Origin: Isoetes taiwanensis
Taxonomy: Eukaryota; Streptophyta; Lycopodiopsida; Isoetales; Isoetaceae
Reading direction: 5' to 3'
Length of the DNA stretch: 64,000 nucleotides
NCBI GenBank assembly: GCA_021234155.1
Contig: JAJEKV010000059.1
Coordinates: forward strand, 8,934,779 to 8,998,778
In this document: in pieces, positions 1 to 64,000 of the stretch
How positions within the stretch are numbered: position 1 is the first letter of the stretch
How the letters are laid out: the number at the start of each line of letters is the position of its first letter
Made by a program: the position numbers and the translations under genes
The notes under the pieces: generated by a model
Told to the model about the DNA's origin: nothing
Seen by the model: the letters and a program-made list of their open reading frames with translations, nothing else
Databases searched by the model: none

Positions 1-123
1 TTGTTTGATCCTGAAGGGAACTTAGTAAATGTGGAAAATATATTATGTGTGCCTACATTAGTCAAAATTTTGATTTTAGTAAGCCAACTTTTAGATCTTA
101 GCTTTAAGCTTGTTTTTGAGAAT
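1..123 (+). pseudogene. copia pol fragment, region before the integrase zinc finger
   Basis: The first 120 bases read in one frame as a stretch with a CVPTLVKILILVSQL motif. This resembles the conserved segment between protease and the GAG-pre-integrase domain of copia polyproteins. It is cut at about 123 by a pentanucleotide-tailed insertion and resumes around 430. It is a fragment and can make no product alone. Confidence 0.6.
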
Positions 124-355
124 AGAATAGAATAGAATAGAATAGAATATGATTTTATCGTCCACGGAGACCAACTGGCCTATGGGACCCAAGTACAAAG
201 AGAGAGCAGCAGGCGCATTACTACCAGGATTAAAAAACCCCCGCCCCGAAGGGTTTTCGGGGGAAAAACCTTAGTAGCAATAAGGATGCTGACATACTGC
301 ACAGTTATATACATAATCACAAGCACAACTGAGGTAACTGGATGTAAAGTGCTCT
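121..355 (-). mobile_element. Short non-LTR retrotransposon 3' end with (TATTC)n tail
   Basis: Starts with about five AATAG units; on the minus strand this is a 3' tail of TATTC repeats. Next to it is TTTTATCGTCCACGGAGACC, and then GGCCTATGGGACCCAAGTAC. The same arrangement with a different tail is seen at 733. A G/C-rich hairpin (CCCCCG ... CGGGGG) lies at about 239-266. No coding capacity is visible. The distal edge, where copia sequence resumes, is uncertain by some tens of bases. Confidence 0.5.
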
Positions 356-429
356 TTGGAAATAAAATTAAATCTTTTACACAACGAGTTGGGAAACTAT
401 TCTAATTTACAAATGGAAGTTCAAATGCA

Positions 430-732
430 GGTAGCATCAATGCAATATTATATCCTGACATTAAACTTTGGCATGACAAGCTGGCACATGTAAATGTCAA
501 TAAATTTAAGTTCATGAGAAAACTTATATCAATAAAATGCAGAGATGATAAGTGCAGTGACAAATTTTTGTGTAAAGGATGTCTAATTGGGAAAATTACT
601 AGGGTGCCTTTTTAAAAATTGCAAAAAGAGCACGTGATATATTGGAATTAGTGCATGCATCTGTAGATCTCTAAATGTAACAGGACGAACAGAGAGAAAC
701 ACTATATCTCCTTTATTGATGATTATAGCATA
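430..732 (+). pseudogene. copia GAG-pre-integrase zinc-binding fragment
   Basis: A frame from about 460 reads LWHDKLAHVN, then CKGCLIGK, the His/Cys zinc-binding motif before the integrase core of copia elements. It continues to YISFIDDYS at about 702-731, which holds the first catalytic Asp region of the integrase. The frame is broken by a stop between the two motifs. Directly after it, the sequence changes to a GATAA-repeat tail and GC-rich DNA, which marks an insertion into the integrase domain. Confidence 0.8.
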
Positions 733-1551
733 AAAGATAAGATAAGATAATCATTTTAACGTCCACTGGAAGCCCATCCGGGCTTATGGGACCAAGTACA
801 TGGGGGACCGAAGTCCTGGACCGAAGTCCAAACAAGAACATGGGCCAAAGCCCTGAAGCAAAAGCACAACGTGAGCAGAAGCACAATCATCATGGCCCGG
901 ATTAAAAACCACATGGGAACAAACCGTTACCAGGATGATTATGGCTGCTCACAAAGCCAAAAATCCATGCTGTTGCATAAGCAACAAGCATACCTCCAAC
1001 AAACAAGACTTCACCAAACGCCTCCGAACCGTAACCTCTTCACAGCTGGGTGCTGAAGACTGGTGTGAACTTACAAACGCGCTAAATCTCCATCTTCACG
1101 CGAAAAACAAGGCAGATAGATTCTGATGCATAGATCCAGATGCCGACCCACTGAAGCAGCTCGATCAAACCACTAGACCATAAGAGCTGCCACCAGGAAC
1201 AGGTCAATTCTCTAAACCCACAGAGCAGCTACCTGCAAAAAGGCGGTGACCCTGAGGGCACCGCTGAAGATGAAAGCATGCGCATCCAATAGGCCCAAGC
1301 GCCAATCACCAAGGCGCGCAGGGAAGGCGGCGCTCAGAGATAAACGCTCAGAGAAGTCGATTGGAGGAGGTGCATCCTCCAGCCCTGCGCCAAAGCGCCA
1401 ACACCCCCAGGCATGCTCGCAGGCGGACTTCCACTCAGGCACACACAGGGGCGCCATCCTTCACTGCCGCTGCCCCACCGCCATCCATCACTGCATCTGC
1501 TCGGGCAGGCGCCAGGCAGCGCCTCAGGCAGGCGCCTCAGGCAGGCGCCTT
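733..1551 (-). mobile_element. Non-LTR retrotransposon fragment with (TTATC)n tail inside copia integrase
   Basis: The insertion starts with GATAA repeats, followed by TTTTAACGTCCACTGGAAGC and a GGGCTTATGGGACCAAGTAC segment like the one at 121-355. The body (about 1200-1550) is much richer in G+C than its surroundings and has short repeats of CAGGCGCC near the end. Read on the minus strand this fits a truncated LINE or a SINE derived from one. The flanks AGCATAAAAG and AGTAGAAAAG (8 of 10 equal) may be a decayed target duplication. Small frames across it show no recognisable reverse transcriptase. Confidence 0.5.
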
Positions 1552-2200
1552 AGTAGAAAAGTGCTATTGTTTATCATCTAAGTTTCAAGCCTTGGACGCA
1601 TTCAAAATCTATGTTAGTGAGGTGAAAAAACAATTAGGCAAAAATGTGAAATTTCTTCAAACTGACATAGGAGGAGAGTTTTTATCAAAAGAATTTAAAA
1701 GGTACTGTAAAAAAGGGAGAATAAGGAAGCAGTTGACATGTGTATATTCACCCCAACAGAACGAGGTTGCACAGAGAAAGAATAGAACAGTCATGAATGT
1801 TGTTAGAGCAATGCCCAAGCATAATGGGTTACCAAATTCACTCTAGGAAGAAGCCTGAAAAATAGCATATTTCATACAAAACAAATTACCATCGGCCAAC
1901 TTGGAGGAGAAACTATGGCATAACAAACTGTGATGTTGAAGATTATCAAATGTTAAAAGCATACAGATGCCTGGGATATGCTCACATATCAAAAGAAAAA
2001 AGCAAAAAAAGTTATTTGATAGAGTTGGATTGGCTTACTTGGTCGATATGACGGGGAGTCTAAAGCATACATAATGTATGTGCCAGACTCACATAAATAA
2101 TTATAAGCAGAGACATCCAATTTGATGAATATACCTTTTATAAAGACAGGTCTAGTAAGGGAGAGATGATCAAGGATAAATCTGAAGAAGAAAGTACCAC
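1552..2200 (+). pseudogene. copia integrase core and C-terminal region, inactivated
   Basis: The frame resumes in the integrase core. FLQTDIGGEF carries the second catalytic Asp, and SPQQNEVAQRKNRT is the block that normally holds the catalytic Glu. Here that position reads Gln (VAQRKN instead of the family VAERKN), so the catalytic triad is broken. A stop follows at about 1844. Degenerate pieces of the integrase C-terminal region continue to about 2200, including a CLGYAHISKEK piece and, in another frame, ESKAYIMYVPDSH. From 2166 an acidic frame (EEESTTVEEMDE) matches the variable linker before reverse transcriptase. Confidence 0.8.
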
Positions 2201-2448
2201 AGTTGAAGAAATGGATGAAACAGATGAAGAAGAAAACAATGACCATGAAAAAGATGATTCAAATGGGCTGGAGATCATGAGTACAGAAGATCAGATTAAT
2301 GTAAATATAGACACTGCAAAGATGGAGCCCCAATCACAAACATGTGAGCAGGCAATTCAATAGAGCAAAAAAGTGTCTACAGAGTTAAAATTACAAAGCA
2401 AAAGGAAAGAATAAGTAGAGAGATTGTAGAAGATAGTGAAACTAGATC

Positions 2449-2902
2449 CTTACGGTAGATCCACAAGTGGAAAAAATACGCGGACAAAAAAGGCTCTATC
2501 TATTATGGCCATATTGAAACCATATATACCAACCACCTTTGAGAAAGCTATTAATAGTATGGAGGCAGATAAATGGTAAAAGGCAATGGATGACAAGTTG
2601 CAATCTTTTAAGTATACATGGACTTTTGAAGTCGTGACAAAGCCACAAGATAAAAATATAGTCGGTAATAAATGGGTAATTAGAATTAAGGAGACAGCAG
2701 ATGGTTCCAAAAGGTACAAGGCGAGATTAGTACTAAGGGGTATTCTCAAAAGAAGGGCGAAGATTTTGAAGAGACATTTTCACCACTGGTTAAATCTACA
2801 AGTATCAGAACTTTGTTGGCCATTGCAAATGGTCTGGATCTTGAGATCCATCACATGGATGTCAAAACAACATTTCTGAATGCTGAGCTCAAAGAAGATA
2901 TG
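2449..2902 (+). pseudogene. copia reverse transcriptase, 5' fragment
   Basis: A degenerate copia-type reverse transcriptase (RVT_2) start. TWTFEVVTKPQ, NKWVIRIKE and RYKARLVLRG are seen in the 2586-2750 frame. After a frame change at about 2745 the next blocks read FSPLVKSTSIRTLLA, then HHMDVKTTFLNAELKEDM at the end. A stop lies in the opening block at about 2578. The YxDD catalytic block is missing because the sequence is replaced at 2903. Fragment only. Confidence 0.85.
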
Positions 2903-3012
2903 TTGGGCCTGGGTCACGCCAGGATAGACAAATTCTCAAGCTCTAACGAGTGTTAGTGTTTGGAGTAAGTATTTCTGCTAGATTAGATCCTAGTGGGAAG
3001 TTAGTATATATA
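2903..3012 (+). repeat. 110-bp direct repeat, left copy
   Basis: TTGGGCCTGGGTCACGCC to TTAGTATATATA is repeated without visible change at 6940-7049, 4037 bases away. The left copy abuts the broken reverse transcriptase and runs into CTGGAACTTC; the right copy runs into a longer TA tract. It could be a very short LTR pair or two ends of one element family. The repeat starts TG but does not end CA, and no primer-binding site follows it, so an LTR is not well supported. Confidence 0.85.
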
Positions 3013-6000
3013 CTGGAACTTCTATTTTTCCGTTCTAGGACGGTTAACCCTTGCCCCCTGGCTTGCTTTAATTATTGTTATAACACTATCATACATGTTT
3101 TGCAGATATAGTCAACGATCAGAGAACATTTGTCATGGTATGCTCTGTTTGGGGCTAAATACCTGGTCCTCGCAGGGTGTACCTTTGTATAGATTTATCT
3201 GGTCCCAGGTATTTTTTATATTGTAATTTCTGTAAAAATAATTATTATATTTACAAGCGCAAAGCATTTGTTCAGGTGATTATGGTCTAGGGCCAAAGAT
3301 TTGGTCCTCGCCAAATTATCTAACATTGGCTCTTAGTTTATTGTGCTGCATAATTATCAATCTTCTTCGACGTTATGTTTCCATAGTCTTTGAAGTGCTC
3401 CTTTATAAGGAACACACTAGTTGCCTGTCTTTGGATGATTCTGGTTTGGGGCCAAAGATGTGGTCCCCGCCAAGTTATCTAATGTTGACTACTTGTTAGG
3501 ATGTTAGATAAGTTCTCAAGGCTATCTTATAAATGGCTTCCATTACATCTTAGTAATTTGAGCATAGTGTCTCTATTTGTATTTTGCCTTGTTTATGGAC
3601 TAGTTCAGAAAATGTGTTTTCTTAATTTGCTTAAGTCTGGGACCAAATATTTGGCCCTCGCTTAGTACGTTAGGAGCATATGTTCTGATGTTTTTGGTAT
3701 GGTATACATTATGGCGTTTGCATCTTAATATTAGACTGATGAGATTTTTCTGTTACTATGGCAGACTACTCATAATGCTATGAAGCATAACAACAATGGC
3801 TTTATCTGGTTCCTTGAGTGTAGGGAGCTTGGCTTTCCTTGTCTCATGTTTCAATCCCACAATAGGGTTGTTCAAACAATGATTGATGTCTCAATCGTGA
3901 CAGATTATATAAGACAATCATTGCGCTAGAGCCAATGCAAACTGATTGCAAGCTCTCATCAAATAGTAGTATTGCAGGAGCTAAAAGAGACTTGCTCAAA
4001 ATCATTGTATGGTTCCTCAAAAATGGATTTCACCAAAAGACTAGTTACAGGAATGTCTGCAACACTCTTAAGTAAGAGTTCATGGGGCTTAATTACAAGG
4101 CTACAGACCTAGTCAAACACATTCATAACAGGTATGAGAGTGTATTCCTTATATGTTTCTCTATCTTCATGGCTATTGAATACAGGTGAAGTAGGGTCCT
4201 AGCAGCAATGCTAGGTGCCCTACTTAACCTAGTTCTTGCTGTATTCTTGTTGATATGGACCCTTGCACCTGCGGAAGGAGGCAGGCTATTATATATATCT
4301 ACATATATCTATATATATCAAGGTTGTTATTGGTTGGATCTTGATCAACTAGCTCAGAGAAAAATGGACCATTTTGCTAGTTTCACCTTGCTATTTGAGG
4401 GCGTATGACATAGCATGGCACCAGTGAATCTATGTTGCTAACTTGTGACATCTGTTTTCTAGATTGCCTAAAATAAAAGGGCACTTGGACACATCTTATT
4501 ATACTAGGCTCTTGGATGGGCTTTTCATTTTGCAAAAGGCACACAATCATTTGCAAATGGCATCATTTTGAGGTATGTGTTTATTTATATTGCTATAGCA
4601 TTCTTTTTGCTTGCCACATAATTGTTGTGTCCAACATGAAATAAAGAGACATTTCCTTGGGCAAGTCGATAGTTTCATTTGGCTTATTGAATGTTCACTA
4701 TGCAAGACGATTTCTTTAAATAAGGTTCTATCCAGCTTTACTTTTTAAAAAAAAGATGTGCACCTTTCTAGCATGCAAGATGCAACGTGTTAAGTTCTTA
4801 AGGAAAAGCCCTTTCCATAGCATTTTACCATTCACGTTGCAAAAGTTATGGACTACCTTTTATTGTTTTACAAAAAGCCATGCCATGGATGGGTCCTTGT
4901 GGACGCTTCTTTTGAAAAAAAGGCTTAAGTCGTACTATTATATTAGTGGTTATTTTTGGTCGATGTGTCCACAAAAATAATTGGTATTGATATTCTTGAG
5001 ACAGAAAGGCCGCCAATGAAGGCCGCCAATGAATATCTCAGAGATTGAAAAGGTTTTTAGCCTTGGTCCAGATAAGCGCATCTGCCCCTTGTAATTTTTC
5101 CGTAGTGCTAGGCGCCGCGATCTCTGCACTATATGGCTGTTTTGAAGCATGCATGGCGATTGCGATTTGTGGGCATCCACTCTTTTAGCTCAAGCACACT
5201 TACAGCCTAGGTATTTAGCTTTTCCAGGCCACTCTGGTATTCAGCAATAATCTCTCAAGCAAATGATGGGGCTTTTAACTGGAAAATAGAAATCTAGATT
5301 GGCAAACGTCATTGCTCTCTTTGCTGATAAAGGCATCCAAGTTATGGACTTCGGAGCTTCAATCATTTAAGGAGCGTGTCTTAAACAGGTTTTGTGCATC
5401 TTCTTATTGCATTTTTATCTAGAACATTACTCCAAACTTTATGAAGGAGAACTGACTAAGCTCTATATGAGGTGTCTGGTTTTGTTTCAATGAGCTTATC
5501 ATTTCTTATGAATAGTAGTTGGGATATGTACATATGGAGTTTCGTATTTTACGCGAACAACGTTGTCTTTAGGTTTTCACAACTTCTGTGACAGCAAATG
5601 CAGGAGCTTTGCGTGAATTTTTATTATTGTAACCTGCATTTTCAGGAGCTCTACATGACTTTTGATTGTTGCAATTTGATTTTTATGATTGTTATATGCC
5701 ATCAAAATTTAGAGAGCAGCCCAGATCTATTTCGAAGCACGGATAAGATGCTCATATGTAGCATTTAAGTCTGCATCTTATTGTGGAATGTGGAAGTCCT
5801 TGACATCGAAATAGTACTCTATTAGTTCCTTTTATATACCATAAAACTTGACTGGAAGAGGTTAAGTTAAATGTTTCACAGGTTTTATTGGCACATTTTA
5901 TGATGTTACAGACATTTCAAGTCTGATTATTTGCTGAAAGTAGTCATTCATGAGATGGATCTTAAACACGAAAGGAAACGGATAAAAACAGAGTTTTGCT

Positions 6001-6939
6001 TCGCTTACCTGCTAGTGGCTTTGTACTTTACCCTGATTAAGGCTAATTTACATTGGGTTTGCTGCAGGTAACATGCGAGACTCACCTTCTGACGTTTAAG
6101 GTGTTAATTGGCAAAAGAAACTTCGGATGTACAAGTTCGAGTTGCAATTCGACTGCGGTTCTCTGCAGTAATATTTATCAGGGGAGAAAATCTTTTAGAA
6201 TCATGTCTAACTAGTTTTTACATACATGAGCAGCACATTGGTTGTTCTTAATTCATCTAAAATCTAGTTGGAACACAAAATCTAGAAGATTTGCCTTCTT
6301 GGGCTTACTTGTTGCAAGAAATAGTTGCTATATGCACGAAAATAACATAGGCATGGCTGTTTATATCTTTTTAGATCTATAGTATGAACATGTGAAGTTG
6401 GTGTGCTTAAATACTCTTCATAACAGTCCTGCACCATAAAGTGTGTTTCTTGCTCCGATTTTGAGCATGAACATACAGATTTGTATATGTACAGGAGAGT
6501 AATAGATGCACATTTGTGTTTCTGGGTTTGGGCCCAATATCTTATTGTGTTATCCTTTTGAACTAGAATTTGATAGTTGTGAAGGAGGCTTAAAGTGAAA
6601 GCCGAGCATTTTCCTACTTGGACCATAAAAACAAAGTTTAGATTTTTGTCTGCTTTGGCATGTGATGCTTATGAAGGTGATTGCAAACTTACATGCATAA
6701 CTGACTCTTTGGCTGGCTTTTGGCATTAGTACTTCATGGTGATACCTAATTGTCATCAGCATATTCTATATACATGGCTTATTCAGTGTATTATCATAAG
6801 AACTATGCTTTGGCTTCTTATGACAAAAGATAAGTTTGGTTTGGAATCAAATACTTGATCCCCATTAGACTTACCTTAGTTGTAGAGAGCTTGTAGGCTA
6901 ATATTCACAGTTAGTTTTTATAATGCTAGGATTAGTGGC
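3013..6939. other. 3.9-kb segment between direct repeats, no recognised gene
   Basis: AT-rich, intron-like DNA with no frame above about 115 codons and no protein I recognise. It contains at least four diverged copies of a partly palindromic motif, GGGCCAAAGATTTGGTCC, followed by TCGCCAAATTATCTAA (near 3150, 3288, 3447, 3634), and a weaker one near 6836. Exon-like stretches (for example 3762-3920 and 3960-4130) suggest captured and decayed gene pieces, but I cannot name them. The small frames here look like chance. Confidence 0.5.
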
Positions 6940-7049
6940 TTGGGCCTGGGTCACGCCAGGATAGACAAATTCTCAAGCTCTAACGAGTGTTAGTGTTTGG
7001 AGTAAGTATTTCTGCTAGATTAGATCCTAGTGGGAAGTTAGTATATATA
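6940..7049 (+). repeat. 110-bp direct repeat, right copy
   Basis: Second copy of the repeat at 2903-3012. It is followed by TATATATATATTAACAAATTAG. The 7050-7380 stretch after it is AT-rich, ends in a TA tract and shows no recognisable gene. Confidence 0.85.
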
Positions 7050-7459
7050 TATATTAACAAATTAGTGTAAATAAATTAACCACTTAAATGCTAAGATAAG
7101 CATACCGTTGTATCCCTCAAGGGGTATTAAAGTGTTTCACATTAGAACAAGTGCATGCCTGGCTCAAAATAAGTGATTATGGATATTTGAGATTTTATGA
7201 AGCTAGATCTCATACGGCAAGGTTCCACAACAGAACTTAGGCATTTTAAATAGGGCCAAAGTCAACATACAGTCCATTGATTCAAGATTTAGATGAAGAT
7301 AATGATGCCAATGGAATTTTTGAGAAATTAGTGGAACAATGCCTAAGCCAGCCATTGAATATATATGTATATATTTATATATATATATACAAGTATTTGT
7401 ACCATGAGGGAGTGTATGAAGTCGAATGTACGCACATTAGAAAGTATAACCCAAGTTTT

Positions 7460-7775
7460 GCCAACATTCTATTAAGACTGTCCAATATTCTAAAAACATC
7501 CCTAGATCCCTGTGCATTTCTCGTAGATTCCCTAAAATTCTACAAAGTTTTTCTTGGATTTCCTAAGATCCTACAAAGATTCCACATTATTCTACAGGGA
7601 TTCACATGAATTTGTTTAAGAATCCCTAGATTCCCTTAAGATTCCCCTATATCCCCTTAGATTCCCTAAGGTTCCTTAAGAATACCCCAGGATTCTCATA
7701 AGATTCCCCTATGTTCCCAAAGATTCTCCCAAGGTTCCTTAGATTCGCTTAGACTCTATGAAGATTCCCTAGTGC
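7460..7775. repeat. AGATTC minisatellite, E1 block
   Basis: Imperfect repeats built on AGATTC(C/T) and spaced about 10-11 bases apart. Shorter and more diverged than the other blocks in the window. Confidence 0.75.
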
Positions 7776-7927
7776 GAGAGTTTTAGCGACGCCATGGAGT
7801 CGCGGCTAGAACTTAAATGAGAGAAGAAGGAGAGGAATAATTTTCCAAAGATTCTAGGCGCCCTTAGTTTAGAAAAAAAAAAGGTGTTGGAAGGAAAATC
7901 AAATAGGTTGCCACGTAGTTCACATGA

Positions 7928-8170
7928 CATCAAGCTCGTCCTCATGGTTAAAGATCGGAAGAAAACATGAAAAGAAAGCAAAATATAGCTTTGCCACATT
8001 CCACATTAAGGTTTTTCTATAATAAAAGGCAAAGAATGTTGCCATGTAATTACATCAAGCTCGTCCTCATGGTTAAAGTTTGAAAGAAAACTTGAAAAGA
8101 ATGCAAGATATGGCTTGCCACGTTTCACATTAAGATTTTTATATTCTATATTAAAAGGCAAAAAATGCAT
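7928..8170. repeat. 125-bp tandem repeat, two copies
   Basis: CATCAAGCTCGTCCTCATGG starts at 7928 and again at 8053. Both copies continue through a GAAAGAAAAC ... GAAAAGAA block and a GCCAC ... CACATTAAG block. The 2.6-kb segmental duplication breaks inside the second copy. Confidence 0.8.
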
Positions 8171-9156
8171 AAATTAATTACAATGCCACCTCAAAATCTA
8201 TATATTAAATATAGATAAGATATGGTGGCAAATAAATGCACATGCCACCTCAACTACACCTCATGATTACAATAAATGCTTGCATGCACATGTATGCCAC
8301 CTAACCACATGCATAGGAACTTCTTGTCACCTTCCTCTCTTATAGTTTGAACGATCCAGATTTCACCTTCCCCCATCTAACGGCCCATGTGCATGGTGCA
8401 TGGCCCATGCATGTATGTGCATATGTATGCATGTGCACATCGTGCCCATCCATGCATCACATGAGGTGGAATTATAACAACCCTTGATTTTGTCATTTGA
8501 CGGCTAGGATCAATCTCTATGAATATGACCCATGGGATGACAAAATCACACATCGATCACGCTGGCTCCAAATGCGACAAAATAGTGCCAAAGCACCACT
8601 CCTTAGAAAGGTCTCGACGAGAGAAATCCAATGGCGTAGGCCCCACCTTCATCCGACCCCTCATCGCAAAGCTACGGGCCTTCAAGACGATTAAACAGAA
8701 GGAAGCTTCCTAGAAAGTCCATTCATAAATACTTTGCCACCTCACTACCTTTTTTATTAATGAGGGTGCCTTTTTATTAATGAGGGTGCCACCTCACCTC
8801 CTTTAAAAGAAAAAAATCAATTTAATATTAAAAAGTTAATGGCTAGGATTTATGCTCACCTTTTAATCTAACGGTTGAGATCTGCTGCACCAACTTTTTT
8901 TTTTGGCACCTTCCTTGCACCTTCTTCACAAAAATCAAGGGCTAGGATTTATTCTCCCCTTTTGATCCAACGGTTTGGGGATGTGGTGCATGCCCCCATG
9001 CATGCCCATGCATGCCCATCATGGCCATCCATGCACCTCAATGAGGTGGCATTATCCTGGCCTTTCATTTCGTGATTGGACGGCTGGGATGAATCTCTAT
9101 GAACATGGGCATGGGATGACAAAACACACATCTAATACGTGTATATATATTAGTGA

Positions 9157-10686
9157 TATATATACAAGTGGTTCTACTATGAGGGACTGCACAAATTCGA
9201 CCGGAAACCAATGCAAAGTTATTCAATGAAGATTCTATAAGCATTCCCCTAGATTCTTTATGTTTCTATGAAGATTTCCCTAGATTCTCAAAGATTTTAT
9301 GAAGATTCCCTTAGATCTCCTATGTTCACAAAGATTCTTTTTAGATTCTCCTAGATTTCCAAAGATTATGCCAAGATTCCTCAAGATTCTATGTAGATTC
9401 TCCTAGATTCTCCAAGATTTTATGAAGATTCCTCTAAATTTCCTTATATTTCCCTAGATTCAGAGAAGTTCTCTTGATATTCTCATAGATTCCCCAAGAT
9501 TCCCCAAGATTCCGTCTAGATTCCCCAAGATTTTATGTAGTTCTATTGAATTCTCCAAGATTTGATGAAGATTCTCCTAGATTCCTTTAGATTATAGGAA
9601 AATTCTCCATGATTCTATCATGATTTCACTAGATTCTCAAAGCTTTTAGAAAGATTTCCTTAGATTCCCAAATATTCTCTTAAGATTCCTCGAGATTCTC
9701 TAAGATCCTCTAGATCTTAGATGATTCCATCAAGATTCCTCTAGATTCTTAAAGATTCTATGAAGATTCCCTTGGATTCCCTTAATTTCTCAAAGATTCT
9801 CTCGTGATTCCTATAGATTCCCTTCGATTTTCCAAAGATTCCCTTTGATTCCCAAAGATTCTCTTAAGATTCCCATAGATTCTATAAAGATTCCTCTAGA
9901 TTCTCCAAGATTGCATCAAGATTCCTCTAGATTCTCCACGTATTTATGAAGATTCCTTTAGATTCCCTCAAATTCCTATGGATTCCCTTTAGATTCTCTA
10001 AGATTCTTTTAGAATTCCTCTAGATTCTCTAAGATCTCTGATGATTCCCCAGATTCCTATAAATTACCATGAATTCCTAAAATTCTAAGATTCCAAAAAG
10101 ATTCTTAGTGTTCGATCACGTTGGCTGCAACTACGACGAAATAGTGCCAAAGCACCACTCATTGGAAAGCTCTCGACGAGAGGAATCTAATGGCGTGGGT
10201 CCCACCTTTATCCGACCCCTCTACCGCAAGCTACGTGCCTTTGAAGGCGATTAAACAAATGGAAGCTTCCTAGAAAGTCTAATCATAAATGTTTTGCCAC
10301 CTCGTTACCTTTTTATTAATGAGGGTGCCACCTCACCTCTTTTAAATAAAAAAAAATCAATTTAATATTAAAAAGTTAATGGCTAGGATTTATGCTCACT
10401 TTTTGATCCAACGGCTAAGATCTGCTACACCAGATCTACTTTAAGGGACCTTCCTTGCACCTTCCTTACAAAAAATCAAGGGCTAGGATTTATCCTCCCC
10501 TTTCAATCCAACGGTCCAGAGATGTGGTGCATGCCCCCATGCATGACCCATGCATGCCTCCATGCATGCCCATAAGCAATGGATGGCCCTGATGCTGCCA
10601 CCTCACCTGCCCCACTTTAAATGGACGGCATCCGGGCATGTAAGAATCAAACACATTATATACCAAAGTTTATGATATACCTTTAT
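9157..10686 (-). mobile_element. E2: non-autonomous element with AGATTC minisatellite, truncated
   Basis: Begins with TATATATACAAGTGGTTCTA (inverted right end of the family), then 9227-10113 minisatellite, then a unique tail with TCGATCACGTTGGC, GGAAGCTTCCTAG, TTTTTATTAATGAGGGTGCC, GATCCAACGGCTAAGATC and CATGCATG repeats. The tail is shared with E6 and E8. The expected TA-rich left end is missing because the tandem duplication joint falls here. Non-coding. Confidence 0.65.
9227..10113. repeat. AGATTC minisatellite, E2 block
   Basis: About 890 bases of imperfect units such as AGATTCTCCA, AGATTCTATGA and AGATTCCCCT, so AGATTC returns every 10 or 11 bases and three units make a 31-base pattern. 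The units are too diverged to be a fresh satellite. The whole block is copied in the tandem duplicate at 11842-12722 with nearly no change. Confidence 0.9.
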
Positions 10687-10690
10687 CATA

Positions 10691-13302
10691 AGTTTGAAAG
10701 AAAACTTGAAAAGAATGCAAGATATGGCTTGCCACGTTTCACATTAAGATTTTTATATTCTATATTAAAAGGCAAAAAATGCATAAATTAATTACAATGC
10801 CACCTCAAAATCTATATATTAAATATAGATAAGATATGGTGGCAAATAAATGCACATGCCACCTCAACTACACCTCATGATTACAATAAATGCTTGCATG
10901 CACATGTATGCCACCTAACCACATGCATAGGAACTTCTTGTCACCTTCCTCTCTTATAGTTTGAACGATCCAGATTTCACCTTCCCCCATCTAACGGCCC
11001 ATGTGCATGGTGCATGGCCCATGCATGTATGTGCATATGTATGCATGTGCACATCGTGCCCATCCATGCATCACATGAGGTGGAATTATAACAACCCTTG
11101 ATTTTGTCATTTGACGGCTAGGATCAATCTCTATGAATATGACCCATGGGATGACAAAATCACACATCGATCACGGCCGGCTCCAAATGCGACAAAATAG
11201 TGCCAAAGCACCACTCCTTAGAAAGGTCTCGACGAGAGAAATCCAATGGCGTGGGCCCCACCTTCATCCGACCCCTCTCGCAAGCTACGGGCCTTCAAGA
11301 CGATTAAAACGTAGGAAGCTTCCTAGAAAGTCCATTCATAAATACTTTGCCACCTCACTACCTTTTTATTAATGAGGGTGCCTTTTTATTAATGAGGGTG
11401 CCACCTCACCTCCTTTAAAAAAAAAAAAATCAATTTAATATTAAAAAGTTAATGGCTAGGATTTATGCTCACCTTTTTAATCTAACGGTTGAGATCTGCT
11501 GCACCAACTTTTTTTTTTTGGCACCTTCCTTGCACCTTCTTCACAAAAATCAAGGGCTAGGATTTATTCTCCCCTTTTGATCCAACGGTTTGGGGATGTG
11601 GTGCATGCCCCCATGCATGCCCATGCATGCCCATCATGGCCATCCATGCACCTCAATGAGGTGGCATTATCCTGGCCTTTCATTTCGTGTGATTGGACGG
11701 CCGATGAATCTCTATGAACATGGGCATGGGATGACAAAACACACATCTAATACGTGTATATATATTAGTGATATATATACAAGTGGTTCTACTATGAGGG
11801 ACTGCACAAATTCGACCGGAAACCAATGCAAAGTTATTCAATGAAGATTCTATAAGCATTCCCCTAGATTCTTTATGTTTCTATGAAGATTTCCCTAGAT
11901 TCTCAAAGATTTTATGAAGATTCCCTTAGATCTCCTATGTTCACAAAGATTCTTTTTAGATTCTCCTAGATTTCCAAAGATTATGCCAAGATTCCTCAAG
12001 ATTCTATGTAGATTCTCCTAGATTCTCCAAGATTTTATGAAGATTCCTCTAAATTTCCTTATATTTCCCTAGATTCAGAGAAGTTCTCTTGATATTCTCA
12101 TAGATTCCCCAAGATTCCCCAAGATTCCGTCTAGATTCCCCAAGATTTTATGTAGTTCTATTGAATTCTCCAAGATTTGATGAAGATTCTCCTAGATTCC
12201 TTTAGATTATAGGAAAATTCTCCATGATTCTATCATGATTTCACTAGATTCTCAAAGCTTTTAGAAAGATTTCCTTAGATTCCCAAATATTCTCTTAAGA
12301 TTCCTCGAGATTCTCTAAGATCCTCTAGATCTTAGATGATTCCATCAAGATTCCTCTAGATTCTTAAAGATTCTATGAAGATTCCCTTGGATTCCCTTAA
12401 TTTCTCAAAGATTCTCTCGTGATTCCTATAGATTCCCTTCGATTTTCCAAAGATTCCCTTTGATTCCCAAAGATTCTCTTAAGATTCCCATAGATTCTAT
12501 AAAGATTCCTCTAGATTCTCCAAGATTGCATCAAGATTCCTCTAGATTCTCCACGTATTTATGAAGATTCCTTTAGATTCCCTCAAATTCCTATGGATTC
12601 CCTTTAGATTCTCTAAGATTCTTTTAGAATTCCTCTAGATTCTCTAAGATCTCTGATGATTCCCCAGATTCCTATAAATTACCATGAATTCCTAAAATTC
12701 TAAGATTCCAAAAAGATTCTTAGTGTTCGATCACGCTAATCGCAACTACTTACGAAATAGTGCCAAAGCACCACTCATTGGAAAGCTCTCGGCGAGAGGA
12801 ATCTAATGGCGTGGGTCCCACCTTTATCCGACCCTCACCAAGCAAGCTACGTGCCTTTGAAGGCGATTAAACAAATGGAAGCTTCCTAGAAAGTCTAATC
12901 ATAAATGTTTTGCCACCTCGTTACCTTTTTATTAATGAGGGTGCCACCTCACCTCTTTTAAATAAAAAAAAATCAATTTAATATTAAAAAGTTAATGGCT
13001 AGGATTTATGCTCACTTTTTGATCCAATCGGCTAAGATCCGCTACACGGATCTACTTTAAAGGACCTTCCTTGCACCTTCCTTACAAAAAATCAAGGGCT
13101 AGGATTTATCCTCCCCTTTCAATCCAACGGTCCAGAGATGTGGTGCATGCCCCCATGCATGACCCATGCATGCCTCCATGCATGCCCATAAGCAATGGAT
13201 GGCCCTGATGCTGCCACCTCACCTGCCCCACTTTAAATGGACGGCATCCGGGCATGTAAGAATCAAACACATTATATACCAAAGTTTATGATATACCTTT
13301 AT
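10691..13302. repeat. 2.6-kb tandem duplication, copy B (E1' and E2')
   Basis: Second copy of 8077-10686. It contains the right part of E1 (10691-11765), then E2' (11772-13302) with its minisatellite. Here E2' keeps its TA-rich outer end (CTTTATATATATAACTG at 13297-13313), which copy A has lost. Small frames that recur in both copies (for example 8519/11133 and 8975/11590) have no recognisable protein and change frame between copies, so I do not call genes. Confidence 0.9.
11842..12722. repeat. AGATTC minisatellite, E2' block
   Basis: Near-identical copy of the 9227-10113 block, lying in copy B of the 2.6-kb duplication. Confidence 0.9.
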
Positions 13303-14812
13303 ATATATAACTGATATATATATAAATATATATATATATCAAATTAACGGATGGTTTTGCCCAGTACAAAGCTTAGAAGGTAAGTTAAAAACCTATCTTG
13401 AGATTGCCTCTATTTATCTGCATTTGTTCCGTACAAGTGCCCAGTACATTTTTTATAGTTTTGCCCAGTACAAGTGCTAGAAGTTGAGTAAGAGACCTGG
13501 CTTGGAAGTAGGCTTCTGTTATATGCACATGACATAAGAACCAGGAAAGGAAACTGGCTGTGACATGGTTCTGCCCTGCAGAAAGGCTAGAAATGACTTG
13601 GGAAACCCAATCTTATTTTGTCTGCATTTGGGGCTTGTAGCAGATGAATAAACACAATACTAAGTTATGGCCATGTTACTAGCGGATGGGCAAGTGAATT
13701 AAATAGCTAAATTTCATTGTATTTGACTCCTGGGCCATTGGTCAGGCTTTGAACAGAGGTCTGTCTTGGCATGATACATAGACCAGAATGACATAGTGCA
13801 AACCATCTTTCCACGAGCATGCTCAGCATTTAAGAATGGACCCAGGATCAAGACCAGCTTGACAAGGTACTGGTGCATAAGTAACAGCGGCTCTTTAACA
13901 GGGGACAAAGAATTAGCTAGACTTTGGTAGATCCATGTAGAATATTTTTCTCAAAGGAAAATGCAAGTGTAGCACACATAAGGCATGATGTAATCTAAGT
14001 TATATTGGACAACAATTAGCTAGACTTTGACTGTCAGACCCATGTAGGATATTTTCTCAATGTTCTCGAGGGAAATGGCAAGTGTATCAACCATAAGGCA
14101 TGGTATTATGCTTAACTGGGTATCTTGAGATTGGCTCAATTTATCTGCATTTGTTCCGTGAACCAGAGATTTGTTTTTAAGAATGTGGCCATGCTGGCCT
14201 TGGCTGTTTGCATTACTGGATTCGGTGATGGTACGTCACTAATGGTTGGAGCTTCAAACTTTCCCGAGGGAAAATGCAGGGGTAGCACATATAAGACATG
14301 GTACATGCGGGTTATTCTAGCTGAGCCCTACCGTGAACGTGGAGCTTGGCCCATTGACGGTAATCCATTGACATTATTCCAAATGGTAATATTCTATAAT
14401 CTTGTTTTTTCAGCCTGCCAGGTTCCATTGCTTTCTCACATGATGTTGGGGATTATGATTTTGCCTTAAAATAGTAAATCAGTGACTGGCATGGCACTGA
14501 TAGTAAAAGCTGTTGTCTTTAAGATGCTCACTGTGCAGTTACATTGTCAAGGGGTAAGAGCTTAATTCCCTACCAGTTTTATGAAGGATACGACCTACAT
14601 GGTTGTCAATTGTATGGTTTGTTTAAATAAAGACCCGTATAAAAACAATCATGCCACATATGGTGGAGATGGATAGGAAAGTGAACAGCAAGATTAGTTA
14701 AGTCATTTTGAAACGTAATCAGACATTGTTTTGGCTGGCACTATCAGGAGCTCTTCACTTCTTAGAACTCCTAACTGTACGACAGGAACTAGCATTATGA
14801 GGAAAATGGCAA

Positions 14813-15040
14813 GTGCATGGCGCAACCATAAGCATGATGCAAACAACAGTATATGGCAACATGGAAGTTAGAGTATACGCCAAGGGGCAAACGCGACATC
14901 AGGGTAATATTTGTTTTGATGAACAAAATCATAGGATATTGAAATTACAAGATCATTTGGCTTTTCTAAATGTGGAATTATACAATAGTGGAAGAAGATT
15001 CGTTAAGTATGTTGGGCCCTTTATTGTATGTTTGACATAG
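14813..15040 (+). other. Small open frame kept in both E3 copies, unknown
   Basis: A 75-codon frame, identical in E3' (20121-20348). It has no signal peptide, membrane segment or motif I recognise. Conservation is explained by the recent duplication and is not evidence of selection. Probably part of a captured gene or chance. Confidence 0.2.
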
Positions 15041-15478
15041 GCTAGGGTTCATTCAGCAAATGGCTGAGAGAAGGGCAGCAGGATGAAGATTTCAACATTC
15101 TGCCGCATCATTACCAGAATTGATTTGTATTAATTGCACCCACATCTATGGTTTGCACATCTCTATGGTTGGGACAAGTTTAAGTACACGTTCCCTTGGT
15201 ATGGACCCCTTATTATGGACGTAACTTTAAAGCATCAATCAGGGAGGTGACAAAGTATTACATGACATTTGGGCGAATGGGGTAAGTATATTGGGTTGTT
15301 TTTTCCATGGCAACTCATTGAGTAAATTATGAGGTGGTGCCAACATTTGAGTAAGTATTGGTTGAATTAAAAGTTTAATTAAATTAAAAAAGAAAAAGGA
15401 ATGAAGCTGAATTTCGTGAAACACTGTAGCACCTACTAGGGTTTGCTAATCCGGATGCGGATCTCCCCAAATCCGATC

Positions 15479-16120
15479 ATGGCGAGGAAGGGCGGTAAGT
15501 ACAGCCTGATGCTTGGTGCATCATAACAAGGAATGGTGTGGCAGCTAAAGTTAGCAAGCAGGGTAACGTGGCTTCCGGAAGCACCAGAAAGGAAACACAG
15601 GTTAGGACGAAGCTTTCTCCTTTGGATAAAAGTAGCGGCAGCCCGAAAGTTAGCGAGGGTTAATCATGGGGCATAAAATGCTGTCAGGCATTTGTCCCAC
15701 AAAGCTAAAATAGAGGCTGATCAACAACAGCAGGTTCACAGGAGCACCATGGTTCTTGCATCCCTTATGGGCAAGAACATATTGACAAGTCCGGAAATGC
15801 TCAATCTCATTTGTGGAGCAGGCTTTGATCTGCAGGCTCTATGCAAAAAGGATGGGCGATTTAGGGTCTTGTATTGTCGAAGCAACGAAAGATCGGATTC
15901 TTGGAAGCGCCCTTGTTTTTACCATACGAATGACAAAGGGCAAGCAAATGAGGATGGCACGAATAGTGTTGCTGCTACAGAAGAAGTTGTGGACACTGTC
16001 CCATTTGAAGCTGACGATTTTGAGAAAGCAGAGGAGCTTCAACTCAACCAGGTTTTTCTTAGCAGTAGTTTCCATTTTACATTGCTTTTTGCATTGAACA
16101 ATCTACTTTTAAAGGGCTAG
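15479..16120 (+). pseudogene. Captured gene piece in E3, unknown product
   Basis: Looks like exons of a host gene. ATGGCGAGGAAGGGCG is followed by a consensus donor GTAAGT (15495). A 142-codon frame at 15692-16120 ends its coding-like part at FEADDFEKAEELQLNQ, followed by GTTTTTC, a possible donor at about 16051. The protein is charged and soluble with a Gln-rich start; I cannot name it. The copy in E3' (20999-21427) differs by a few residues (NERSDSW against SKDLDSW), and the first donor there is damaged (GTAGTA). No full gene is present. Confidence 0.35.
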
Positions 16121-18165
16121 ACGAAATTCCACACTATTTTGAAAGGCACAGCAGATCTGCCTGAATTTGTTGTAAGATATTCGTGCTATTTTACTCACTC
16201 TGTATGTAGGGTGTCACTTGAGAAGGTTAAATATAATAAATACCCTGGTGTTTGAGATTCATATCCCACAGTTTTCTTGAGAATAAATTGGAGTGAAATA
16301 TGGCTGTAAAAATCATAAGCGTGCCCACCACCCTTATTATAATATTGTAGAACATGAGTGATTCATTTCTGATAGTTCAATAAATACTGAACTTTCCCCT
16401 AAGCACGTGGACATGCATGACATAATTAGATGTCTGCATATGAGGATGTTATTTGAGGCTTAAATTCAGGCCTGAACATATCCTTTAAAGGATTACTGCA
16501 TTAAATCTTGATGCGGTTTTGTTCAAATGCAGTACAATTGCATGATGACTGGCAAATAAACTTGCCATTAAATACTTGTCGACATTAAATACTTGTGGAT
16601 TTGCAGAAATGGAGGGGTCTTGCATTCCTTCAACTGGTTATGGTTGGTATTTACTGCTGTACAATATATGCATAAAGTGATCATAGTAACTGCTACAAAT
16701 GAATTATGGTTGGTGAAGGGCGATGAGCCATGCCAAGACCACTGCTTACCTGTTAACCCTTGCCTCATTACCAATTCTTTGCTAATGTTGGTCTGTTTGG
16801 TTACAGGTAACCGGTCTTGCATCTCCAATTTCTTTGTATTTTGGATGTTTGGACGCGTATTTTACATGAAGAGTACAAGCTAGCTGTATGTTGGATGGAA
16901 GATTTGCCACATGTTGGAGTACAATCTAAGCTTTTTATTGGAGGCTGAAAATATATTTCTGATCTTCTATATTCTGTTAGAATCTAGCATTTTACAGTTT
17001 GCAAAACAGAGGTACCTATTTCAATTCTCTTTTTATGCTTAAACTGCGCTCATAAAATCATGAGCACAATAAACAAGGCATTTGGTTGCGCGCAGTAAGT
17101 CTATCTTGACATAATTTCTGTTTTAGACCATGCCTAATTTCTGGAAGTCATATCATTTGAAACGCAATGCCTTGTTTTCCATTTCTGTTGCTGAATAGTC
17201 AGATAGAGATAAGACATGCAAAATCATAAACAATATGAGAAAATGCAAGTGTGTTTGGATAAGTAACAGATATTATAGATCAACAGACATTATTGTTTAC
17301 AGATGGTTTATTTGAAATGAAAAATGCATGATACGAGAACTATGTAAATTCTACTCTGAATACAGAATAAAAAGGCATAGAAAGGCAATATCGCAGTATG
17401 TTTTTATTAATATGATGTTTTCTTGTTGGAAGCAAATACATAAGGAGGAAGTAAGGAACCTGTATATCTGTTGTTTAAGTGATTGCATCATGAATATAGG
17501 ATCTGAAAGTTGTTTAAATGACTGCATCATGAATATGGGATCAAAAATCTCAGTTGAGAGTAAGGAAAAGAAAAAGGGTATCTTGCATGTTTATTGGGTT
17601 GTCGAAAAGGAAATTTTTAGATTGAATGGTTTACAGGATAAATCAAGTAACTCTGTGGCATATTTAAGCATAGGACTGAGTATGGAAATGGCTAGTCTAA
17701 GTAGTATGGACATATGTCTAAATAGGAATAAATGCTGGATCTCCAAGGCTATCTCAGTCTTATGGCTGAGAACTGATAATTTCTAAAGCCCATGGTTTAG
17801 AAAGCCAAGTCTTTGGTCAAGGCTTTGGCAAGTTTATATATTCTGTGACTTCAGTAAACCAGTTTAACTGGTTTGAGTCTTGGAGATCCGGCTGTATAAT
17901 AAAGTCTGCACTGCTGAACAGGCTGATGACATGACTGGTATTTGTGGATTTGAGGCATGATCTTGATAACGTACTAAGCAATCTTTATGCATCTAGCAGG
18001 GAGCAAATATGGAGGCATGCATATTCTAGGCAAAAACAAGAAGAACTGAGGGAGTACTGCAGAGCAGAATGTGCATTTGAGGCATACATATTCTAGGTAA
18101 ATGTTTGCTTTCATAAAAAAGAATGCAGAAATATAGGAGTAATCTGAGTATTACTATTCTAACAA

Positions 18166-18312
18166 AGAATGGCCTATGGCCAAATCATGCAAAGTATGGC
18201 CTATGGCCAAATCAAACAAGCCCTCGGGCATACATTTACAAAGAATGGCTTATGGCCAAATCATGCAAAGTATGGCCTATGGCCAAATCAAGCAAGCCCT
18301 CGGGCATACATT
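18166..18312. repeat. 74-bp tandem repeat with TGGCCTATGGCCA palindromes
   Basis: Two copies of a unit that starts AAAGAATGGC and ends CCCTCGGGCATACATTT. Each unit carries two TGGCC(T)ATGGCCA inverted repeats. It lies only in E3, in the part that E3' lacks. Confidence 0.9.
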
Positions 18313-18536
18313 TCGCACAATTCGAGCGGTCTTTGTGCATAATAACCCTGTGACAGCGGATTGCAACCAACATATATTGTTACAACTCTTCAGAAAGCGT
18401 GGCTGACAGTCAGTAGGTCTTTGAACAATGGCATTTTTTCTGGATATAAGTACGACCCTTCTGTCTTGCTCAAGGTAGGGCCATGCAGGTTGCATTCCCT
18501 GATTTTATAGTCATTTTTTATCATACGCACAGTTGG

Positions 18537-18627
18537 CAGGGGGATCCCTATGAGTATGGGGATCCTCCTGTCCCTGTACTCAATAGGTTTCTCGCTGCCT
18601 TCCGGTTGGAGGCAGGGTATTTCTTAT
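18537..18627 (+). other. Terminal hairpins and end of E3
   Basis: First inverted repeat: AGGGGGATCC paired with GGATCCTCCT (9 of 10 pairs, 18537-18568). Second: CTGCCT, a 9-base loop, AGGCAG (18595-18615). Then GGTATTTCTT and the TA tract. A GC hairpin about 10 bases from the end is a hallmark of Helitron 3' ends, but the canonical CTRR end is absent here. Confidence 0.55.
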
Positions 18628-18629
18628 AT

Positions 18630-21600
18630 ATATAAATATATATATATCAAATTAACGGATGGTTTTGCCCAGTACAAAGCTTAGAAGGTAAGTTAAAAAC
18701 CTATCTTGAGATTGCCTCAATTTATCTGCATTTGTTCCGTACAAGTGCCCAGTACATTTTTTATAGTTTTGCCCAGTACAAGTGCTAGAAGTTGAGTAAG
18801 AGACCTGGCTTGGAAGTAGGCTTCTGTTATATGCACATGACATAAGAACCGTGAAAGGAAACCGGTCAGACATGGTTCTCGCCTATGAGAAAAGGCTAGA
18901 AATGACTTGGGAAACCCAATCTTATTTTGTCTGCATTTGGGGCTTGTAGCAGATGAATAAACACAATACTAAGTTATGGCCACGGGCAAGTGAATTAAAT
19001 AGCTAAATTTCATTGTATTTGACTCCTGGACCATTGGTCAGGCTTTGAACAGAGGTCTGTCTTGGCATGATACATAGACCAGAATGACATAGTGCAAACC
19101 ATCTTTCCACGAGCATGCTCAGCATTTAAGAATGGACCCAGGATCAAGACCAGCTTGACAAGATACTGGTGCATAAGTAACAGCGGCTCTTTAACATTTA
19201 ACAGGGGACAAAGAATTAGCTAGACTTTGGTAGATCCATGTAGAATATTTTTCTCAAAGGAAAATGCAAGTGTAGCACACATAAGGCATGATGTAATCTA
19301 AGTTATTTTGGACAACAATTAGCTAGACTTTGACCGGCCGACCCCATGTAGGATATTTTCTCAATGTTCTCGAGGGAAATGGCAAGTGTATCAACCATAA
19401 GGCATGGTATTATGCTTAACCGGGTATCTTGAGATTGGCTCAATTTATCTCGCATTTGTTCCGCGGAACCGCAGATTTGTTTTAAGAATGTGGCCATCTT
19501 TGGCCTTGGCCGCTTGCATTATCGATTCGGTGATGGTACGTCACTAATGGTTGGAGCTTCAAACTTTCCCCGAGGGAAAATGCAGGGGTAGCACATATAA
19601 GACATGGTACATGCGGGTTATTCTAGCCGAGCCCTACCGTGAACGTGGAGCTTGGCCCATTGACGCGGTAATCCATTGACATTATTCCAAATGGTAATAT
19701 TCTATAATCTTGTTTTTTCAGCCTGCCAGGTTCCATTGCTTTCTCACATGATGTTGGGGATTATGATTTTGCCTTAAAATAGTAAATCAGTGACTGGCAT
19801 GGCACTGATAGTAAAAGCTGTTGTCTTTAAGATGCTCACTGTGCAGTTACATTGTCAAGGGGTAAGAGCTTAATTCCCTACCAGTTTTATGAAGGATACG
19901 ACCTACATGGTTGTCAATTGTATGGTTTGTTTAAATAAAGACCCGTATAAAAACAATCATGCCACATATGGTGGAGATGGATAGGAAAGTGAACAGCAAG
20001 ATTAGTTAAGTCATTTTGAAACGTAATCAGACATTGTTTTGGCTGGCACTATCAGGAGCTCTTCACTTCTTAGAACTCCTAACTGTACGACAGGAACTAG
20101 CATTATGAGGAAAATGGCAAGTGCATGGCGCAACCATAAGCATGATGCAAACAACAGTATATGGCAACATGGAAGTTAGAGTATACGCCAAGGGGCAAAC
20201 GCGACATCAGGGTAATATTTGTTTTGATGAACAAAATCATAGGATATTGAAATTACAAGATCATTTGGCTTTTCTAAATGTGGAATTATACAATAGTGGA
20301 AGAAGATTCGTTAAGTATGTTGGGCCCTTTATTGTATGTTTGACATAGGCTAGGGTTCATTCAAAAAATGATGGTCGAGAGAAGGGCAAAGGGATGAAGA
20401 TTTCAACATTCTGCCGCATCATTACCAGAATTGATTTGTATTAATTGCACCCACATCTATGGTTTGCACATCTCTATGGTTGGGACAAGTTTAAGTACAC
20501 GTTCCCTTGGTATGGACCCCTTATTATGGACGTAACTTTAAAGCATCAATCAGGGAGGTGACAAAGTATTACATGACATTTGGGCGAATGGGGTAAGTAT
20601 ATTGGGTTGTTTTTTCCATGGCAACTCATTGAGTAAATTATGAGGTGGTGCCAACATTTGAGTAAGTATTGGTTGAATTAAAAGTTTAATTAAATTAAAA
20701 AAGAAAAAGGAATGAAGCTGAATTTCGTGAAACACTGTAGCACCTACTAGGGTTTGCTAATCCGGATGCGGATCTCCCCAAATCCGATCATGGCGAGGAA
20801 GGGCGGTAGTACGGCCGATGCTTGGTGCATCATAACAAGGAATGGTGTGGCAGCTAAAGTTAGCAAGCAGGGTAACGTGGCTTCCGGAAGCACCAGAAAG
20901 GAAACACAGGTTAGGACGAAGCTTTCTCCTTTGGATAAAAGTAGCAGCAGTCTGAGTTAGCAGAGGTTAATCATGGGGCATAAAATGCTGTCAGGCATTT
21001 GTCCCACAAAGCTAAAATAGAGGCTGATCAACAACAGCAGGTTCACAGGAGCACCATGGTTCTTGCATCCCTTATGGGCAAGAACATATTGACAAGTCCG
21101 GAAATGCTCAATCTCATTTGTGGAGCAGGCTTTGATCTGCAGGCTCTATGCAAAAAGGATGGGCGATTTAGGGTCTTGTATTGTCGAAGCAGCAAAGATC
21201 TGGATTCTTGGAAGCGCCCTTGTTTTTACCATACGAATGACAAAGGGCAAGCAAATGAGGATGGCACGAATAGTGTTGCTGCTACAGAAGAAGTTGTGGA
21301 CACTGTCCCATTTGAAGCTGACGATTTTGAGAAAGCAGAGGAGCTTCAACTCAACCAGGTTTTTCTTAGCAGTAGTTTCCATTTTACATTGCTTTTTGCA
21401 TTGAACAATCTACTTTTAAAGGGCTAGACGAAATTCCACACTATTTTGAAAGGCACAGGCAGATCTGCCTGAATTTGTTGTAAGATATTCGTGCTATTTT
21501 ACTCACTCTGTATGTAGGGTGTCACTTGAGAAGGTTAAATATAATAAATACCCTGGTGTTTGAGATTCATATCCCACAGTTTTCTTGAGAATAAATTGGA

Positions 21601-23107
21601 GTGAAATATGGCCTGTAAAATCATAAGCAGGCCCACCACCCTTATTATAATATTGTAGAACATGAGTGATTCATTTCTGATAGTTCAATAAATACTGAAC
21701 TTTCCCCTAAGCACGTGGACATGCATGACATAATTAGATGTCTGCATATGAGGATGTTATTTGAGGCTTAAATTCAGGCCTGAACATATCCTTTAAAGGA
21801 TTACTGCATTAAATCTTGATGCGGTTTTGTTCAAATGCAGTACAATTGCATGATGACTGGCAAATAAACTTGCCATTAAATACTTGTCGACATTAAATAC
21901 TTGTGGATTTGCAGAAATGGAGGGGTCTTGCATTCCTTCAACTGGTTATGGTTGGTATTTACTGCTGTACAATATATGCATAAAGTGATCATAGTAACTG
22001 CTACAAATGAATTATGGTTGGTGAAGGGCGATGAGCCATGCCAAGACCACTGCTTACCTGTTAACCCTTGCCTCATTACCAATCTTTGCTAATGTTGGTC
22101 TGTTTGGTTACAGGTAACCGGTCTTGCATCTCCAATTTCTTTGTATTTTGGATGTTTGGACGCGTATTTTACATGAAGAGTACAAGCTAGCTGTATGCTG
22201 GATGGAAGATTTGCCACATGTTGGAGTACAATCTAAGCTTTTTATTGGAGGCTGAAAATATATTTCTGATATTCTGTTAGAATGTAGCATTTTACGGTTT
22301 GCAAAACAGAGGTACCTATTTCAATTCTCTTTTCATGCTTAAATTGCGCTCATAAAATCATGAGCACAATAAACAAGGCATTTGGTTGCGCGCAATTAAT
22401 TTCTGTTTTAGACCATGCCTAATTTCTGGAAGTCATATCATTTGAAATGCAATGCCTTGTTTTCCATTTCTGTTGCTGAATAGTCAGATAGAGATAAGAC
22501 ATGCAAAATCATAAACAATATGAGAAAATGCAAGTGTGCTTGGATAAGTAACAGATATTATAGATCAACAGACATAGTTTACAGATGGTTTATTTGAAAT
22601 GAAAAATGCATGATACGAGAATTATGTAAATTCTGCTCTGAATACAGAATAAAATAGAAAGGCAATACCGCAGTATGTTTTTATTAATATGATGTTTTCT
22701 TGTTGGAAGCAAATACATAAGGAGGAAGTAAGGAACCTGTATATCTGTTGTTTAAGTGATTGCATCATGAATATAGGATCTGAAATCTCAGTTGTTTAAA
22801 TGACTGCATCATGAATATGAAATCTCAGTTGAGAGTAAGGAAAAGAAAAAGGGTACCTTGCATGTTTATTGGGTTGTAGAAAAGGAAATTTTTAGATCGA
22901 ATGGTTTACAGGATAAATCAAGTAACTCTGTGGCATATTTAAGCATAGGACTGAGTATGGAAATGGCTAGTCTAAGTAGTATGGACATATGTCTAAATAG
23001 GAATAAATGCTGGATCTCCAAGGCTATCTCAGTCTTATGGCTGAGAACTGATAATTTCTAAAGCCCATGGTTTAGAAAGCCAAGTCTTTGGTCAAGGCTT
23101 TGGCAAG
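18630..23107 (+). mobile_element. E3': second copy of the 5.3-kb element, 3' truncated
   Basis: Tandem copy of 13320-17834 (offset 5307-5308). Homology stops at GGCTTTGGCAAGT (23108), where TA repeats and the right end of E4 take over. The last 790 bases of E3 are absent here. Long runs are identical to E3. The differences cluster at CAG/CTG sites in 18845-18900, 19330-19530, 20360-20390 and 20805-20960. Confidence 0.85.
20754..21427 (+). pseudogene. Captured gene piece in E3', unknown product
   Basis: Duplicate of the 15479-16120 piece. A frame at 20754-20960 (68 codons, MARKGG start region then a basic, Ser/Thr-rich stretch) is open here but not in E3 because of small changes. The 142-codon frame at 20999-21427 is kept. 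I recognise no family. Confidence 0.3.
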
Positions 23108-23129
23108 TATATATATATATATATACAAG

Positions 23130-23560
23130 TTTTTGTACTTTAAATGGGTCTATGAACTATGGTTTACAAAATATGGGAACAAAATCCAAGATTAAGAATG
23201 GCAGGAATGGCAGTATGCATCTAGTCCAAAGTCTTGAAGTTTTAAGCTAAACCCTTTGCCTGATGGCCATTCAATGGAGCTCATCATTGTTTATTAGAAG
23301 GGAGACTTGCAATTAGATTTCATCTGATGACTCCACGATGACGAAGCAAACTTTGACTATAATCCTATTGGGTACAACTTTATTCGGCGAGCATCCATTC
23401 TTGGTGAAGGGTGTTCCCACTTTTTTCAACGTGTAGGGTGTCTTTGGCTCAGCGAAGTTAAATTGCATCTCCTCTAACAATGAGCATAGATATTTGGTGA
23501 ACAGTTTACATGCATCCACACACCTCATTGACAAACAAACTCTTTGATAAATATTTTGTT
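23130..23560 (-). repeat. Shared right subterminal region of E4
   Basis: Read on the minus strand this ends with AAACCATAGTTCATAGACCC and then the right terminus. The same order occurs at 37720-37770 (E5) and 55210-55260 (E7). A block around 23440-23520 aligns with 37255-37345. It probably holds sites used in transposition, by analogy with Helitron ends. Confidence 0.6.
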
Positions 23561-24016
23561 CCGCTTATCAGCTTCATTTATTTTCTTATTCTTGATGCGT
23601 ATCCAATTTTATTAGAGGCAAATTCAAAAGTGGTATGAAATGTACAAACAAAAAGCTTGTCCTTGAGTACTGGGTGAATTAGTTTCGGCTTTCTTAGGAA
23701 CACTCGATGTTAGACATTGCTGTATAGGTATACACTATTTGTAGTTGAAAGGTGCATTTTGTACTATGAACTATAGTTTACGAACATTTGGGAATAAAAT
23801 CTTCTGCCTACATTGACATGCATTGTAGGGCCCCAAAATAGCATGTCTTGCAATTTTGCCAATGCTCTAATCCTTTGCTTTATGATTACTCTACCATTGG
23901 TTATGCTTTTGATACCTCAAGCTCTTCCATATACCAACAATTCAATCCTCCCCTCATCTACCATGTCGTGTTCATCTCGAGATGGTGGTCCCATTAGACA
24001 TGCTTTTAATACACTC

Positions 24017-24138
24017 TTAGCCCCAATGAACGGTGGCAATAACTATAACGGTCCTAAGGTAACGAAATTCTTTGCCGGTATGAAAGGCGTGACAATCTGG
24101 GCATTGTCTCAGCGAGAGTCTCGGTGATATACACATGC
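24017..24138 (+). rRNA. Organelle-type large-subunit rRNA fragment
   Basis: Contains the near-universal LSU rRNA block AACTATAACGGTCCTAAGGT followed by AACGAAATTC. It is preceded by AGCCCCAATGAACGG and followed by GAAAGGCGTGACAATCTGGG and GAGAGTCTCGGTGA. This matches the helix 69-71 region of bacterial-type 23S rRNA. About 20 bases are missing after TTTGCCGG, and there are several substitutions. It is an old piece of plastid or mitochondrial rDNA in the nucleus, inside E4, and not a working gene. Plastid is my guess; I cannot separate the two by eye. Confidence 0.85.
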
Positions 24139-24611
24139 CATATTAGCACAAATGAAGCAACAAGTACAGTATCCATATGTCTATCAATTGAATTGATTTT
24201 TAACATTCATGGCGACCAAAAGTCTATCCGACATGTAAGAGCATAACCAACATCCGACAATTACGAACACAAATGTCAACATTCAATTTGTGAGAACGTA
24301 CTTTGAAATGTAACACATAAGGCCATAAACATCCTAACACGAGGCAATAGGCAAAAATTGCAAAGGAAAATGCCAATTAATACAATAGACATGAGCTAAG
24401 CCATTAGGCAAAAATTGCAAAGGAAGACATCAATTAATACAATAGACATGAGCTCTAGCTTCAAAATGACTTTTGTTGACGAGTCAACGTAGGTGGATAG
24501 ACACCTACGACAATCAACAATCTTATCTCTTAGAGAGAAACTTGCACCATAACAGCTACACAAACTCGTGTACTACCAAGAGAATCTAGAAAAAGGATCA
24601 TAAGTTGCTTC

Positions 24612-24713
24612 TATCCTCCATTTAAATGCATCTATTCGAGCTGCCCGATTTCCAAATTCATCGATCAAATTAATTGCTTTATCGTGGAGTTGTCTATCGA
24701 AATATACCTTGCG
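24612..24713 (-). pseudogene. Clp/HSP100 ATPase fragment (ClpC/ClpD-like)
   Basis: A short minus-strand stretch reads DRQLHDKAINLIDEFGNRA and then RIDAFKWR. This is the block after Walker B and sensor motifs in the first AAA domain of Clp ATPases (family form DRFLPDKAIDLIDEAGSR; ClpD adds RARIEAF). One extra Ala and a Pro-to-His change are seen. Only about 34 residues are present. Plant ClpC/ClpD are stromal chaperones. This piece is a captured, broken exon about 500 bases from the rRNA fragment. Confidence 0.7.
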
Positions 24714-24759
24714 CACAACTACCTTCTGCGCACAACTACACAACCGCATCAACAACTTC

Positions 24760-27700
24760 TCTTAGTGGTCCTACATTTATGATGGGCCTACAATTACTTA
24801 TAATTTTCTTTTCCTATTTTGCAAATGTATGGACATTAAAATTATCACTAGATGCAGAATGATTTGGTCAAAGTAAAAGAATTTAGTTGGGATTCCACAA
24901 GCTCCTTGCACTGCATATTCTAAAGGTAATATGTTATTGAAATGCCTTGCATATTCTAAAGGTAATATGTTATTGAAATGCGTACTGATCTACTTGGGGA
25001 TGTTAATAAAATCGTCACTCTATTCAAAACTACTAAATGGCATTCAAATATAGAGGCATAAAAGAGGAGAAAATATCCTTTTTCATATTAATCTAAATTA
25101 ACTAAACATCAAACCCCATGAGTGACTTGAAACTTGCACAATCCATCTCTTCTACAAAATGCTCGAGTTGTTATTAAAAAAAGAAAAGAAAAGGTACACA
25201 TGCAGAGGTTATGCAATTTGTACCAAAGGTCCCTTAGATCAAATGTTTCGCATTCAGAGCTAAGGTCCTGAATAGCTTTGAATAGCTTTAATACTTGTTC
25301 AAAACTTTAGTACGGACAACAAATGTCGCCACAAAGAATGGCACCTACGCATACAACATCCAAAAGTTCAAACAATGTCAAAATCTTGCCTTTGCAAAAG
25401 ACAAACTCATGCTTCACTTTTAGAAATAAAGGTGCAAGCAATAGTTCTTTTTAATTCTTTGCCTTCACAACTTGAAGGTATGCCATGCAACAGCTTGGCA
25501 AGATTTGTTGCAAGGAAACAGGTAATGAGGCTGTTCTTGCCTTCACATAGTTCCCTGCAACTAGTGAATGTGGCATTGGCCCTATGGGGCCAAGAGTAAG
25601 TAAGAACATCGGCTTCATCGTATTACCCTATGGTCAATAAGCTAAATTCATATTTCTGTGCATTCTCAATCACCTATGAAAATAGCACCAACGTAATAAA
25701 GTTTTGAAGTAAAACTGGTTGTCATTTAATCACTGTGCTGAAAGTGGCCAGTTCACAGACAATAAAAGAGGATCCACAAATAAATTTGCAAAACTATGGC
25801 AAAAGCCCAACTAGCTGGGATTTGAAAACACGACCTGCGCATGGCTATATTACTATACCATGTAGACTTGAACGTCTCAGGTAAGACTGAAGTGAATACA
25901 CAAAAAAGGCAACGCATATCAAGTACAAAGATCCATATTCAGAACAAAGATTTTTTATACACGCTGCCATGGCAGACCATTTGCAGATGGATATTGGATC
26001 TCACCTTTTCTTGTCTACGAATAAAGAGTTTGAATGCACATGCTCGCCCTCGCCCTCGGTGCATGATCCATCCTGAAAAGCTCCGTTGCCCAAAATAATG
26101 CAGAAAATCTTGCTTCATCCTCCACCTGTAACAATCAGGATTTTAGCTCCTCAATTTCAAGACTGCAACCCCCCCTTCCTTTAAATAATAAGGAACCTGT
26201 AAATACACAACAATTAACTTTTGAAATTGAAGGACTGCTCCACACGAATCCACTCTTACAAAAGGAATAAAATTGGCAGCATGGCAGATGCTCTTGCAGT
26301 TGTTAGCATTCCTTCATAATCACTAAATGTTTTACACAATTATGAATAAAGACTCTTAGTTAAGCATCTTCAAGGAAGAAAGATGCATAGACTACTTACC
26401 AGAGTTTCGCCATGGAGAGCTACTGATAAATAATTGTGTCTTCTCTAAATATTTACTCCTGAGGTAGATATCATCTGTATTTCCAGAATATCCATCACGT
26501 CCAGCAATGGCCAATGCTATTTCAGCTAGGCAAATGTGAGTACGTTACATCATTATAGCTCTATTACATGCAGAGGCTTCAATCTAGCCATCACCTGTTC
26601 GTGAAAGAAGAAAGAAGACTCTAAATAGAGAGCCTGAGCTCCAATATGCTCATCCAGAGACCATTAAGCAGCAGGAACCTGTTCTTGCAGAACCTTCAAC
26701 AGTACCATGCCCTGAAATTGTCATGTTTGTTCATTCCCTGCACAAACGAAATAGCCATTTTGAGACAGATAGAAATGGTGCATTACATCAAATAAATATG
26801 CGTCACAAATAAATAGCATCCCGGTTTCATTCGACAGAAAGCTGGATACTTCTATGCCAGAAGATGTTGTCACCGGGTTCATTTAAAATCACAGAAGAAA
26901 TGAGCACGTATAGTATATTTTGATACGCCAATGTTCAAAATTCCAGAACATAAACCATGTACTTTATATTCCTAATTATGACACTTGCAAAAGCAATATG
27001 GACTCAAATCACCTACCTCAGATGATAATTTCTGTAAGGCTTGCCTTCACCCAAAGTAAAGAATCTGCACATGTGACAAAGAGAGTGAAATTGCATGGCG
27101 TGTTTTCAAAAATGCAGTCAATTGTAAAGATAGTAGCAAAATCATTTCATATGAAACTAAACCAAGCCTATAATTCAAACGTGAAGACGATAACAATGCA
27201 CACCACACACACATTAGAATTCTTAACTACTGGATGAGATTAACTAGAAAGACTACCTTGGCTGGTGTCAAATAATAAGGTTAGATGTGTCCCTTCAGCA
27301 TCCTACATGGTTCCTCATATTGTGTCTCTCAATTTCTGATTCGCTATTTTGCAGCAGAGGTTCACATACATAAGATTCTGCTTGACGAACAGTGTTCCAA
27401 TTATGAATCATCCATCACAAGCATAGTAACTGAGGTATCACCACAACCCTTCTCCAAAACCCAATTTTGCAATCTTCAAGGACATCATTACATGAAAACC
27501 AAAACAAATTCACAACATTACCATACTACTTTGCTGCGCAGCCACGGAACAGGGTTGCCTTTGGAAGCTCCCTCAATTATTCTTCTACTTTGGGAGTAAA
27601 ATAAATGGATCATCTCAAGGATACATACATATATATCTGTTATATCGCCTCATTTGTATAGGGACCAAATGAACTAATGCATTGATGAGTCATATTCAAC

Positions 27701-29700
27701 CTTTGAGAACAATTAGAGAAAGCAAGGCATCTCTAGACAAGGTACACTTCTTCCTTAATAGGCTCGTTGTATTTGGGTTTTGATGTTGCTGTAGATACAG
27801 ATCAGACAGAAGGTACCACTTGAAAATATGGCAGATAAAAGCATGAAGATAAAATCCATATCAAAATGAAGGCATTCAAAAAATGGTTCAACAATGCATA
27901 CCTATGCTGCTCAGGACCGCAAAAGCCCTCTATCATTCATGTTCTTGCCATTGATGAAGGAACTAGCCTTTTCGAGAAGGATTGCCAGCTACACGTTAAG
28001 AAACGAAAGAAATAAAGAGAAATAAATTGTTGTGATCATAATGCACAAAGAACAAAAAATATCTTTTTGCTACATGGGTGGACTGATCCTTTTCAAATCA
28101 AGGTCAAATGCAGCTTTGCATCCCTGTAGACAACAACACAGCCTTTAACAAACATGATCCCAGGTCTAAAATAGGACCACAAAACTGAGCTACAGGGTAA
28201 AGTTATTTGCTATTATTGGGTATGCTTTCTATGTTTCACGCAAGTCAGATCAGGGCCTTGGATCACCTTTAACTAATACAAATTGACCGCAAGAACTTAG
28301 GGTTGATCTACTAGCCCAGGAAAATAAGCATTCGCTTCTAAATCCTGGAGTAGTTGAATGCCGGATCAATGCTAAAACGTAGCCCGAGAAGAGATTGGAT
28401 GCAAAAATCGAGCAACACTTTCTATTGGATAACTTCAAGGGAAGTGAACAAACCTGAAGGGTATGTTGATAAGGGGCAGTGTCAAAAAAACCAGCCATGA
28501 CCAGACTAGTGTAGCTACACTGTTCTGCCCTACAAAAATGACCAAGCACACAAAGTTAATAAAGAGGATCAAACATCTTGGCTCAGAAAACAACCACTCA
28601 GTCACAAGAGCATGAACATCAGATGCATTGCCAATGTTAGAGCTCAAGCAGTTTCAAATTGCCATCTCTTCTGCAGCAATCGCACATTGAAAGGGATCCT
28701 ACTTGACATACAACATGCCCACAATGGCAAGCAAGATCACAAGCAGCACAAACATATAAGATCTGGAAAAGGTGAATCCAGCCACACAAGGATCCACTGG
28801 AGTAAGCGTCTGCTGCAACATTGCTGGCATCCAGTTATTAGAACCGCCATATAAGCAAATGTAAAAAAAAGATTGGAATCGATGCCGATCAGAATGTGTG
28901 TCCGTGCGGTTGGAGCCAACTCAAAGAACCGGCATCGTCCCGCCATTTCTAAGCTTCTATAAAATATCCGCCATGTCTGGCCTCCCGATTTAAACAGGCC
29001 TCAAGTTTTGCAAAAACACAAAAGGCATAAAGCCTAGCTTCACATGCCTGAGATACATTTGCCATGTTGGCATGAGGACAAAAAGGCCAAACCTGCAGCC
29101 ATATTGGGCTTGCCCACCAAGCTTAATGGAAGCTCTAAAATTAAGTCTAAGTACGTACCAGCAAAAGGTATGTCATATATGCATCAAGAAGAGCAACACA
29201 CTGCAGCGGATGTATAGAATGACCACCAATTAAATTATCGTCCTTCTAACATCAAACATACTCTATTTCTTGTAAGTAAAACCATCGGGCACACGCCCTT
29301 GAGACTACAGTTACAGAAAATGCTCGATAAAGCCAAAACATAAAGTCATTTTTTGTAAACATACATGGCAAGACCAAGCAATTACTCTCATCAATCTAAA
29401 ACTTCAATTGCGTTACTCATCTTAACCAGAACAGAAGGACATAGAGACCATAACCATTTCCTCTGCATGTGATGTTGAATAGACATGTAAGTTGGTTTCC
29501 TATAGACTAGATTACAGAAAGAGGGCTTTTCCTTTTTTAGACATTATCTGAAGTCCAGCCTCTCTGTAATAAGATTTGAAGCTGTAAAACAGAGTTAAAT
29601 GCCTAGTTAAATGCACTACTTAAGTTCCCTAGTGTGGAAATGCCCTGGTTAAATGAATAAGTACAGCAGTAACGTAAGCCCATTGCTCTAGACATTGAAG
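24760..29700. other. Intron-like DNA of E4, no named gene
   Basis: AT-rich DNA with scattered exon-like pieces on the minus strand. Examples are 28453-28531 (acceptor TTTTTGTAG, donor GTTTGTTC) and 28730-28860, whose reading has a hydrophobic run SYMFVLLVILLAIVGMLYVK before a stop, like a C-terminal membrane anchor. A piece at 26040-26125 reads VEDEARFSALFWATELFR. I cannot assign any of these. They are probably remains of captured genes. Confidence 0.4.
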
Positions 29701-29714
29701 AGTGCAGATGCCAT

Positions 29715-29905
29715 TGCTATTACTATCACTATATGCAACAGGGAAGAAATATGGATGCTCGTACTCTAATCTATTGGGGTCTGTCGCAGAAAATGTTGTA
29801 AGAGGTACCTAATAGCTCCTGCCATGTGAGCTATGAAGTGAGAGACCACAGATGCCTGGTGCCCTACGATGGCCACAATTTGTTCATTCACTAGCTCCAT
29901 AGCTG
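29715..29905 (-). pseudogene. Glutamate-receptor-like (GLR) ligand-domain fragment
   Basis: On the minus strand the piece reads AMELVNEQIVAIVGHQASVV, then SHFIAHMAGA. After a one-base frame loss it continues VPLTTFSATDPNRLEYEHPY. This is the start of the receptor-family ligand-binding (amino-terminal) domain of plant glutamate-receptor-like channels, whose usual form is VAIIGPQSSVVAHVISHVAN and LLSFAATDPTL. The Gly-Pro of the motif is Gly-His here. An acceptor-like GGGCAG lies just before it. About 65 residues of roughly 900 remain, so it is a captured fragment without channel function. Confidence 0.85.
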
Positions 29906-30916
29906 CCCAAAAAAGGCATAGATATACTTTCACCTTAAAGCCTCAAATGAAAGTGATAGTTTGAGTAGATTCACCTGCAGCACTGTCCTAGAAGCTTGAA
30001 CTCAAAGGTTCGTCTTCTAATAGCTGGGAAATTTTAGCAGATGATCAGCCTGAAGAAAATAAGAAAAAGACCATTCTCATAAATTCAACCCAAGGAAGTT
30101 CTAGCAGCTTGTGACAAAGAAAATAAGCACAGCTCATGCATTACGGCTAGAAGAGGGAAAAAGCCTTCATATCCTAGCTTGTGTAAGGCTGCTTTCTCCA
30201 ACTGCCTGACATGCTCCCTTGAGTAGCCACATCTGGATTATTAAAATGTTTCTTCTCAAAATGGTTGCAAACCAAATTTAAACATCGACCCTACTTCCCA
30301 CTATATCTCAGCTCGAGTATTTCCTGCTCCCTTGACTCAAGTTTTGTCTTCATAGGGCTGTTCAGCTCCTCTTGGGAAAAGACAATATGAAATGTCTGCA
30401 ATTTTGGATATTGATGAAGCTCAAAACTCCACAAAGCCTTTCTCAGCCATTATCCAGGGCTGCATTTCAATATTTGGATCTGCTAGAAACTGTGGCAGAA
30501 AAAAAAGTTGACAAAATTGTATTAGCCCTCCATAAGCAAAGGAATCCGAGTTCTATTTAACATAGCAAAAGTGTGAGACCTAAAGCAGATAATACTATCC
30601 AGATCATGATTCAGAGAATGAAATAATATACAAAGGTGGATCTATGCATGAAATTGATAGAACTGTTCATTTAGCAAGCATGGATACGCTGGAGCCATAA
30701 AGAATCATATCAAAATGGGCCACAAAGGATTAATACAGCTAATAACTCAGAATGTTGGAAGCATATTTATTTGCCATCAATGGCAGAACTGTGAGTGGAA
30801 CATGCTGGCTTAATGCTCAAAAATATAGCAGTTGAATGGGAGGTCTCCATACATCATTATGCTAGACAAGTCCCATGCACAATATTAATGCAAAAGCAGA
30901 TTTATTACGTTGCAGT

Positions 30917-30977
30917 AACCATGAGTCATGGCAGTCTAAATGTAGTAACCATGAGTCATGGCAGTCTAAATGTAGTA
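30917..30977. repeat. 31-bp direct tandem repeat
   Basis: GTAACCATGAGTCATGGCAG plus TCTAAATGTA occurs twice in a row inside E4. Confidence 0.9.
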
Positions 30978-31311
30978 CGAGACTCGAAAACAATCAGACT
31001 CTATCTTAGACATTCAGCAAAAAACTACATGTCTCTCATATGATAGAGGAAGAATACGTAAGGCAAAAATAAATCGAGAGAGATTATCATAAATAGAGAG
31101 AGAGTATCATAAGCTAAGCTATTACTACTAGATTTTACGATAAAGCAGCGCATAGCGCATCTTGCTACAGCAATGATTTAGAAGATGCAATCTGTGTATT
31201 GAACCCCTTTAACCCAGAAGCTCACCTAATCTATTTAGTAGAAATTAAAGCAACCTGATCACCAGAGGCAGCAAAACTAAATTACAGAGATGCATAACAG
31301 CAAACCTGATA

Positions 31312-31430
31312 AGCTTGGACGTCACTATAGTCAGACCATTCATGAGTGTTGATTCCTGAAGTATTGATGCTTGAGAGAAAATCCATAGTAGAAATTGCTT
31401 GGGCTTCATATACTGCCACTTCCCTGCAAA
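31312..31430 (-). pseudogene. Exon-like fragment, unknown protein
   Basis: Minus strand: acceptor TTTTCATTTGCAG, about 118 bases open in one frame (contains EAQAISTMDFLSSINTSGIN and THEWSDYSDVQAYQ), then donor GTTTGC. Well-formed splice borders suggest a captured exon. I do not recognise the family. A second exon-like piece with acceptor CTGCCACAG lies at about 30400-30478 (reads FLADPNIEMQPWIMAEKGF). Confidence 0.35.
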
Positions 31431-32279
31431 TGAAAAACGGAGCTGAGGCTATCAAAAACAAATGCAAACGATAAAATACAGACCCAAAAACACATGGGTA
31501 AGCTTGCAACAATGCTCTGGGTGCTTTGGCATAATTCGAATCAAAGGTAGATGGTAGCGATCACCAAATCCCTGCGGACTTTATGATCCCCGCCGGACGT
31601 TACACCGGACTACAACAAATGCCGCCCTTCTTCTTGAAGCGTAACCGAGTGGTGCCCAACAATTTCGAACAAAAATTTAGTACCCACGATCCCGAGAACT
31701 AGATCACCGCCAAAACCTAGCCATAGATAACACTTAAAAGGCACAGAATGAAGCTTCGGTCAAGGCCCGAACCGAAAAACACAAAGCGTAAAGAAACCGT
31801 GGCGAAAGCTAAAGAAATGCGAAATCTGGCGGCAGATTATTCATCCGAGATGGCCATTAATCTCCACCCGAGTAAAAGGAAAACCCAAATCGCCCCAATC
31901 CACATTGCTTGCAAGCCCACGGAGGAAAAAAAAGGCGAGTCGATCGCCCCCGCTCCTCTACCGGACATTGTGTGAAGAACAAAGAATGGCTCCAAGTATT
32001 TCAAAAATGCATATGAAATCATCCGATTACTACAATAAGAAGCTCGAATTTAACAGAGCAAGCCAAAAACTTCAAAGAGTGAAGAAAGCACTTTCGAAAC
32101 CCCGATCAAACAACGGGGAATAAATCGTATTTGGCTTGCCATGCCGGGGCTTGAAATGTCAAGATGCATCCGGCATTAGATAGCCCTTGAAGAATTGATT
32201 GTAGAAGCTTGGCTATGGCGGGTGATACACGTTATTCTAAAAGCTTTAACAATTGCCCGCTCGGAGTTACCAAAATTAA

Positions 32280-32840
32280 ATGCCATCGGACCTATCATCG
32301 AGGAATGCCCGAACCATTGACCCAAAATGACCCAAAATTAAATTCATAGAATGAATTTAGAAGAAATAAAAGGAAAAAATAACATGTCCGACGGCCTCGA
32401 TCAAAACCCCCAAATTAAATACCCAAATCCAACGGCATATATCAGAAGCCCCAAATAGATTTAAATTCTTAAATCTAACGGTCTAGAACAAAAGCCCCAA
32501 ATAAAGGGGCTTTAAATCTGGGCCGTCGATCTCGCACATTCGACGGCCCAAAAGGCGACACCTCAATCTCTACCAAAAGGGGGCAAGCCACAAAAATTGA
32601 ATTGGGGCTTTTGTTGTGGGCCGTTCATCTCAGAGATGGACGGCCCAGATCAATCTCTACCAAAATTTTGGTACACCAATAAGAGGGATGCTTGGGGAGT
32701 TACGAGGTGGCACCGTCTGGACCGTCCATCTTTGAGATGGACGGCCGAGATCAATCTCTACCAACATTTTGTGGCATCAATCTCTACACCATTTGTGGCG
32801 CTGCCAACATTTGTGGCACCCAATATAATTGTATATATAT
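32280..32840 (-). repeat. Left terminal region of E4 with GACGG hairpins
   Basis: Contains several inverted repeats of the type CCGTCCATCT ... AGATGGACGG (32622-32646 and 32717-32743) with CAGATCAATCTCTACCA after them, plus repeats of GGGGCTTT with a nearby AACGG. The reverse complement aligns over hundreds of bases with 45400-45900 of E7, including TTATTTCTTCTAAATTCATT and TTTAATTTTGG. This is the conserved left domain of the element family. Confidence 0.65.
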
Positions 32841-32888
32841 AAGGATATATATATATATATATATATATATCATAATATATATACAATA
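32829..32888. repeat. (TA)n junction between left ends of E4 and E5
   Basis: AATTGTATATATATAAGG, about 40 bases of TA repeats, then CATAATATATATACAATAAC. The two halves are inverted copies of the same left end, so E4 and E5 lie head to head. Confidence 0.85.
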
Positions 32889-33351
32889 ACTTAAGCTGCC
32901 CCCTTGTCCATAAACATCTTGATCTCGACCGTCGATCGTGAAATCGACGGTTCTCATAGAGCCACCACGTTATTCCCCAAGCACCCCCCCTTATATATAA
33001 GCCACTGAGGTGTTGCCGTCTCGGTCGTCCAAATTCGAGATCGACGGCTTAGATCAAAAGCCCCTTTATTTAGGGGTTTAAATCTAGGCCGTTGAATGTG
33101 ATGGATCGATGGCTGAAATTTAGCCACGCATATGAAATACAATAAATGCTTTATGATGAGATGGACTAAAAGTTAATGGCCTCTTATGACGTGGCACGAA
33201 GATTTTGCTTCTGCATTTTTTTAAGACACTTTCGGGGTTCTGCTCACGAGTTTTTTCTGGGCGCTAGTATGGCCGGCTGTGTGATTTATTGGCGCTCATG
33301 CCGGCATGTTATCGATCTTCCACACCGAAGTTGGATTCGAAAAACTGAAGT

Positions 33352-33579
33352 TTGAATCTAAGAGGGTGCTTTGGAGCCGATTTGGAGAAACCCCAGAGCA
33401 TTTTATGTTGCGCAGTTGCGGTTGCGGTTGCGACTATGGCAGATTTGGGTGATGGCGGAGCTGTTAAACTGGCGGCATGGCAAAGCTTTGCATTCAGTTT
33501 GCATATACAGGCCCTGGTCTGGAAACATTTGGTCTATTCTAAATCTATTCTACTTTTAGTTATTTTTACTTTTATCTAG
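33352..33579 (+). other. Possible captured first exon, unknown
   Basis: After a run of CGGTTGCGGTTGCG there is ATGGCAGATTTGGGTGATGG and a frame that stays open to about 33577. The higher G+C content and Ala/Gly-rich start resemble a plant 5' exon. No family is recognised and no other exon could be joined to it. Confidence 0.2.
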
Positions 33580-34712
33580 CGACGAAAATGCGTTTGAATT
33601 CGGGAAGTCCATCACAGAGTCATTGCTTTGAGCATGGAGGATACACATGCATTCGTTTCCAAAATTTATAGTAAAATCCAGGTAAGGTAACAGAGATTAA
33701 ATGGCTGTTGTTTGCATGGCACGAGCAGAGCATTTGTTTGCAACACGGATAGACAGTCCATGTTTACAATAGCATAGCTCTAAGGGGATGTTTACATGTT
33801 TTTTTTGTTGCCGTTTGCTTTAGATCTGTTGGGGTTCTGTGAGCGGTTTCATCATTTCCAACTAGCTTTGTCAGCGTTATAGTACGAGGTCTTTGGTACG
33901 ACTGTCCAGGCACAGATTTGCAGGGATAATGCAACAGGTATTTTATAAGTTAAGAATGGTTGTTTTTATGAAACGGCAACTTAAACTTGTGTTGCAGGTG
34001 ATTAATTGCCGAGGGCTCTTGGTTGATGCATGTTTTTATGCATGAAGAACCACAAACAGACTGTGCTTGTTGATGGGGACTTGCTCTGCGACCATTTTGA
34101 GAAGGAAGGAGGATGCTGCCTGTGTTAAATCAGGCCAATATGCCTGTGGGCTCTGTGCCAAAACCTGTGCCATAAAATTAGGTTTATAGGGATGAGTAAA
34201 CCGCTGCCCAATAGTGCCCTTTGCTCTACTGGTTTCGGTTTGATTGGCTACTCATTCATGAAGATCCTGAGCATTTGTTAAGATTGTTGTGATTGATCTT
34301 CTGTATTTAACCATGCTTTGTTGGATATAGTTTGTATTACCTCCTTTGATCAGGTTTTCGGATATAGCTTCTGTAAGTATTTGTATTTACTTTTATTCCT
34401 GGATCATACTGCGCTTGATTTTAGATATTATTACTTGCAACAACAATGCAATTGAGGAAGCATGAGCCGCATAACCTATGTAAGGATCCACTATTTTCCA
34501 GCTATGATACTGATTGTTGCCAAATGTATTCCTATTATCTAGATTTATTACTAAGCTTTATGCTGGATATTATGCTGTAAATGATCATGGCTTTACTTGG
34601 GCATAAAAATCACTTAACGATCTGTCTACTTTCATGGCATTGTACGTGAGATAAATGTAAATGCATGTTGTGGTTTCCATTGCACTTTTTTAACTGGTAC
34701 TTGTCTGTACAG

Positions 34713-34962
34713 TCACACGTGTGAAATTTGCAGATGATGTCTATAAAACAGCTGAGGCAATTTGTGCAGCTGGTGGCAAAATGGGTGGTGAGACTGGTCC
34801 TTTGCCTAGGATTAATACAGAGATTACATCTGGTTGGAAATTGGTATATGACTAGCCTTTCTGTGCTCGCATTTCTTATGAGTACTGTAAACTTAGATTT
34901 AGATTTTTGTTGTTGCCCAGGTTATTCTTGACAATGCTGACTTCCTGCGTGAATTGGAGTAA
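34713..34962 (+). pseudogene. Glyoxalase I (lactoylglutathione lyase) 3' exons, fragment
   Basis: Two exons with good borders. The first (34713-34843, after acceptor TACAG) reads DDVYKTAEAICAAGGKM, then GPLPRINTEIT and GWKL. The second (34921-34962, after TGTTGCCCAG) reads VILDNADFLRELE and stops. These match the C-terminal end of plant glyoxalase I, which isomerises the methylglyoxal-glutathione hemithioacetal; the usual form is TDDVYKTAEA, GPLPGINTKI, DPDGWK, VDNxDFLKELE. The LDPD before GWK is deleted. Only the last 55 or so residues exist, so it is a captured, inactive piece in E5. Confidence 0.85.
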
Positions 34963-36840
34963 TGATATAAAATCAAAGCTGAATTAGGATCACTTTACCT
35001 CAGAGGGTAGAAGTATGGAGATGAAGGATTCCACGCTACATATCTAAACATGAAGAGGAAGGTTGAGTTGGGCAGTTGATCATGTGCATAGAACTAGCAT
35101 ATGCCAAGGTACAAAAAAGGTAGATATCTTTCTATTTTCTTTCTTTTCTTGGCATGCACATTGCATTATTCTATGCAAGTTAAAAAACTGAATGTCTTGG
35201 GCAACTACTTGACAATGTATGTATTTTTTTGCATAATTACCTCTAGAGGATCTTTTGCAGATAACTCAATTCTTTACTATCGTCATTGAGTGTTTTGCTG
35301 TGGCTATTTCCTGTGCAATAGACACAGATTGTGGTTGTGTTATTCCAATTCAGCTAGGGTTCCAATGCGGGCACCTTATGTTCTTTTCAAGTTAATTTCG
35401 AACTTAGCCAAAGAACTTGCAGCTGGAACATTCCTGTCTCAGAATCATGTTTGCATAGTAGGGAGTAATCTCGTCAGTGATGGTTTGGAAAAAATTGAGG
35501 TGAAGGTGAACTTAGTGTCACTTGGTTAAGCATTTCACAACACAACAGCATTGCTTATAGCTGAGACTCTGGACCCATCAAGTCTATATTAATACTACAC
35601 TTCCTGGAACTTACTATGTTTCATATGTTCATTATCCAGGTCAATATTAGCACTTTTTGCTATTTCTTTTGTAATTAGGTAAGCACTTCATGCCGAATGT
35701 TTATACTTTTTCGGACAGGTTTGCCCCCTTCTCCTCCTTCAGAAGGTTTGAATCCATTCCAACTTCCTCAGTTATTTAAAGATCAGGGAGGCTTTTCTTT
35801 AATGTTGTAGAGTTCTGAGAATGTGTTTCTGAGATTATTTAGGGTCTGTAGAGTTTGTTGCAGTATGTATGCACTTTATATGCACTTTATGAACTTTTGC
35901 TTTTACTTTTCTTAGGTGGGAGATCCATGTTATCAAGCCATATTACCGGTTCAACTTCATCATTTGCATCCAGCTTTGTGATATATACATGGTCTGCGAA
36001 GCTTTTTACATATGCTCCATTACAGAGTGTTCACGATGCCATTTCCATGATCATTGTTAATTAGATAGGATGATTGGGTTTTGTGAAACATATTGAGATC
36101 TAATTAGCTCAAATTTATGCTCAGGAAAGAGGTACACTATTGTCATATTCCCTGTATAACAAAATGCATAAGAAAAGAGGATGATAATATTTTCTTCTTT
36201 CTTTTTGTGGGTTGTTTGCTTGTGTAATATGATGCTACTGGTTTGAGAGGGAAGGAAACAATTTTCATGACTTGTGCTCAAGTACATGTATACAAGTCTA
36301 AGTACACGTATCAACTATTTCGAGAACCTGTCTTAAGCATGTCTGATCGTGCGAAAGTTCAATTCAAAAATCTTATGCTGCTGCAGTTGCCACGTCTCCT
36401 TGTCTTTAAGCATGGTAAATGCATATTGGGCTGCATATTTGGGTGAATGGTCTTTGTTGGGCAATGTGCATGAACCAAAAAGCTCCCATGCACTATAATA
36501 GCAATAACAGTTGAGCTATTACTCCATTCACTCTCTTCATGAAAAAGTTGAACCTTAGAAGTCGAGTTCTCCATTGGTAATGTAATGGTTTAGGCAATTT
36601 GACGTATTCTCTACATGTCTCTTTTATTACTTGTGTTCTCTCCATGTGTCTCTTTTATTACTTGTGCTTTGCTCATCATGATTGCAATGTCATCGGCACA
36701 TGTAAATTAAACCCTTCCCTTTTGTTTTTAGGGTGCCAAAAAGACGATCCATTAGGAGGCGGATTTGTTTTATGTTAGAAGCTGATAGATGTGAAAATTT
36801 CAACAGCTCAGGTTGAAATATAAGGTGTAAGAAATGTAAG
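34963..36840. other. E5 interior, exon-like pieces without a name
   Basis: Mostly intron-like. A frame at 35290-35529 contains PYVLFKLISNLAKELAAGTF and IVGSNLVSDGLEKIEVKVNL, which looks like real coding sequence, but I cannot place it. The rest shows nothing clear. Confidence 0.3.
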
Positions 36841-37744
36841 CTATATTATGTGGCATGACTAAGGGGCTTTCTTGCCGTCAATTCATGTGAGGAGGCATTA
36901 TAGCACCTTAAGAGCTGTTAAATCAATCCTAGACCTCTCAAGATCAATGCTCTGATATGGCAGCTTAATTTGACAATTGATGTGAATGGTTTGCGGGTTG
37001 AAATAAAGCATGATGAAATCCCTTTATAAAATAGTGTGTGAACTCCAATTATCGAGTGTTCTGCACTGCATAAGAAACTACATATCCTGCATATCTCAAA
37101 GATTATTCTGCACACTGTACGCTTGTTGGGGATCCTTAGTTTTCAATCTAAGAGATTTGTTTCCAATCGAGATGATTTGGAATATAACAGCTCTCAAATG
37201 ACTTAATATTTACAATTTAGGTAGGTTGCAAGTGCGCGTGGATGCATTTCCTGTAGTTTGTTCAACAAATACGCTTATGTTCCTTGTTAGAGGAGACATT
37301 GAATTCGACTTATCTGAGACGAAGGCACCCCGCTTCCAATGCTGGACATTGTTTTGCAAGTAGTTATATAATTTCATTTTAAAATTTTATCATTTGACAA
37401 AATTATGAAACTTTCTATGTTAGAGAACTTTCACATGGGATCTCGCAAATGCTTCAGATTGTTGTATTTAGTTCGACTTCTTGACGAATAATTTTGACTT
37501 TCTTATTTGTGCCCAAGCTTGATTGAATGGCTATTAGTAAAGGAATTTAGCTTTAATTGCACACTACCATTCGTGCGAGAGGATGTGATGACAATAAATC
37601 ATTGGATTATGATACTTGAATTCGACTTGAACAAACAGAATTTTGTTATTTATCGATGACTTCCACCTCAATTCTTGGCTACCCAACTTGATTCATAACT
37701 TAGATTTTACTCCAAGATGTTTATAAACCATAGTTAATAGACCA

Positions 37745-37785
37745 ATTGATAGTACAAAAACTTGTATATATATATACAAGTTTAT
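37745..37785. repeat. Tail-to-tail junction of E5 and E6
   Basis: AGTACAAAAACTTG, TATATATATATA, CAAGTTTATT: an almost perfect palindrome formed by two right ends in opposite orientation with a short TA core. Confidence 0.8.
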
Positions 37786-37861
37786 TATTATTTAGGGCCT
37801 ACACATTTGGAGAAGGTTGTGACAAAAATGTGTGAAAAATACCCGACAAAATACACCCAGT

Positions 37862-39838
37862 ATGAAAGACTCTCTTAGATTCTTAAGATTCTATAGAGAT
37901 TCCCCTAGATTTTCAGAAATTATCCCAAGATTCCTCTACATTTCTCAAGATTTGATGTATATTCTCTTAGATTCCCTTGGATTATATGAAAATTCCTCAA
38001 GATTCTCCAGGATTCCATCAAGATTCCTCTAGATTATAAAAGATTAGATTCTCCAAGATTCTTTGTAGATTCTCCTACATCCCCTTAGATTCTATAAAGG
38101 TTTCCTTTCCAAGATTTCCCAAGATTCTCAAAGATTTTAAGAAGATTTTCTTTGATTCCTCTAGACTCTTAAAGATTCTTCCGAGATTCCCCAAGATTCT
38201 ATGTAGCTTCTCTTAGATTCTCTAAGATCTCATGAACATTTCCCTAGATTCTCCAAGATTCCATCAAGATCCCCCTAGATTCTCAAAGGTTTTATGAAGA
38301 TTCCCTTGGATTCCTCTAGATTCGCAAAGATTCTCTTTTGATTTCTATAGATTCCAATATTGTCTTGAGATTCCTTTAGATTCTCAAGGATTCCAGAAAG
38401 ATTCCCCTAGATTCAATTAAAGTACCATAGATTCCATTAAGATTCCAAGAATCACCCTGCAAAACACATACAGTGTGAAAGATTCTCTTAGATTCTTAAA
38501 ATTCTACAGAGATCCCCTAGATTTTCAAAGATTATCCCAAGATTCTTCTACGTTTCTCAAGATTCTATGTATATTCTCCTAGATTCCCTTAGATCATATG
38601 AAAGTCCTCAAGATTCTCGAGATTCTATCGAGATTCCCTAGATCATAAAAAGATTCCTCTAAATTCCCTGGATTTTATGTAGAGTCTCCTACATTATTCC
38701 CTTCGATTCTCCAAGGTTCCTCTAGATTCTCTCAAGATTCTCATAGATTCTTCAAGAATATACGTAGATTCTCGTAGACTCTCTAAGATCCTATGAAGAT
38801 TCCCTCAGGTTCTCCAAGATTCCATCAAGATTCCCTAGATTCTCAAAGTTTCCATCGAGATTCCCCTATATTCCCAAAGATTCTCTCAAGATTCACATCA
38901 TTCCCCAAGATTCTATATAGATTCTCCTAGATTCTCTAAGATCCTATCAAGATTTCCCTAGATTCTCAAGTAATCCATGAAGATTCCTCAGATTCCTGTA
39001 GATCCTCTTGAGATTTCCATAGTCCAAGATTCTCTTGAGATTCCCCAAAATTTTCAAAGACTAACCTAAGATTTCTATAGATTCCTCAAGAATCTATCTA
39101 GATTCTCTTAGCTTCCCTTACATCTTATGAGGACACCCCTAGATTCTCAAAGATTCTCTCAAGAATCCCATAGATCCCCCAAGATTCTATGTTGATTCTC
39201 CTAGATTCTCTAAGATCCTATGAAGGTTCCCCTAGATTCTCAAAGATCCTTTTGAGATTCCACTAGATTCCCTAAGGCTATATTCAGATTCCTCTAGATT
39301 CCATGAAGATTCCTCAAATTCTAAGAAGATTCCTTTAGATTCTCTAAGATTCCCTAGATTCTCAGAAATTTTATGAAGATTCCTCTAGATTATCCCAAGA
39401 TTCCCATAGATTCCCCAGATTCTATGTAGATTCTCCTAGACTCTCTAATCCTATGAAGATTCCCTAGATTCTCTAAGATTCCATCAAGATTCCCCTAGAT
39501 TCTCAAACATTTATGAAGATTCCACTGGATTCCTCTAGGTTCACAAAGATTCTCTTGAGATTCCTATAGATTCCTAAAGATTCTATTAAGATTCCAATAG
39601 ATACTCTAAGATCCTATGAAGATTCCCCTAGATTCTCTTAGTGTATCATAGATTTCGTTAAGATTTATGAAAGTTCCATTGGATTCCACTAGATTCGCAA
39701 AGATTCTCTTGTCATTCCCATAGATTCTTTAAGATTATATTGAGATTCCTCTAGATTCTCGAAAATCCCAAGAAGATTCCCCTAGATTCTCTTAACATAC
39801 CATAGATTCCATTAAGATTCTAAGATAAGAATATTCTT
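37862..39838. repeat. AGATTC minisatellite, E6 block
   Basis: The longest such block, about 2 kb. The same 10/11-base spacing of AGATTC is kept. A 42-base opening (CAGTRTGAAAGA, CTCTTAGATTC) recurs at about 37858 and 38470, so there is also a higher-order repeat of roughly 610 bases. Confidence 0.9.
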
Positions 39839-40212
39839 AGGATCCGATCAAGTTGGCTCCAACTATGACTTTAATGGTGCCAAAGCACTACTCATTGGAA
39901 AGCTCTCGTTTAGAGGAATCCAAAGGCGTGGGCCCCACCTTAATCCGACCCCTCTAGTGCAAGCTACGGGCATTTGAATGCGATTAAGAAAAAGGAAGCT
40001 TCCTAGAAAGTCCATCTAATAAATGCTTTGCCACCTCATTACATTTTTATTAATGAGGATGCCACCTCACCTCATTTAAAAGAAAAAATATAATTTAATA
40101 TAAAAACTTAATGGCTAGGATTTATCCTAACCTTTTGATCTAACGGCTAAGATCTGTTACACCAAATCACCTTTAAGAACCTTCCTTGCACCTTCCCTAC
40201 AAAAATCAAAGG

Positions 40213-40779
40213 CTATGATTTCGCCTTCCCCTCTGATCCAACGGTTTGAAGATGGGGGGCATGCCCCCATGCATGCCCATACATGCCTATCTGAACATAT
40301 ATAATCGAGTCTCGTATTTTTCTTTTTTTTTTTGTTCTCTCCTCAATTTTTTCTCCGCCGCAATCTATATCATTGTTGAGAAGCCACGTTTTGGTTGAGA
40401 TAATCGAGGAGATCTCCACCGTGATATCTTTGGCGATTGCCATAGCCATACAAAATGCTTTTCCTCTGTTTTTGCACTGAAATCCCCTGTTTTTGGTGCG
40501 AGATGCTCTGTTTTCCCCCAAAAATACTATGTTTTCCACCAAAAATACTATGTTTTCCCCTTTGATCGCCGGAGTTGAATCTACCTTCCGTCCTTTTTTC
40601 ATGGCCTCTTTTAGAACCACATACAGCATCATATTCTGCAGCAAATCGCCGTTTTGCAGCGAAGAAAGAAAAAACGGGGTTGCTGTATCCTTTTCGATCC
40701 TCTGCATGCACTGATGCACAAAGAATCCTCTATTTTCACCGGAAGCATCAGACTGGGCAGCGGATTTTCTTCGGGGCAT
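40213..40779 (-). CDS. 188-codon open frame with ENxxF repeats, unknown
   Basis: The longest minus-strand frame in this part. It begins MPRRKSAAQSDASGENRGFF, is rich in Lys/Arg, and has a two-copy 8-residue repeat (ENIVFLVE, ENIVFLGE, from a 22-base tandem repeat at 40512-40560) and related ENRGF and KNRGF units. No signal peptide, and no motif I recognise. Its 3' end runs past the insertion edge into the E6 tail, so at least the last 20 or so residues come from element DNA. It may be a captured exon read through or a chance frame. Confidence 0.25.
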   Translation of the reverse strand: MPRRKSAAQSDASGENRGFFVHQCMQRIEKDTATPFFLSSLQNGDLLQNMMLYVVLKEAMKKGRKVDSTPAIKGENIVFLVENIVFLGENRASRTKNRGFQCKNRGKAFCMAMAIAKDITVEISSIISTKTWLLNNDIDCGGEKIEERTKKKRKIRDSIIYVQIGMYGHAWGHAPHLQTVGSEGKAKS

Positions 40780-42060
40780 CTTTTCTCAATCTTTTGCTCT
40801 TCAATTACTTCTCCAAATAAGAATCGTCTCATCCCAAGTGCTATTCTCAAATAGCTCTGCCAAATTTCGTGTAGGCTGGGCAATGTCTGCCATAAGGGTT
40901 CCATGAGGACTCCAGGGTTTGTTGCTTGTTGCTTCAAGCACCTGTATCAAGCTAAGTTCTAAGTTGAAGATCTTTCTTTAGAATAATGAGCACTTACCTT
41001 ACGCTCTATTTCGGGGACTTTCAACACCACTTTATTTACTTCTCGCTTCCTGCAACAACCAGATCAATTTATTTGCCCTGCCATTCATGTCGGATTGGAT
41101 CATATCCAAGAAATACTTCGACTTACAATTCTCTGACCGTCTGTCCCCGGAGATTTCTTAAGGTTTATATCCATTTTCCTTCAAATATGTACTCAAATGT
41201 CTCATATATTTTGTGTATTATGCACGATTTGCCCGAGATCGTGTTTACGAACTATAACCAAGTCGCCAAAGAGCACAGATCTTGAAAGCGGGACCAAAAG
41301 CACTCCAATCCAAATCGATTGATAACCCAAGTTCTTATACAAAAGATTCATCCTCAAGGAAAGCGTACATAATAATGAGCTATACCTGCATCGATGTCGA
41401 AGCTAGAAGGCTGAATCAAGTCCAAAAAATCTATGCAATCGGCCCGAAAATGAACCGGTGTCGAAATGGAAAATACGTAATGTAGGAGCTACAACCGCCT
41501 TTCAGGCGGCCCAATGCCCATATGAGAAGAAATTGCATGGGACTTGAGAGTAAAAGTAAAAGGAACCCAAAAGCAAATATTCTCAGAATGGCAAGCAAAA
41601 GAAAACACAGGCAAGCAGAGAGTTGCCAAAAAAGGGATGTAAACCTAGCGTCAATTTTGCAAGAACGGGCAAGGAGAAGATGTATAGTCAATTTTGCATC
41701 GAAATTGAAACTGGAAATATCGTATAAAAAGAACCACGTTTAAGTTGCTATAGTATTAGGCAATAATTATTAGGCGATAATTGATAATTGCAAGATTACT
41801 CTCATATCACACAAAATTTTTGAAGAGAATCGCACAATTTGTATTCATCTATTGCTCGAACAAACATAATTCCAACAAGTAGATGGGTCGTTAAAGAGAA
41901 ACAAACATAATTCAAACAAGTAAATGGGTCGTTAAAAAGAAATTTTTGCAGTGGCCAGTTACTGAAGAGAATCACACAATTTGTATTCATCTAGGGCTCG
42001 AACAGACATAATTCGAACAAGTAAATGGGTTAAAGAGAATGTTAGGGCCTTGTTGGCCAT
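40290..42060. mobile_element. 1.8-kb insertion in E6, origin unknown
   Basis: Absent from E6', whose tail runs on without it, so it arrived after or was lost before the duplication. It holds an AT-rich start, a minus-strand open frame (40213-40779) and, at 41820-42030, a diverged direct repeat. No terminal repeats are evident to me. Confidence 0.45.
41821..42030. repeat. Diverged direct repeat (about 143-bp period)
   Basis: GAAGAGAATCGCACAATTTG, TATTCATCTA and CATAATTC ... ACAAGTA ... ATGGGT occur at 41821 and 41964. A third partial copy (ACATAATTCAAACAAGTAAA) lies near 41904. Confidence 0.8.
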
Positions 42061-42177
42061 GATAAATTTCTTGTACACTTAAATGTGCGGCCAAGATCCA
42101 ACCTCTCGGATTCGACGGCCTAGATGAAGACCAGCGACTCATGTGTCCCACACATGAAAGTGTCTTTATATATATAA

Positions 42178-43088
42178 TGAAGATTTCCCTAGATTCTCAA
42201 GTAATCTATGAAGATTCCTCAGATTCCTGTAGATCCTCTTGAGATTTCCATAGTCCGAAGATTCTCTTGAGATTCCCCGAAATTTTCAAAGACTAACCTA
42301 AGATTTCTATAGATTCCTCAAGAATCTATCTAGATTCTCTTAGCTTCCCTTACATCTTATGAGGACACCCCTAGATTCTCAAAGATTCTCTCAAGAATCC
42401 CATAGATCCCCCAAGATTCTATGTTGATTCTCCTAGATTCTCTAAGATCCTATGAAGGTTCCCCTAGATTCTCAAAGATCCTTTTGAGATTCCACTAGAT
42501 TCCCTAAGGCTATATTCAGATTCCTCTAGATTCCATGAAGATTCCTCAAATTATAAGAAGATTCCTCAAATTATAAGAAGATTCCTTTAGATTCTCTAAG
42601 ATTCCCTAGATTCTCAAAAATTTTATGAAGATTCCTCTAGATTCTCCCAAGATTCCCATAGATTCCCCAAGATTCTATGTAGATTCTCCTAAACTCTCTA
42701 ATCCTATGAAGATTCCCCTAGATTCTCTAAGATTCCATCAAGATTCCCCTAGATTCTCAAACATTTATGAAGATTCCACTGGATTCCTCTAGGTTCACAA
42801 AGATTCTCTTGCGATTCCTATAGATACCTAAAGATTCTAATAAGATTCCAATAGATCCTCAAAGATCCCATGAAGATTCCCCTAGATTCTCTTAGTGTAT
42901 CATAGATTTCGTTAAGATTTATGAAAGTTCCATTGGATTCCACTAGATTCACAAAGATTCTCTTGTGATTCCCATAGATTCTTTAAGATTATATTGAGAT
43001 TCCTCTAGATTCTCGAAAAATCCCAAGAAGATTCCCTAGATTCTCTTAACATACCATAGATTCCATTAAGATTCTAAGATAAGAATAT
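42178..43088. repeat. AGATTC minisatellite, E6' block
   Basis: Copy of 38951-39838 with few changes; one 19-base unit (GATTCCTCAAATTATAAGAA) is doubled here. Confidence 0.9.
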
Positions 43089-43647
43089 TCTTAGGATCCC
43101 ATCAAGTTGGCTCCAACTATGACGGAATGGTGCCAAAGCACTACTCATTGGAAAGCTCTCGTGAGAGGAATCCAAAGGCGTGGGCCCCACCTTAATCCGA
43201 CCCCTCTAGTGCAAGCTACGAGGCTTTGAATGCGATTAAGAAAAGGGAAGCTTCCTAGAAAGTCCATCTAATAAATGCTTTGCCACCTCATTACATTTTT
43301 ATTAATGAGGATGCCACCTCACCTCATTTAAAAAAAAAAAATATAATTTAATATAAAAACTTAATGGCTAGGATTTATCCTAACCTTTTGATCTAACGGC
43401 TAAGATCTGCTACACCAAATCACCTTTAAGGAACCTTCCTTGCACCTTCCCTACAAAAATCAAAGGCTATTATTTCGCCTTCCCCTCTGATCCAACGGTT
43501 TGAAGATGGGGGGCATGCCCCCATGGATGCCCATACATGCCTATACACTTAAATGTGCGGCCAAGATCCAACCTCTCGGATTCGACGGCCTAGATGAAGA
43601 CCAGCGACTCATGTGTCCCACACATGAAAGTGTCTTTATATATATAA

Positions 43648-43650
<3 letters not shown>
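42178..43650 (-). mobile_element. E6': partial tandem copy of E6
   Basis: Repeats 38951-40285 (the last half of the minisatellite and the tail) at an offset of about 3230. It continues into a second copy of TACACTTAAATGTGCGG ... CTTTATATATATAATGA (43545-43650, first seen at 42075-42178). Without the 1.8-kb insertion, it shows the intact tail. Confidence 0.8.

Positions 43651-43701
<51 letters not shown>
43644..43701. repeat. (TA)n tract between E6' and E2''
   Basis: About 54 bases of uninterrupted TA between the outer end of E6' and the ACAAGTGGTTCTA end of E2''. Frames of repeated Tyr-Ile across it are not genes. Confidence 0.95.
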
Positions 43702-43704
<3 letters not shown>

Positions 43705-45285
43705 AGTGGTTCTACTATGAGGGACTGCACAAATTCGACCGGAAGCCAATGCAGAGTCATTCAATGAAGATTCTATAAGCATTTCCCTAGATTCTTTATG
43801 TTTCTATGAAGATTTCCCTAGATTCTCAAAGATTTTATGAAGATTCCCTTATATCTCCTATGTTCACAAAGATTCTTTTTAGATTCTTCTAGATTTCCAA
43901 AGATTATGCCAAGATTCTTCAAGATTCTATGTAGATTCTCCCAGATTCTCCAAGATTTTATGAAGATTCCTCTAAATTTCCTTATATTTCCCTAGATTGG
44001 AGAAGTTCTCTTGATATTTCCCAAGATTCCCAAGATTCCCTCTAGATTCCCTAAGATTTTATGTAGTTCTATTGAATTCTCCAAGATTTGATGAAGATTC
44101 TCCTAGATTCCTTTAGATTATAGGAAAATTCTCCATGATTCTCCAAGATTCTATCATGATTTCACTAGATTCTCAAAGCCTTTAGAAAGATTCCCTTAGA
44201 TTCCCAAAGATTCTCTTAAGATTCATCTAGATTCTCTAAGATCCTATGAAGATTCCCTTAGACTTTACATGATTCCATCAAGATTCCTCTAGATTCTTAA
44301 AGGTTCTATGAAGATTCCCTTGGATTCCCTTAACTTCCCAAAGATTCTCTCGTGATTCCTATAGGTTCCCTTTGATTTTCCAAAGGTTCTCTTGAGATTC
44401 CCTTTGATTCCCAAAGATTCTCTTGAGATTCCCATAGATTCTATAAAGATTACTCTAGATTCTCCAAGATTCCATCAAGATTCCTCTAGATTCTCTATGT
44501 ATTTATGAAGATTCCTTTAGATCCCCTCGTGATTCCTATGGATTCCTTTAGATTCCCTAAGATTCTCTTGGAATTCCTCTAGATTCTCTAAGACCTCCTC
44601 GACGATTCCCCGATTCCTATAAATTACTATGAATTTCGTAAAATTCTAATATTCCAAAAGATTCTTAGTGTTCGATCACGTTGGCTACAATCTAGGCGAA
44701 AATAGTGTCAAAAGTACCACTCATTGGAAAGCTCTCGACGAGAGGAATCCAATGGCGTGGGTCCCACCTTCATCCGACCCCTCTACCAAGAAGCTACGTG
44801 CCTTTGAAGGCGATTAAACAAAAGGAAGCTTCCTAGAAAGTCTAATCATAAATATTTTGCCACCTCATCACTTTTTTTATTAATGAGGGTGACAACTTTT
44901 TATTAATGAGGGTGACACCTCACCTCCTTTTAAAAAAAATCAATTTAATATTAAAAAGTTAATGGCTAGGATTTATGCTCACCTCTTGATCTAACGGTTA
45001 AGATCTGCTACACCAAAGTCACTTTAAGGGACCTTCCTTGCACCTTCCTTACAAAAAATCAAGGGCTAGGATTTATCCTCTCCCTTTGATCCAACGGTCC
45101 GGGGATGTGGTGCATGCCCCCATGCATGACCCATGCATGCCTCCATGCATGCCCATAAGGAATGGATGGCCCTGATGCTGCCACCTCACTGGCCCCACCT
45201 TAAACGGACGGCATCCGGGCATGTATGAATCAAACACATTATATAGAAAAGTTTCATGATATACCTTTATATATATAACTGATAT
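43695..45285 (-). mobile_element. E2'': third copy of the E2 element, complete
   Basis: Has both TA-bounded ends: TATATATACAAGTGGTTCTA at the left and ATATACCTTTATATATATAA at the right. Similar along its length to 9157-10686 and 11772-13302 but more diverged, so an older, dispersed copy of the family. It gives the best view of the full element (about 1.6 kb). Non-coding. Confidence 0.7.
43768..44665. repeat. AGATTC minisatellite, E2'' block
   Basis: Unit order follows that of 9227-10113 with indels, so the whole array moves with the element as one unit. Confidence 0.9.
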
Positions 45286-45299
45286 ATATATATATATAC

Positions 45300-46887
45300 A
45301 ATTATATAAGCACCCCCTTATAAGTAGAGATTTTGGTGTCGCCGTCGCAGCCGTCCATTTTTTGAGATCAACGGTTGAGATGAAAACATGCCAAACCACC
45401 CCAAGCACCCCCCTAATTTGGGGCTTTTAGTCTGGACCATCGGATTTAGGGATTTGATCTAGGCCATCCATAAAAAAATTAATGATATTAAATGCCACCA
45501 TAAATGGCCCCTTATTTGGGGCTTTTGATCTAGGCCCTTGGATTTAGGAGTTTGATCTGGTTTGGATTCATCTGGGCCGTTGAACGTGCTTGATTGACAG
45601 CTCAGATGTTGCCACCTAATCTATTTGGGGCTTTTGATGTGTGACGTTGGATTTGGGTATTTGATTTGGGGGTTTTCATCAAGGCCGTCGGATCTGAGCA
45701 TTTAATGCAAGATGTTGATAGAAAGTTAGTGAAAAAATGGCATTTTGAGGTGGCACCATGCTATATGTTCTTTTCTCATTTTATTTCTTCTAAATTCATT
45801 TAATGATGGGTGTGGTTATTTTGGTTCCATGGTTCAAGCATTCCTCGTTCATATAGGTCCTAAGAGATTTAATTTTGGCAACTTCCAGTGGTCAACTGTT
45901 CAAGGTATTATTGTCCACGTTGGTCTATGAAATAGGTTTGAGGTAAGAGATCGAGGAGGCCTACGGGAAGGGAAGAGGGATTGAAGATGCGGAGTTTTTA
46001 TGAGCTGCGGCTGTTGCTGTGTCGTGAACACGTGGAAATGGAGTTGGCGACTGCTCTAGAAGTGCGACTGTGGGATAAGGTCAGTATGATGAATGCGAGT
46101 TTTTGTTTCTGTGTAGTGTGGATAGCAGCTGCGCAAGTTAGAGATCTTGGTCCTGAAGGTATGAATGAGTGAGGATTGAAGAAAGGGATTGCCGAAACGT
46201 TTTAAAGGATGCAAATTGAAAGAAGTGGTGGTGAATGTTGTGGCTTAGATTTATTTGCACGCATGTGTAGAATGTGAATACATTTTTGTTCTAATTGCTA
46301 TAACTTTGGGATCCAGTTCTTGGAGCAGATTCAATTTCACATTAAACAAACTTAATGTTAAAGAACTGGATGTCATACATGTCCACATAAGCATCCCATA
46401 AATAGAAAATCTATGCTAAATATGCAGATGAACACAGAAAGGAATCCAATGTCTGCAGAAAATATATAATTGGATGAGCATTGGCTTGGGATCTCTGTAT
46501 TTTAACGTTCATAAACAAAACAGGAGATGGAAATTGAAAGAAGTGTAGGTGCAATTGCATTGTTATTGTAATTGTCATTTCTATGCATACAGTCCATTTT
46601 GTTCGAATGTCTTGGATTTGTTGCAAGTGTAGAAGGATATATATTATTTGTGAGTTAACTTGGTTTTGTTTGACTACGATTCCAAAGGAGGTTTTTCTTT
46701 GTTCGTGTTGGTGAATTGTGATGGAGGCTTCCAATCAAGTGTGTGGTCGGTATGTTCTTAGTTCTCTAGTAGCATGTGAATCTTTTGGTAATGTGAATTG
46801 CCTTTTGTCTGGGTTTTGGTTTTGTTTTGTATTGTGTGTAATTTGATTTCCTTCTTGCTTGTGTTTTACGCTTTCGATGGGAGCAAA
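45300..46887 (+). other. Left non-coding domain of E7
   Basis: Repeated GGGGCTTTT(A/G)GTCT and GGATTTAG/GGATTTGGG blocks each followed by GATCTAGGCC or similar. From 45760 it aligns with the minus strand of E4 (32300 downward). Small frames (45745-45930, 45981-46172) have no family. It probably holds the promoter and the left transposition end; I see no convincing TATA box among the many TA runs. Confidence 0.55.
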
Positions 46888-47317
46888 ATGAGTGAGGTGT
46901 GTAATAAGTGGGTGCTAGGGGCAAATTGTTTAGATGCCAAGGCGGTGTATAGAAATAGACCCAACTTCGAGCGTATTCAGGATGAGGAGTGGAAAAGGTT
47001 AAAGCGGAATGAATATCAGAGGGGTGGAGAGCTGGCCATGTCGAGGAGCGTAGAGATGAGATGAGGCTAACTAGTAGAGAATATGCACGCCGAAATTTAC
47101 GCGAAGATTTAAATGGTTCTCATGATGAGATTAGTAGTGCGGTTGTGTCTGGAGGGTATGGGGAGGATGGTGCACGCTGTAGGAACTTCATGAGAGCGGT
47201 TGATGCAAGAGGAGATGAGACGGAAGCAAGGGTGGCGGCGAGAGCATTGGCGTCGACAACTCTCGAGGATGGAAAAATCAGTAAGGTGCTTCTGATAGGC
47301 AATTTCTATGGAACAAG
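46888..47317 (+). pseudogene. N-terminal part of the Helitron Rep-helicase, frameshifted
   Basis: ATG at 46888 opens MSEVCNKWVLGANC and a basic stretch (RPNFERIQDEEWKRLKRNEY) like the Arg-rich leader before the Helitron N domain. The frame ends at 47064. The next frame picks up EERRDEMRLTSREYARRN and runs to about 47310, and the main frame starts only after a TAA at 47282. At least two frame changes (near 47045 and 47285-47317) separate it from the main open frame. Decay, sequencing error or an intron are all possible. Confidence 0.6.
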
Positions 47318-50300
47318 GTGTGTGCATTTTGCCAGACTGTGTTGCTGGAGTGCGAGACGGAGTTGTTCTGTTGCAAGAATGGTGAGCGTATACTTCCAAG
47401 GCTACCTGAGGTGCCTGCTATTCTGGGACGTCTTTTTGAAGAGAGTGGTTTCAGCAAGAACAGTCGAAAACTGAACCGTCTTTTTTGCTTCACGGCATTG
47501 TGTGTGGAAGGGCAGTTTGTTCGTTTGGAAGCTCCATCTTCGGTTGCCATAATGGGACGAACCTATCATCAATTGATGCCCATCACGCGGCCAAACCAGC
47601 CTTTGCATTGGTACATATATGATCAAAGTGAAAGGGTTGCAACTGCTGATACGCAGTTGCTTCCAGCACAATGGATGATGCAGGTAGGTGGTGTGTTACA
47701 GGATATAAATCCATATTGTAGGCTCATAAGGCAGATGAAAGACATGCGAGCAGAAACCGCTTTGCTAAAATTGAATGGTGCGCTTGTGGAAGATGAGGTT
47801 GCTGCTATCATTCATGCTAACAATAGTGTAACAGTTAACCCAAGGGTTGGTGTGTTCTGGCTTCATAATGAGGAGCGACAGGTTTATATCAGCATATTGG
47901 ATCCTCAATATGAACCTCTGCAGTATCCATTGCTCTTTCCGCATGGCACGCCTGGTTGGTTTCCCTTTAATGAGCAATCTTTTTCACAAATTGAATGGTA
48001 TAGATCACGGTTGTTGCATGAGAAGAGATTCTTGCTGCTAGGTCGTCTTACCTGTGAGTATTTGGTTGACATGTACTCTAGGTATGAGGAAGAAAAGTTA
48101 AACTTCCTAGCAACTAACGGGTACAATAGAGCTAATGCAGATATGAGTGATGATTTTGCCGATGATGATGAATCTGGTGAGTCTCGTATTATGCTCCCAT
48201 CATCGTTCCTTGGTTCAAAGCTGTGGTGTTCAGTTCAAATGGCAGATGCATTGGCATTAGCGAGAGCCAAAGGGCGTCCTACGCTATTCATAACAATGAC
48301 TACAAATCCGCAATGGCTTGAAATAGAAGCGATGCTCAGGCCAGGGCAAACTGCGGCTGAGATCCCGACTGTAGTTGTTCGGGTTTTCCATGCTCGTTTG
48401 CAGCATTTGAAGAAGCTAATGCGATCATATTTTGGACCGCTTGCATACATGATGCATGTGGTTGAATTTCAAAAGAGAGGACTGCCCCATGTACATATGA
48501 TTGTGAAAACTGAGCGTGAGATACCAATTCGAATGATAGATAGTCTGATCTCAGCTGAGATACCACATGATGAGGAGCTTGCCTCCTTAGTACGAAAATA
48601 TATGATCCATCGGCACACTTCTCGATGCCAGCAGGATGGTTCATGTAGTTGGAAATATCCGCGGCCTATATGTGAGGCAACCTATGTAGACTCAAGAGGT
48701 TATGTTCAGTATCGGAGACGTAATGAGGAGGACGTATATGTTGTTTCATATTCCCCTTTTCTCTTGAGAGAGCTTAATTGTCACGTCAATGTAGACATAG
48801 CAGCCACTGTTCAAGTGTTTATGTATTTGTATACGTACATCTACAAGGGTTATGACAAGGTGCAATACAGAATTGAGTCTCAATCGGGAAATCGTACGGA
48901 GTTGGATGATTATGTGGCGGCAAGATATATATCGTCTACAGAGGCGGCGTGGCGCTTGTTTTGCTACCATGTATCAGAAAAGCATCCAGCTGTAAAGTGT
49001 CTTCCAGTTCATTTGGAAAAACGAGGGCGTGTGCGATATAGAAGGCAGAATACTGCGTCGTTGCTTGAACGGTATTTTCTGCGGCCATATGTGGCAGAGT
49101 TTGCAGAGCTGACGTACATATATTATTATGAACAATATGTGTTTGTGCCTCTGGAGAGAGGAACCATTGCTAGTGGTGAATATTTAGAAGTGTCAAAGCC
49201 GGGTATTAGTAGATGTATAGTCCGCAGGCGGAGGAAGAGGGAATTGGTTTGTAGAATAAGGCTGGTGATGCCGCGTCAGGGTGAACTTTTCTATTTGCGC
49301 CAGTTGTTGCTTCATACGTCGCCAAGGACCTGGGAGGATCTAAAGGTATACAATGGACATGGCTATGATACATACCAAGAGACTGTTACTGCTATGGGTT
49401 TGTTGCGTGATACAACGGAACCGATATTGACTATGCAAGAGGCTACTTTATCCCTTCGGACACCGGCACAACTCCGTTTCCTGTTTGCACTTTTGATTCT
49501 GGATGGTGCCCCGGCTGTGGATCTTTGGAATCAGTTTCGTATGGAGTTGACCCTTGACTTCTGTGTTGACTCAACTGAAAGTGTTGCAACACAACAAGCA
49601 CTTATGTGTGTGGAAAACGTACTGCTGCAACATGGAACGACGGTGACTGCATTTGGGTTGCCTGCTATTACCATTCATTGTGATTTGGTTGTAGAAGAAC
49701 TGTGGAAATATCGGGAACATGGCAAATATTTGGAAGAGGCACGTGAGATGCGTAGCAAAATGAATAGTGACCAGGCTTATTTGTATGATCAGATTGCAGC
49801 AGCCACGCAAAACCCTCGAATAAGAGCTCCTTTATTTATTTATGGAAAAGGAGGCACTGGAAAAACTTTTCTTCTAAATGCGATATGTTTGCTGATTAGA
49901 GGACGTCAAAAGATTGTACTGACCTGTGCAACCACAGCGTTGGCAGGTCGCTTATATCCTGGTGGGAAGACTGCTCATTCGTTGTTTCAAATCCCTGTGA
50001 ATGAGAACAATGTTGCTGTTCATTCGATGATTGACATAAATTCTAACAAGGCAGCGTTGCTTAAGGAGGCAGAAGTGATTATTTGGGATGAATTTGCAAT
50101 GGCAAATAAGGCTGTTATAGAATCTGTAGACATTCTATTACGAGAGATTTGCAATAATGACTATCCTTTTGGGGGCAAATGCTTTATTGCGGCTGGGGAT
50201 TTCAGGCAAATAGCGCCTATTGTACAAGGATCTGGGAGGCAGGCGACAATAAGTGCATCTATAAAGTCGTCATCAACATGGAGATCATTTGTAGTTCACA

Positions 50301-51124
50301 AGTTGGATAAGCCAATTAGAAATGCTGGTGATTCCGGTCTGATAGAGTGTGTAACGTCAATAGGTGAAAATTGGAACAGTGACACTGTTACACTTACGTT
50401 ATTCCGGACCACAAATTCAATAGATGAGGCCAAGGACTTTTTATTTCCTGCCAGCATATTGGCGTTGCCGTTGATGTGTGAAAAACGAGCGTTCCTGTCT
50501 CCATTGAATGTATATGTTGATGAGTTCAACAGATCGATACTCGATCGTCTAGCTGGAGCGAAGAGGACATTCTTCAGTTATGATTCTATCAAAGAAAATG
50601 ACCATGTTGTGCATACTGCTGCATTGGCTGAAAATGACTTCTTACATGAATATGAGCATCCAACGTTACCACGACATGTACTTGAGTTAAAGGAGGGAGC
50701 TATATGTAACATTATGAGGTTATTAGACGCAGAAAAAGGACTTGTGAGAAATGCAAGAGTTGTCATTCATTCCATACATGAAAGATATGTAACTGTTCGG
50801 TTGGTTGGAACAGATGGTAATGTTGATCAGCATATACATCCTATATCTCGCGCAGATTTCTATCATCAACCCAAAAATTCATCCTTCACTATTCATCGGC
50901 GTCAACTACCGTTGCGACTTGCATATTCGACAACGTTCCATAGCTGTCTTGGGTTGACACTGGATAAAATTGTTCTGGATCTGCGTACTAATGTGTTTGC
51001 ACATGGTCAGCTCTACACGGCCTTAACAAGAATCCGTCGTAGAGAAGATGTGCTAATACTGCACAATAGTACATCATCAACTGTTACAACTAAAAATGTG
51101 GTTTTCAGGGAGCTTCTAGAATAA
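47318..51124 (+). CDS. Helitron Rep-helicase (RepHel), N-terminally incomplete
   Basis: About 1268 residues open without a stop. The first codon is GTG and not a credible start; the true start lies upstream. CAFC ... CC near the N-terminus is the family zinc-like motif. Rep domain: LFITMTTN (residues 323-330), the HUH motif GLPHVHM (His391, His393) and the Tyr pair in YLYTY (503, 507; the usual Lys between them is Thr). Pif1-type helicase: Walker A GKGGTGKT (843-850), Walker B IIWDEFAM (Asp924, Glu925), then GDFRQIAPIV, and near the end HGQLYTALTRIR. Motif V reads FHSCLGLTL where the family has a KxQG form. Such proteins nick, unwind and replicate single-stranded copies of the element (rolling-circle transposition). 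Most catalytic residues are kept, so recent activity is plausible. Confidence 0.93.
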   Translation: MCAFCQTVLLECETELFCCKNGERILPRLPEVPAILGRLFEESGFSKNSRKLNRLFCFTALCVEGQFVRLEAPSSVAIMGRTYHQLMPITRPNQPLHWYIYDQSERVATADTQLLPAQWMMQVGGVLQDINPYCRLIRQMKDMRAETALLKLNGALVEDEVAAIIHANNSVTVNPRVGVFWLHNEERQVYISILDPQYEPLQYPLLFPHGTPGWFPFNEQSFSQIEWYRSRLLHEKRFLLLGRLTCEYLVDMYSRYEEEKLNFLATNGYNRANADMSDDFADDDESGESRIMLPSSFLGSKLWCSVQMADALALARAKGRPTLFITMTTNPQWLEIEAMLRPGQTAAEIPTVVVRVFHARLQHLKKLMRSYFGPLAYMMHVVEFQKRGLPHVHMIVKTEREIPIRMIDSLISAEIPHDEELASLVRKYMIHRHTSRCQQDGSCSWKYPRPICEATYVDSRGYVQYRRRNEEDVYVVSYSPFLLRELNCHVNVDIAATVQVFMYLYTYIYKGYDKVQYRIESQSGNRTELDDYVAARYISSTEAAWRLFCYHVSEKHPAVKCLPVHLEKRGRVRYRRQNTASLLERYFLRPYVAEFAELTYIYYYEQYVFVPLERGTIASGEYLEVSKPGISRCIVRRRRKRELVCRIRLVMPRQGELFYLRQLLLHTSPRTWEDLKVYNGHGYDTYQETVTAMGLLRDTTEPILTMQEATLSLRTPAQLRFLFALLILDGAPAVDLWNQFRMELTLDFCVDSTESVATQQALMCVENVLLQHGTTVTAFGLPAITIHCDLVVEELWKYREHGKYLEEAREMRSKMNSDQAYLYDQIAAATQNPRIRAPLFIYGKGGTGKTFLLNAICLLIRGRQKIVLTCATTALAGRLYPGGKTAHSLFQIPVNENNVAVHSMIDINSNKAALLKEAEVIIWDEFAMANKAVIESVDILLREICNNDYPFGGKCFIAAGDFRQIAPIVQGSGRQATISASIKSSSTWRSFVVHKLDKPIRNAGDSGLIECVTSIGENWNSDTVTLTLFRTTNSIDEAKDFLFPASILALPLMCEKRAFLSPLNVYVDEFNRSILDRLAGAKRTFFSYDSIKENDHVVHTAALAENDFLHEYEHPTLPRHVLELKEGAICNIMRLLDAEKGLVRNARVVIHSIHERYVTVRLVGTDGNVDQHIHPISRADFYHQPKNSSFTIHRRQLPLRLAYSTTFHSCLGLTLDKIVLDLRTNVFAHGQLYTALTRIRRREDVLILHNSTSSTVTTKNVVFRELLE

Positions 51125-51221
51125 TAATAATGAGGATTACAGTTTATCCATATATCTGTGCTCATTTCATGTGTGTATTAATGGATTTTGTTGGATATAT
51201 GTTGGATAATTGTGTTGTTGA

Positions 51222-51562
51222 GAGATTAAATTTGTTAGTGTCAAAATTAGCAGAAAAGTATCGCCTGTTACCAAGCTTACTCCTTACATCGCTAACTGGA
51301 TGATCAAAGTTCTGGTAACATCAAAAAGTATTGTAAGGAACTTTGAAAGTCGTCGTGGTCGAGGCAAGCTTTTCAGTGTTGATTTAGCAGATGACGATGT
51401 AAGTATTCTGGCCTGATTATGTTCTTGAATAGAGTTGTGAGCATCTTTTCTGAATGTCTACAGGGAGGAGAAATCCAAGCTATAATGTTCCATAATTGGT
51501 TGACAGATTGGTTGACAAAAGATGCATGGCCGAATTGGTCGGCCCCGTTCAGTTGGCAATAA
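51222..51562 (+). CDS. RPA70-like single-strand DNA-binding protein, partial
   Basis: Exon 1 (open from 51222 to 51398) reads PVTKLTPYIANWMIKVLVTS, then RRGRGKLFSVDLADDD. Intron 51399-51463 has donor GTAAGT and acceptor TCTACAG, phase 0. Exon 2 reads GGEIQAIMFHNW and stops at 51562. This is OB-fold DBD-A of replication protein A large subunit (usual form LNPYxxxWTIKARVTxKS, RGEGKLFSxDLxDE, GEIRATxF). RPA-like genes are well known passengers of plant Helitrons and would coat the transposition intermediate. It lies 98 bases after the Rep-helicase stop, same strand. No ATG is seen in the open stretch, and later OB folds are not recognisable, so it is probably decayed or has further exons. Confidence 0.8.
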
Positions 51563-54250
51563 CAGTTGGCTGAAGCAAGTGGATATTATCATCTAGAGGC
51601 AGTAGGAGAATTTTCTCACGTGATAATGTATTACTTTCTTCTGAAGTTAGCTTACGATTCGGTCTCATTCTCATGTGGCAGAGCGTGCTCATTTGGGTTT
51701 GTTAATTTCTTGCTTTCATTCCGATCCTTTCCATCACCATAGGGATTTTGTGGGTTTTACGCAAACCGGGTTACGAGGACATAAGAGTTGGATGCACATA
51801 AGAGTTACGATTACGTCTTATTCTCATGCTTTTAGTGATGACGTATCATATGTAAGCTTTTCGTGTGTTTATTGTTTTATCCGGATGTTTAATGAGACTT
51901 TTTGACGGATGAGCAAAGTTACGGGAGTTTTGAGTCTCAATTGGTAAGATCCCTTTGATACTTACGATCAAGCATAATTCCAGTTAGCCAACATGGATTT
52001 GTTTCACTATTTACTATATGTCACCTAAATCTAGAATTTAACCGAGATTTCTACGATGGAAGGCACCTCTCTTGCCATTTATATACAATAGTCAAGTGTT
52101 ATGCTTCGGGCTATTCTTTGTTATGCAGGTCTCAAACAAAGTGTTCAATGTTGGACATGACCTTGATCATCCCGTTGATTTTATTAAGCTCGCAATTTAA
52201 GTTTTCTCCGGTAACATTTGCTGCATTTAATTATGCTATTTTCTTTGCGTGTCTTTGTTAATCTCAACTTTATACACCACTTTCATATTTTGATCTCATG
52301 GAATAGTAAGGTCTTTTCGTATGTTCTGCTGACATAAAGGCGTTTACATGCCCATTTCATAAATGTCTTTGTATATTGTGAAGAAAAGTGGTTGTATATG
52401 TGTCTCCTGAGTTCTGTTTTCCCATCTCCGTTGCCAAACAAACTCAAAATTTGAACTTCAAAAAAAAAGCTTCACCTACATCGGAATGGATCTAACCTTC
52501 GCGCCTTTACGTTTTGTTACCCATATTTGATGAAGAGTGATATGTAAATTCGCGGATCCCATGACTATCAAATTCCATGAAATAGCAAATCGAGGTGTGA
52601 AGTTTTCGATTAAAAAGCGTATGAAGCTTGTGCGGTTGAAAAAGAGGATTTGTTGGGCTACCTTGATATCGCAATGCATGATTCCGGAGTTCTTCTGCAA
52701 CCCTTTACTGTAATAGCAGTCCTAAGGAAAGGTACACACTTTGGGAAATGGGGTAGATCATGTTTGTGCGGGTATTTGTGAAGCTTTTCGGTCTTCATTT
52801 TTTTGCATTTCTTTGTGTCTTTGTATTGGCGATGATGGCAAAACTACGCCGACTATGATGCATAGGGAAATCTGCACCCATCTTTGATTATCTCTTTCCA
52901 TCGCCAAGTACTAGCGCATTATATGTGGTAAAGCTTTTATCTTGATTTTCAAGTTTTTATTTTGAAGTGACAATGATTGTTCTAATTCGGAAGTTATCTG
53001 GTCCACAAATTTTTAAGCAACTCTCGCAACATATAGAGATTGTTAGTAAGTCCCTATACTCGTTGTTGTTCCATGTTCTATTAAAAATATCAAAGTGGGA
53101 TTGACTACTTTGCGAATCGGTTTATACTGACGACCATTCAAATGAAACCGAAGATAAACGCCTCAATTTTTGCCTCGAGAATCCTAATTGCCGCAGTTGC
53201 TTTCTATCGAAAAGCATCGAAGTCTTGCTTTTTGGTAACTATAAGGTCTCCATCCGTAGAGCTAATGGGAGCGCTGGTTACTCTGCTTCATTTAAGGTGT
53301 GCAAGAATGTCATCTTCTAGACACTGCCTTATGTTAAGACAAAGATGATTGGCGGTTTATGAAAATACAATGTCATGCCGGGCCATTTTTAAAGGCATTG
53401 CTAGCAAGGGTCGTGCGGTTCTTCCAAATGGGAAACCAATATATGGCAGCACAATAATGTTCACAGTCTGGATCTTCTTCAAGAAATTCATGTTGAGACA
53501 ACTCGGTGCTTTAGAAATTATAGTTATCCAAACTTTTGTGATCTTTGTCTTATTACGTCCTCAAGCTAATAACGTGAGCCAATTCACCTATCGGCCGAAG
53601 TAGCATATTGTTGGATGCATAATTTATGAGGTGAGGCTCCTAGAGGCATGTAATACATAGCTTCCTGATTTTTCTTGACGTACTTGAGATGGCTTGGGAT
53701 TATGGTGGAGAATTAGAGAATCTCTTATAGAACATGGTTATGCCAATTTATCAAGTTATTTAACAGTATTCCCCGGTGTAATTGGATGCCTTATGTCATT
53801 TATCTTTTGTTCGATATTTGAGGACTTCATAAAATAGGAGGCGGCACTTAAGATGATCTCAATGAATTCTTTTGGTTTGTGCAATTGTATATTTATATCT
53901 CATTTCTCAGAGATATCTAAATATACTCTTGTGTCGTCCGCTTCATTGATTTCGACTAGATTGCCACCAATTTGGTCTTTGAAAAAACGGAGGATACTTC
54001 ATGGTTCCTATAGAGGTCCTAAAAATTCTTTCAACCGATGCTCGGAACAATAGGACTTTTGAAATTAATGTACTTTCCCAGCCCCACCCCGGGGATATTT
54101 TGCATGCTAGTTAAATATGTCTATCCCAACTAAAAAGTGAAAAAATGGAGTCGATCAATTTGAGATCTATTACGTATGATTCTCCTTTCCTTACCATCAT
54201 AATCTGTAATGCCATCACCTTGAAACCCAGAAGGATATTGACAAGCATTA
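51563..54250 (+). other. E7 interior after RPA, no clear gene
   Basis: A possible exon at about 52116-52195 (acceptor TTATGCAG, then VSNKVFNVGHDLDHP) resembles the VANKxFNxVxNDYE block of RPA DBD-A, which would extend the RPA gene. Other small frames (52476-52700 minus, 53142-53348, 53349-53603) have no family. The region may carry decayed RPA or captured exons. Confidence 0.35.
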
Positions 54251-54402
54251 GCGCACATAACTCAAATGGCATGCAAATAGGAGAAAAGACTACATTATAT
54301 TTGCATACCAATTGTCTACACAGGATGCGCACATAACCCAAATGGCATGCAAATAGGAGAAAAGACTACATTATATTTGCATACCAATTGTCTACACAGG
54401 AC
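54251..54402. repeat. 76-bp tandem repeat in E7
   Basis: GCGCACATAACTCAAATGGC to TTGTCTACACAGGAT occurs at 54251 and 54327 with one C/T change, so a very recent duplication. Confidence 0.95.
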
Positions 54403-54689
54403 ATGTGGGCACCTTTCACAGACATGTACACCTTAAACAAGTGGGCACTCACAGACATGGCCGCCCAATGTATCTTGACCATACACAATTTTGATGGCAT
54501 TAATATTGAAGAGGAAGCGTGGGAAAAAGGGAGAATGTGTCAATTGTGTTTTCACAAGCAAAGAAGGTGAACTAGACATATGATATTATACAAAAGATCA
54601 TACATTTTACTATATGCAAGGATACTCAAATACATTTTTTTTTGCCTTTAAAGGATGGTTGTGTGCTTGAGATAATCAAACATTTAAGT

Positions 54690-55251
54690 GGCAATGTTTA
54701 GTGGATTACTATATTTGCTATCGAACATTTAATTCGACTTGAATAATTACAATTTTGAGATTTACCTATGATTATTTATTGTAGATTGTTAACCAATAGA
54801 CAACTATATGTTAAGTGAAAGACTATGAAACTTATATGAAACTTTATGGCAATGTTGATTGATTCGACTTCCACTATGATATTGGCTTATCCTAACTTAA
54901 TTCTTGACACTCAATTTTAAATATTGACCTGTTTAAGCTTGAACTCAGCTTCCTTGCTAAGATCTTATTGTAAATTTCTCATACATAAATTTCGATCATA
55001 AATGACCAAATGACTTGATAGACCATCATAAAGTCTACGAACTTATATGAAACTTTATGACTATATGTTAGGAGAAAAACGACAAAGTTATTGAAACTAT
55101 GTGGCAATGTTGACTGATCTAACTTCCATTATGATGACTTCTAATTTAATTTTTGACACTCAACTTTAAATATTGATCATTTTTAAGCTTAGATTTTAGT
55201 CCCATATCTTCATAAACCATAGCCGAGAGACCCATTGATAGTACAAAAACT

Positions 55252-55260
<9 letters not shown>
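54690..55260 (+). repeat. Right subterminal domain of E7
   Basis: Blocks of TTCGACTTGAA, CTTCCACTATGAT or CTTCCATTATGAT, GACACTCAA(T/C)TTTAAATATT and TTTAAGCTT appear twice (54830-54945 and 55085-55195). The last one leads to TAGATTTTAGTCCCATATCT, AAACCATAG and the terminus. E5 has the same order at 37600-37765. Confidence 0.65.

Positions 55261-55330
<70 letters not shown>
55254..55330. repeat. (TA)n junction between right ends of E7 and E8
   Basis: About 77 bases of perfect TA, flanked by AGTACAAAAACTTG and its inverted copy CAAGTTTTTGTACT. The junction is a long palindrome formed by two right ends tail to tail. Confidence 0.95.
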
Positions 55331-55333
<3 letters not shown>

Positions 55334-57930
55334 AGTTTTTGTACTATGAGTAGTTGCATTATGAGCGGTTGTACCATGAATGATATTAGGCAGGACCCAA
55401 CAGTCACACAACAAAGCAATGTTAGGGTGGTGAGTACTAAGACCAAATAGAATTAGACAACCTCTTTACACAAAGTAAGACCAAATAGTATCAAGCTACA
55501 ATAATCAGTAAATGAACTACTGCACTATTCATAAGGTTAACTTAAAGAGGCCCTTTAAACAAATTTATTGGTGAGCACGTCATTTTTCCCTTAGATTCTC
55601 CAAGATTCCATCTAAATTGCCATAGATTCTTAGAGATTTTATGACGATTCTCCTAGATTTCCCAAGATTTTATGAAGATTCTCTTAAATTCTCTAAGATT
55701 CCATCAAGATTCTTCCAGGTTCTCAAAGATTCTAGAAAGATTTCCTTAGACTCTCCTATATTCCCAAAGATTCTTTTAGATACTCCTAGATTCCCTTAGA
55801 TTCCTTGAGATTCCCTTAGATTCCTCTAGATTTTACTAAGATTTCCCAAGTGACCCAAGATTTCTTCTAGATTAGCATAGATTCTTAAAGGTTTTATGAA
55901 GAATCCTGTAGATTTTTCTAGATTCCCAAAGATTCTTTTGAGATTCTCGAAGATTCTCCAAAGAGTTAACTAGATGCCAAAAGAATACCCCAGGATTCCT
56001 CTAGATTCTCCAAGATTCTATGAAGTTTCTCCTAGATTCTTTGAGATTCTTCAAGATTCCATCAAGATTGTTCTTAATTCTCAAAGATTTTAGGAAGATT
56101 CCCCTAGATTTTCAAAGAAATGCTTGAGATTACTATAGATTGCCTTGGACTAACCCTAGATTTTATTAAGATTCCCATAGATTCTTAAGGATTTTATGAC
56201 AATTTCCTTATATTCTCCTATATTTCCATAGATTCTCTTAAGATTCTTTAAGATTCCCAAAGATTATCCCATGATTCCTCTAGGTTCCCCAAGATTCTAT
56301 GAAGATTCTTCTACATTCCCTAAGATTCTATGAAGATTCTCTTAGATTCTCTAAGATTCCATTAGATTCTCAGAAATATTAGGAAGATCCCCTAGATTCC
56401 ATTGCATTCTCAAAGATTCTCTATTGAACCATGTAGATTCTCTTAGATTTCCCGAGATTCTATAAAGACTTCGATAGAATCCTTAAGATTCTCTTGAGAT
56501 CCATGTAGATTGTCTAAGATCCTATGAAGAATCCCCTACATTTTCCAAAATTGCACCAAGATTCCTGTAGATACCCTTAGATTTCCCCTTAGATTCCTTA
56601 AGATTCTACAAAGATTCCCCTAGATTCTTAAGATTATATGGAGATTCCCTTAGATTCTCCAAGATTCTATCTAAATTCCCATAGATTCTTAAAGATTTTA
56701 TGACAATTTCCATAGATTCTCTTAAGACTCCCTAAGTTTCCCCTAGATTCCCAAAGATTATCCCATGATTCCTCTAGGTTCCCTAAGAATCTATGAAGAT
56801 TCTTTTACATTCTCTAAGATTCCATCAAGATTCCCCTAGATTCTCAAAAATTTCAGAAAGATTCCTAAAGCTCAAATTCTCTCAAAGCTTAGTTTCTCGT
56901 AGATTCCTAAAGATTCTCTTAAATTCTTAAAGTTCTACAAAGATTACCTAGATTCTTAAGATTCTACATCCCCTAGATTTTATTAAGATTTTCCCAGATT
57001 CTCCAAAATTCCATCTAGATTCTCATAGATTCTTAAATTTTAAAAAGATTCCTTTAGATTCCAAAAGAATACCCCAAGATTCCTCTAGATTCTCCAACAT
57101 TCTATGAAGATTCTCCTAAATTCTTCTAGATTCTCCAAGATTCCATCAAGATTACTTGAAATTCTCAAAGATTTTAGGAATATATTCCCCTAGATTTCCA
57201 AAGAATCGCTTGAGATTCCTCTAGTTCCCATAGATTCTATGAAGATTCCCGTAGACCCCAAGATTCCTTCGAGTTTCCTCCAGGATCTTATAGATTTTAT
57301 CAAGATTCCCTTACATTCCCTTACATTCTCAAAGATGCTCTCTTGAGATTCCCATAGATTCTCTAAGATTCTCATGAGATTCCTCTGGATTTTCTAAGAT
57401 CCTATAAAGATTCTCCTAGATTCTCTCAACTTGCCATTGATTCCTTAGAACGCAAAGATTCCCAAAAGATTCTTAGTATTCGATGATGTTGGCCCCAACT
57501 GCGAGAAAATAGTGACAAAGCACCACTCATTGGAAAGCTCTCGATAAGAGCAATCCAACGGCGTGGGCCCCACCTTCATCCGATCCCTCTACTGCAAGCT
57601 ACATGCCTTTGAAGGCGATTAAGCAAATAGAAGCTTCTTAGAATGTCCACTCATAAATGCCTTGACACCTCACTACTTTTTTTTATTAATGAGGGTGCCA
57701 CCTCACCTCCTTTAAAAAAAACAAATTTAATATTAAAAAGTTAATGGCTAGGATTTATGCTCACCTTTTGATCTAACGGTTAAGATCTGCTACACCAAAT
57801 ATTGCTGCCACCTCATCATGTTCCAATACTTTGAGGTGTCATCGCCTGGACCGTCTATCTCAGATCTGGACGGCTCACACGGCGACACCTCAAAGTACTG
57901 GAACAAGGGGGGTGCTTATATAATTGTATA
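55325..57930 (-). mobile_element. E8: non-autonomous element with both ends of E7 and an AGATTC array
   Basis: Right end (inverted) ACAAGTTTTTGTACTATGAG at 55331. Left end, read on the minus strand, is TATATATACAATTATATAAG followed by CACCCCCCTTG at 57930. Both match E7. Inside are a minisatellite (55585-57475) and the E2-type tail (TTCGATGATGTTGGC, GAAGCTTCTTAG, TTTTTATTAATGAGGG, GATCTAACGGTTAAGATC). This links the AGATTC elements to the Rep-helicase element. No coding sequence. Confidence 0.75.
55585..57475. repeat. AGATTC minisatellite, E8 block
   Basis: About 1.9 kb of the same 10/11-base pattern. Its unit order does not follow that of the E2 or E6 blocks by eye, so the array has diverged or expanded independently. 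Confidence 0.9.
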
Positions 57931-57933
57931 TAT

Positions 57934-57999
<66 letters not shown>

Positions 58000-58018
58000 A
58001 GATATCTATTATATATAT
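57925..58018. repeat. (TA)n junction between left ends of E8 and E9
   Basis: AATTGTATATA, about 70 bases of TA with one AATA slip and one GAGATATCTATT break, then TATATATACAATTATATT. Left ends head to head, as at 32829-32888. Confidence 0.9.
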
Positions 58019-58739
58019 ACAATTATATTATGGGTCCTATGGGGGTGAAAGTAGGTAGAGATTATTCCCTGCCGCCGATTTTTTTGAGGTGTCGCCACAA
58101 TAGCCGCTGGATTTGATGGGGGCATGCATGGGGCATGCATGGGGCATGCACCCCATCCTCGGGCCGTCCGACGGACACGTGAGAAATCGTGGCCCTTGAT
58201 TTTAAGGTTAAGGAAGGTGCAAGGAAGTTGCCGAAAACTTGATCTCTACGGCCCATCTCTCGAGATGGACCGGTCCGCATCTGCGACACTTCAATCAACC
58301 CCCAAGCGACCCCCTTTATTTGGGGCTTTGATGTGGGCCATAGATCTAGGGATTCAATTGGGGCATTTTATGTAGACCGGGCCCATCCTTGAAATTAGGG
58401 CATTTTCCTTTAACAAAAAAAAAAAAAAAAGGGCATTTTATATTTAATGTTTATTAAATATTGATGTTTATTGAATATTGATGTCTATGTCGGGCCGGAT
58501 GTTGCAAAAAAAATTAATGGTACTCTTTTGAACCATAGCGGGGAGGCTTCAAAAACTTCTGCCATTTTTTTCCCTTCTGGCGATGACAATGGCGGAGTCC
58601 ACGAACTGTTGAATCCAGTGAACAAACATGGGATGTTTGTGTCGCTACAACATCCCCAGCATGCCGGATTGCGGAAAGCGCTTTGCATGGCATATCTTTG
58701 GTTATAAAATTTTTGGAGTTTCATGGTTCCACTAAAGGA

Positions 58740-58870
58740 GGGCTGCATGGCATCGCTTCCTCCTATGACCCAGATCTCTTTTCCATGAATAACAGTTGCT
58801 GTATGGTAAGCACAGGGTGCAAATGGGGCATGGCGTTGTAGCTGCTTCCACTGTAGCTGCTTCCAATCGA
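58740..58870 (-). pseudogene. Kelch-repeat fragment
   Basis: Minus strand reads CAYHTATVIHGKEIWVIGGS, the core of one Kelch blade (His-Ser/Thr-Ala then x-V/I-x-G then IYVFGG in the family), preceded by WKQLQRHAPFAP. A Gly-Gly pair and the hydrophobic strand are kept. An 18-base repeat (TGTAGCTGCTTCCA) is seen at 58841-58866. The surrounding 216-codon frame shows no second blade. A captured exon in the opposite orientation to its neighbours. Confidence 0.65.
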
Positions 58871-58883
58871 TGCAGCTCCTAGC

Positions 58884-59225
58884 ACGAAAACAAATCCGGC
58901 AGTGGTGATGTTGAATGGGGCTTCCGGCGATGACCAGGATGCAGACGAGCCCCCTAGAAAAAGAAGATACCATTGCTATACTCCCAGACAGATCCAAGAG
59001 ATGGAAATGTGAGATTTCTGCCTTTCTTCTGTAAATATTCCTTCCTGCATCTGGGTTTAAGCTCTGTTTCAAGAATTTTTTATGGGTTGATCGGTGCATT
59101 TTTGGGTTTTCAGGGTTTGCAAGGAATGCCAACATGCGGATATAAACAGTGGCAGCAGCTTAGCAAGGATTTGGGCCTTCCGGGTTTGCCACTCAAGTTT
59201 TGGTTTCAAAAATCGAGGAACCTAG
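58884..59225 (+). pseudogene. HD-Zip class IV homeodomain fragment
   Basis: First part reads ENKSGSGDVE, then after a one-base shift GASGDDQDADEPPRKRRRYH and TPRQIQEMEM, with donor GTGAGA at 59009. After an intron (acceptor TTTTCAG, 59113) it continues KECQHAD and, after another shift, WQQLSKDLGL and KFWFQKSRN. This matches the acidic leader and homeodomain of plant HD-Zip IV (GL2/PDF2-type) regulators: RYHRHTxxQIQEME, KECPHPD, QLSKxLGL, KFWFQNRRT. The invariant Asn of helix 3 is Lys here. No leucine zipper or START domain follows. Inactive captured fragment. Confidence 0.9.
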
Positions 59226-59229
59226 ATGA

Positions 59230-60187
59230 AGGTCTTGATTAATGGCTTAAGTACCGGAATGCAACATTTTCCTTTTCTTTCCATGACATGAGTTTAACCC
59301 CAAGAGTTTCTTTGCCGCAAATCTGCTTAAACCAAGTAAAATCTTTGCTGGATTGAAGGACCTAATGCATTGTCGGACTGTAACCATCATATTCAGACAT
59401 GTTTTCTTAGACTGATTCTGTTTCCTGCATATTTTACAATCTCCAATGGATATTTTAACATGGTCGCTTTGGTTATTGAACTCTGTCATTTGAATGGTCA
59501 GCTGATTGCAGAGTAAAACCAGCTTTGTTGTTAAGGCAAGCAAAGGAAATATTTTTTGACCAGGCATCTAGCTTCGTAGAGTAGGGCCTCTGTTTTGTTT
59601 CGTTGCCCTGGTTCCAATGGCGTATGTTTCCTCTGGCCGATCTTCTGTCCTATATAGTTTTGCTCGCTTTGTGGATCGGGGCTGTAAGTTAGAAATGTGC
59701 TACTGCAGTGATCAGTTGTCTATTTTAGCATTCAGGATTTCATGGATATCGGGGCTTTTTCTGAAGCGTATATTGTTTGCCAACAGAAATTCGAGATTGC
59801 TGGCCTTGAAATTCGAGAGGACATCTTCATAATTGTAAGTAGGCTTGGTTTTGGTTTTCGTAAAAGTTTACTTCCAAACTAAGAGCAACGGACTCTATAA
59901 ATCTAGCTACTTGAAAGGATAGATCTAATTGCTTGATATTATCCAATCTTTGATTCGATGTGCTAGTTAAGGTATTTTAAGATGACTCATTAGGTCTCAA
60001 AGTGCAGTTATGGGAGCTAATGCAGCTGGATGCACCTCCAATGCTCGTATTACAGCTACTACATCGAATGGCTGGCATTTCATCTGTTTTGTCATTGTTG
60101 TAAGTAATAGAGCAATCTGATTGCATCTTTAATTTTTGTTATAGTTCCTTCTTATTAGGTCTAGTTGTGACTGTCCTCAATGTGCAG
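59230..60187. other. E9 spacer, no recognised gene
   Basis: AT-rich DNA between the HD-Zip and AP-1 mu pieces. Small frames (59617-59832 on +, 59247-59567 on -) match nothing I know. Confidence 0.5.
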
Positions 60188-60820
60188 TATGAGCTCCTTG
60201 ATGAAATGATGTATTTTGGCTATCTCCAGTATATGGAGGCAAAAATTCTTAGTGAATTTATAAAGACAGATGCTTATCGGATGGAGGTCAACAGATGTCC
60301 ACCAATGGCCGTTACTAATGCAGTCTGCTGGCGTAGCGAGGGGATTCGTTATAAAAAGAACGAGGTTTGTTATTTGATTCTTGCAAGTTGTAGTACTGCC
60401 TTTTACTTTACATCTGTCAATATTTTTGGATTTGAAAGTGTCAATATTCTCGTCAATAGCAGTGGTTAGCTTGTGCGCTCGGATTTTGTTGGTGCGTTGA
60501 AGATGCAGACTTATTTAAGGTGCATATATTAAATGTTATAAGTTGGTTGAAATATGTTGCCATTCAAACTGTTGTTTATCATGGTTAGTGGTATGCCAGA
60601 GTGCAAGCTGGGCCTTAATGACAGAGTACTATTAGAAGCTCAAGGGCGAGCTACAAAAGGAAAAGCAATTGATCTTGATGACATAAAGTTTCACCAGTAA
60701 GTAGCATTTTAAAACTTGATTGTACTATCTTACAACTTGATTATATACATCGTTCAAATATTCTAACGTGGGTTAACAGGTGTATCGTACAATATCTTTT
60801 ATTCCTCCTGACGGAGCCAT
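60188..60820 (+). pseudogene. AP1M: AP-1 complex mu subunit (mu-adaptin) exons, fragment
   Basis: Four exon pieces with introns. 60188-60364 reads YELLDEMMYFGYLQYMEAKI, then EFIKTDAYRMEV and PPMAVTNAV and WRSEGIRYKKNE. 60428-60519 reads ESVNILVNSSG, then a TAG in place of Gln, then LVRSDFVGALKMQTYL. 60588-60696 reads GMPECKLGLNDRVLLEAQGR. 60780-60820 holds RTISFIPPDG out of frame after a deletion. They follow the order of the plant AP-1 mu chain, which selects cargo in clathrin coats at the trans-Golgi. The stop and deletion make it a pseudogene. It covers only the linker and the start of the C-terminal domain. Confidence 0.92.
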
Positions 60821-61268
60821 AATCTGTGCCAAAGAGATGCGATATTGCATTTATTGAAAGTGGTTTCTTCTGCGCTCCTGCCATAGCCACATCCCAGTCA
60901 TGTTTGATGATGGGGTGACTTTGGTGTGCTCTCAAAGATGATATCGCTAGAGGAAAGGGCATGCAGTTGGGTCTATTGACCAGCATTGGCTATTTGTCCT
61001 AATCAGTTGGACTTCTTACAACTAATGCAGGATGTGCAGCATTCTTTTGTGCTTTTACGGTACATGCTCTCCCATGTATTTATTATCTTATATCTACATA
61101 TTTAGAATGCTTCTTTCTGCATTACGCATCCAACATGCATTTGCTAGCATGCTAGAGTGATTGAATATCAACAAGAATACGATAAATTTAAATGGAAATT
61201 AAAGGGAAATAACGATCTATGCTCTAGATATCTTAATGCTCTGGCCATCTTAACCTTGTCTGCTACAG

Positions 61269-62239
61269 GTTATAGTAGTTCCACTACTTAAGGATCTCGC
61301 ATTCCAAGGATCACATGGTTTTCAGCTATTGTAGCACTCATTGGCATCGGGCTTCTAGAATTTAGTAGACCCCCCGCTTTGGTAAAATATTGAAAACTCA
61401 CAACAATGAAGAGCAGATCATTGAACAGTTTTGCTGATGTATTTATCTTAATTTAAATTTGTGACAGATTGGTGACATCTGGAATCTTATTAGTGCTGTT
61501 TCCTTTGGTTTTCACATGCTACGTTCAGAGCATATTTCTCGAGCACTTCCTTCAGCCAGTATCTTACCTTTACTTAGTATTCAGGTCAGTAGTGGCAAGT
61601 GAATAACTAAAGGTTGGGAGGGGCAGTAAAATCTTCTTCTCTTGAACTAATCTATTCTAGCTACTACCTTGCAGCTTTTTGTTACGACATTGTGCTCTAC
61701 CATTTGGTCATTTTGCAGTCATATTAATCAAGTGTCTGCAATGGATGTGCTTGGATGGCAAGGCATATCATCATGGCAGCCAATATCATTTGTTCCCTGC
61801 ATATTAATGCTGTATACAGGCTGCTTTCAACAGCGTTCTGGTTATGGGTTGAGGTAGATCTATTTTTTAGAATTAAGTTTTAATGCACAAATCAACAATG
61901 AGCAATCCCTTGAATTGCAGTTTGTAGCTCTACGGAGCATGTCATCATCTGAAGCAGTTATAATCTACACCCTTGAACCTCTTTGGGGTGCTGGGTTTGC
62001 TTGGTTCTTTATTGCAGAGAAATGGGGTGCTTTGGAATGGATAGGAGCATTGTTTATTTTGGGTACATGTAAGTTGTATGTACATTATACCTCCGTATTG
62101 TTCATTTATTTTCGTTTCAGGTGGAAGCCTATCAATGCAGTTGTTTTCAGATGCTGAAGTGGAAAAGGCTGGTTCACCTTTGCCTATTTCTCTAAAACAA
62201 AAGGAAGGTTTTGAAAACCCAACACTAGAGATTCAGTAA
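61269..62239 (+). pseudogene. EamA/DMT-family transporter, 3' half, damaged
   Basis: Five exons with GT-AG introns: 61269-61381 (VIVVPLL, then PRITWFSAIVALIGIGLLEF), 61468-61584 (GDIWNLISAVSFGFHMLRSE), 61675-61853, 61921 to about 62061 (SEAVIIYTLEPLWGAGFAWF, EKWGALEWIGALFIL) and 62121-62239 (GSLSMQLFSDAEVEKAG to a stop). This is the second half of a plant drug/metabolite (10-TM) transporter of the EamA type; HMLRTEHISR and IYxLEPVWGAGFAW are familiar blocks of a plastid-predicted group. A deletion in the first exon shifts the frame, and one base is missing near 61830. The N-terminal half is absent, so it is not functional. Confidence 0.88.
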
Positions 62240-64000
62240 TACAATACTTGAAAGAAGGCTAAGCAATAATTCTAATGGTAGGCATGTTCTAAGTGACGGT
62301 GTTAAGCATATGGAAAAAGATATAATGAGCTAATTTCTTTCATTTTTATATATGGGGAAACAATCTAATAACCTTCCTTTGAGAAATTCATGTACTTCAG
62401 CTTCCATATTCCATCCACAAGCTAACATGGATGCAAGTTCCAAAATCACAGGGACATTTAAGATTTGACTGTTTTTAGTTGAGGCAAGTGGTGATAATCA
62501 CTGAATTGCTTATTTTGGGATTTGTATGCTTATCTCCTTCTGTGTAACAGGCAATGTTAAGGCAAGTGTAAAGTAGGTAGGGAGTGGAGGATGGCAGCGA
62601 ATTGTTGCAAGCATTTTGACTTGTTAGATGGTTTATCATTGTTTTGTGTGTGCTTCAATGTGTTTTATCTTGTTGGATTTAGTTGCCTCCTTATATATCA
62701 TAATGCAAAAATAGGTCTGTGGTGGTTGTCACCAAACACTTTACCGACTTAGAGACAGTGTGCATACTAAAATAGGCCTGACATGTGGTGGTAGATTGGA
62801 ATGTTCTCTCACTTTTGTCTTTAGACACCACTGCTCTCTTCTGCCCTGCGCTATCTTTGAAATGTGTTCAGGTACCATGTTGGCCAGGCTTTGTGGAGGT
62901 TCTCCATGAAGTGCTGGTCATTTGTGCTTGGTTCATCTTGCCTCTGTGTTGGCTTTTTGTATGCATTGGCTAGCTGGAGATACTTATAATTCTATCCTTA
63001 ATGTTGGAACTGGAATCACTGTGATTCCAACTCTGGATTTACCCAAAGACTGTGCGGTAAATGTTTTGATCCTGATCCTGATCTGCTCCTATATGGCATG
63101 CCATTTCGATTTGCATGGAATGGAGCAGAACCAAATCTGGGAGAGGATCAATAGATTAATAAGATACCGTAGGGGTCTATCTATGTTGGACTACAGCAAT
63201 GCAAAAGAGGGTAGAATAGTAGAGTTATTGGATTTACATAATGAGTTCAATGATTCGAAATGGTCAAGGAAACTAAGGCAATTTTGAATTCTTCCTTTTT
63301 AAATAGAACTCTATAGAAAAAGCTGCTAATTCAAGTTGACAAATGCACTTGTGCTGCCTATTGTAGGAAAGATTGAACTTGACTTGTCTAAATGGAACTC
63401 CATATGAAAATGTTTGCTATTAATTTTGACGTAATCAATCCGAGGATGAGTTAACCACGTGAATTTGCTTTTAACACTCCTTGATTATTTACTTAAAATT
63501 ATACACATTAGCAATGACTAATTATCCTTGTGTTCCCAAGTTTAAAAATTCTCTTTGGCAAGATCATCTCGTTTCATTTTGTTATTGGACGATATGAATA
63601 TTATGTGTGTTTGCATTGGCAAAGTCTAGTGATTTGTGAATGGATGTTGAAGATTGTCTTGATACTTTTCCAATACATCTAGGTGGTGCTAGTAACATGA
63701 AATTCAGAAGTTACAGTCTGCTTTATAAGACATGTGGTCTCAAATCAACTGATTAAGTTGTCTTAAGAGTTCATAATAGTTTCTATATTATTTTGGGAGG
63801 ACAAAAACATCTCAAATGAAATGCATGCTTCTTCCATTGAAGGATCCTAACTGTTTGGCTTAGACTTGAAAAAAATATAAAAGGAAAGACAAAAAAACCT
63901 CGACTTTAAGCTTGAAAAAAATAAAAGGAAAAACAAAAAAAAACCTCGACTTTAAGTTAAAAAGCTACCATGGGTGATAAGATCTGCACTTTTTGAATTT
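62240..64000. other. E9 distal part, no recognised gene
   Basis: A 121-codon frame at 62922-63287 (contains WERINRLIRYRRGLSMLDYS and LDLHNEFNDSKWSRKL) matches no family I know. The rest is intron-like or spacer DNA. Confidence 0.4.
63865..63955. repeat. 46-bp tandem repeat
   Basis: CTTGAAAAAAATATAAAAGG to ACCTCGACTTTAAG is repeated directly with small poly-A length changes. Confidence 0.9.

Follow-up and report, generated by a model that had tools for sequence, protein, structure and literature searches.

The window, the 64-kb stretch of DNA analysed as a whole, carries between positions 23108 and 64000 a chain of elements, E4 to E9, whose assignment to the Helitron superfamily is supported by the protein of E7 (Table 1). 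Eight successive joints follow one another here in the assembled sequence, so that the chain described in an earlier sequence-only reading is present; that reading made every junction a (TA)n tract, which holds for seven of the eight, but E6 and E6′ meet at 42180/42181 with no TA between them. Three of the joints are left end to left end (L-L), two right to right (R-R) and one left to right (L-R), the others being E3/E4 and E6/E6′, and element ends are where all seven of the window's pure TA runs of at least 16 nt occur. On its left E4 adjoins no other element end: its right end (CAAG, 23126) stands in a TATATAT site of a 5.3-kb tandem-repeat unit (E3, whose unit 1 reads GGCAAGTTTATATATTCTG from 17827). 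Tandem arrays also adjoin the chain from 65835 to 84000, as 4.8-kb units that are 94% alike.

Table 1. Elements, joints and coding region of the chain, with the related element E1
Feature	Position	Strand	Description
E1	7390..13314	-	same kind of ends; internal 2.6-kb tandem duplication
E4	23126..32845	-	9720 bp; L end TCCTTATATATATACAATT, terminating at 32845
L-L joint E4/E5	32846..32869	.	24-nt TA run, 5′-TC termini on both sides
E5	32870..37764	+	4895 bp; L end TCATAATATATATACAATAACTT, R end GTACAAAAACTTG
R-R joint E5/E6	37765..37776	.	(TA)6
E6	37777..42180	-	minisatellite AGATTCCC; R end at 37777; L end TCATTATATATATAAAGAC, terminating at 42180
E6′	42181..43650	-	partial E6 copy without R end; L end at 43650
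L-R (head-to-tail) joint E6′/E2″	43651..43702	.	52-nt TA run
E2″	43703..45282	-	1580 bp; R end CAAG at 43703; L end TCAGTTATATATATAAAGG, terminating at 45282
L-L joint E2″/E7	45283..45298	.	E7 side without TC block
E7	45299..55253	+	9955 bp; contains the window's only RepHel match
RepHel ORF (P0001)	47285..51124	+	1279 aa stop to stop, intact
R-R joint E7/E8	55254..55331	.	78-nt pure TA run
E8	55332..58002	-	2671 bp; L-end pad is the long TA run (57927-57997) inside TCTCTTATATA...CAATT
L-L joint E8/E9	58003..58004	.	single TA between GA and TC
E9	58005..64000	+	L end TCTATTATATATATACAATTATATTATGGG; runs beyond the window to an R end at 65793 (extended sequence)

Four joints had been singled out as long palindromes. 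All four are present, but the perfect palindromic arms reach 55 nt only at E7/E8, where CTTG (to 55253) and CAAG (55332) enclose (TA)39, and are just 13, 14 and 26 nt at the other three. At the E4/E5 joint AAGGA (to 32845) is followed by (TA)12 and TC (32870), and at E5/E6 CTTG (to 37764) is followed by (TA)6 and CAAG (37777). The L-L joint that had been placed at 57925-58018 does exist (57927-58019), but its TA tract (57927-57997) belongs to the left end of E8 itself, and E8 and E9 meet across one TA, as GA-TA-TC at 58001-58006.

The RepHel protein and the ends of the elements

The RepHel reading frame of E7 carries a HUH motif from residue 399 (GLPHVH), a two-tyrosine motif from residue 513 and a Walker A motif from residue 854. 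It matches Helraiser at E=1.1e-145, with the H-x-H and both tyrosines kept in the alignment, and the Pfam families PF14214 (3e-36) and PF05970 (4e-50), and so unites the Rep HUH motif and tyrosines with the PIF1-like helicase that define the Helitron superfamily. No family match to the C-terminal endonuclease of Helentrons was found in this frame, the end of which aligns with the end of Helraiser, and the joints here are A/T rather than the TT target of Helentrons. Twelve of the 18 near-full-length RepHel matches listed, including the window's own, are free of stops. A Pfam scan of seven other reading frames returned a single integrase match, below cut-off. RepHel proteins of the E7 type may move the non-coding relatives.

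Most left ends read 5′-TC-xx-T(TA), then a built-in TATATATA pad and CAATT or a related sequence, and right ends terminate in GTACAAAAACTTG, with CTTG before TA. Our first view, that the left end starts at TACAA, was dropped when 36 sampled copies put the terminus farther out, at 5′-TC. TC stands at this conserved boundary in 34 of the 36 E4-type copies, and 26 of 31 L-L joints have it on each side. After the pad, 32 of the 36 continue with AAGGA and two with AGTGA, and the remaining two (L019 and L044) are joined to another element and lack the TC block, which is missing from none of the 18 E4-type left ends that are unjoined to another end. TATA directly follows 26 of 27 sampled intact right ends. 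When the right ends of 13 E4-type elements were sought at an assumed length, four of the places searched were positive (L125, L126, L129 and L130) and nine negative; E7-type left ends are listed at no fewer than 40 places. The tightest joints, GA-TA-TC and CTTG-TA-TC, give the boundaries A/TC and CTTG/T, and a target duplication would be invisible inside TA runs; no empty allele was seen.

These elements share with canonical Helitrons, such as Helraiser of bats and those of plants, a RepHel protein with HUH motif, two tyrosines and PIF1 helicase, the 5′-TC, and A and T at the flanks. They differ in closing with CTTG rather than with 3′ CTRR, in their strong tie to TA runs and in the TATATATA pad of the 5′ end. 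Canonical elements also have a hairpin some 10–12 nt inside the 3′ end, whereas here a 5-bp TACAA/TTGTA stem overlaps the right terminus itself, in the predicted fold of four of nine right ends (E1, E4, E5 and E7). Hairpins are predicted near several left ends as well as this short one on the right, and by eye an asymmetric terminal inverted repeat (TIR) beyond TACAA is not clear. MULE-like TIR transposons were considered and rejected, because, TACAA apart, the two ends are unlike and E7 encodes RepHel.

Two classes of joint across the genome

The genome-wide search for such joints that the earlier reading proposed was run by pattern and returned 43 R-R, 31 L-L and 104 R-L joints in TA runs, against 0 in controls; the places counted here and in the second class below include some duplicates (four in C949, two in C919, two alike in C1007 and one overlap in C1052). 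The sequence GTACAAANACTTGTA occurs 1962 times, as opposed to 55 for its reversed control, and CTTG forms the edge of 1728 of 3398 (51%) G-edged (TA)8 tracts, where 1.8–2.5% would be expected. With 74 inverted and 104 head-to-tail joints, orientation departs only mildly from random, in favour of head-to-tail (p 0.02-0.03). The alternating L-L and R-R order of the window, which had been taken as a sign of ordered assembly, is therefore local, and we rejected it as a rule.

Among best-scoring copies (37 of 40 places of one list and 30 of 40 of another were read), 21 of 27 intact right ends abut another element end, 17 as R-L and four as R-R (one R-R, L065, judged by its interior only), as do 18 of 36 E4-type left ends, eight as L-L (L018 and L035 called by motif only) and 10 as L-R. 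Single insertions within host TA tracts, with TA on either side, are seen at L013 and L014. Several points favour plain insertion into TA microsatellites, in which tracts beside old copies would simply be hit again and resident 5′ ends would not be specially recognised: TA lies at nearly all sampled ends, the R-R, L-L and R-L counts approach random orientation, and L013 and L014 sit singly in host tracts.

The proposal that TA tracts at element ends are the target, so that new elements add to old ends, agrees with the TA-run joints found genome-wide but missed a second class. At 134 places, of which at least three also stand in the R-L list, a right end is fused head-to-tail to the pad of another element that lacks its TC block (control 0). 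In the 100 of these that were listed, the spacing between right end and pad is 8 nt in 48, 10 nt in 48, 11–12 nt in four and 6 nt in none, and one fixed A/T cut does not account for the 10-nt class. The class is strongly head-to-tail, 134 joints standing against five of 31 L-L joints in which an arm is without the block, a comparison in which sensitivity to inverted TC-less joints is gauged solely through the L-L pattern. These joints are made inside the 5′ end of the resident, not in its flanking TA tract. The joined left ends come from different families in C996, C1057, C11, C143 and C914 and from one family in C264; upstream of the C1014 joint, no left end was found in 7.9 kb.

Stacked TC blocks at inserted elements

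In several chains the inserted element carries more than one TC block at its left end. In C143 the stack reads TCTGTTA/TCACTCA and the TC-less neighbour belongs to the family AAGTGTACC; in C914 it reads TCCTTA/TCACTCA and the neighbour's family has TCCTTA; C11 and C652 likewise pair a TCCTTA block with a downstream family match; and in C1057 TCTCTTA lies outside TCCTTA blocks, in agreement with the succession of the two TC-less elements downstream. The stack thus fits the downstream family in five readable chains, although two of the matches rest on few copies and are weaker because L139-L143 and L144-L147 were picked for their block: the two AAGTGTACC copies met without such choice carry TCTGTTA (L068) and TCCCTTA (L110), with L140 fetched for carrying TCTGTTA, and in the family TTTGTGTG L115 was met without choosing, with L144, L146 and L147 fetched for carrying TCTCTTA. 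TCCTT is moreover the commonest block, which weakens block matches. In C996 and C264 the inserted element carries just one TC block although a TC-less joint lies downstream, and C1057, C11 and C652 have more stacked blocks than TC-less joints seen downstream.

The link between stacks and TC-less joints farther downstream is only modest. Among 66 of the 100 listed R-L places (those with a TC block present and on contigs covered by the listed matches to the second class), such a joint lies within 15 kb of 4 of 16 stacked ends versus 3 of 50 others (p=0.053), within 12 kb of 3 of 16 versus 2 of 50 (p=0.087) and within 8 kb of 2 of 16 versus 1 of 50 (p=0.14). In the E4-type sample, scored by hand among the matches listed, the figures within 20 kb are 3 of 5 versus 0 of 10 (p=0.022); on the contrary side, the two-block copies L045 and L025 have at the right end, respectively, a TC-bearing R-L joint and an R-R joint. 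A few chains support reading stacked blocks as displaced ones.

A model of insertion, its rivals and its precedents

The ends, joint classes, spacings, orientation counts and stacks that we observe are probably the work of Helitrons with an A/T target and a preference for TA runs, for which the 5′ ends of resident elements serve as a further, oriented target. New copies would enter between A and T by two modes. In the first, the targets would be TA runs, with little constraint on orientation, and the outcome L-L, R-R and L-R joints whose partners can stand as close as one TA apart; these runs may lengthen after insertion. In the second, a newcomer would enter in the orientation of the resident, at the A/T that separates the resident's TC block from the TATATATA pad, TCxxT(TA)/TATATATACAATT; the newcomer's right end would then be fused to the resident's pad, and the resident's TC block would come to lie left of the newcomer, so that blocks would stack there. 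Rep may nick the resident's own origin strand and use it as acceptor, and orientation would therefore be fixed. That the replication origin of the resident, at the boundary of TC block and pad, is a strand-specific target, and the outer stack an ordered record of the families inserted into, is a more tentative proposal to which we give slightly less than even weight.

Insertion into TA microsatellites alone gives neither the 134 joints of the second, with spacings of 8 or 10 nt and never 6 among the 100 listed, nor their orientation bias and displaced blocks, and we consider it unlikely. Rolling-circle read-through, in which head-to-tail chains are multimers formed after failed termination at the right end, would fit the head-to-tail excess, the true tandem arrays next door and the two left ends of one family in C264. 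We rejected it as the whole explanation because chained partners differ, in family in the five chains named above; inverted joints cannot arise in this way, stacked blocks are not predicted, and it is distinctly improbable. TA tracts can be unstable, and unrelated ends could have become fused where fragile tracts broke and were rejoined or where TA runs recombined. In keeping with this, E4 splits an E3 unit whose right half did not turn up in 61 kb of sequence (23108 to 84000); such events would yield broad, random TA lengths everywhere, whereas the second class is sharply 8 or 10 nt, and we rate them a shade less probable still. Long TA tracts can also be hard to assemble, but false joins are very improbable for some 300 joints found by pattern, many with just 2–12 nt of TA and many on contigs that measure from several to tens of Mb.

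Insertion by these two modes remains our preferred reading, and parts of it have precedents. Chains as such are not new, because Helitrons in adjacent or tandem arrangement have been published before: different Helitrons lie directly adjacent in one case in maize (PMC2267711), and tandem arrays with termination bypass are reported from bat and silkworm (PMC4067079), with neither a TA run nor a 5′-end site preference described in the parts of these papers available to us. The Fusarium FoHeli elements, which are Helitron2-like, come closest, self-insertion having been proposed as the source of elements with multiple 5′ termini, which is also the idea behind the stacked blocks here, and inverted self-insertion having been discussed; in the text available, their repeated 5′ stretches are few and span tens to less than 200 bp, in contrast to the present elements, in which the blocks are 6–7 nt long, the insertion point is narrow and right-end-to-pad joints number at least 134 (PMC5148889). 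In Medicago, MuTAnT Mutator-like elements use TA microsatellites as safe-haven targets, and their flanking TA runs exceed empty-site lengths; unlike our elements they have TIRs and a 9-nt target duplication, and end-to-end chains are not described in the available portion of that account (PMC4486113). Short non-coding, non-autonomous Helentrons of the DINE-1/HINE type have central tandem repeats, as do E6, E8 and E2″, but differ, as far as the available text goes, in their TT target, subterminal inverted repeats and reliance on a partner's endonuclease domain (PMC4067079). Neither TA-run targeting nor precise 5′-end targeting by Helitrons was found in the open-licence papers searched, and it is these features that appear to be new.

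Helitron target choice is poorly understood, and in bacterial HUH transposons target choice is tied to the HUH nick site. If our reading is correct, a Helitron's own 5′ end would serve as an oriented, base-precise target, and target choice would likewise be tied to the HUH nick site. Such targeting would offer a safe haven for insertion in which genes are spared, and the order of insertion in a chain could be read from stacked blocks, from sequence alone. The chains would also provide many natural joints for testing the cut sites of Rep.

The chain in the window and its termini

According to the sequence-only reading, Helitron-like elements follow one another end to end through TA from 23108 to 64000. 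Element order, read from TA tracts, tract flanks and self-alignment, shows that the chain is real and needs corrections: the E6|E6' joint has no TA between its partners, and at E3|E4 the partner is a repeat unit. The eight joints comprise three between left (L, 5') ends, two between right (R, 3') ends, one L-R, E3|E4 and E6|E6', and those with TA, seven in all, carry 2 to 78 nt of it. Across the whole window, 7/7 pure TA runs of at least 16 nt lie at element ends. The R end of E9 adjoins a head-to-tail array of 4.8-kb units.

Features of the window (C1066:8934779-8998778) and its extension
Feature	Position	Strand
E3 tandem unit	cut at 23107	
E4	23126-32845	minus
E5	32870-37764	plus
E6	37777-42180	minus
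E6'	42181-43650	minus
E2''	43703-45282	minus
E7	45299-55253	plus
E8	55332-58002	minus
E9	from 58005; R end beyond window at 65793 (extended sequence)	plus
AGATTCCC minisatellite arrays	7360-7772, 9229-10105, 11844-12720, 37865-39820, 42177-43100, 43767-44665, 55586-57480	
GACGG-stem hairpins near L ends of E4, E5, E8	57850-57910, 32721-32750, 32920-32960	
E1	8076-13302 (its two tandem 2.6-kb copies)	
Arrays of 4.8-5.3-kb units	13326-23107; extended 65835-84000 (fetched loci L009, L010)	
Integrase-like open frame	1274-1846	

Viewed from the window alone, L ends seemed to start at TACAA, which we reject because conservation among 36 E4-type copies (37 loci read; L011 has no L end) continues outward through a TATATATA stretch up to 5'-TC. 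This TC block is TCCTTATATATATACAATT in 32 copies, a TCACT variant in two and absent from two, both of which are joined to another element; other families carry TCTATTA, TCTGTTA, TCTCTTA, TCAGTTA or TCACTCA. R ends read GTACAAAAACTTG or a near variant, and 26 of the 27 sampled run on into TATA; the sampled ends therefore give termini of A|TC...CTTG|T. Both the TC at the 5' end and the A|T context are consistent with canonical Helitrons, whereas a CTTG 3' terminus and a hairpin at the extreme end depart from them. The GACGG-stem hairpins could be Rep or regulatory structures.

E7 contains an open frame of 1279 residues that includes a Helitron Rep domain and a PIF1 helicase. Its residues 198-1279 align to Helraiser, a Helitron protein of bats, at E=1.1e-145, and the HUH motif and the two tyrosines are conserved. 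Relatives are numerous in the genome: among the 48 matches listed (36 scored of 5460 first-look candidates), 18 are near full length, 12 of them stop-free, window copy included. The rest of the window yielded no second stretch matching this protein, and seven other ORFs had no Pfam family above cut-off. Judging by element ends, a RepHel like that of E7 would mobilise the non-coding elements, whose long arrays of a 10/21/31-bp minisatellite resemble the central repeats of HINE/DINE elements.

The integrase-like frame (integrase core, PF00665, E=0.0012, under cut-off) is probably a retrotransposon remnant. Within E1 lie two tandem 2.6-kb copies (98.7% identity), and the second is attached at 'CTTTAT' with no TA run. 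The 4.8-5.3-kb units are arranged head to tail, lack long ORFs, start TA|TC(A/C)AA and finish in a hairpin-like CCTTCCGGTTGGAGG with a T run; they may represent a further Helitron-type family, arranged as a true tandem.

Joints at TA runs across the genome

Chain joints recur throughout the genome (1.66 Gb in 1110 contigs), where exact patterns returned 43 R-R, 31 L-L and 104 R-L joints, with a reversed control of 0 for each. The L-L and R-R joints had been read as ordered rather than random, but these counts lie near the random-orientation expectation for the same ends (51, 39 and 89), so their alternation in the window is one draw; the head-to-tail excess at TA-run joints is mild (p=0.02). 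Outside the window, 27 intact R ends among 29 loci abut an L end in 17 cases, an R end in four (one, L065, called from its interior only) and other DNA in six. The 36 E4-type L ends meet an L end in eight (L018 and L035 by motif only), an R end in 10 and something else in 18. Both samples are best-scoring copies, drawn from 40 scored among 650 candidates and 40 among 795, and their shares may therefore not apply to all copies.

CTTG precedes 1728 of 3398 G-edged (TA)8 tracts, ~20-28 times its chance share (1.8-2.5%); when reversed as controls, the CTTG-edged and all G-edged patterns returned 50 and 1251. Some insertions are single: L013 and L014 sit within host TA tracts, with TA at either side. 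The proposed preference for the TA tract at an element end as target is partly right; it misses a second class, inside resident 5' ends. Four insertions (L022, L031, L039, L058) fall within or close to a single host repeat (ATATATGTTCTTATGTTT), possibly a natural target family usable for empty-site comparison.

Joints inside resident 5' ends

In the second class, an R end is fused to another element's pad (the stretch between TC block and CAATT) and CAATT, with the TC block absent. There are 134 such joints (control 0), at least three of them also counted within the 104 R-L joints. Spacing in the 100 places listed is 8 nt in 48, 10 nt in 48 and 11-12 nt in four, and never 6 nt. The inverted counterpart that could be seen, in which one of the two arms of an L-L joint has no block, accounts for 5/31. 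No unjoined E4-type L end lacks it (0/18), so the block normally belongs to the element; within the E4-type sample it is absent only where another element abuts.

A newcomer inserted between a resident's TC block and pad would leave the resident's block outside its own. Stacked blocks are frequent at L ends (for example TCCTTATCCTTATCACTCATATATATACAATT), occurring on at least one arm of 14/31 L-L joints (one place double-counted), and in five chains a stack could be read together with a neighbour that has no TC block. In three (contigs C914, C11 and C652) the outer block is TCCTTA, shared with TC-bearing relatives of the downstream element, although it is also the commonest block overall. The outer block in C143 is TCTGTTA, and TC-bearing copies of its downstream family have TCTGTTA in L068 and L140 (the latter selected for it) and TCCCTTA in L110. 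In C1057, TCTCTTA lies outside TCCTTA blocks, the order demanded by two downstream TC-less elements, and in the farther family L115, encountered without selection, carries TCTCTTA, as do three further copies fetched for that block. The stacks of C1057, C11 and C652 hold more blocks than TC-less joints seen. Two observations count against displaced blocks: C996 and C264 have no stack, and overall, stacks are only modestly associated with a TC-less joint up to 15 kb downstream (4/16 with a stack versus 3/50 without, p=0.053). Stacks of two to about seven blocks also occur at unjoined L ends (L026, L027, L030, L037, L045, L025), and for some of their outer blocks no partner downstream is known.

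Two proposed modes of insertion

A first mode, in which elements enter between A and T within TA runs, would cover most of the window and the inverted joints. TA runs probably lengthen afterwards: the run is 7 nt at the site in an intact E3 unit versus 18 nt beside E4, and one account of MuTAnT elements reports such lengthening (PMC4486113). A second mode, insertion at A|T within a resident 5' end in the resident's orientation, would cover the fusions of an R end to a resident pad; their 10-nt half would require an additional TA, whose placement it does not explain.

Maize Helitrons are described as able to insert next to each other (PMC2267711), tandem Helitrons in bat and silkworm have been attributed to termination bypass (PMC4067079), and self-insertion yielding several 5' termini has been proposed in Fusarium (PMC5148889). 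In the open-licence literature, we found no description of Helitrons that target TA runs or one defined position within their 5' ends. The more telling finding here is the joint that falls, oriented and base-precise, within the 5' end of a resident, and we infer that an HUH Rep nicking the resident's origin strand, then using that strand as acceptor, would set the orientation.
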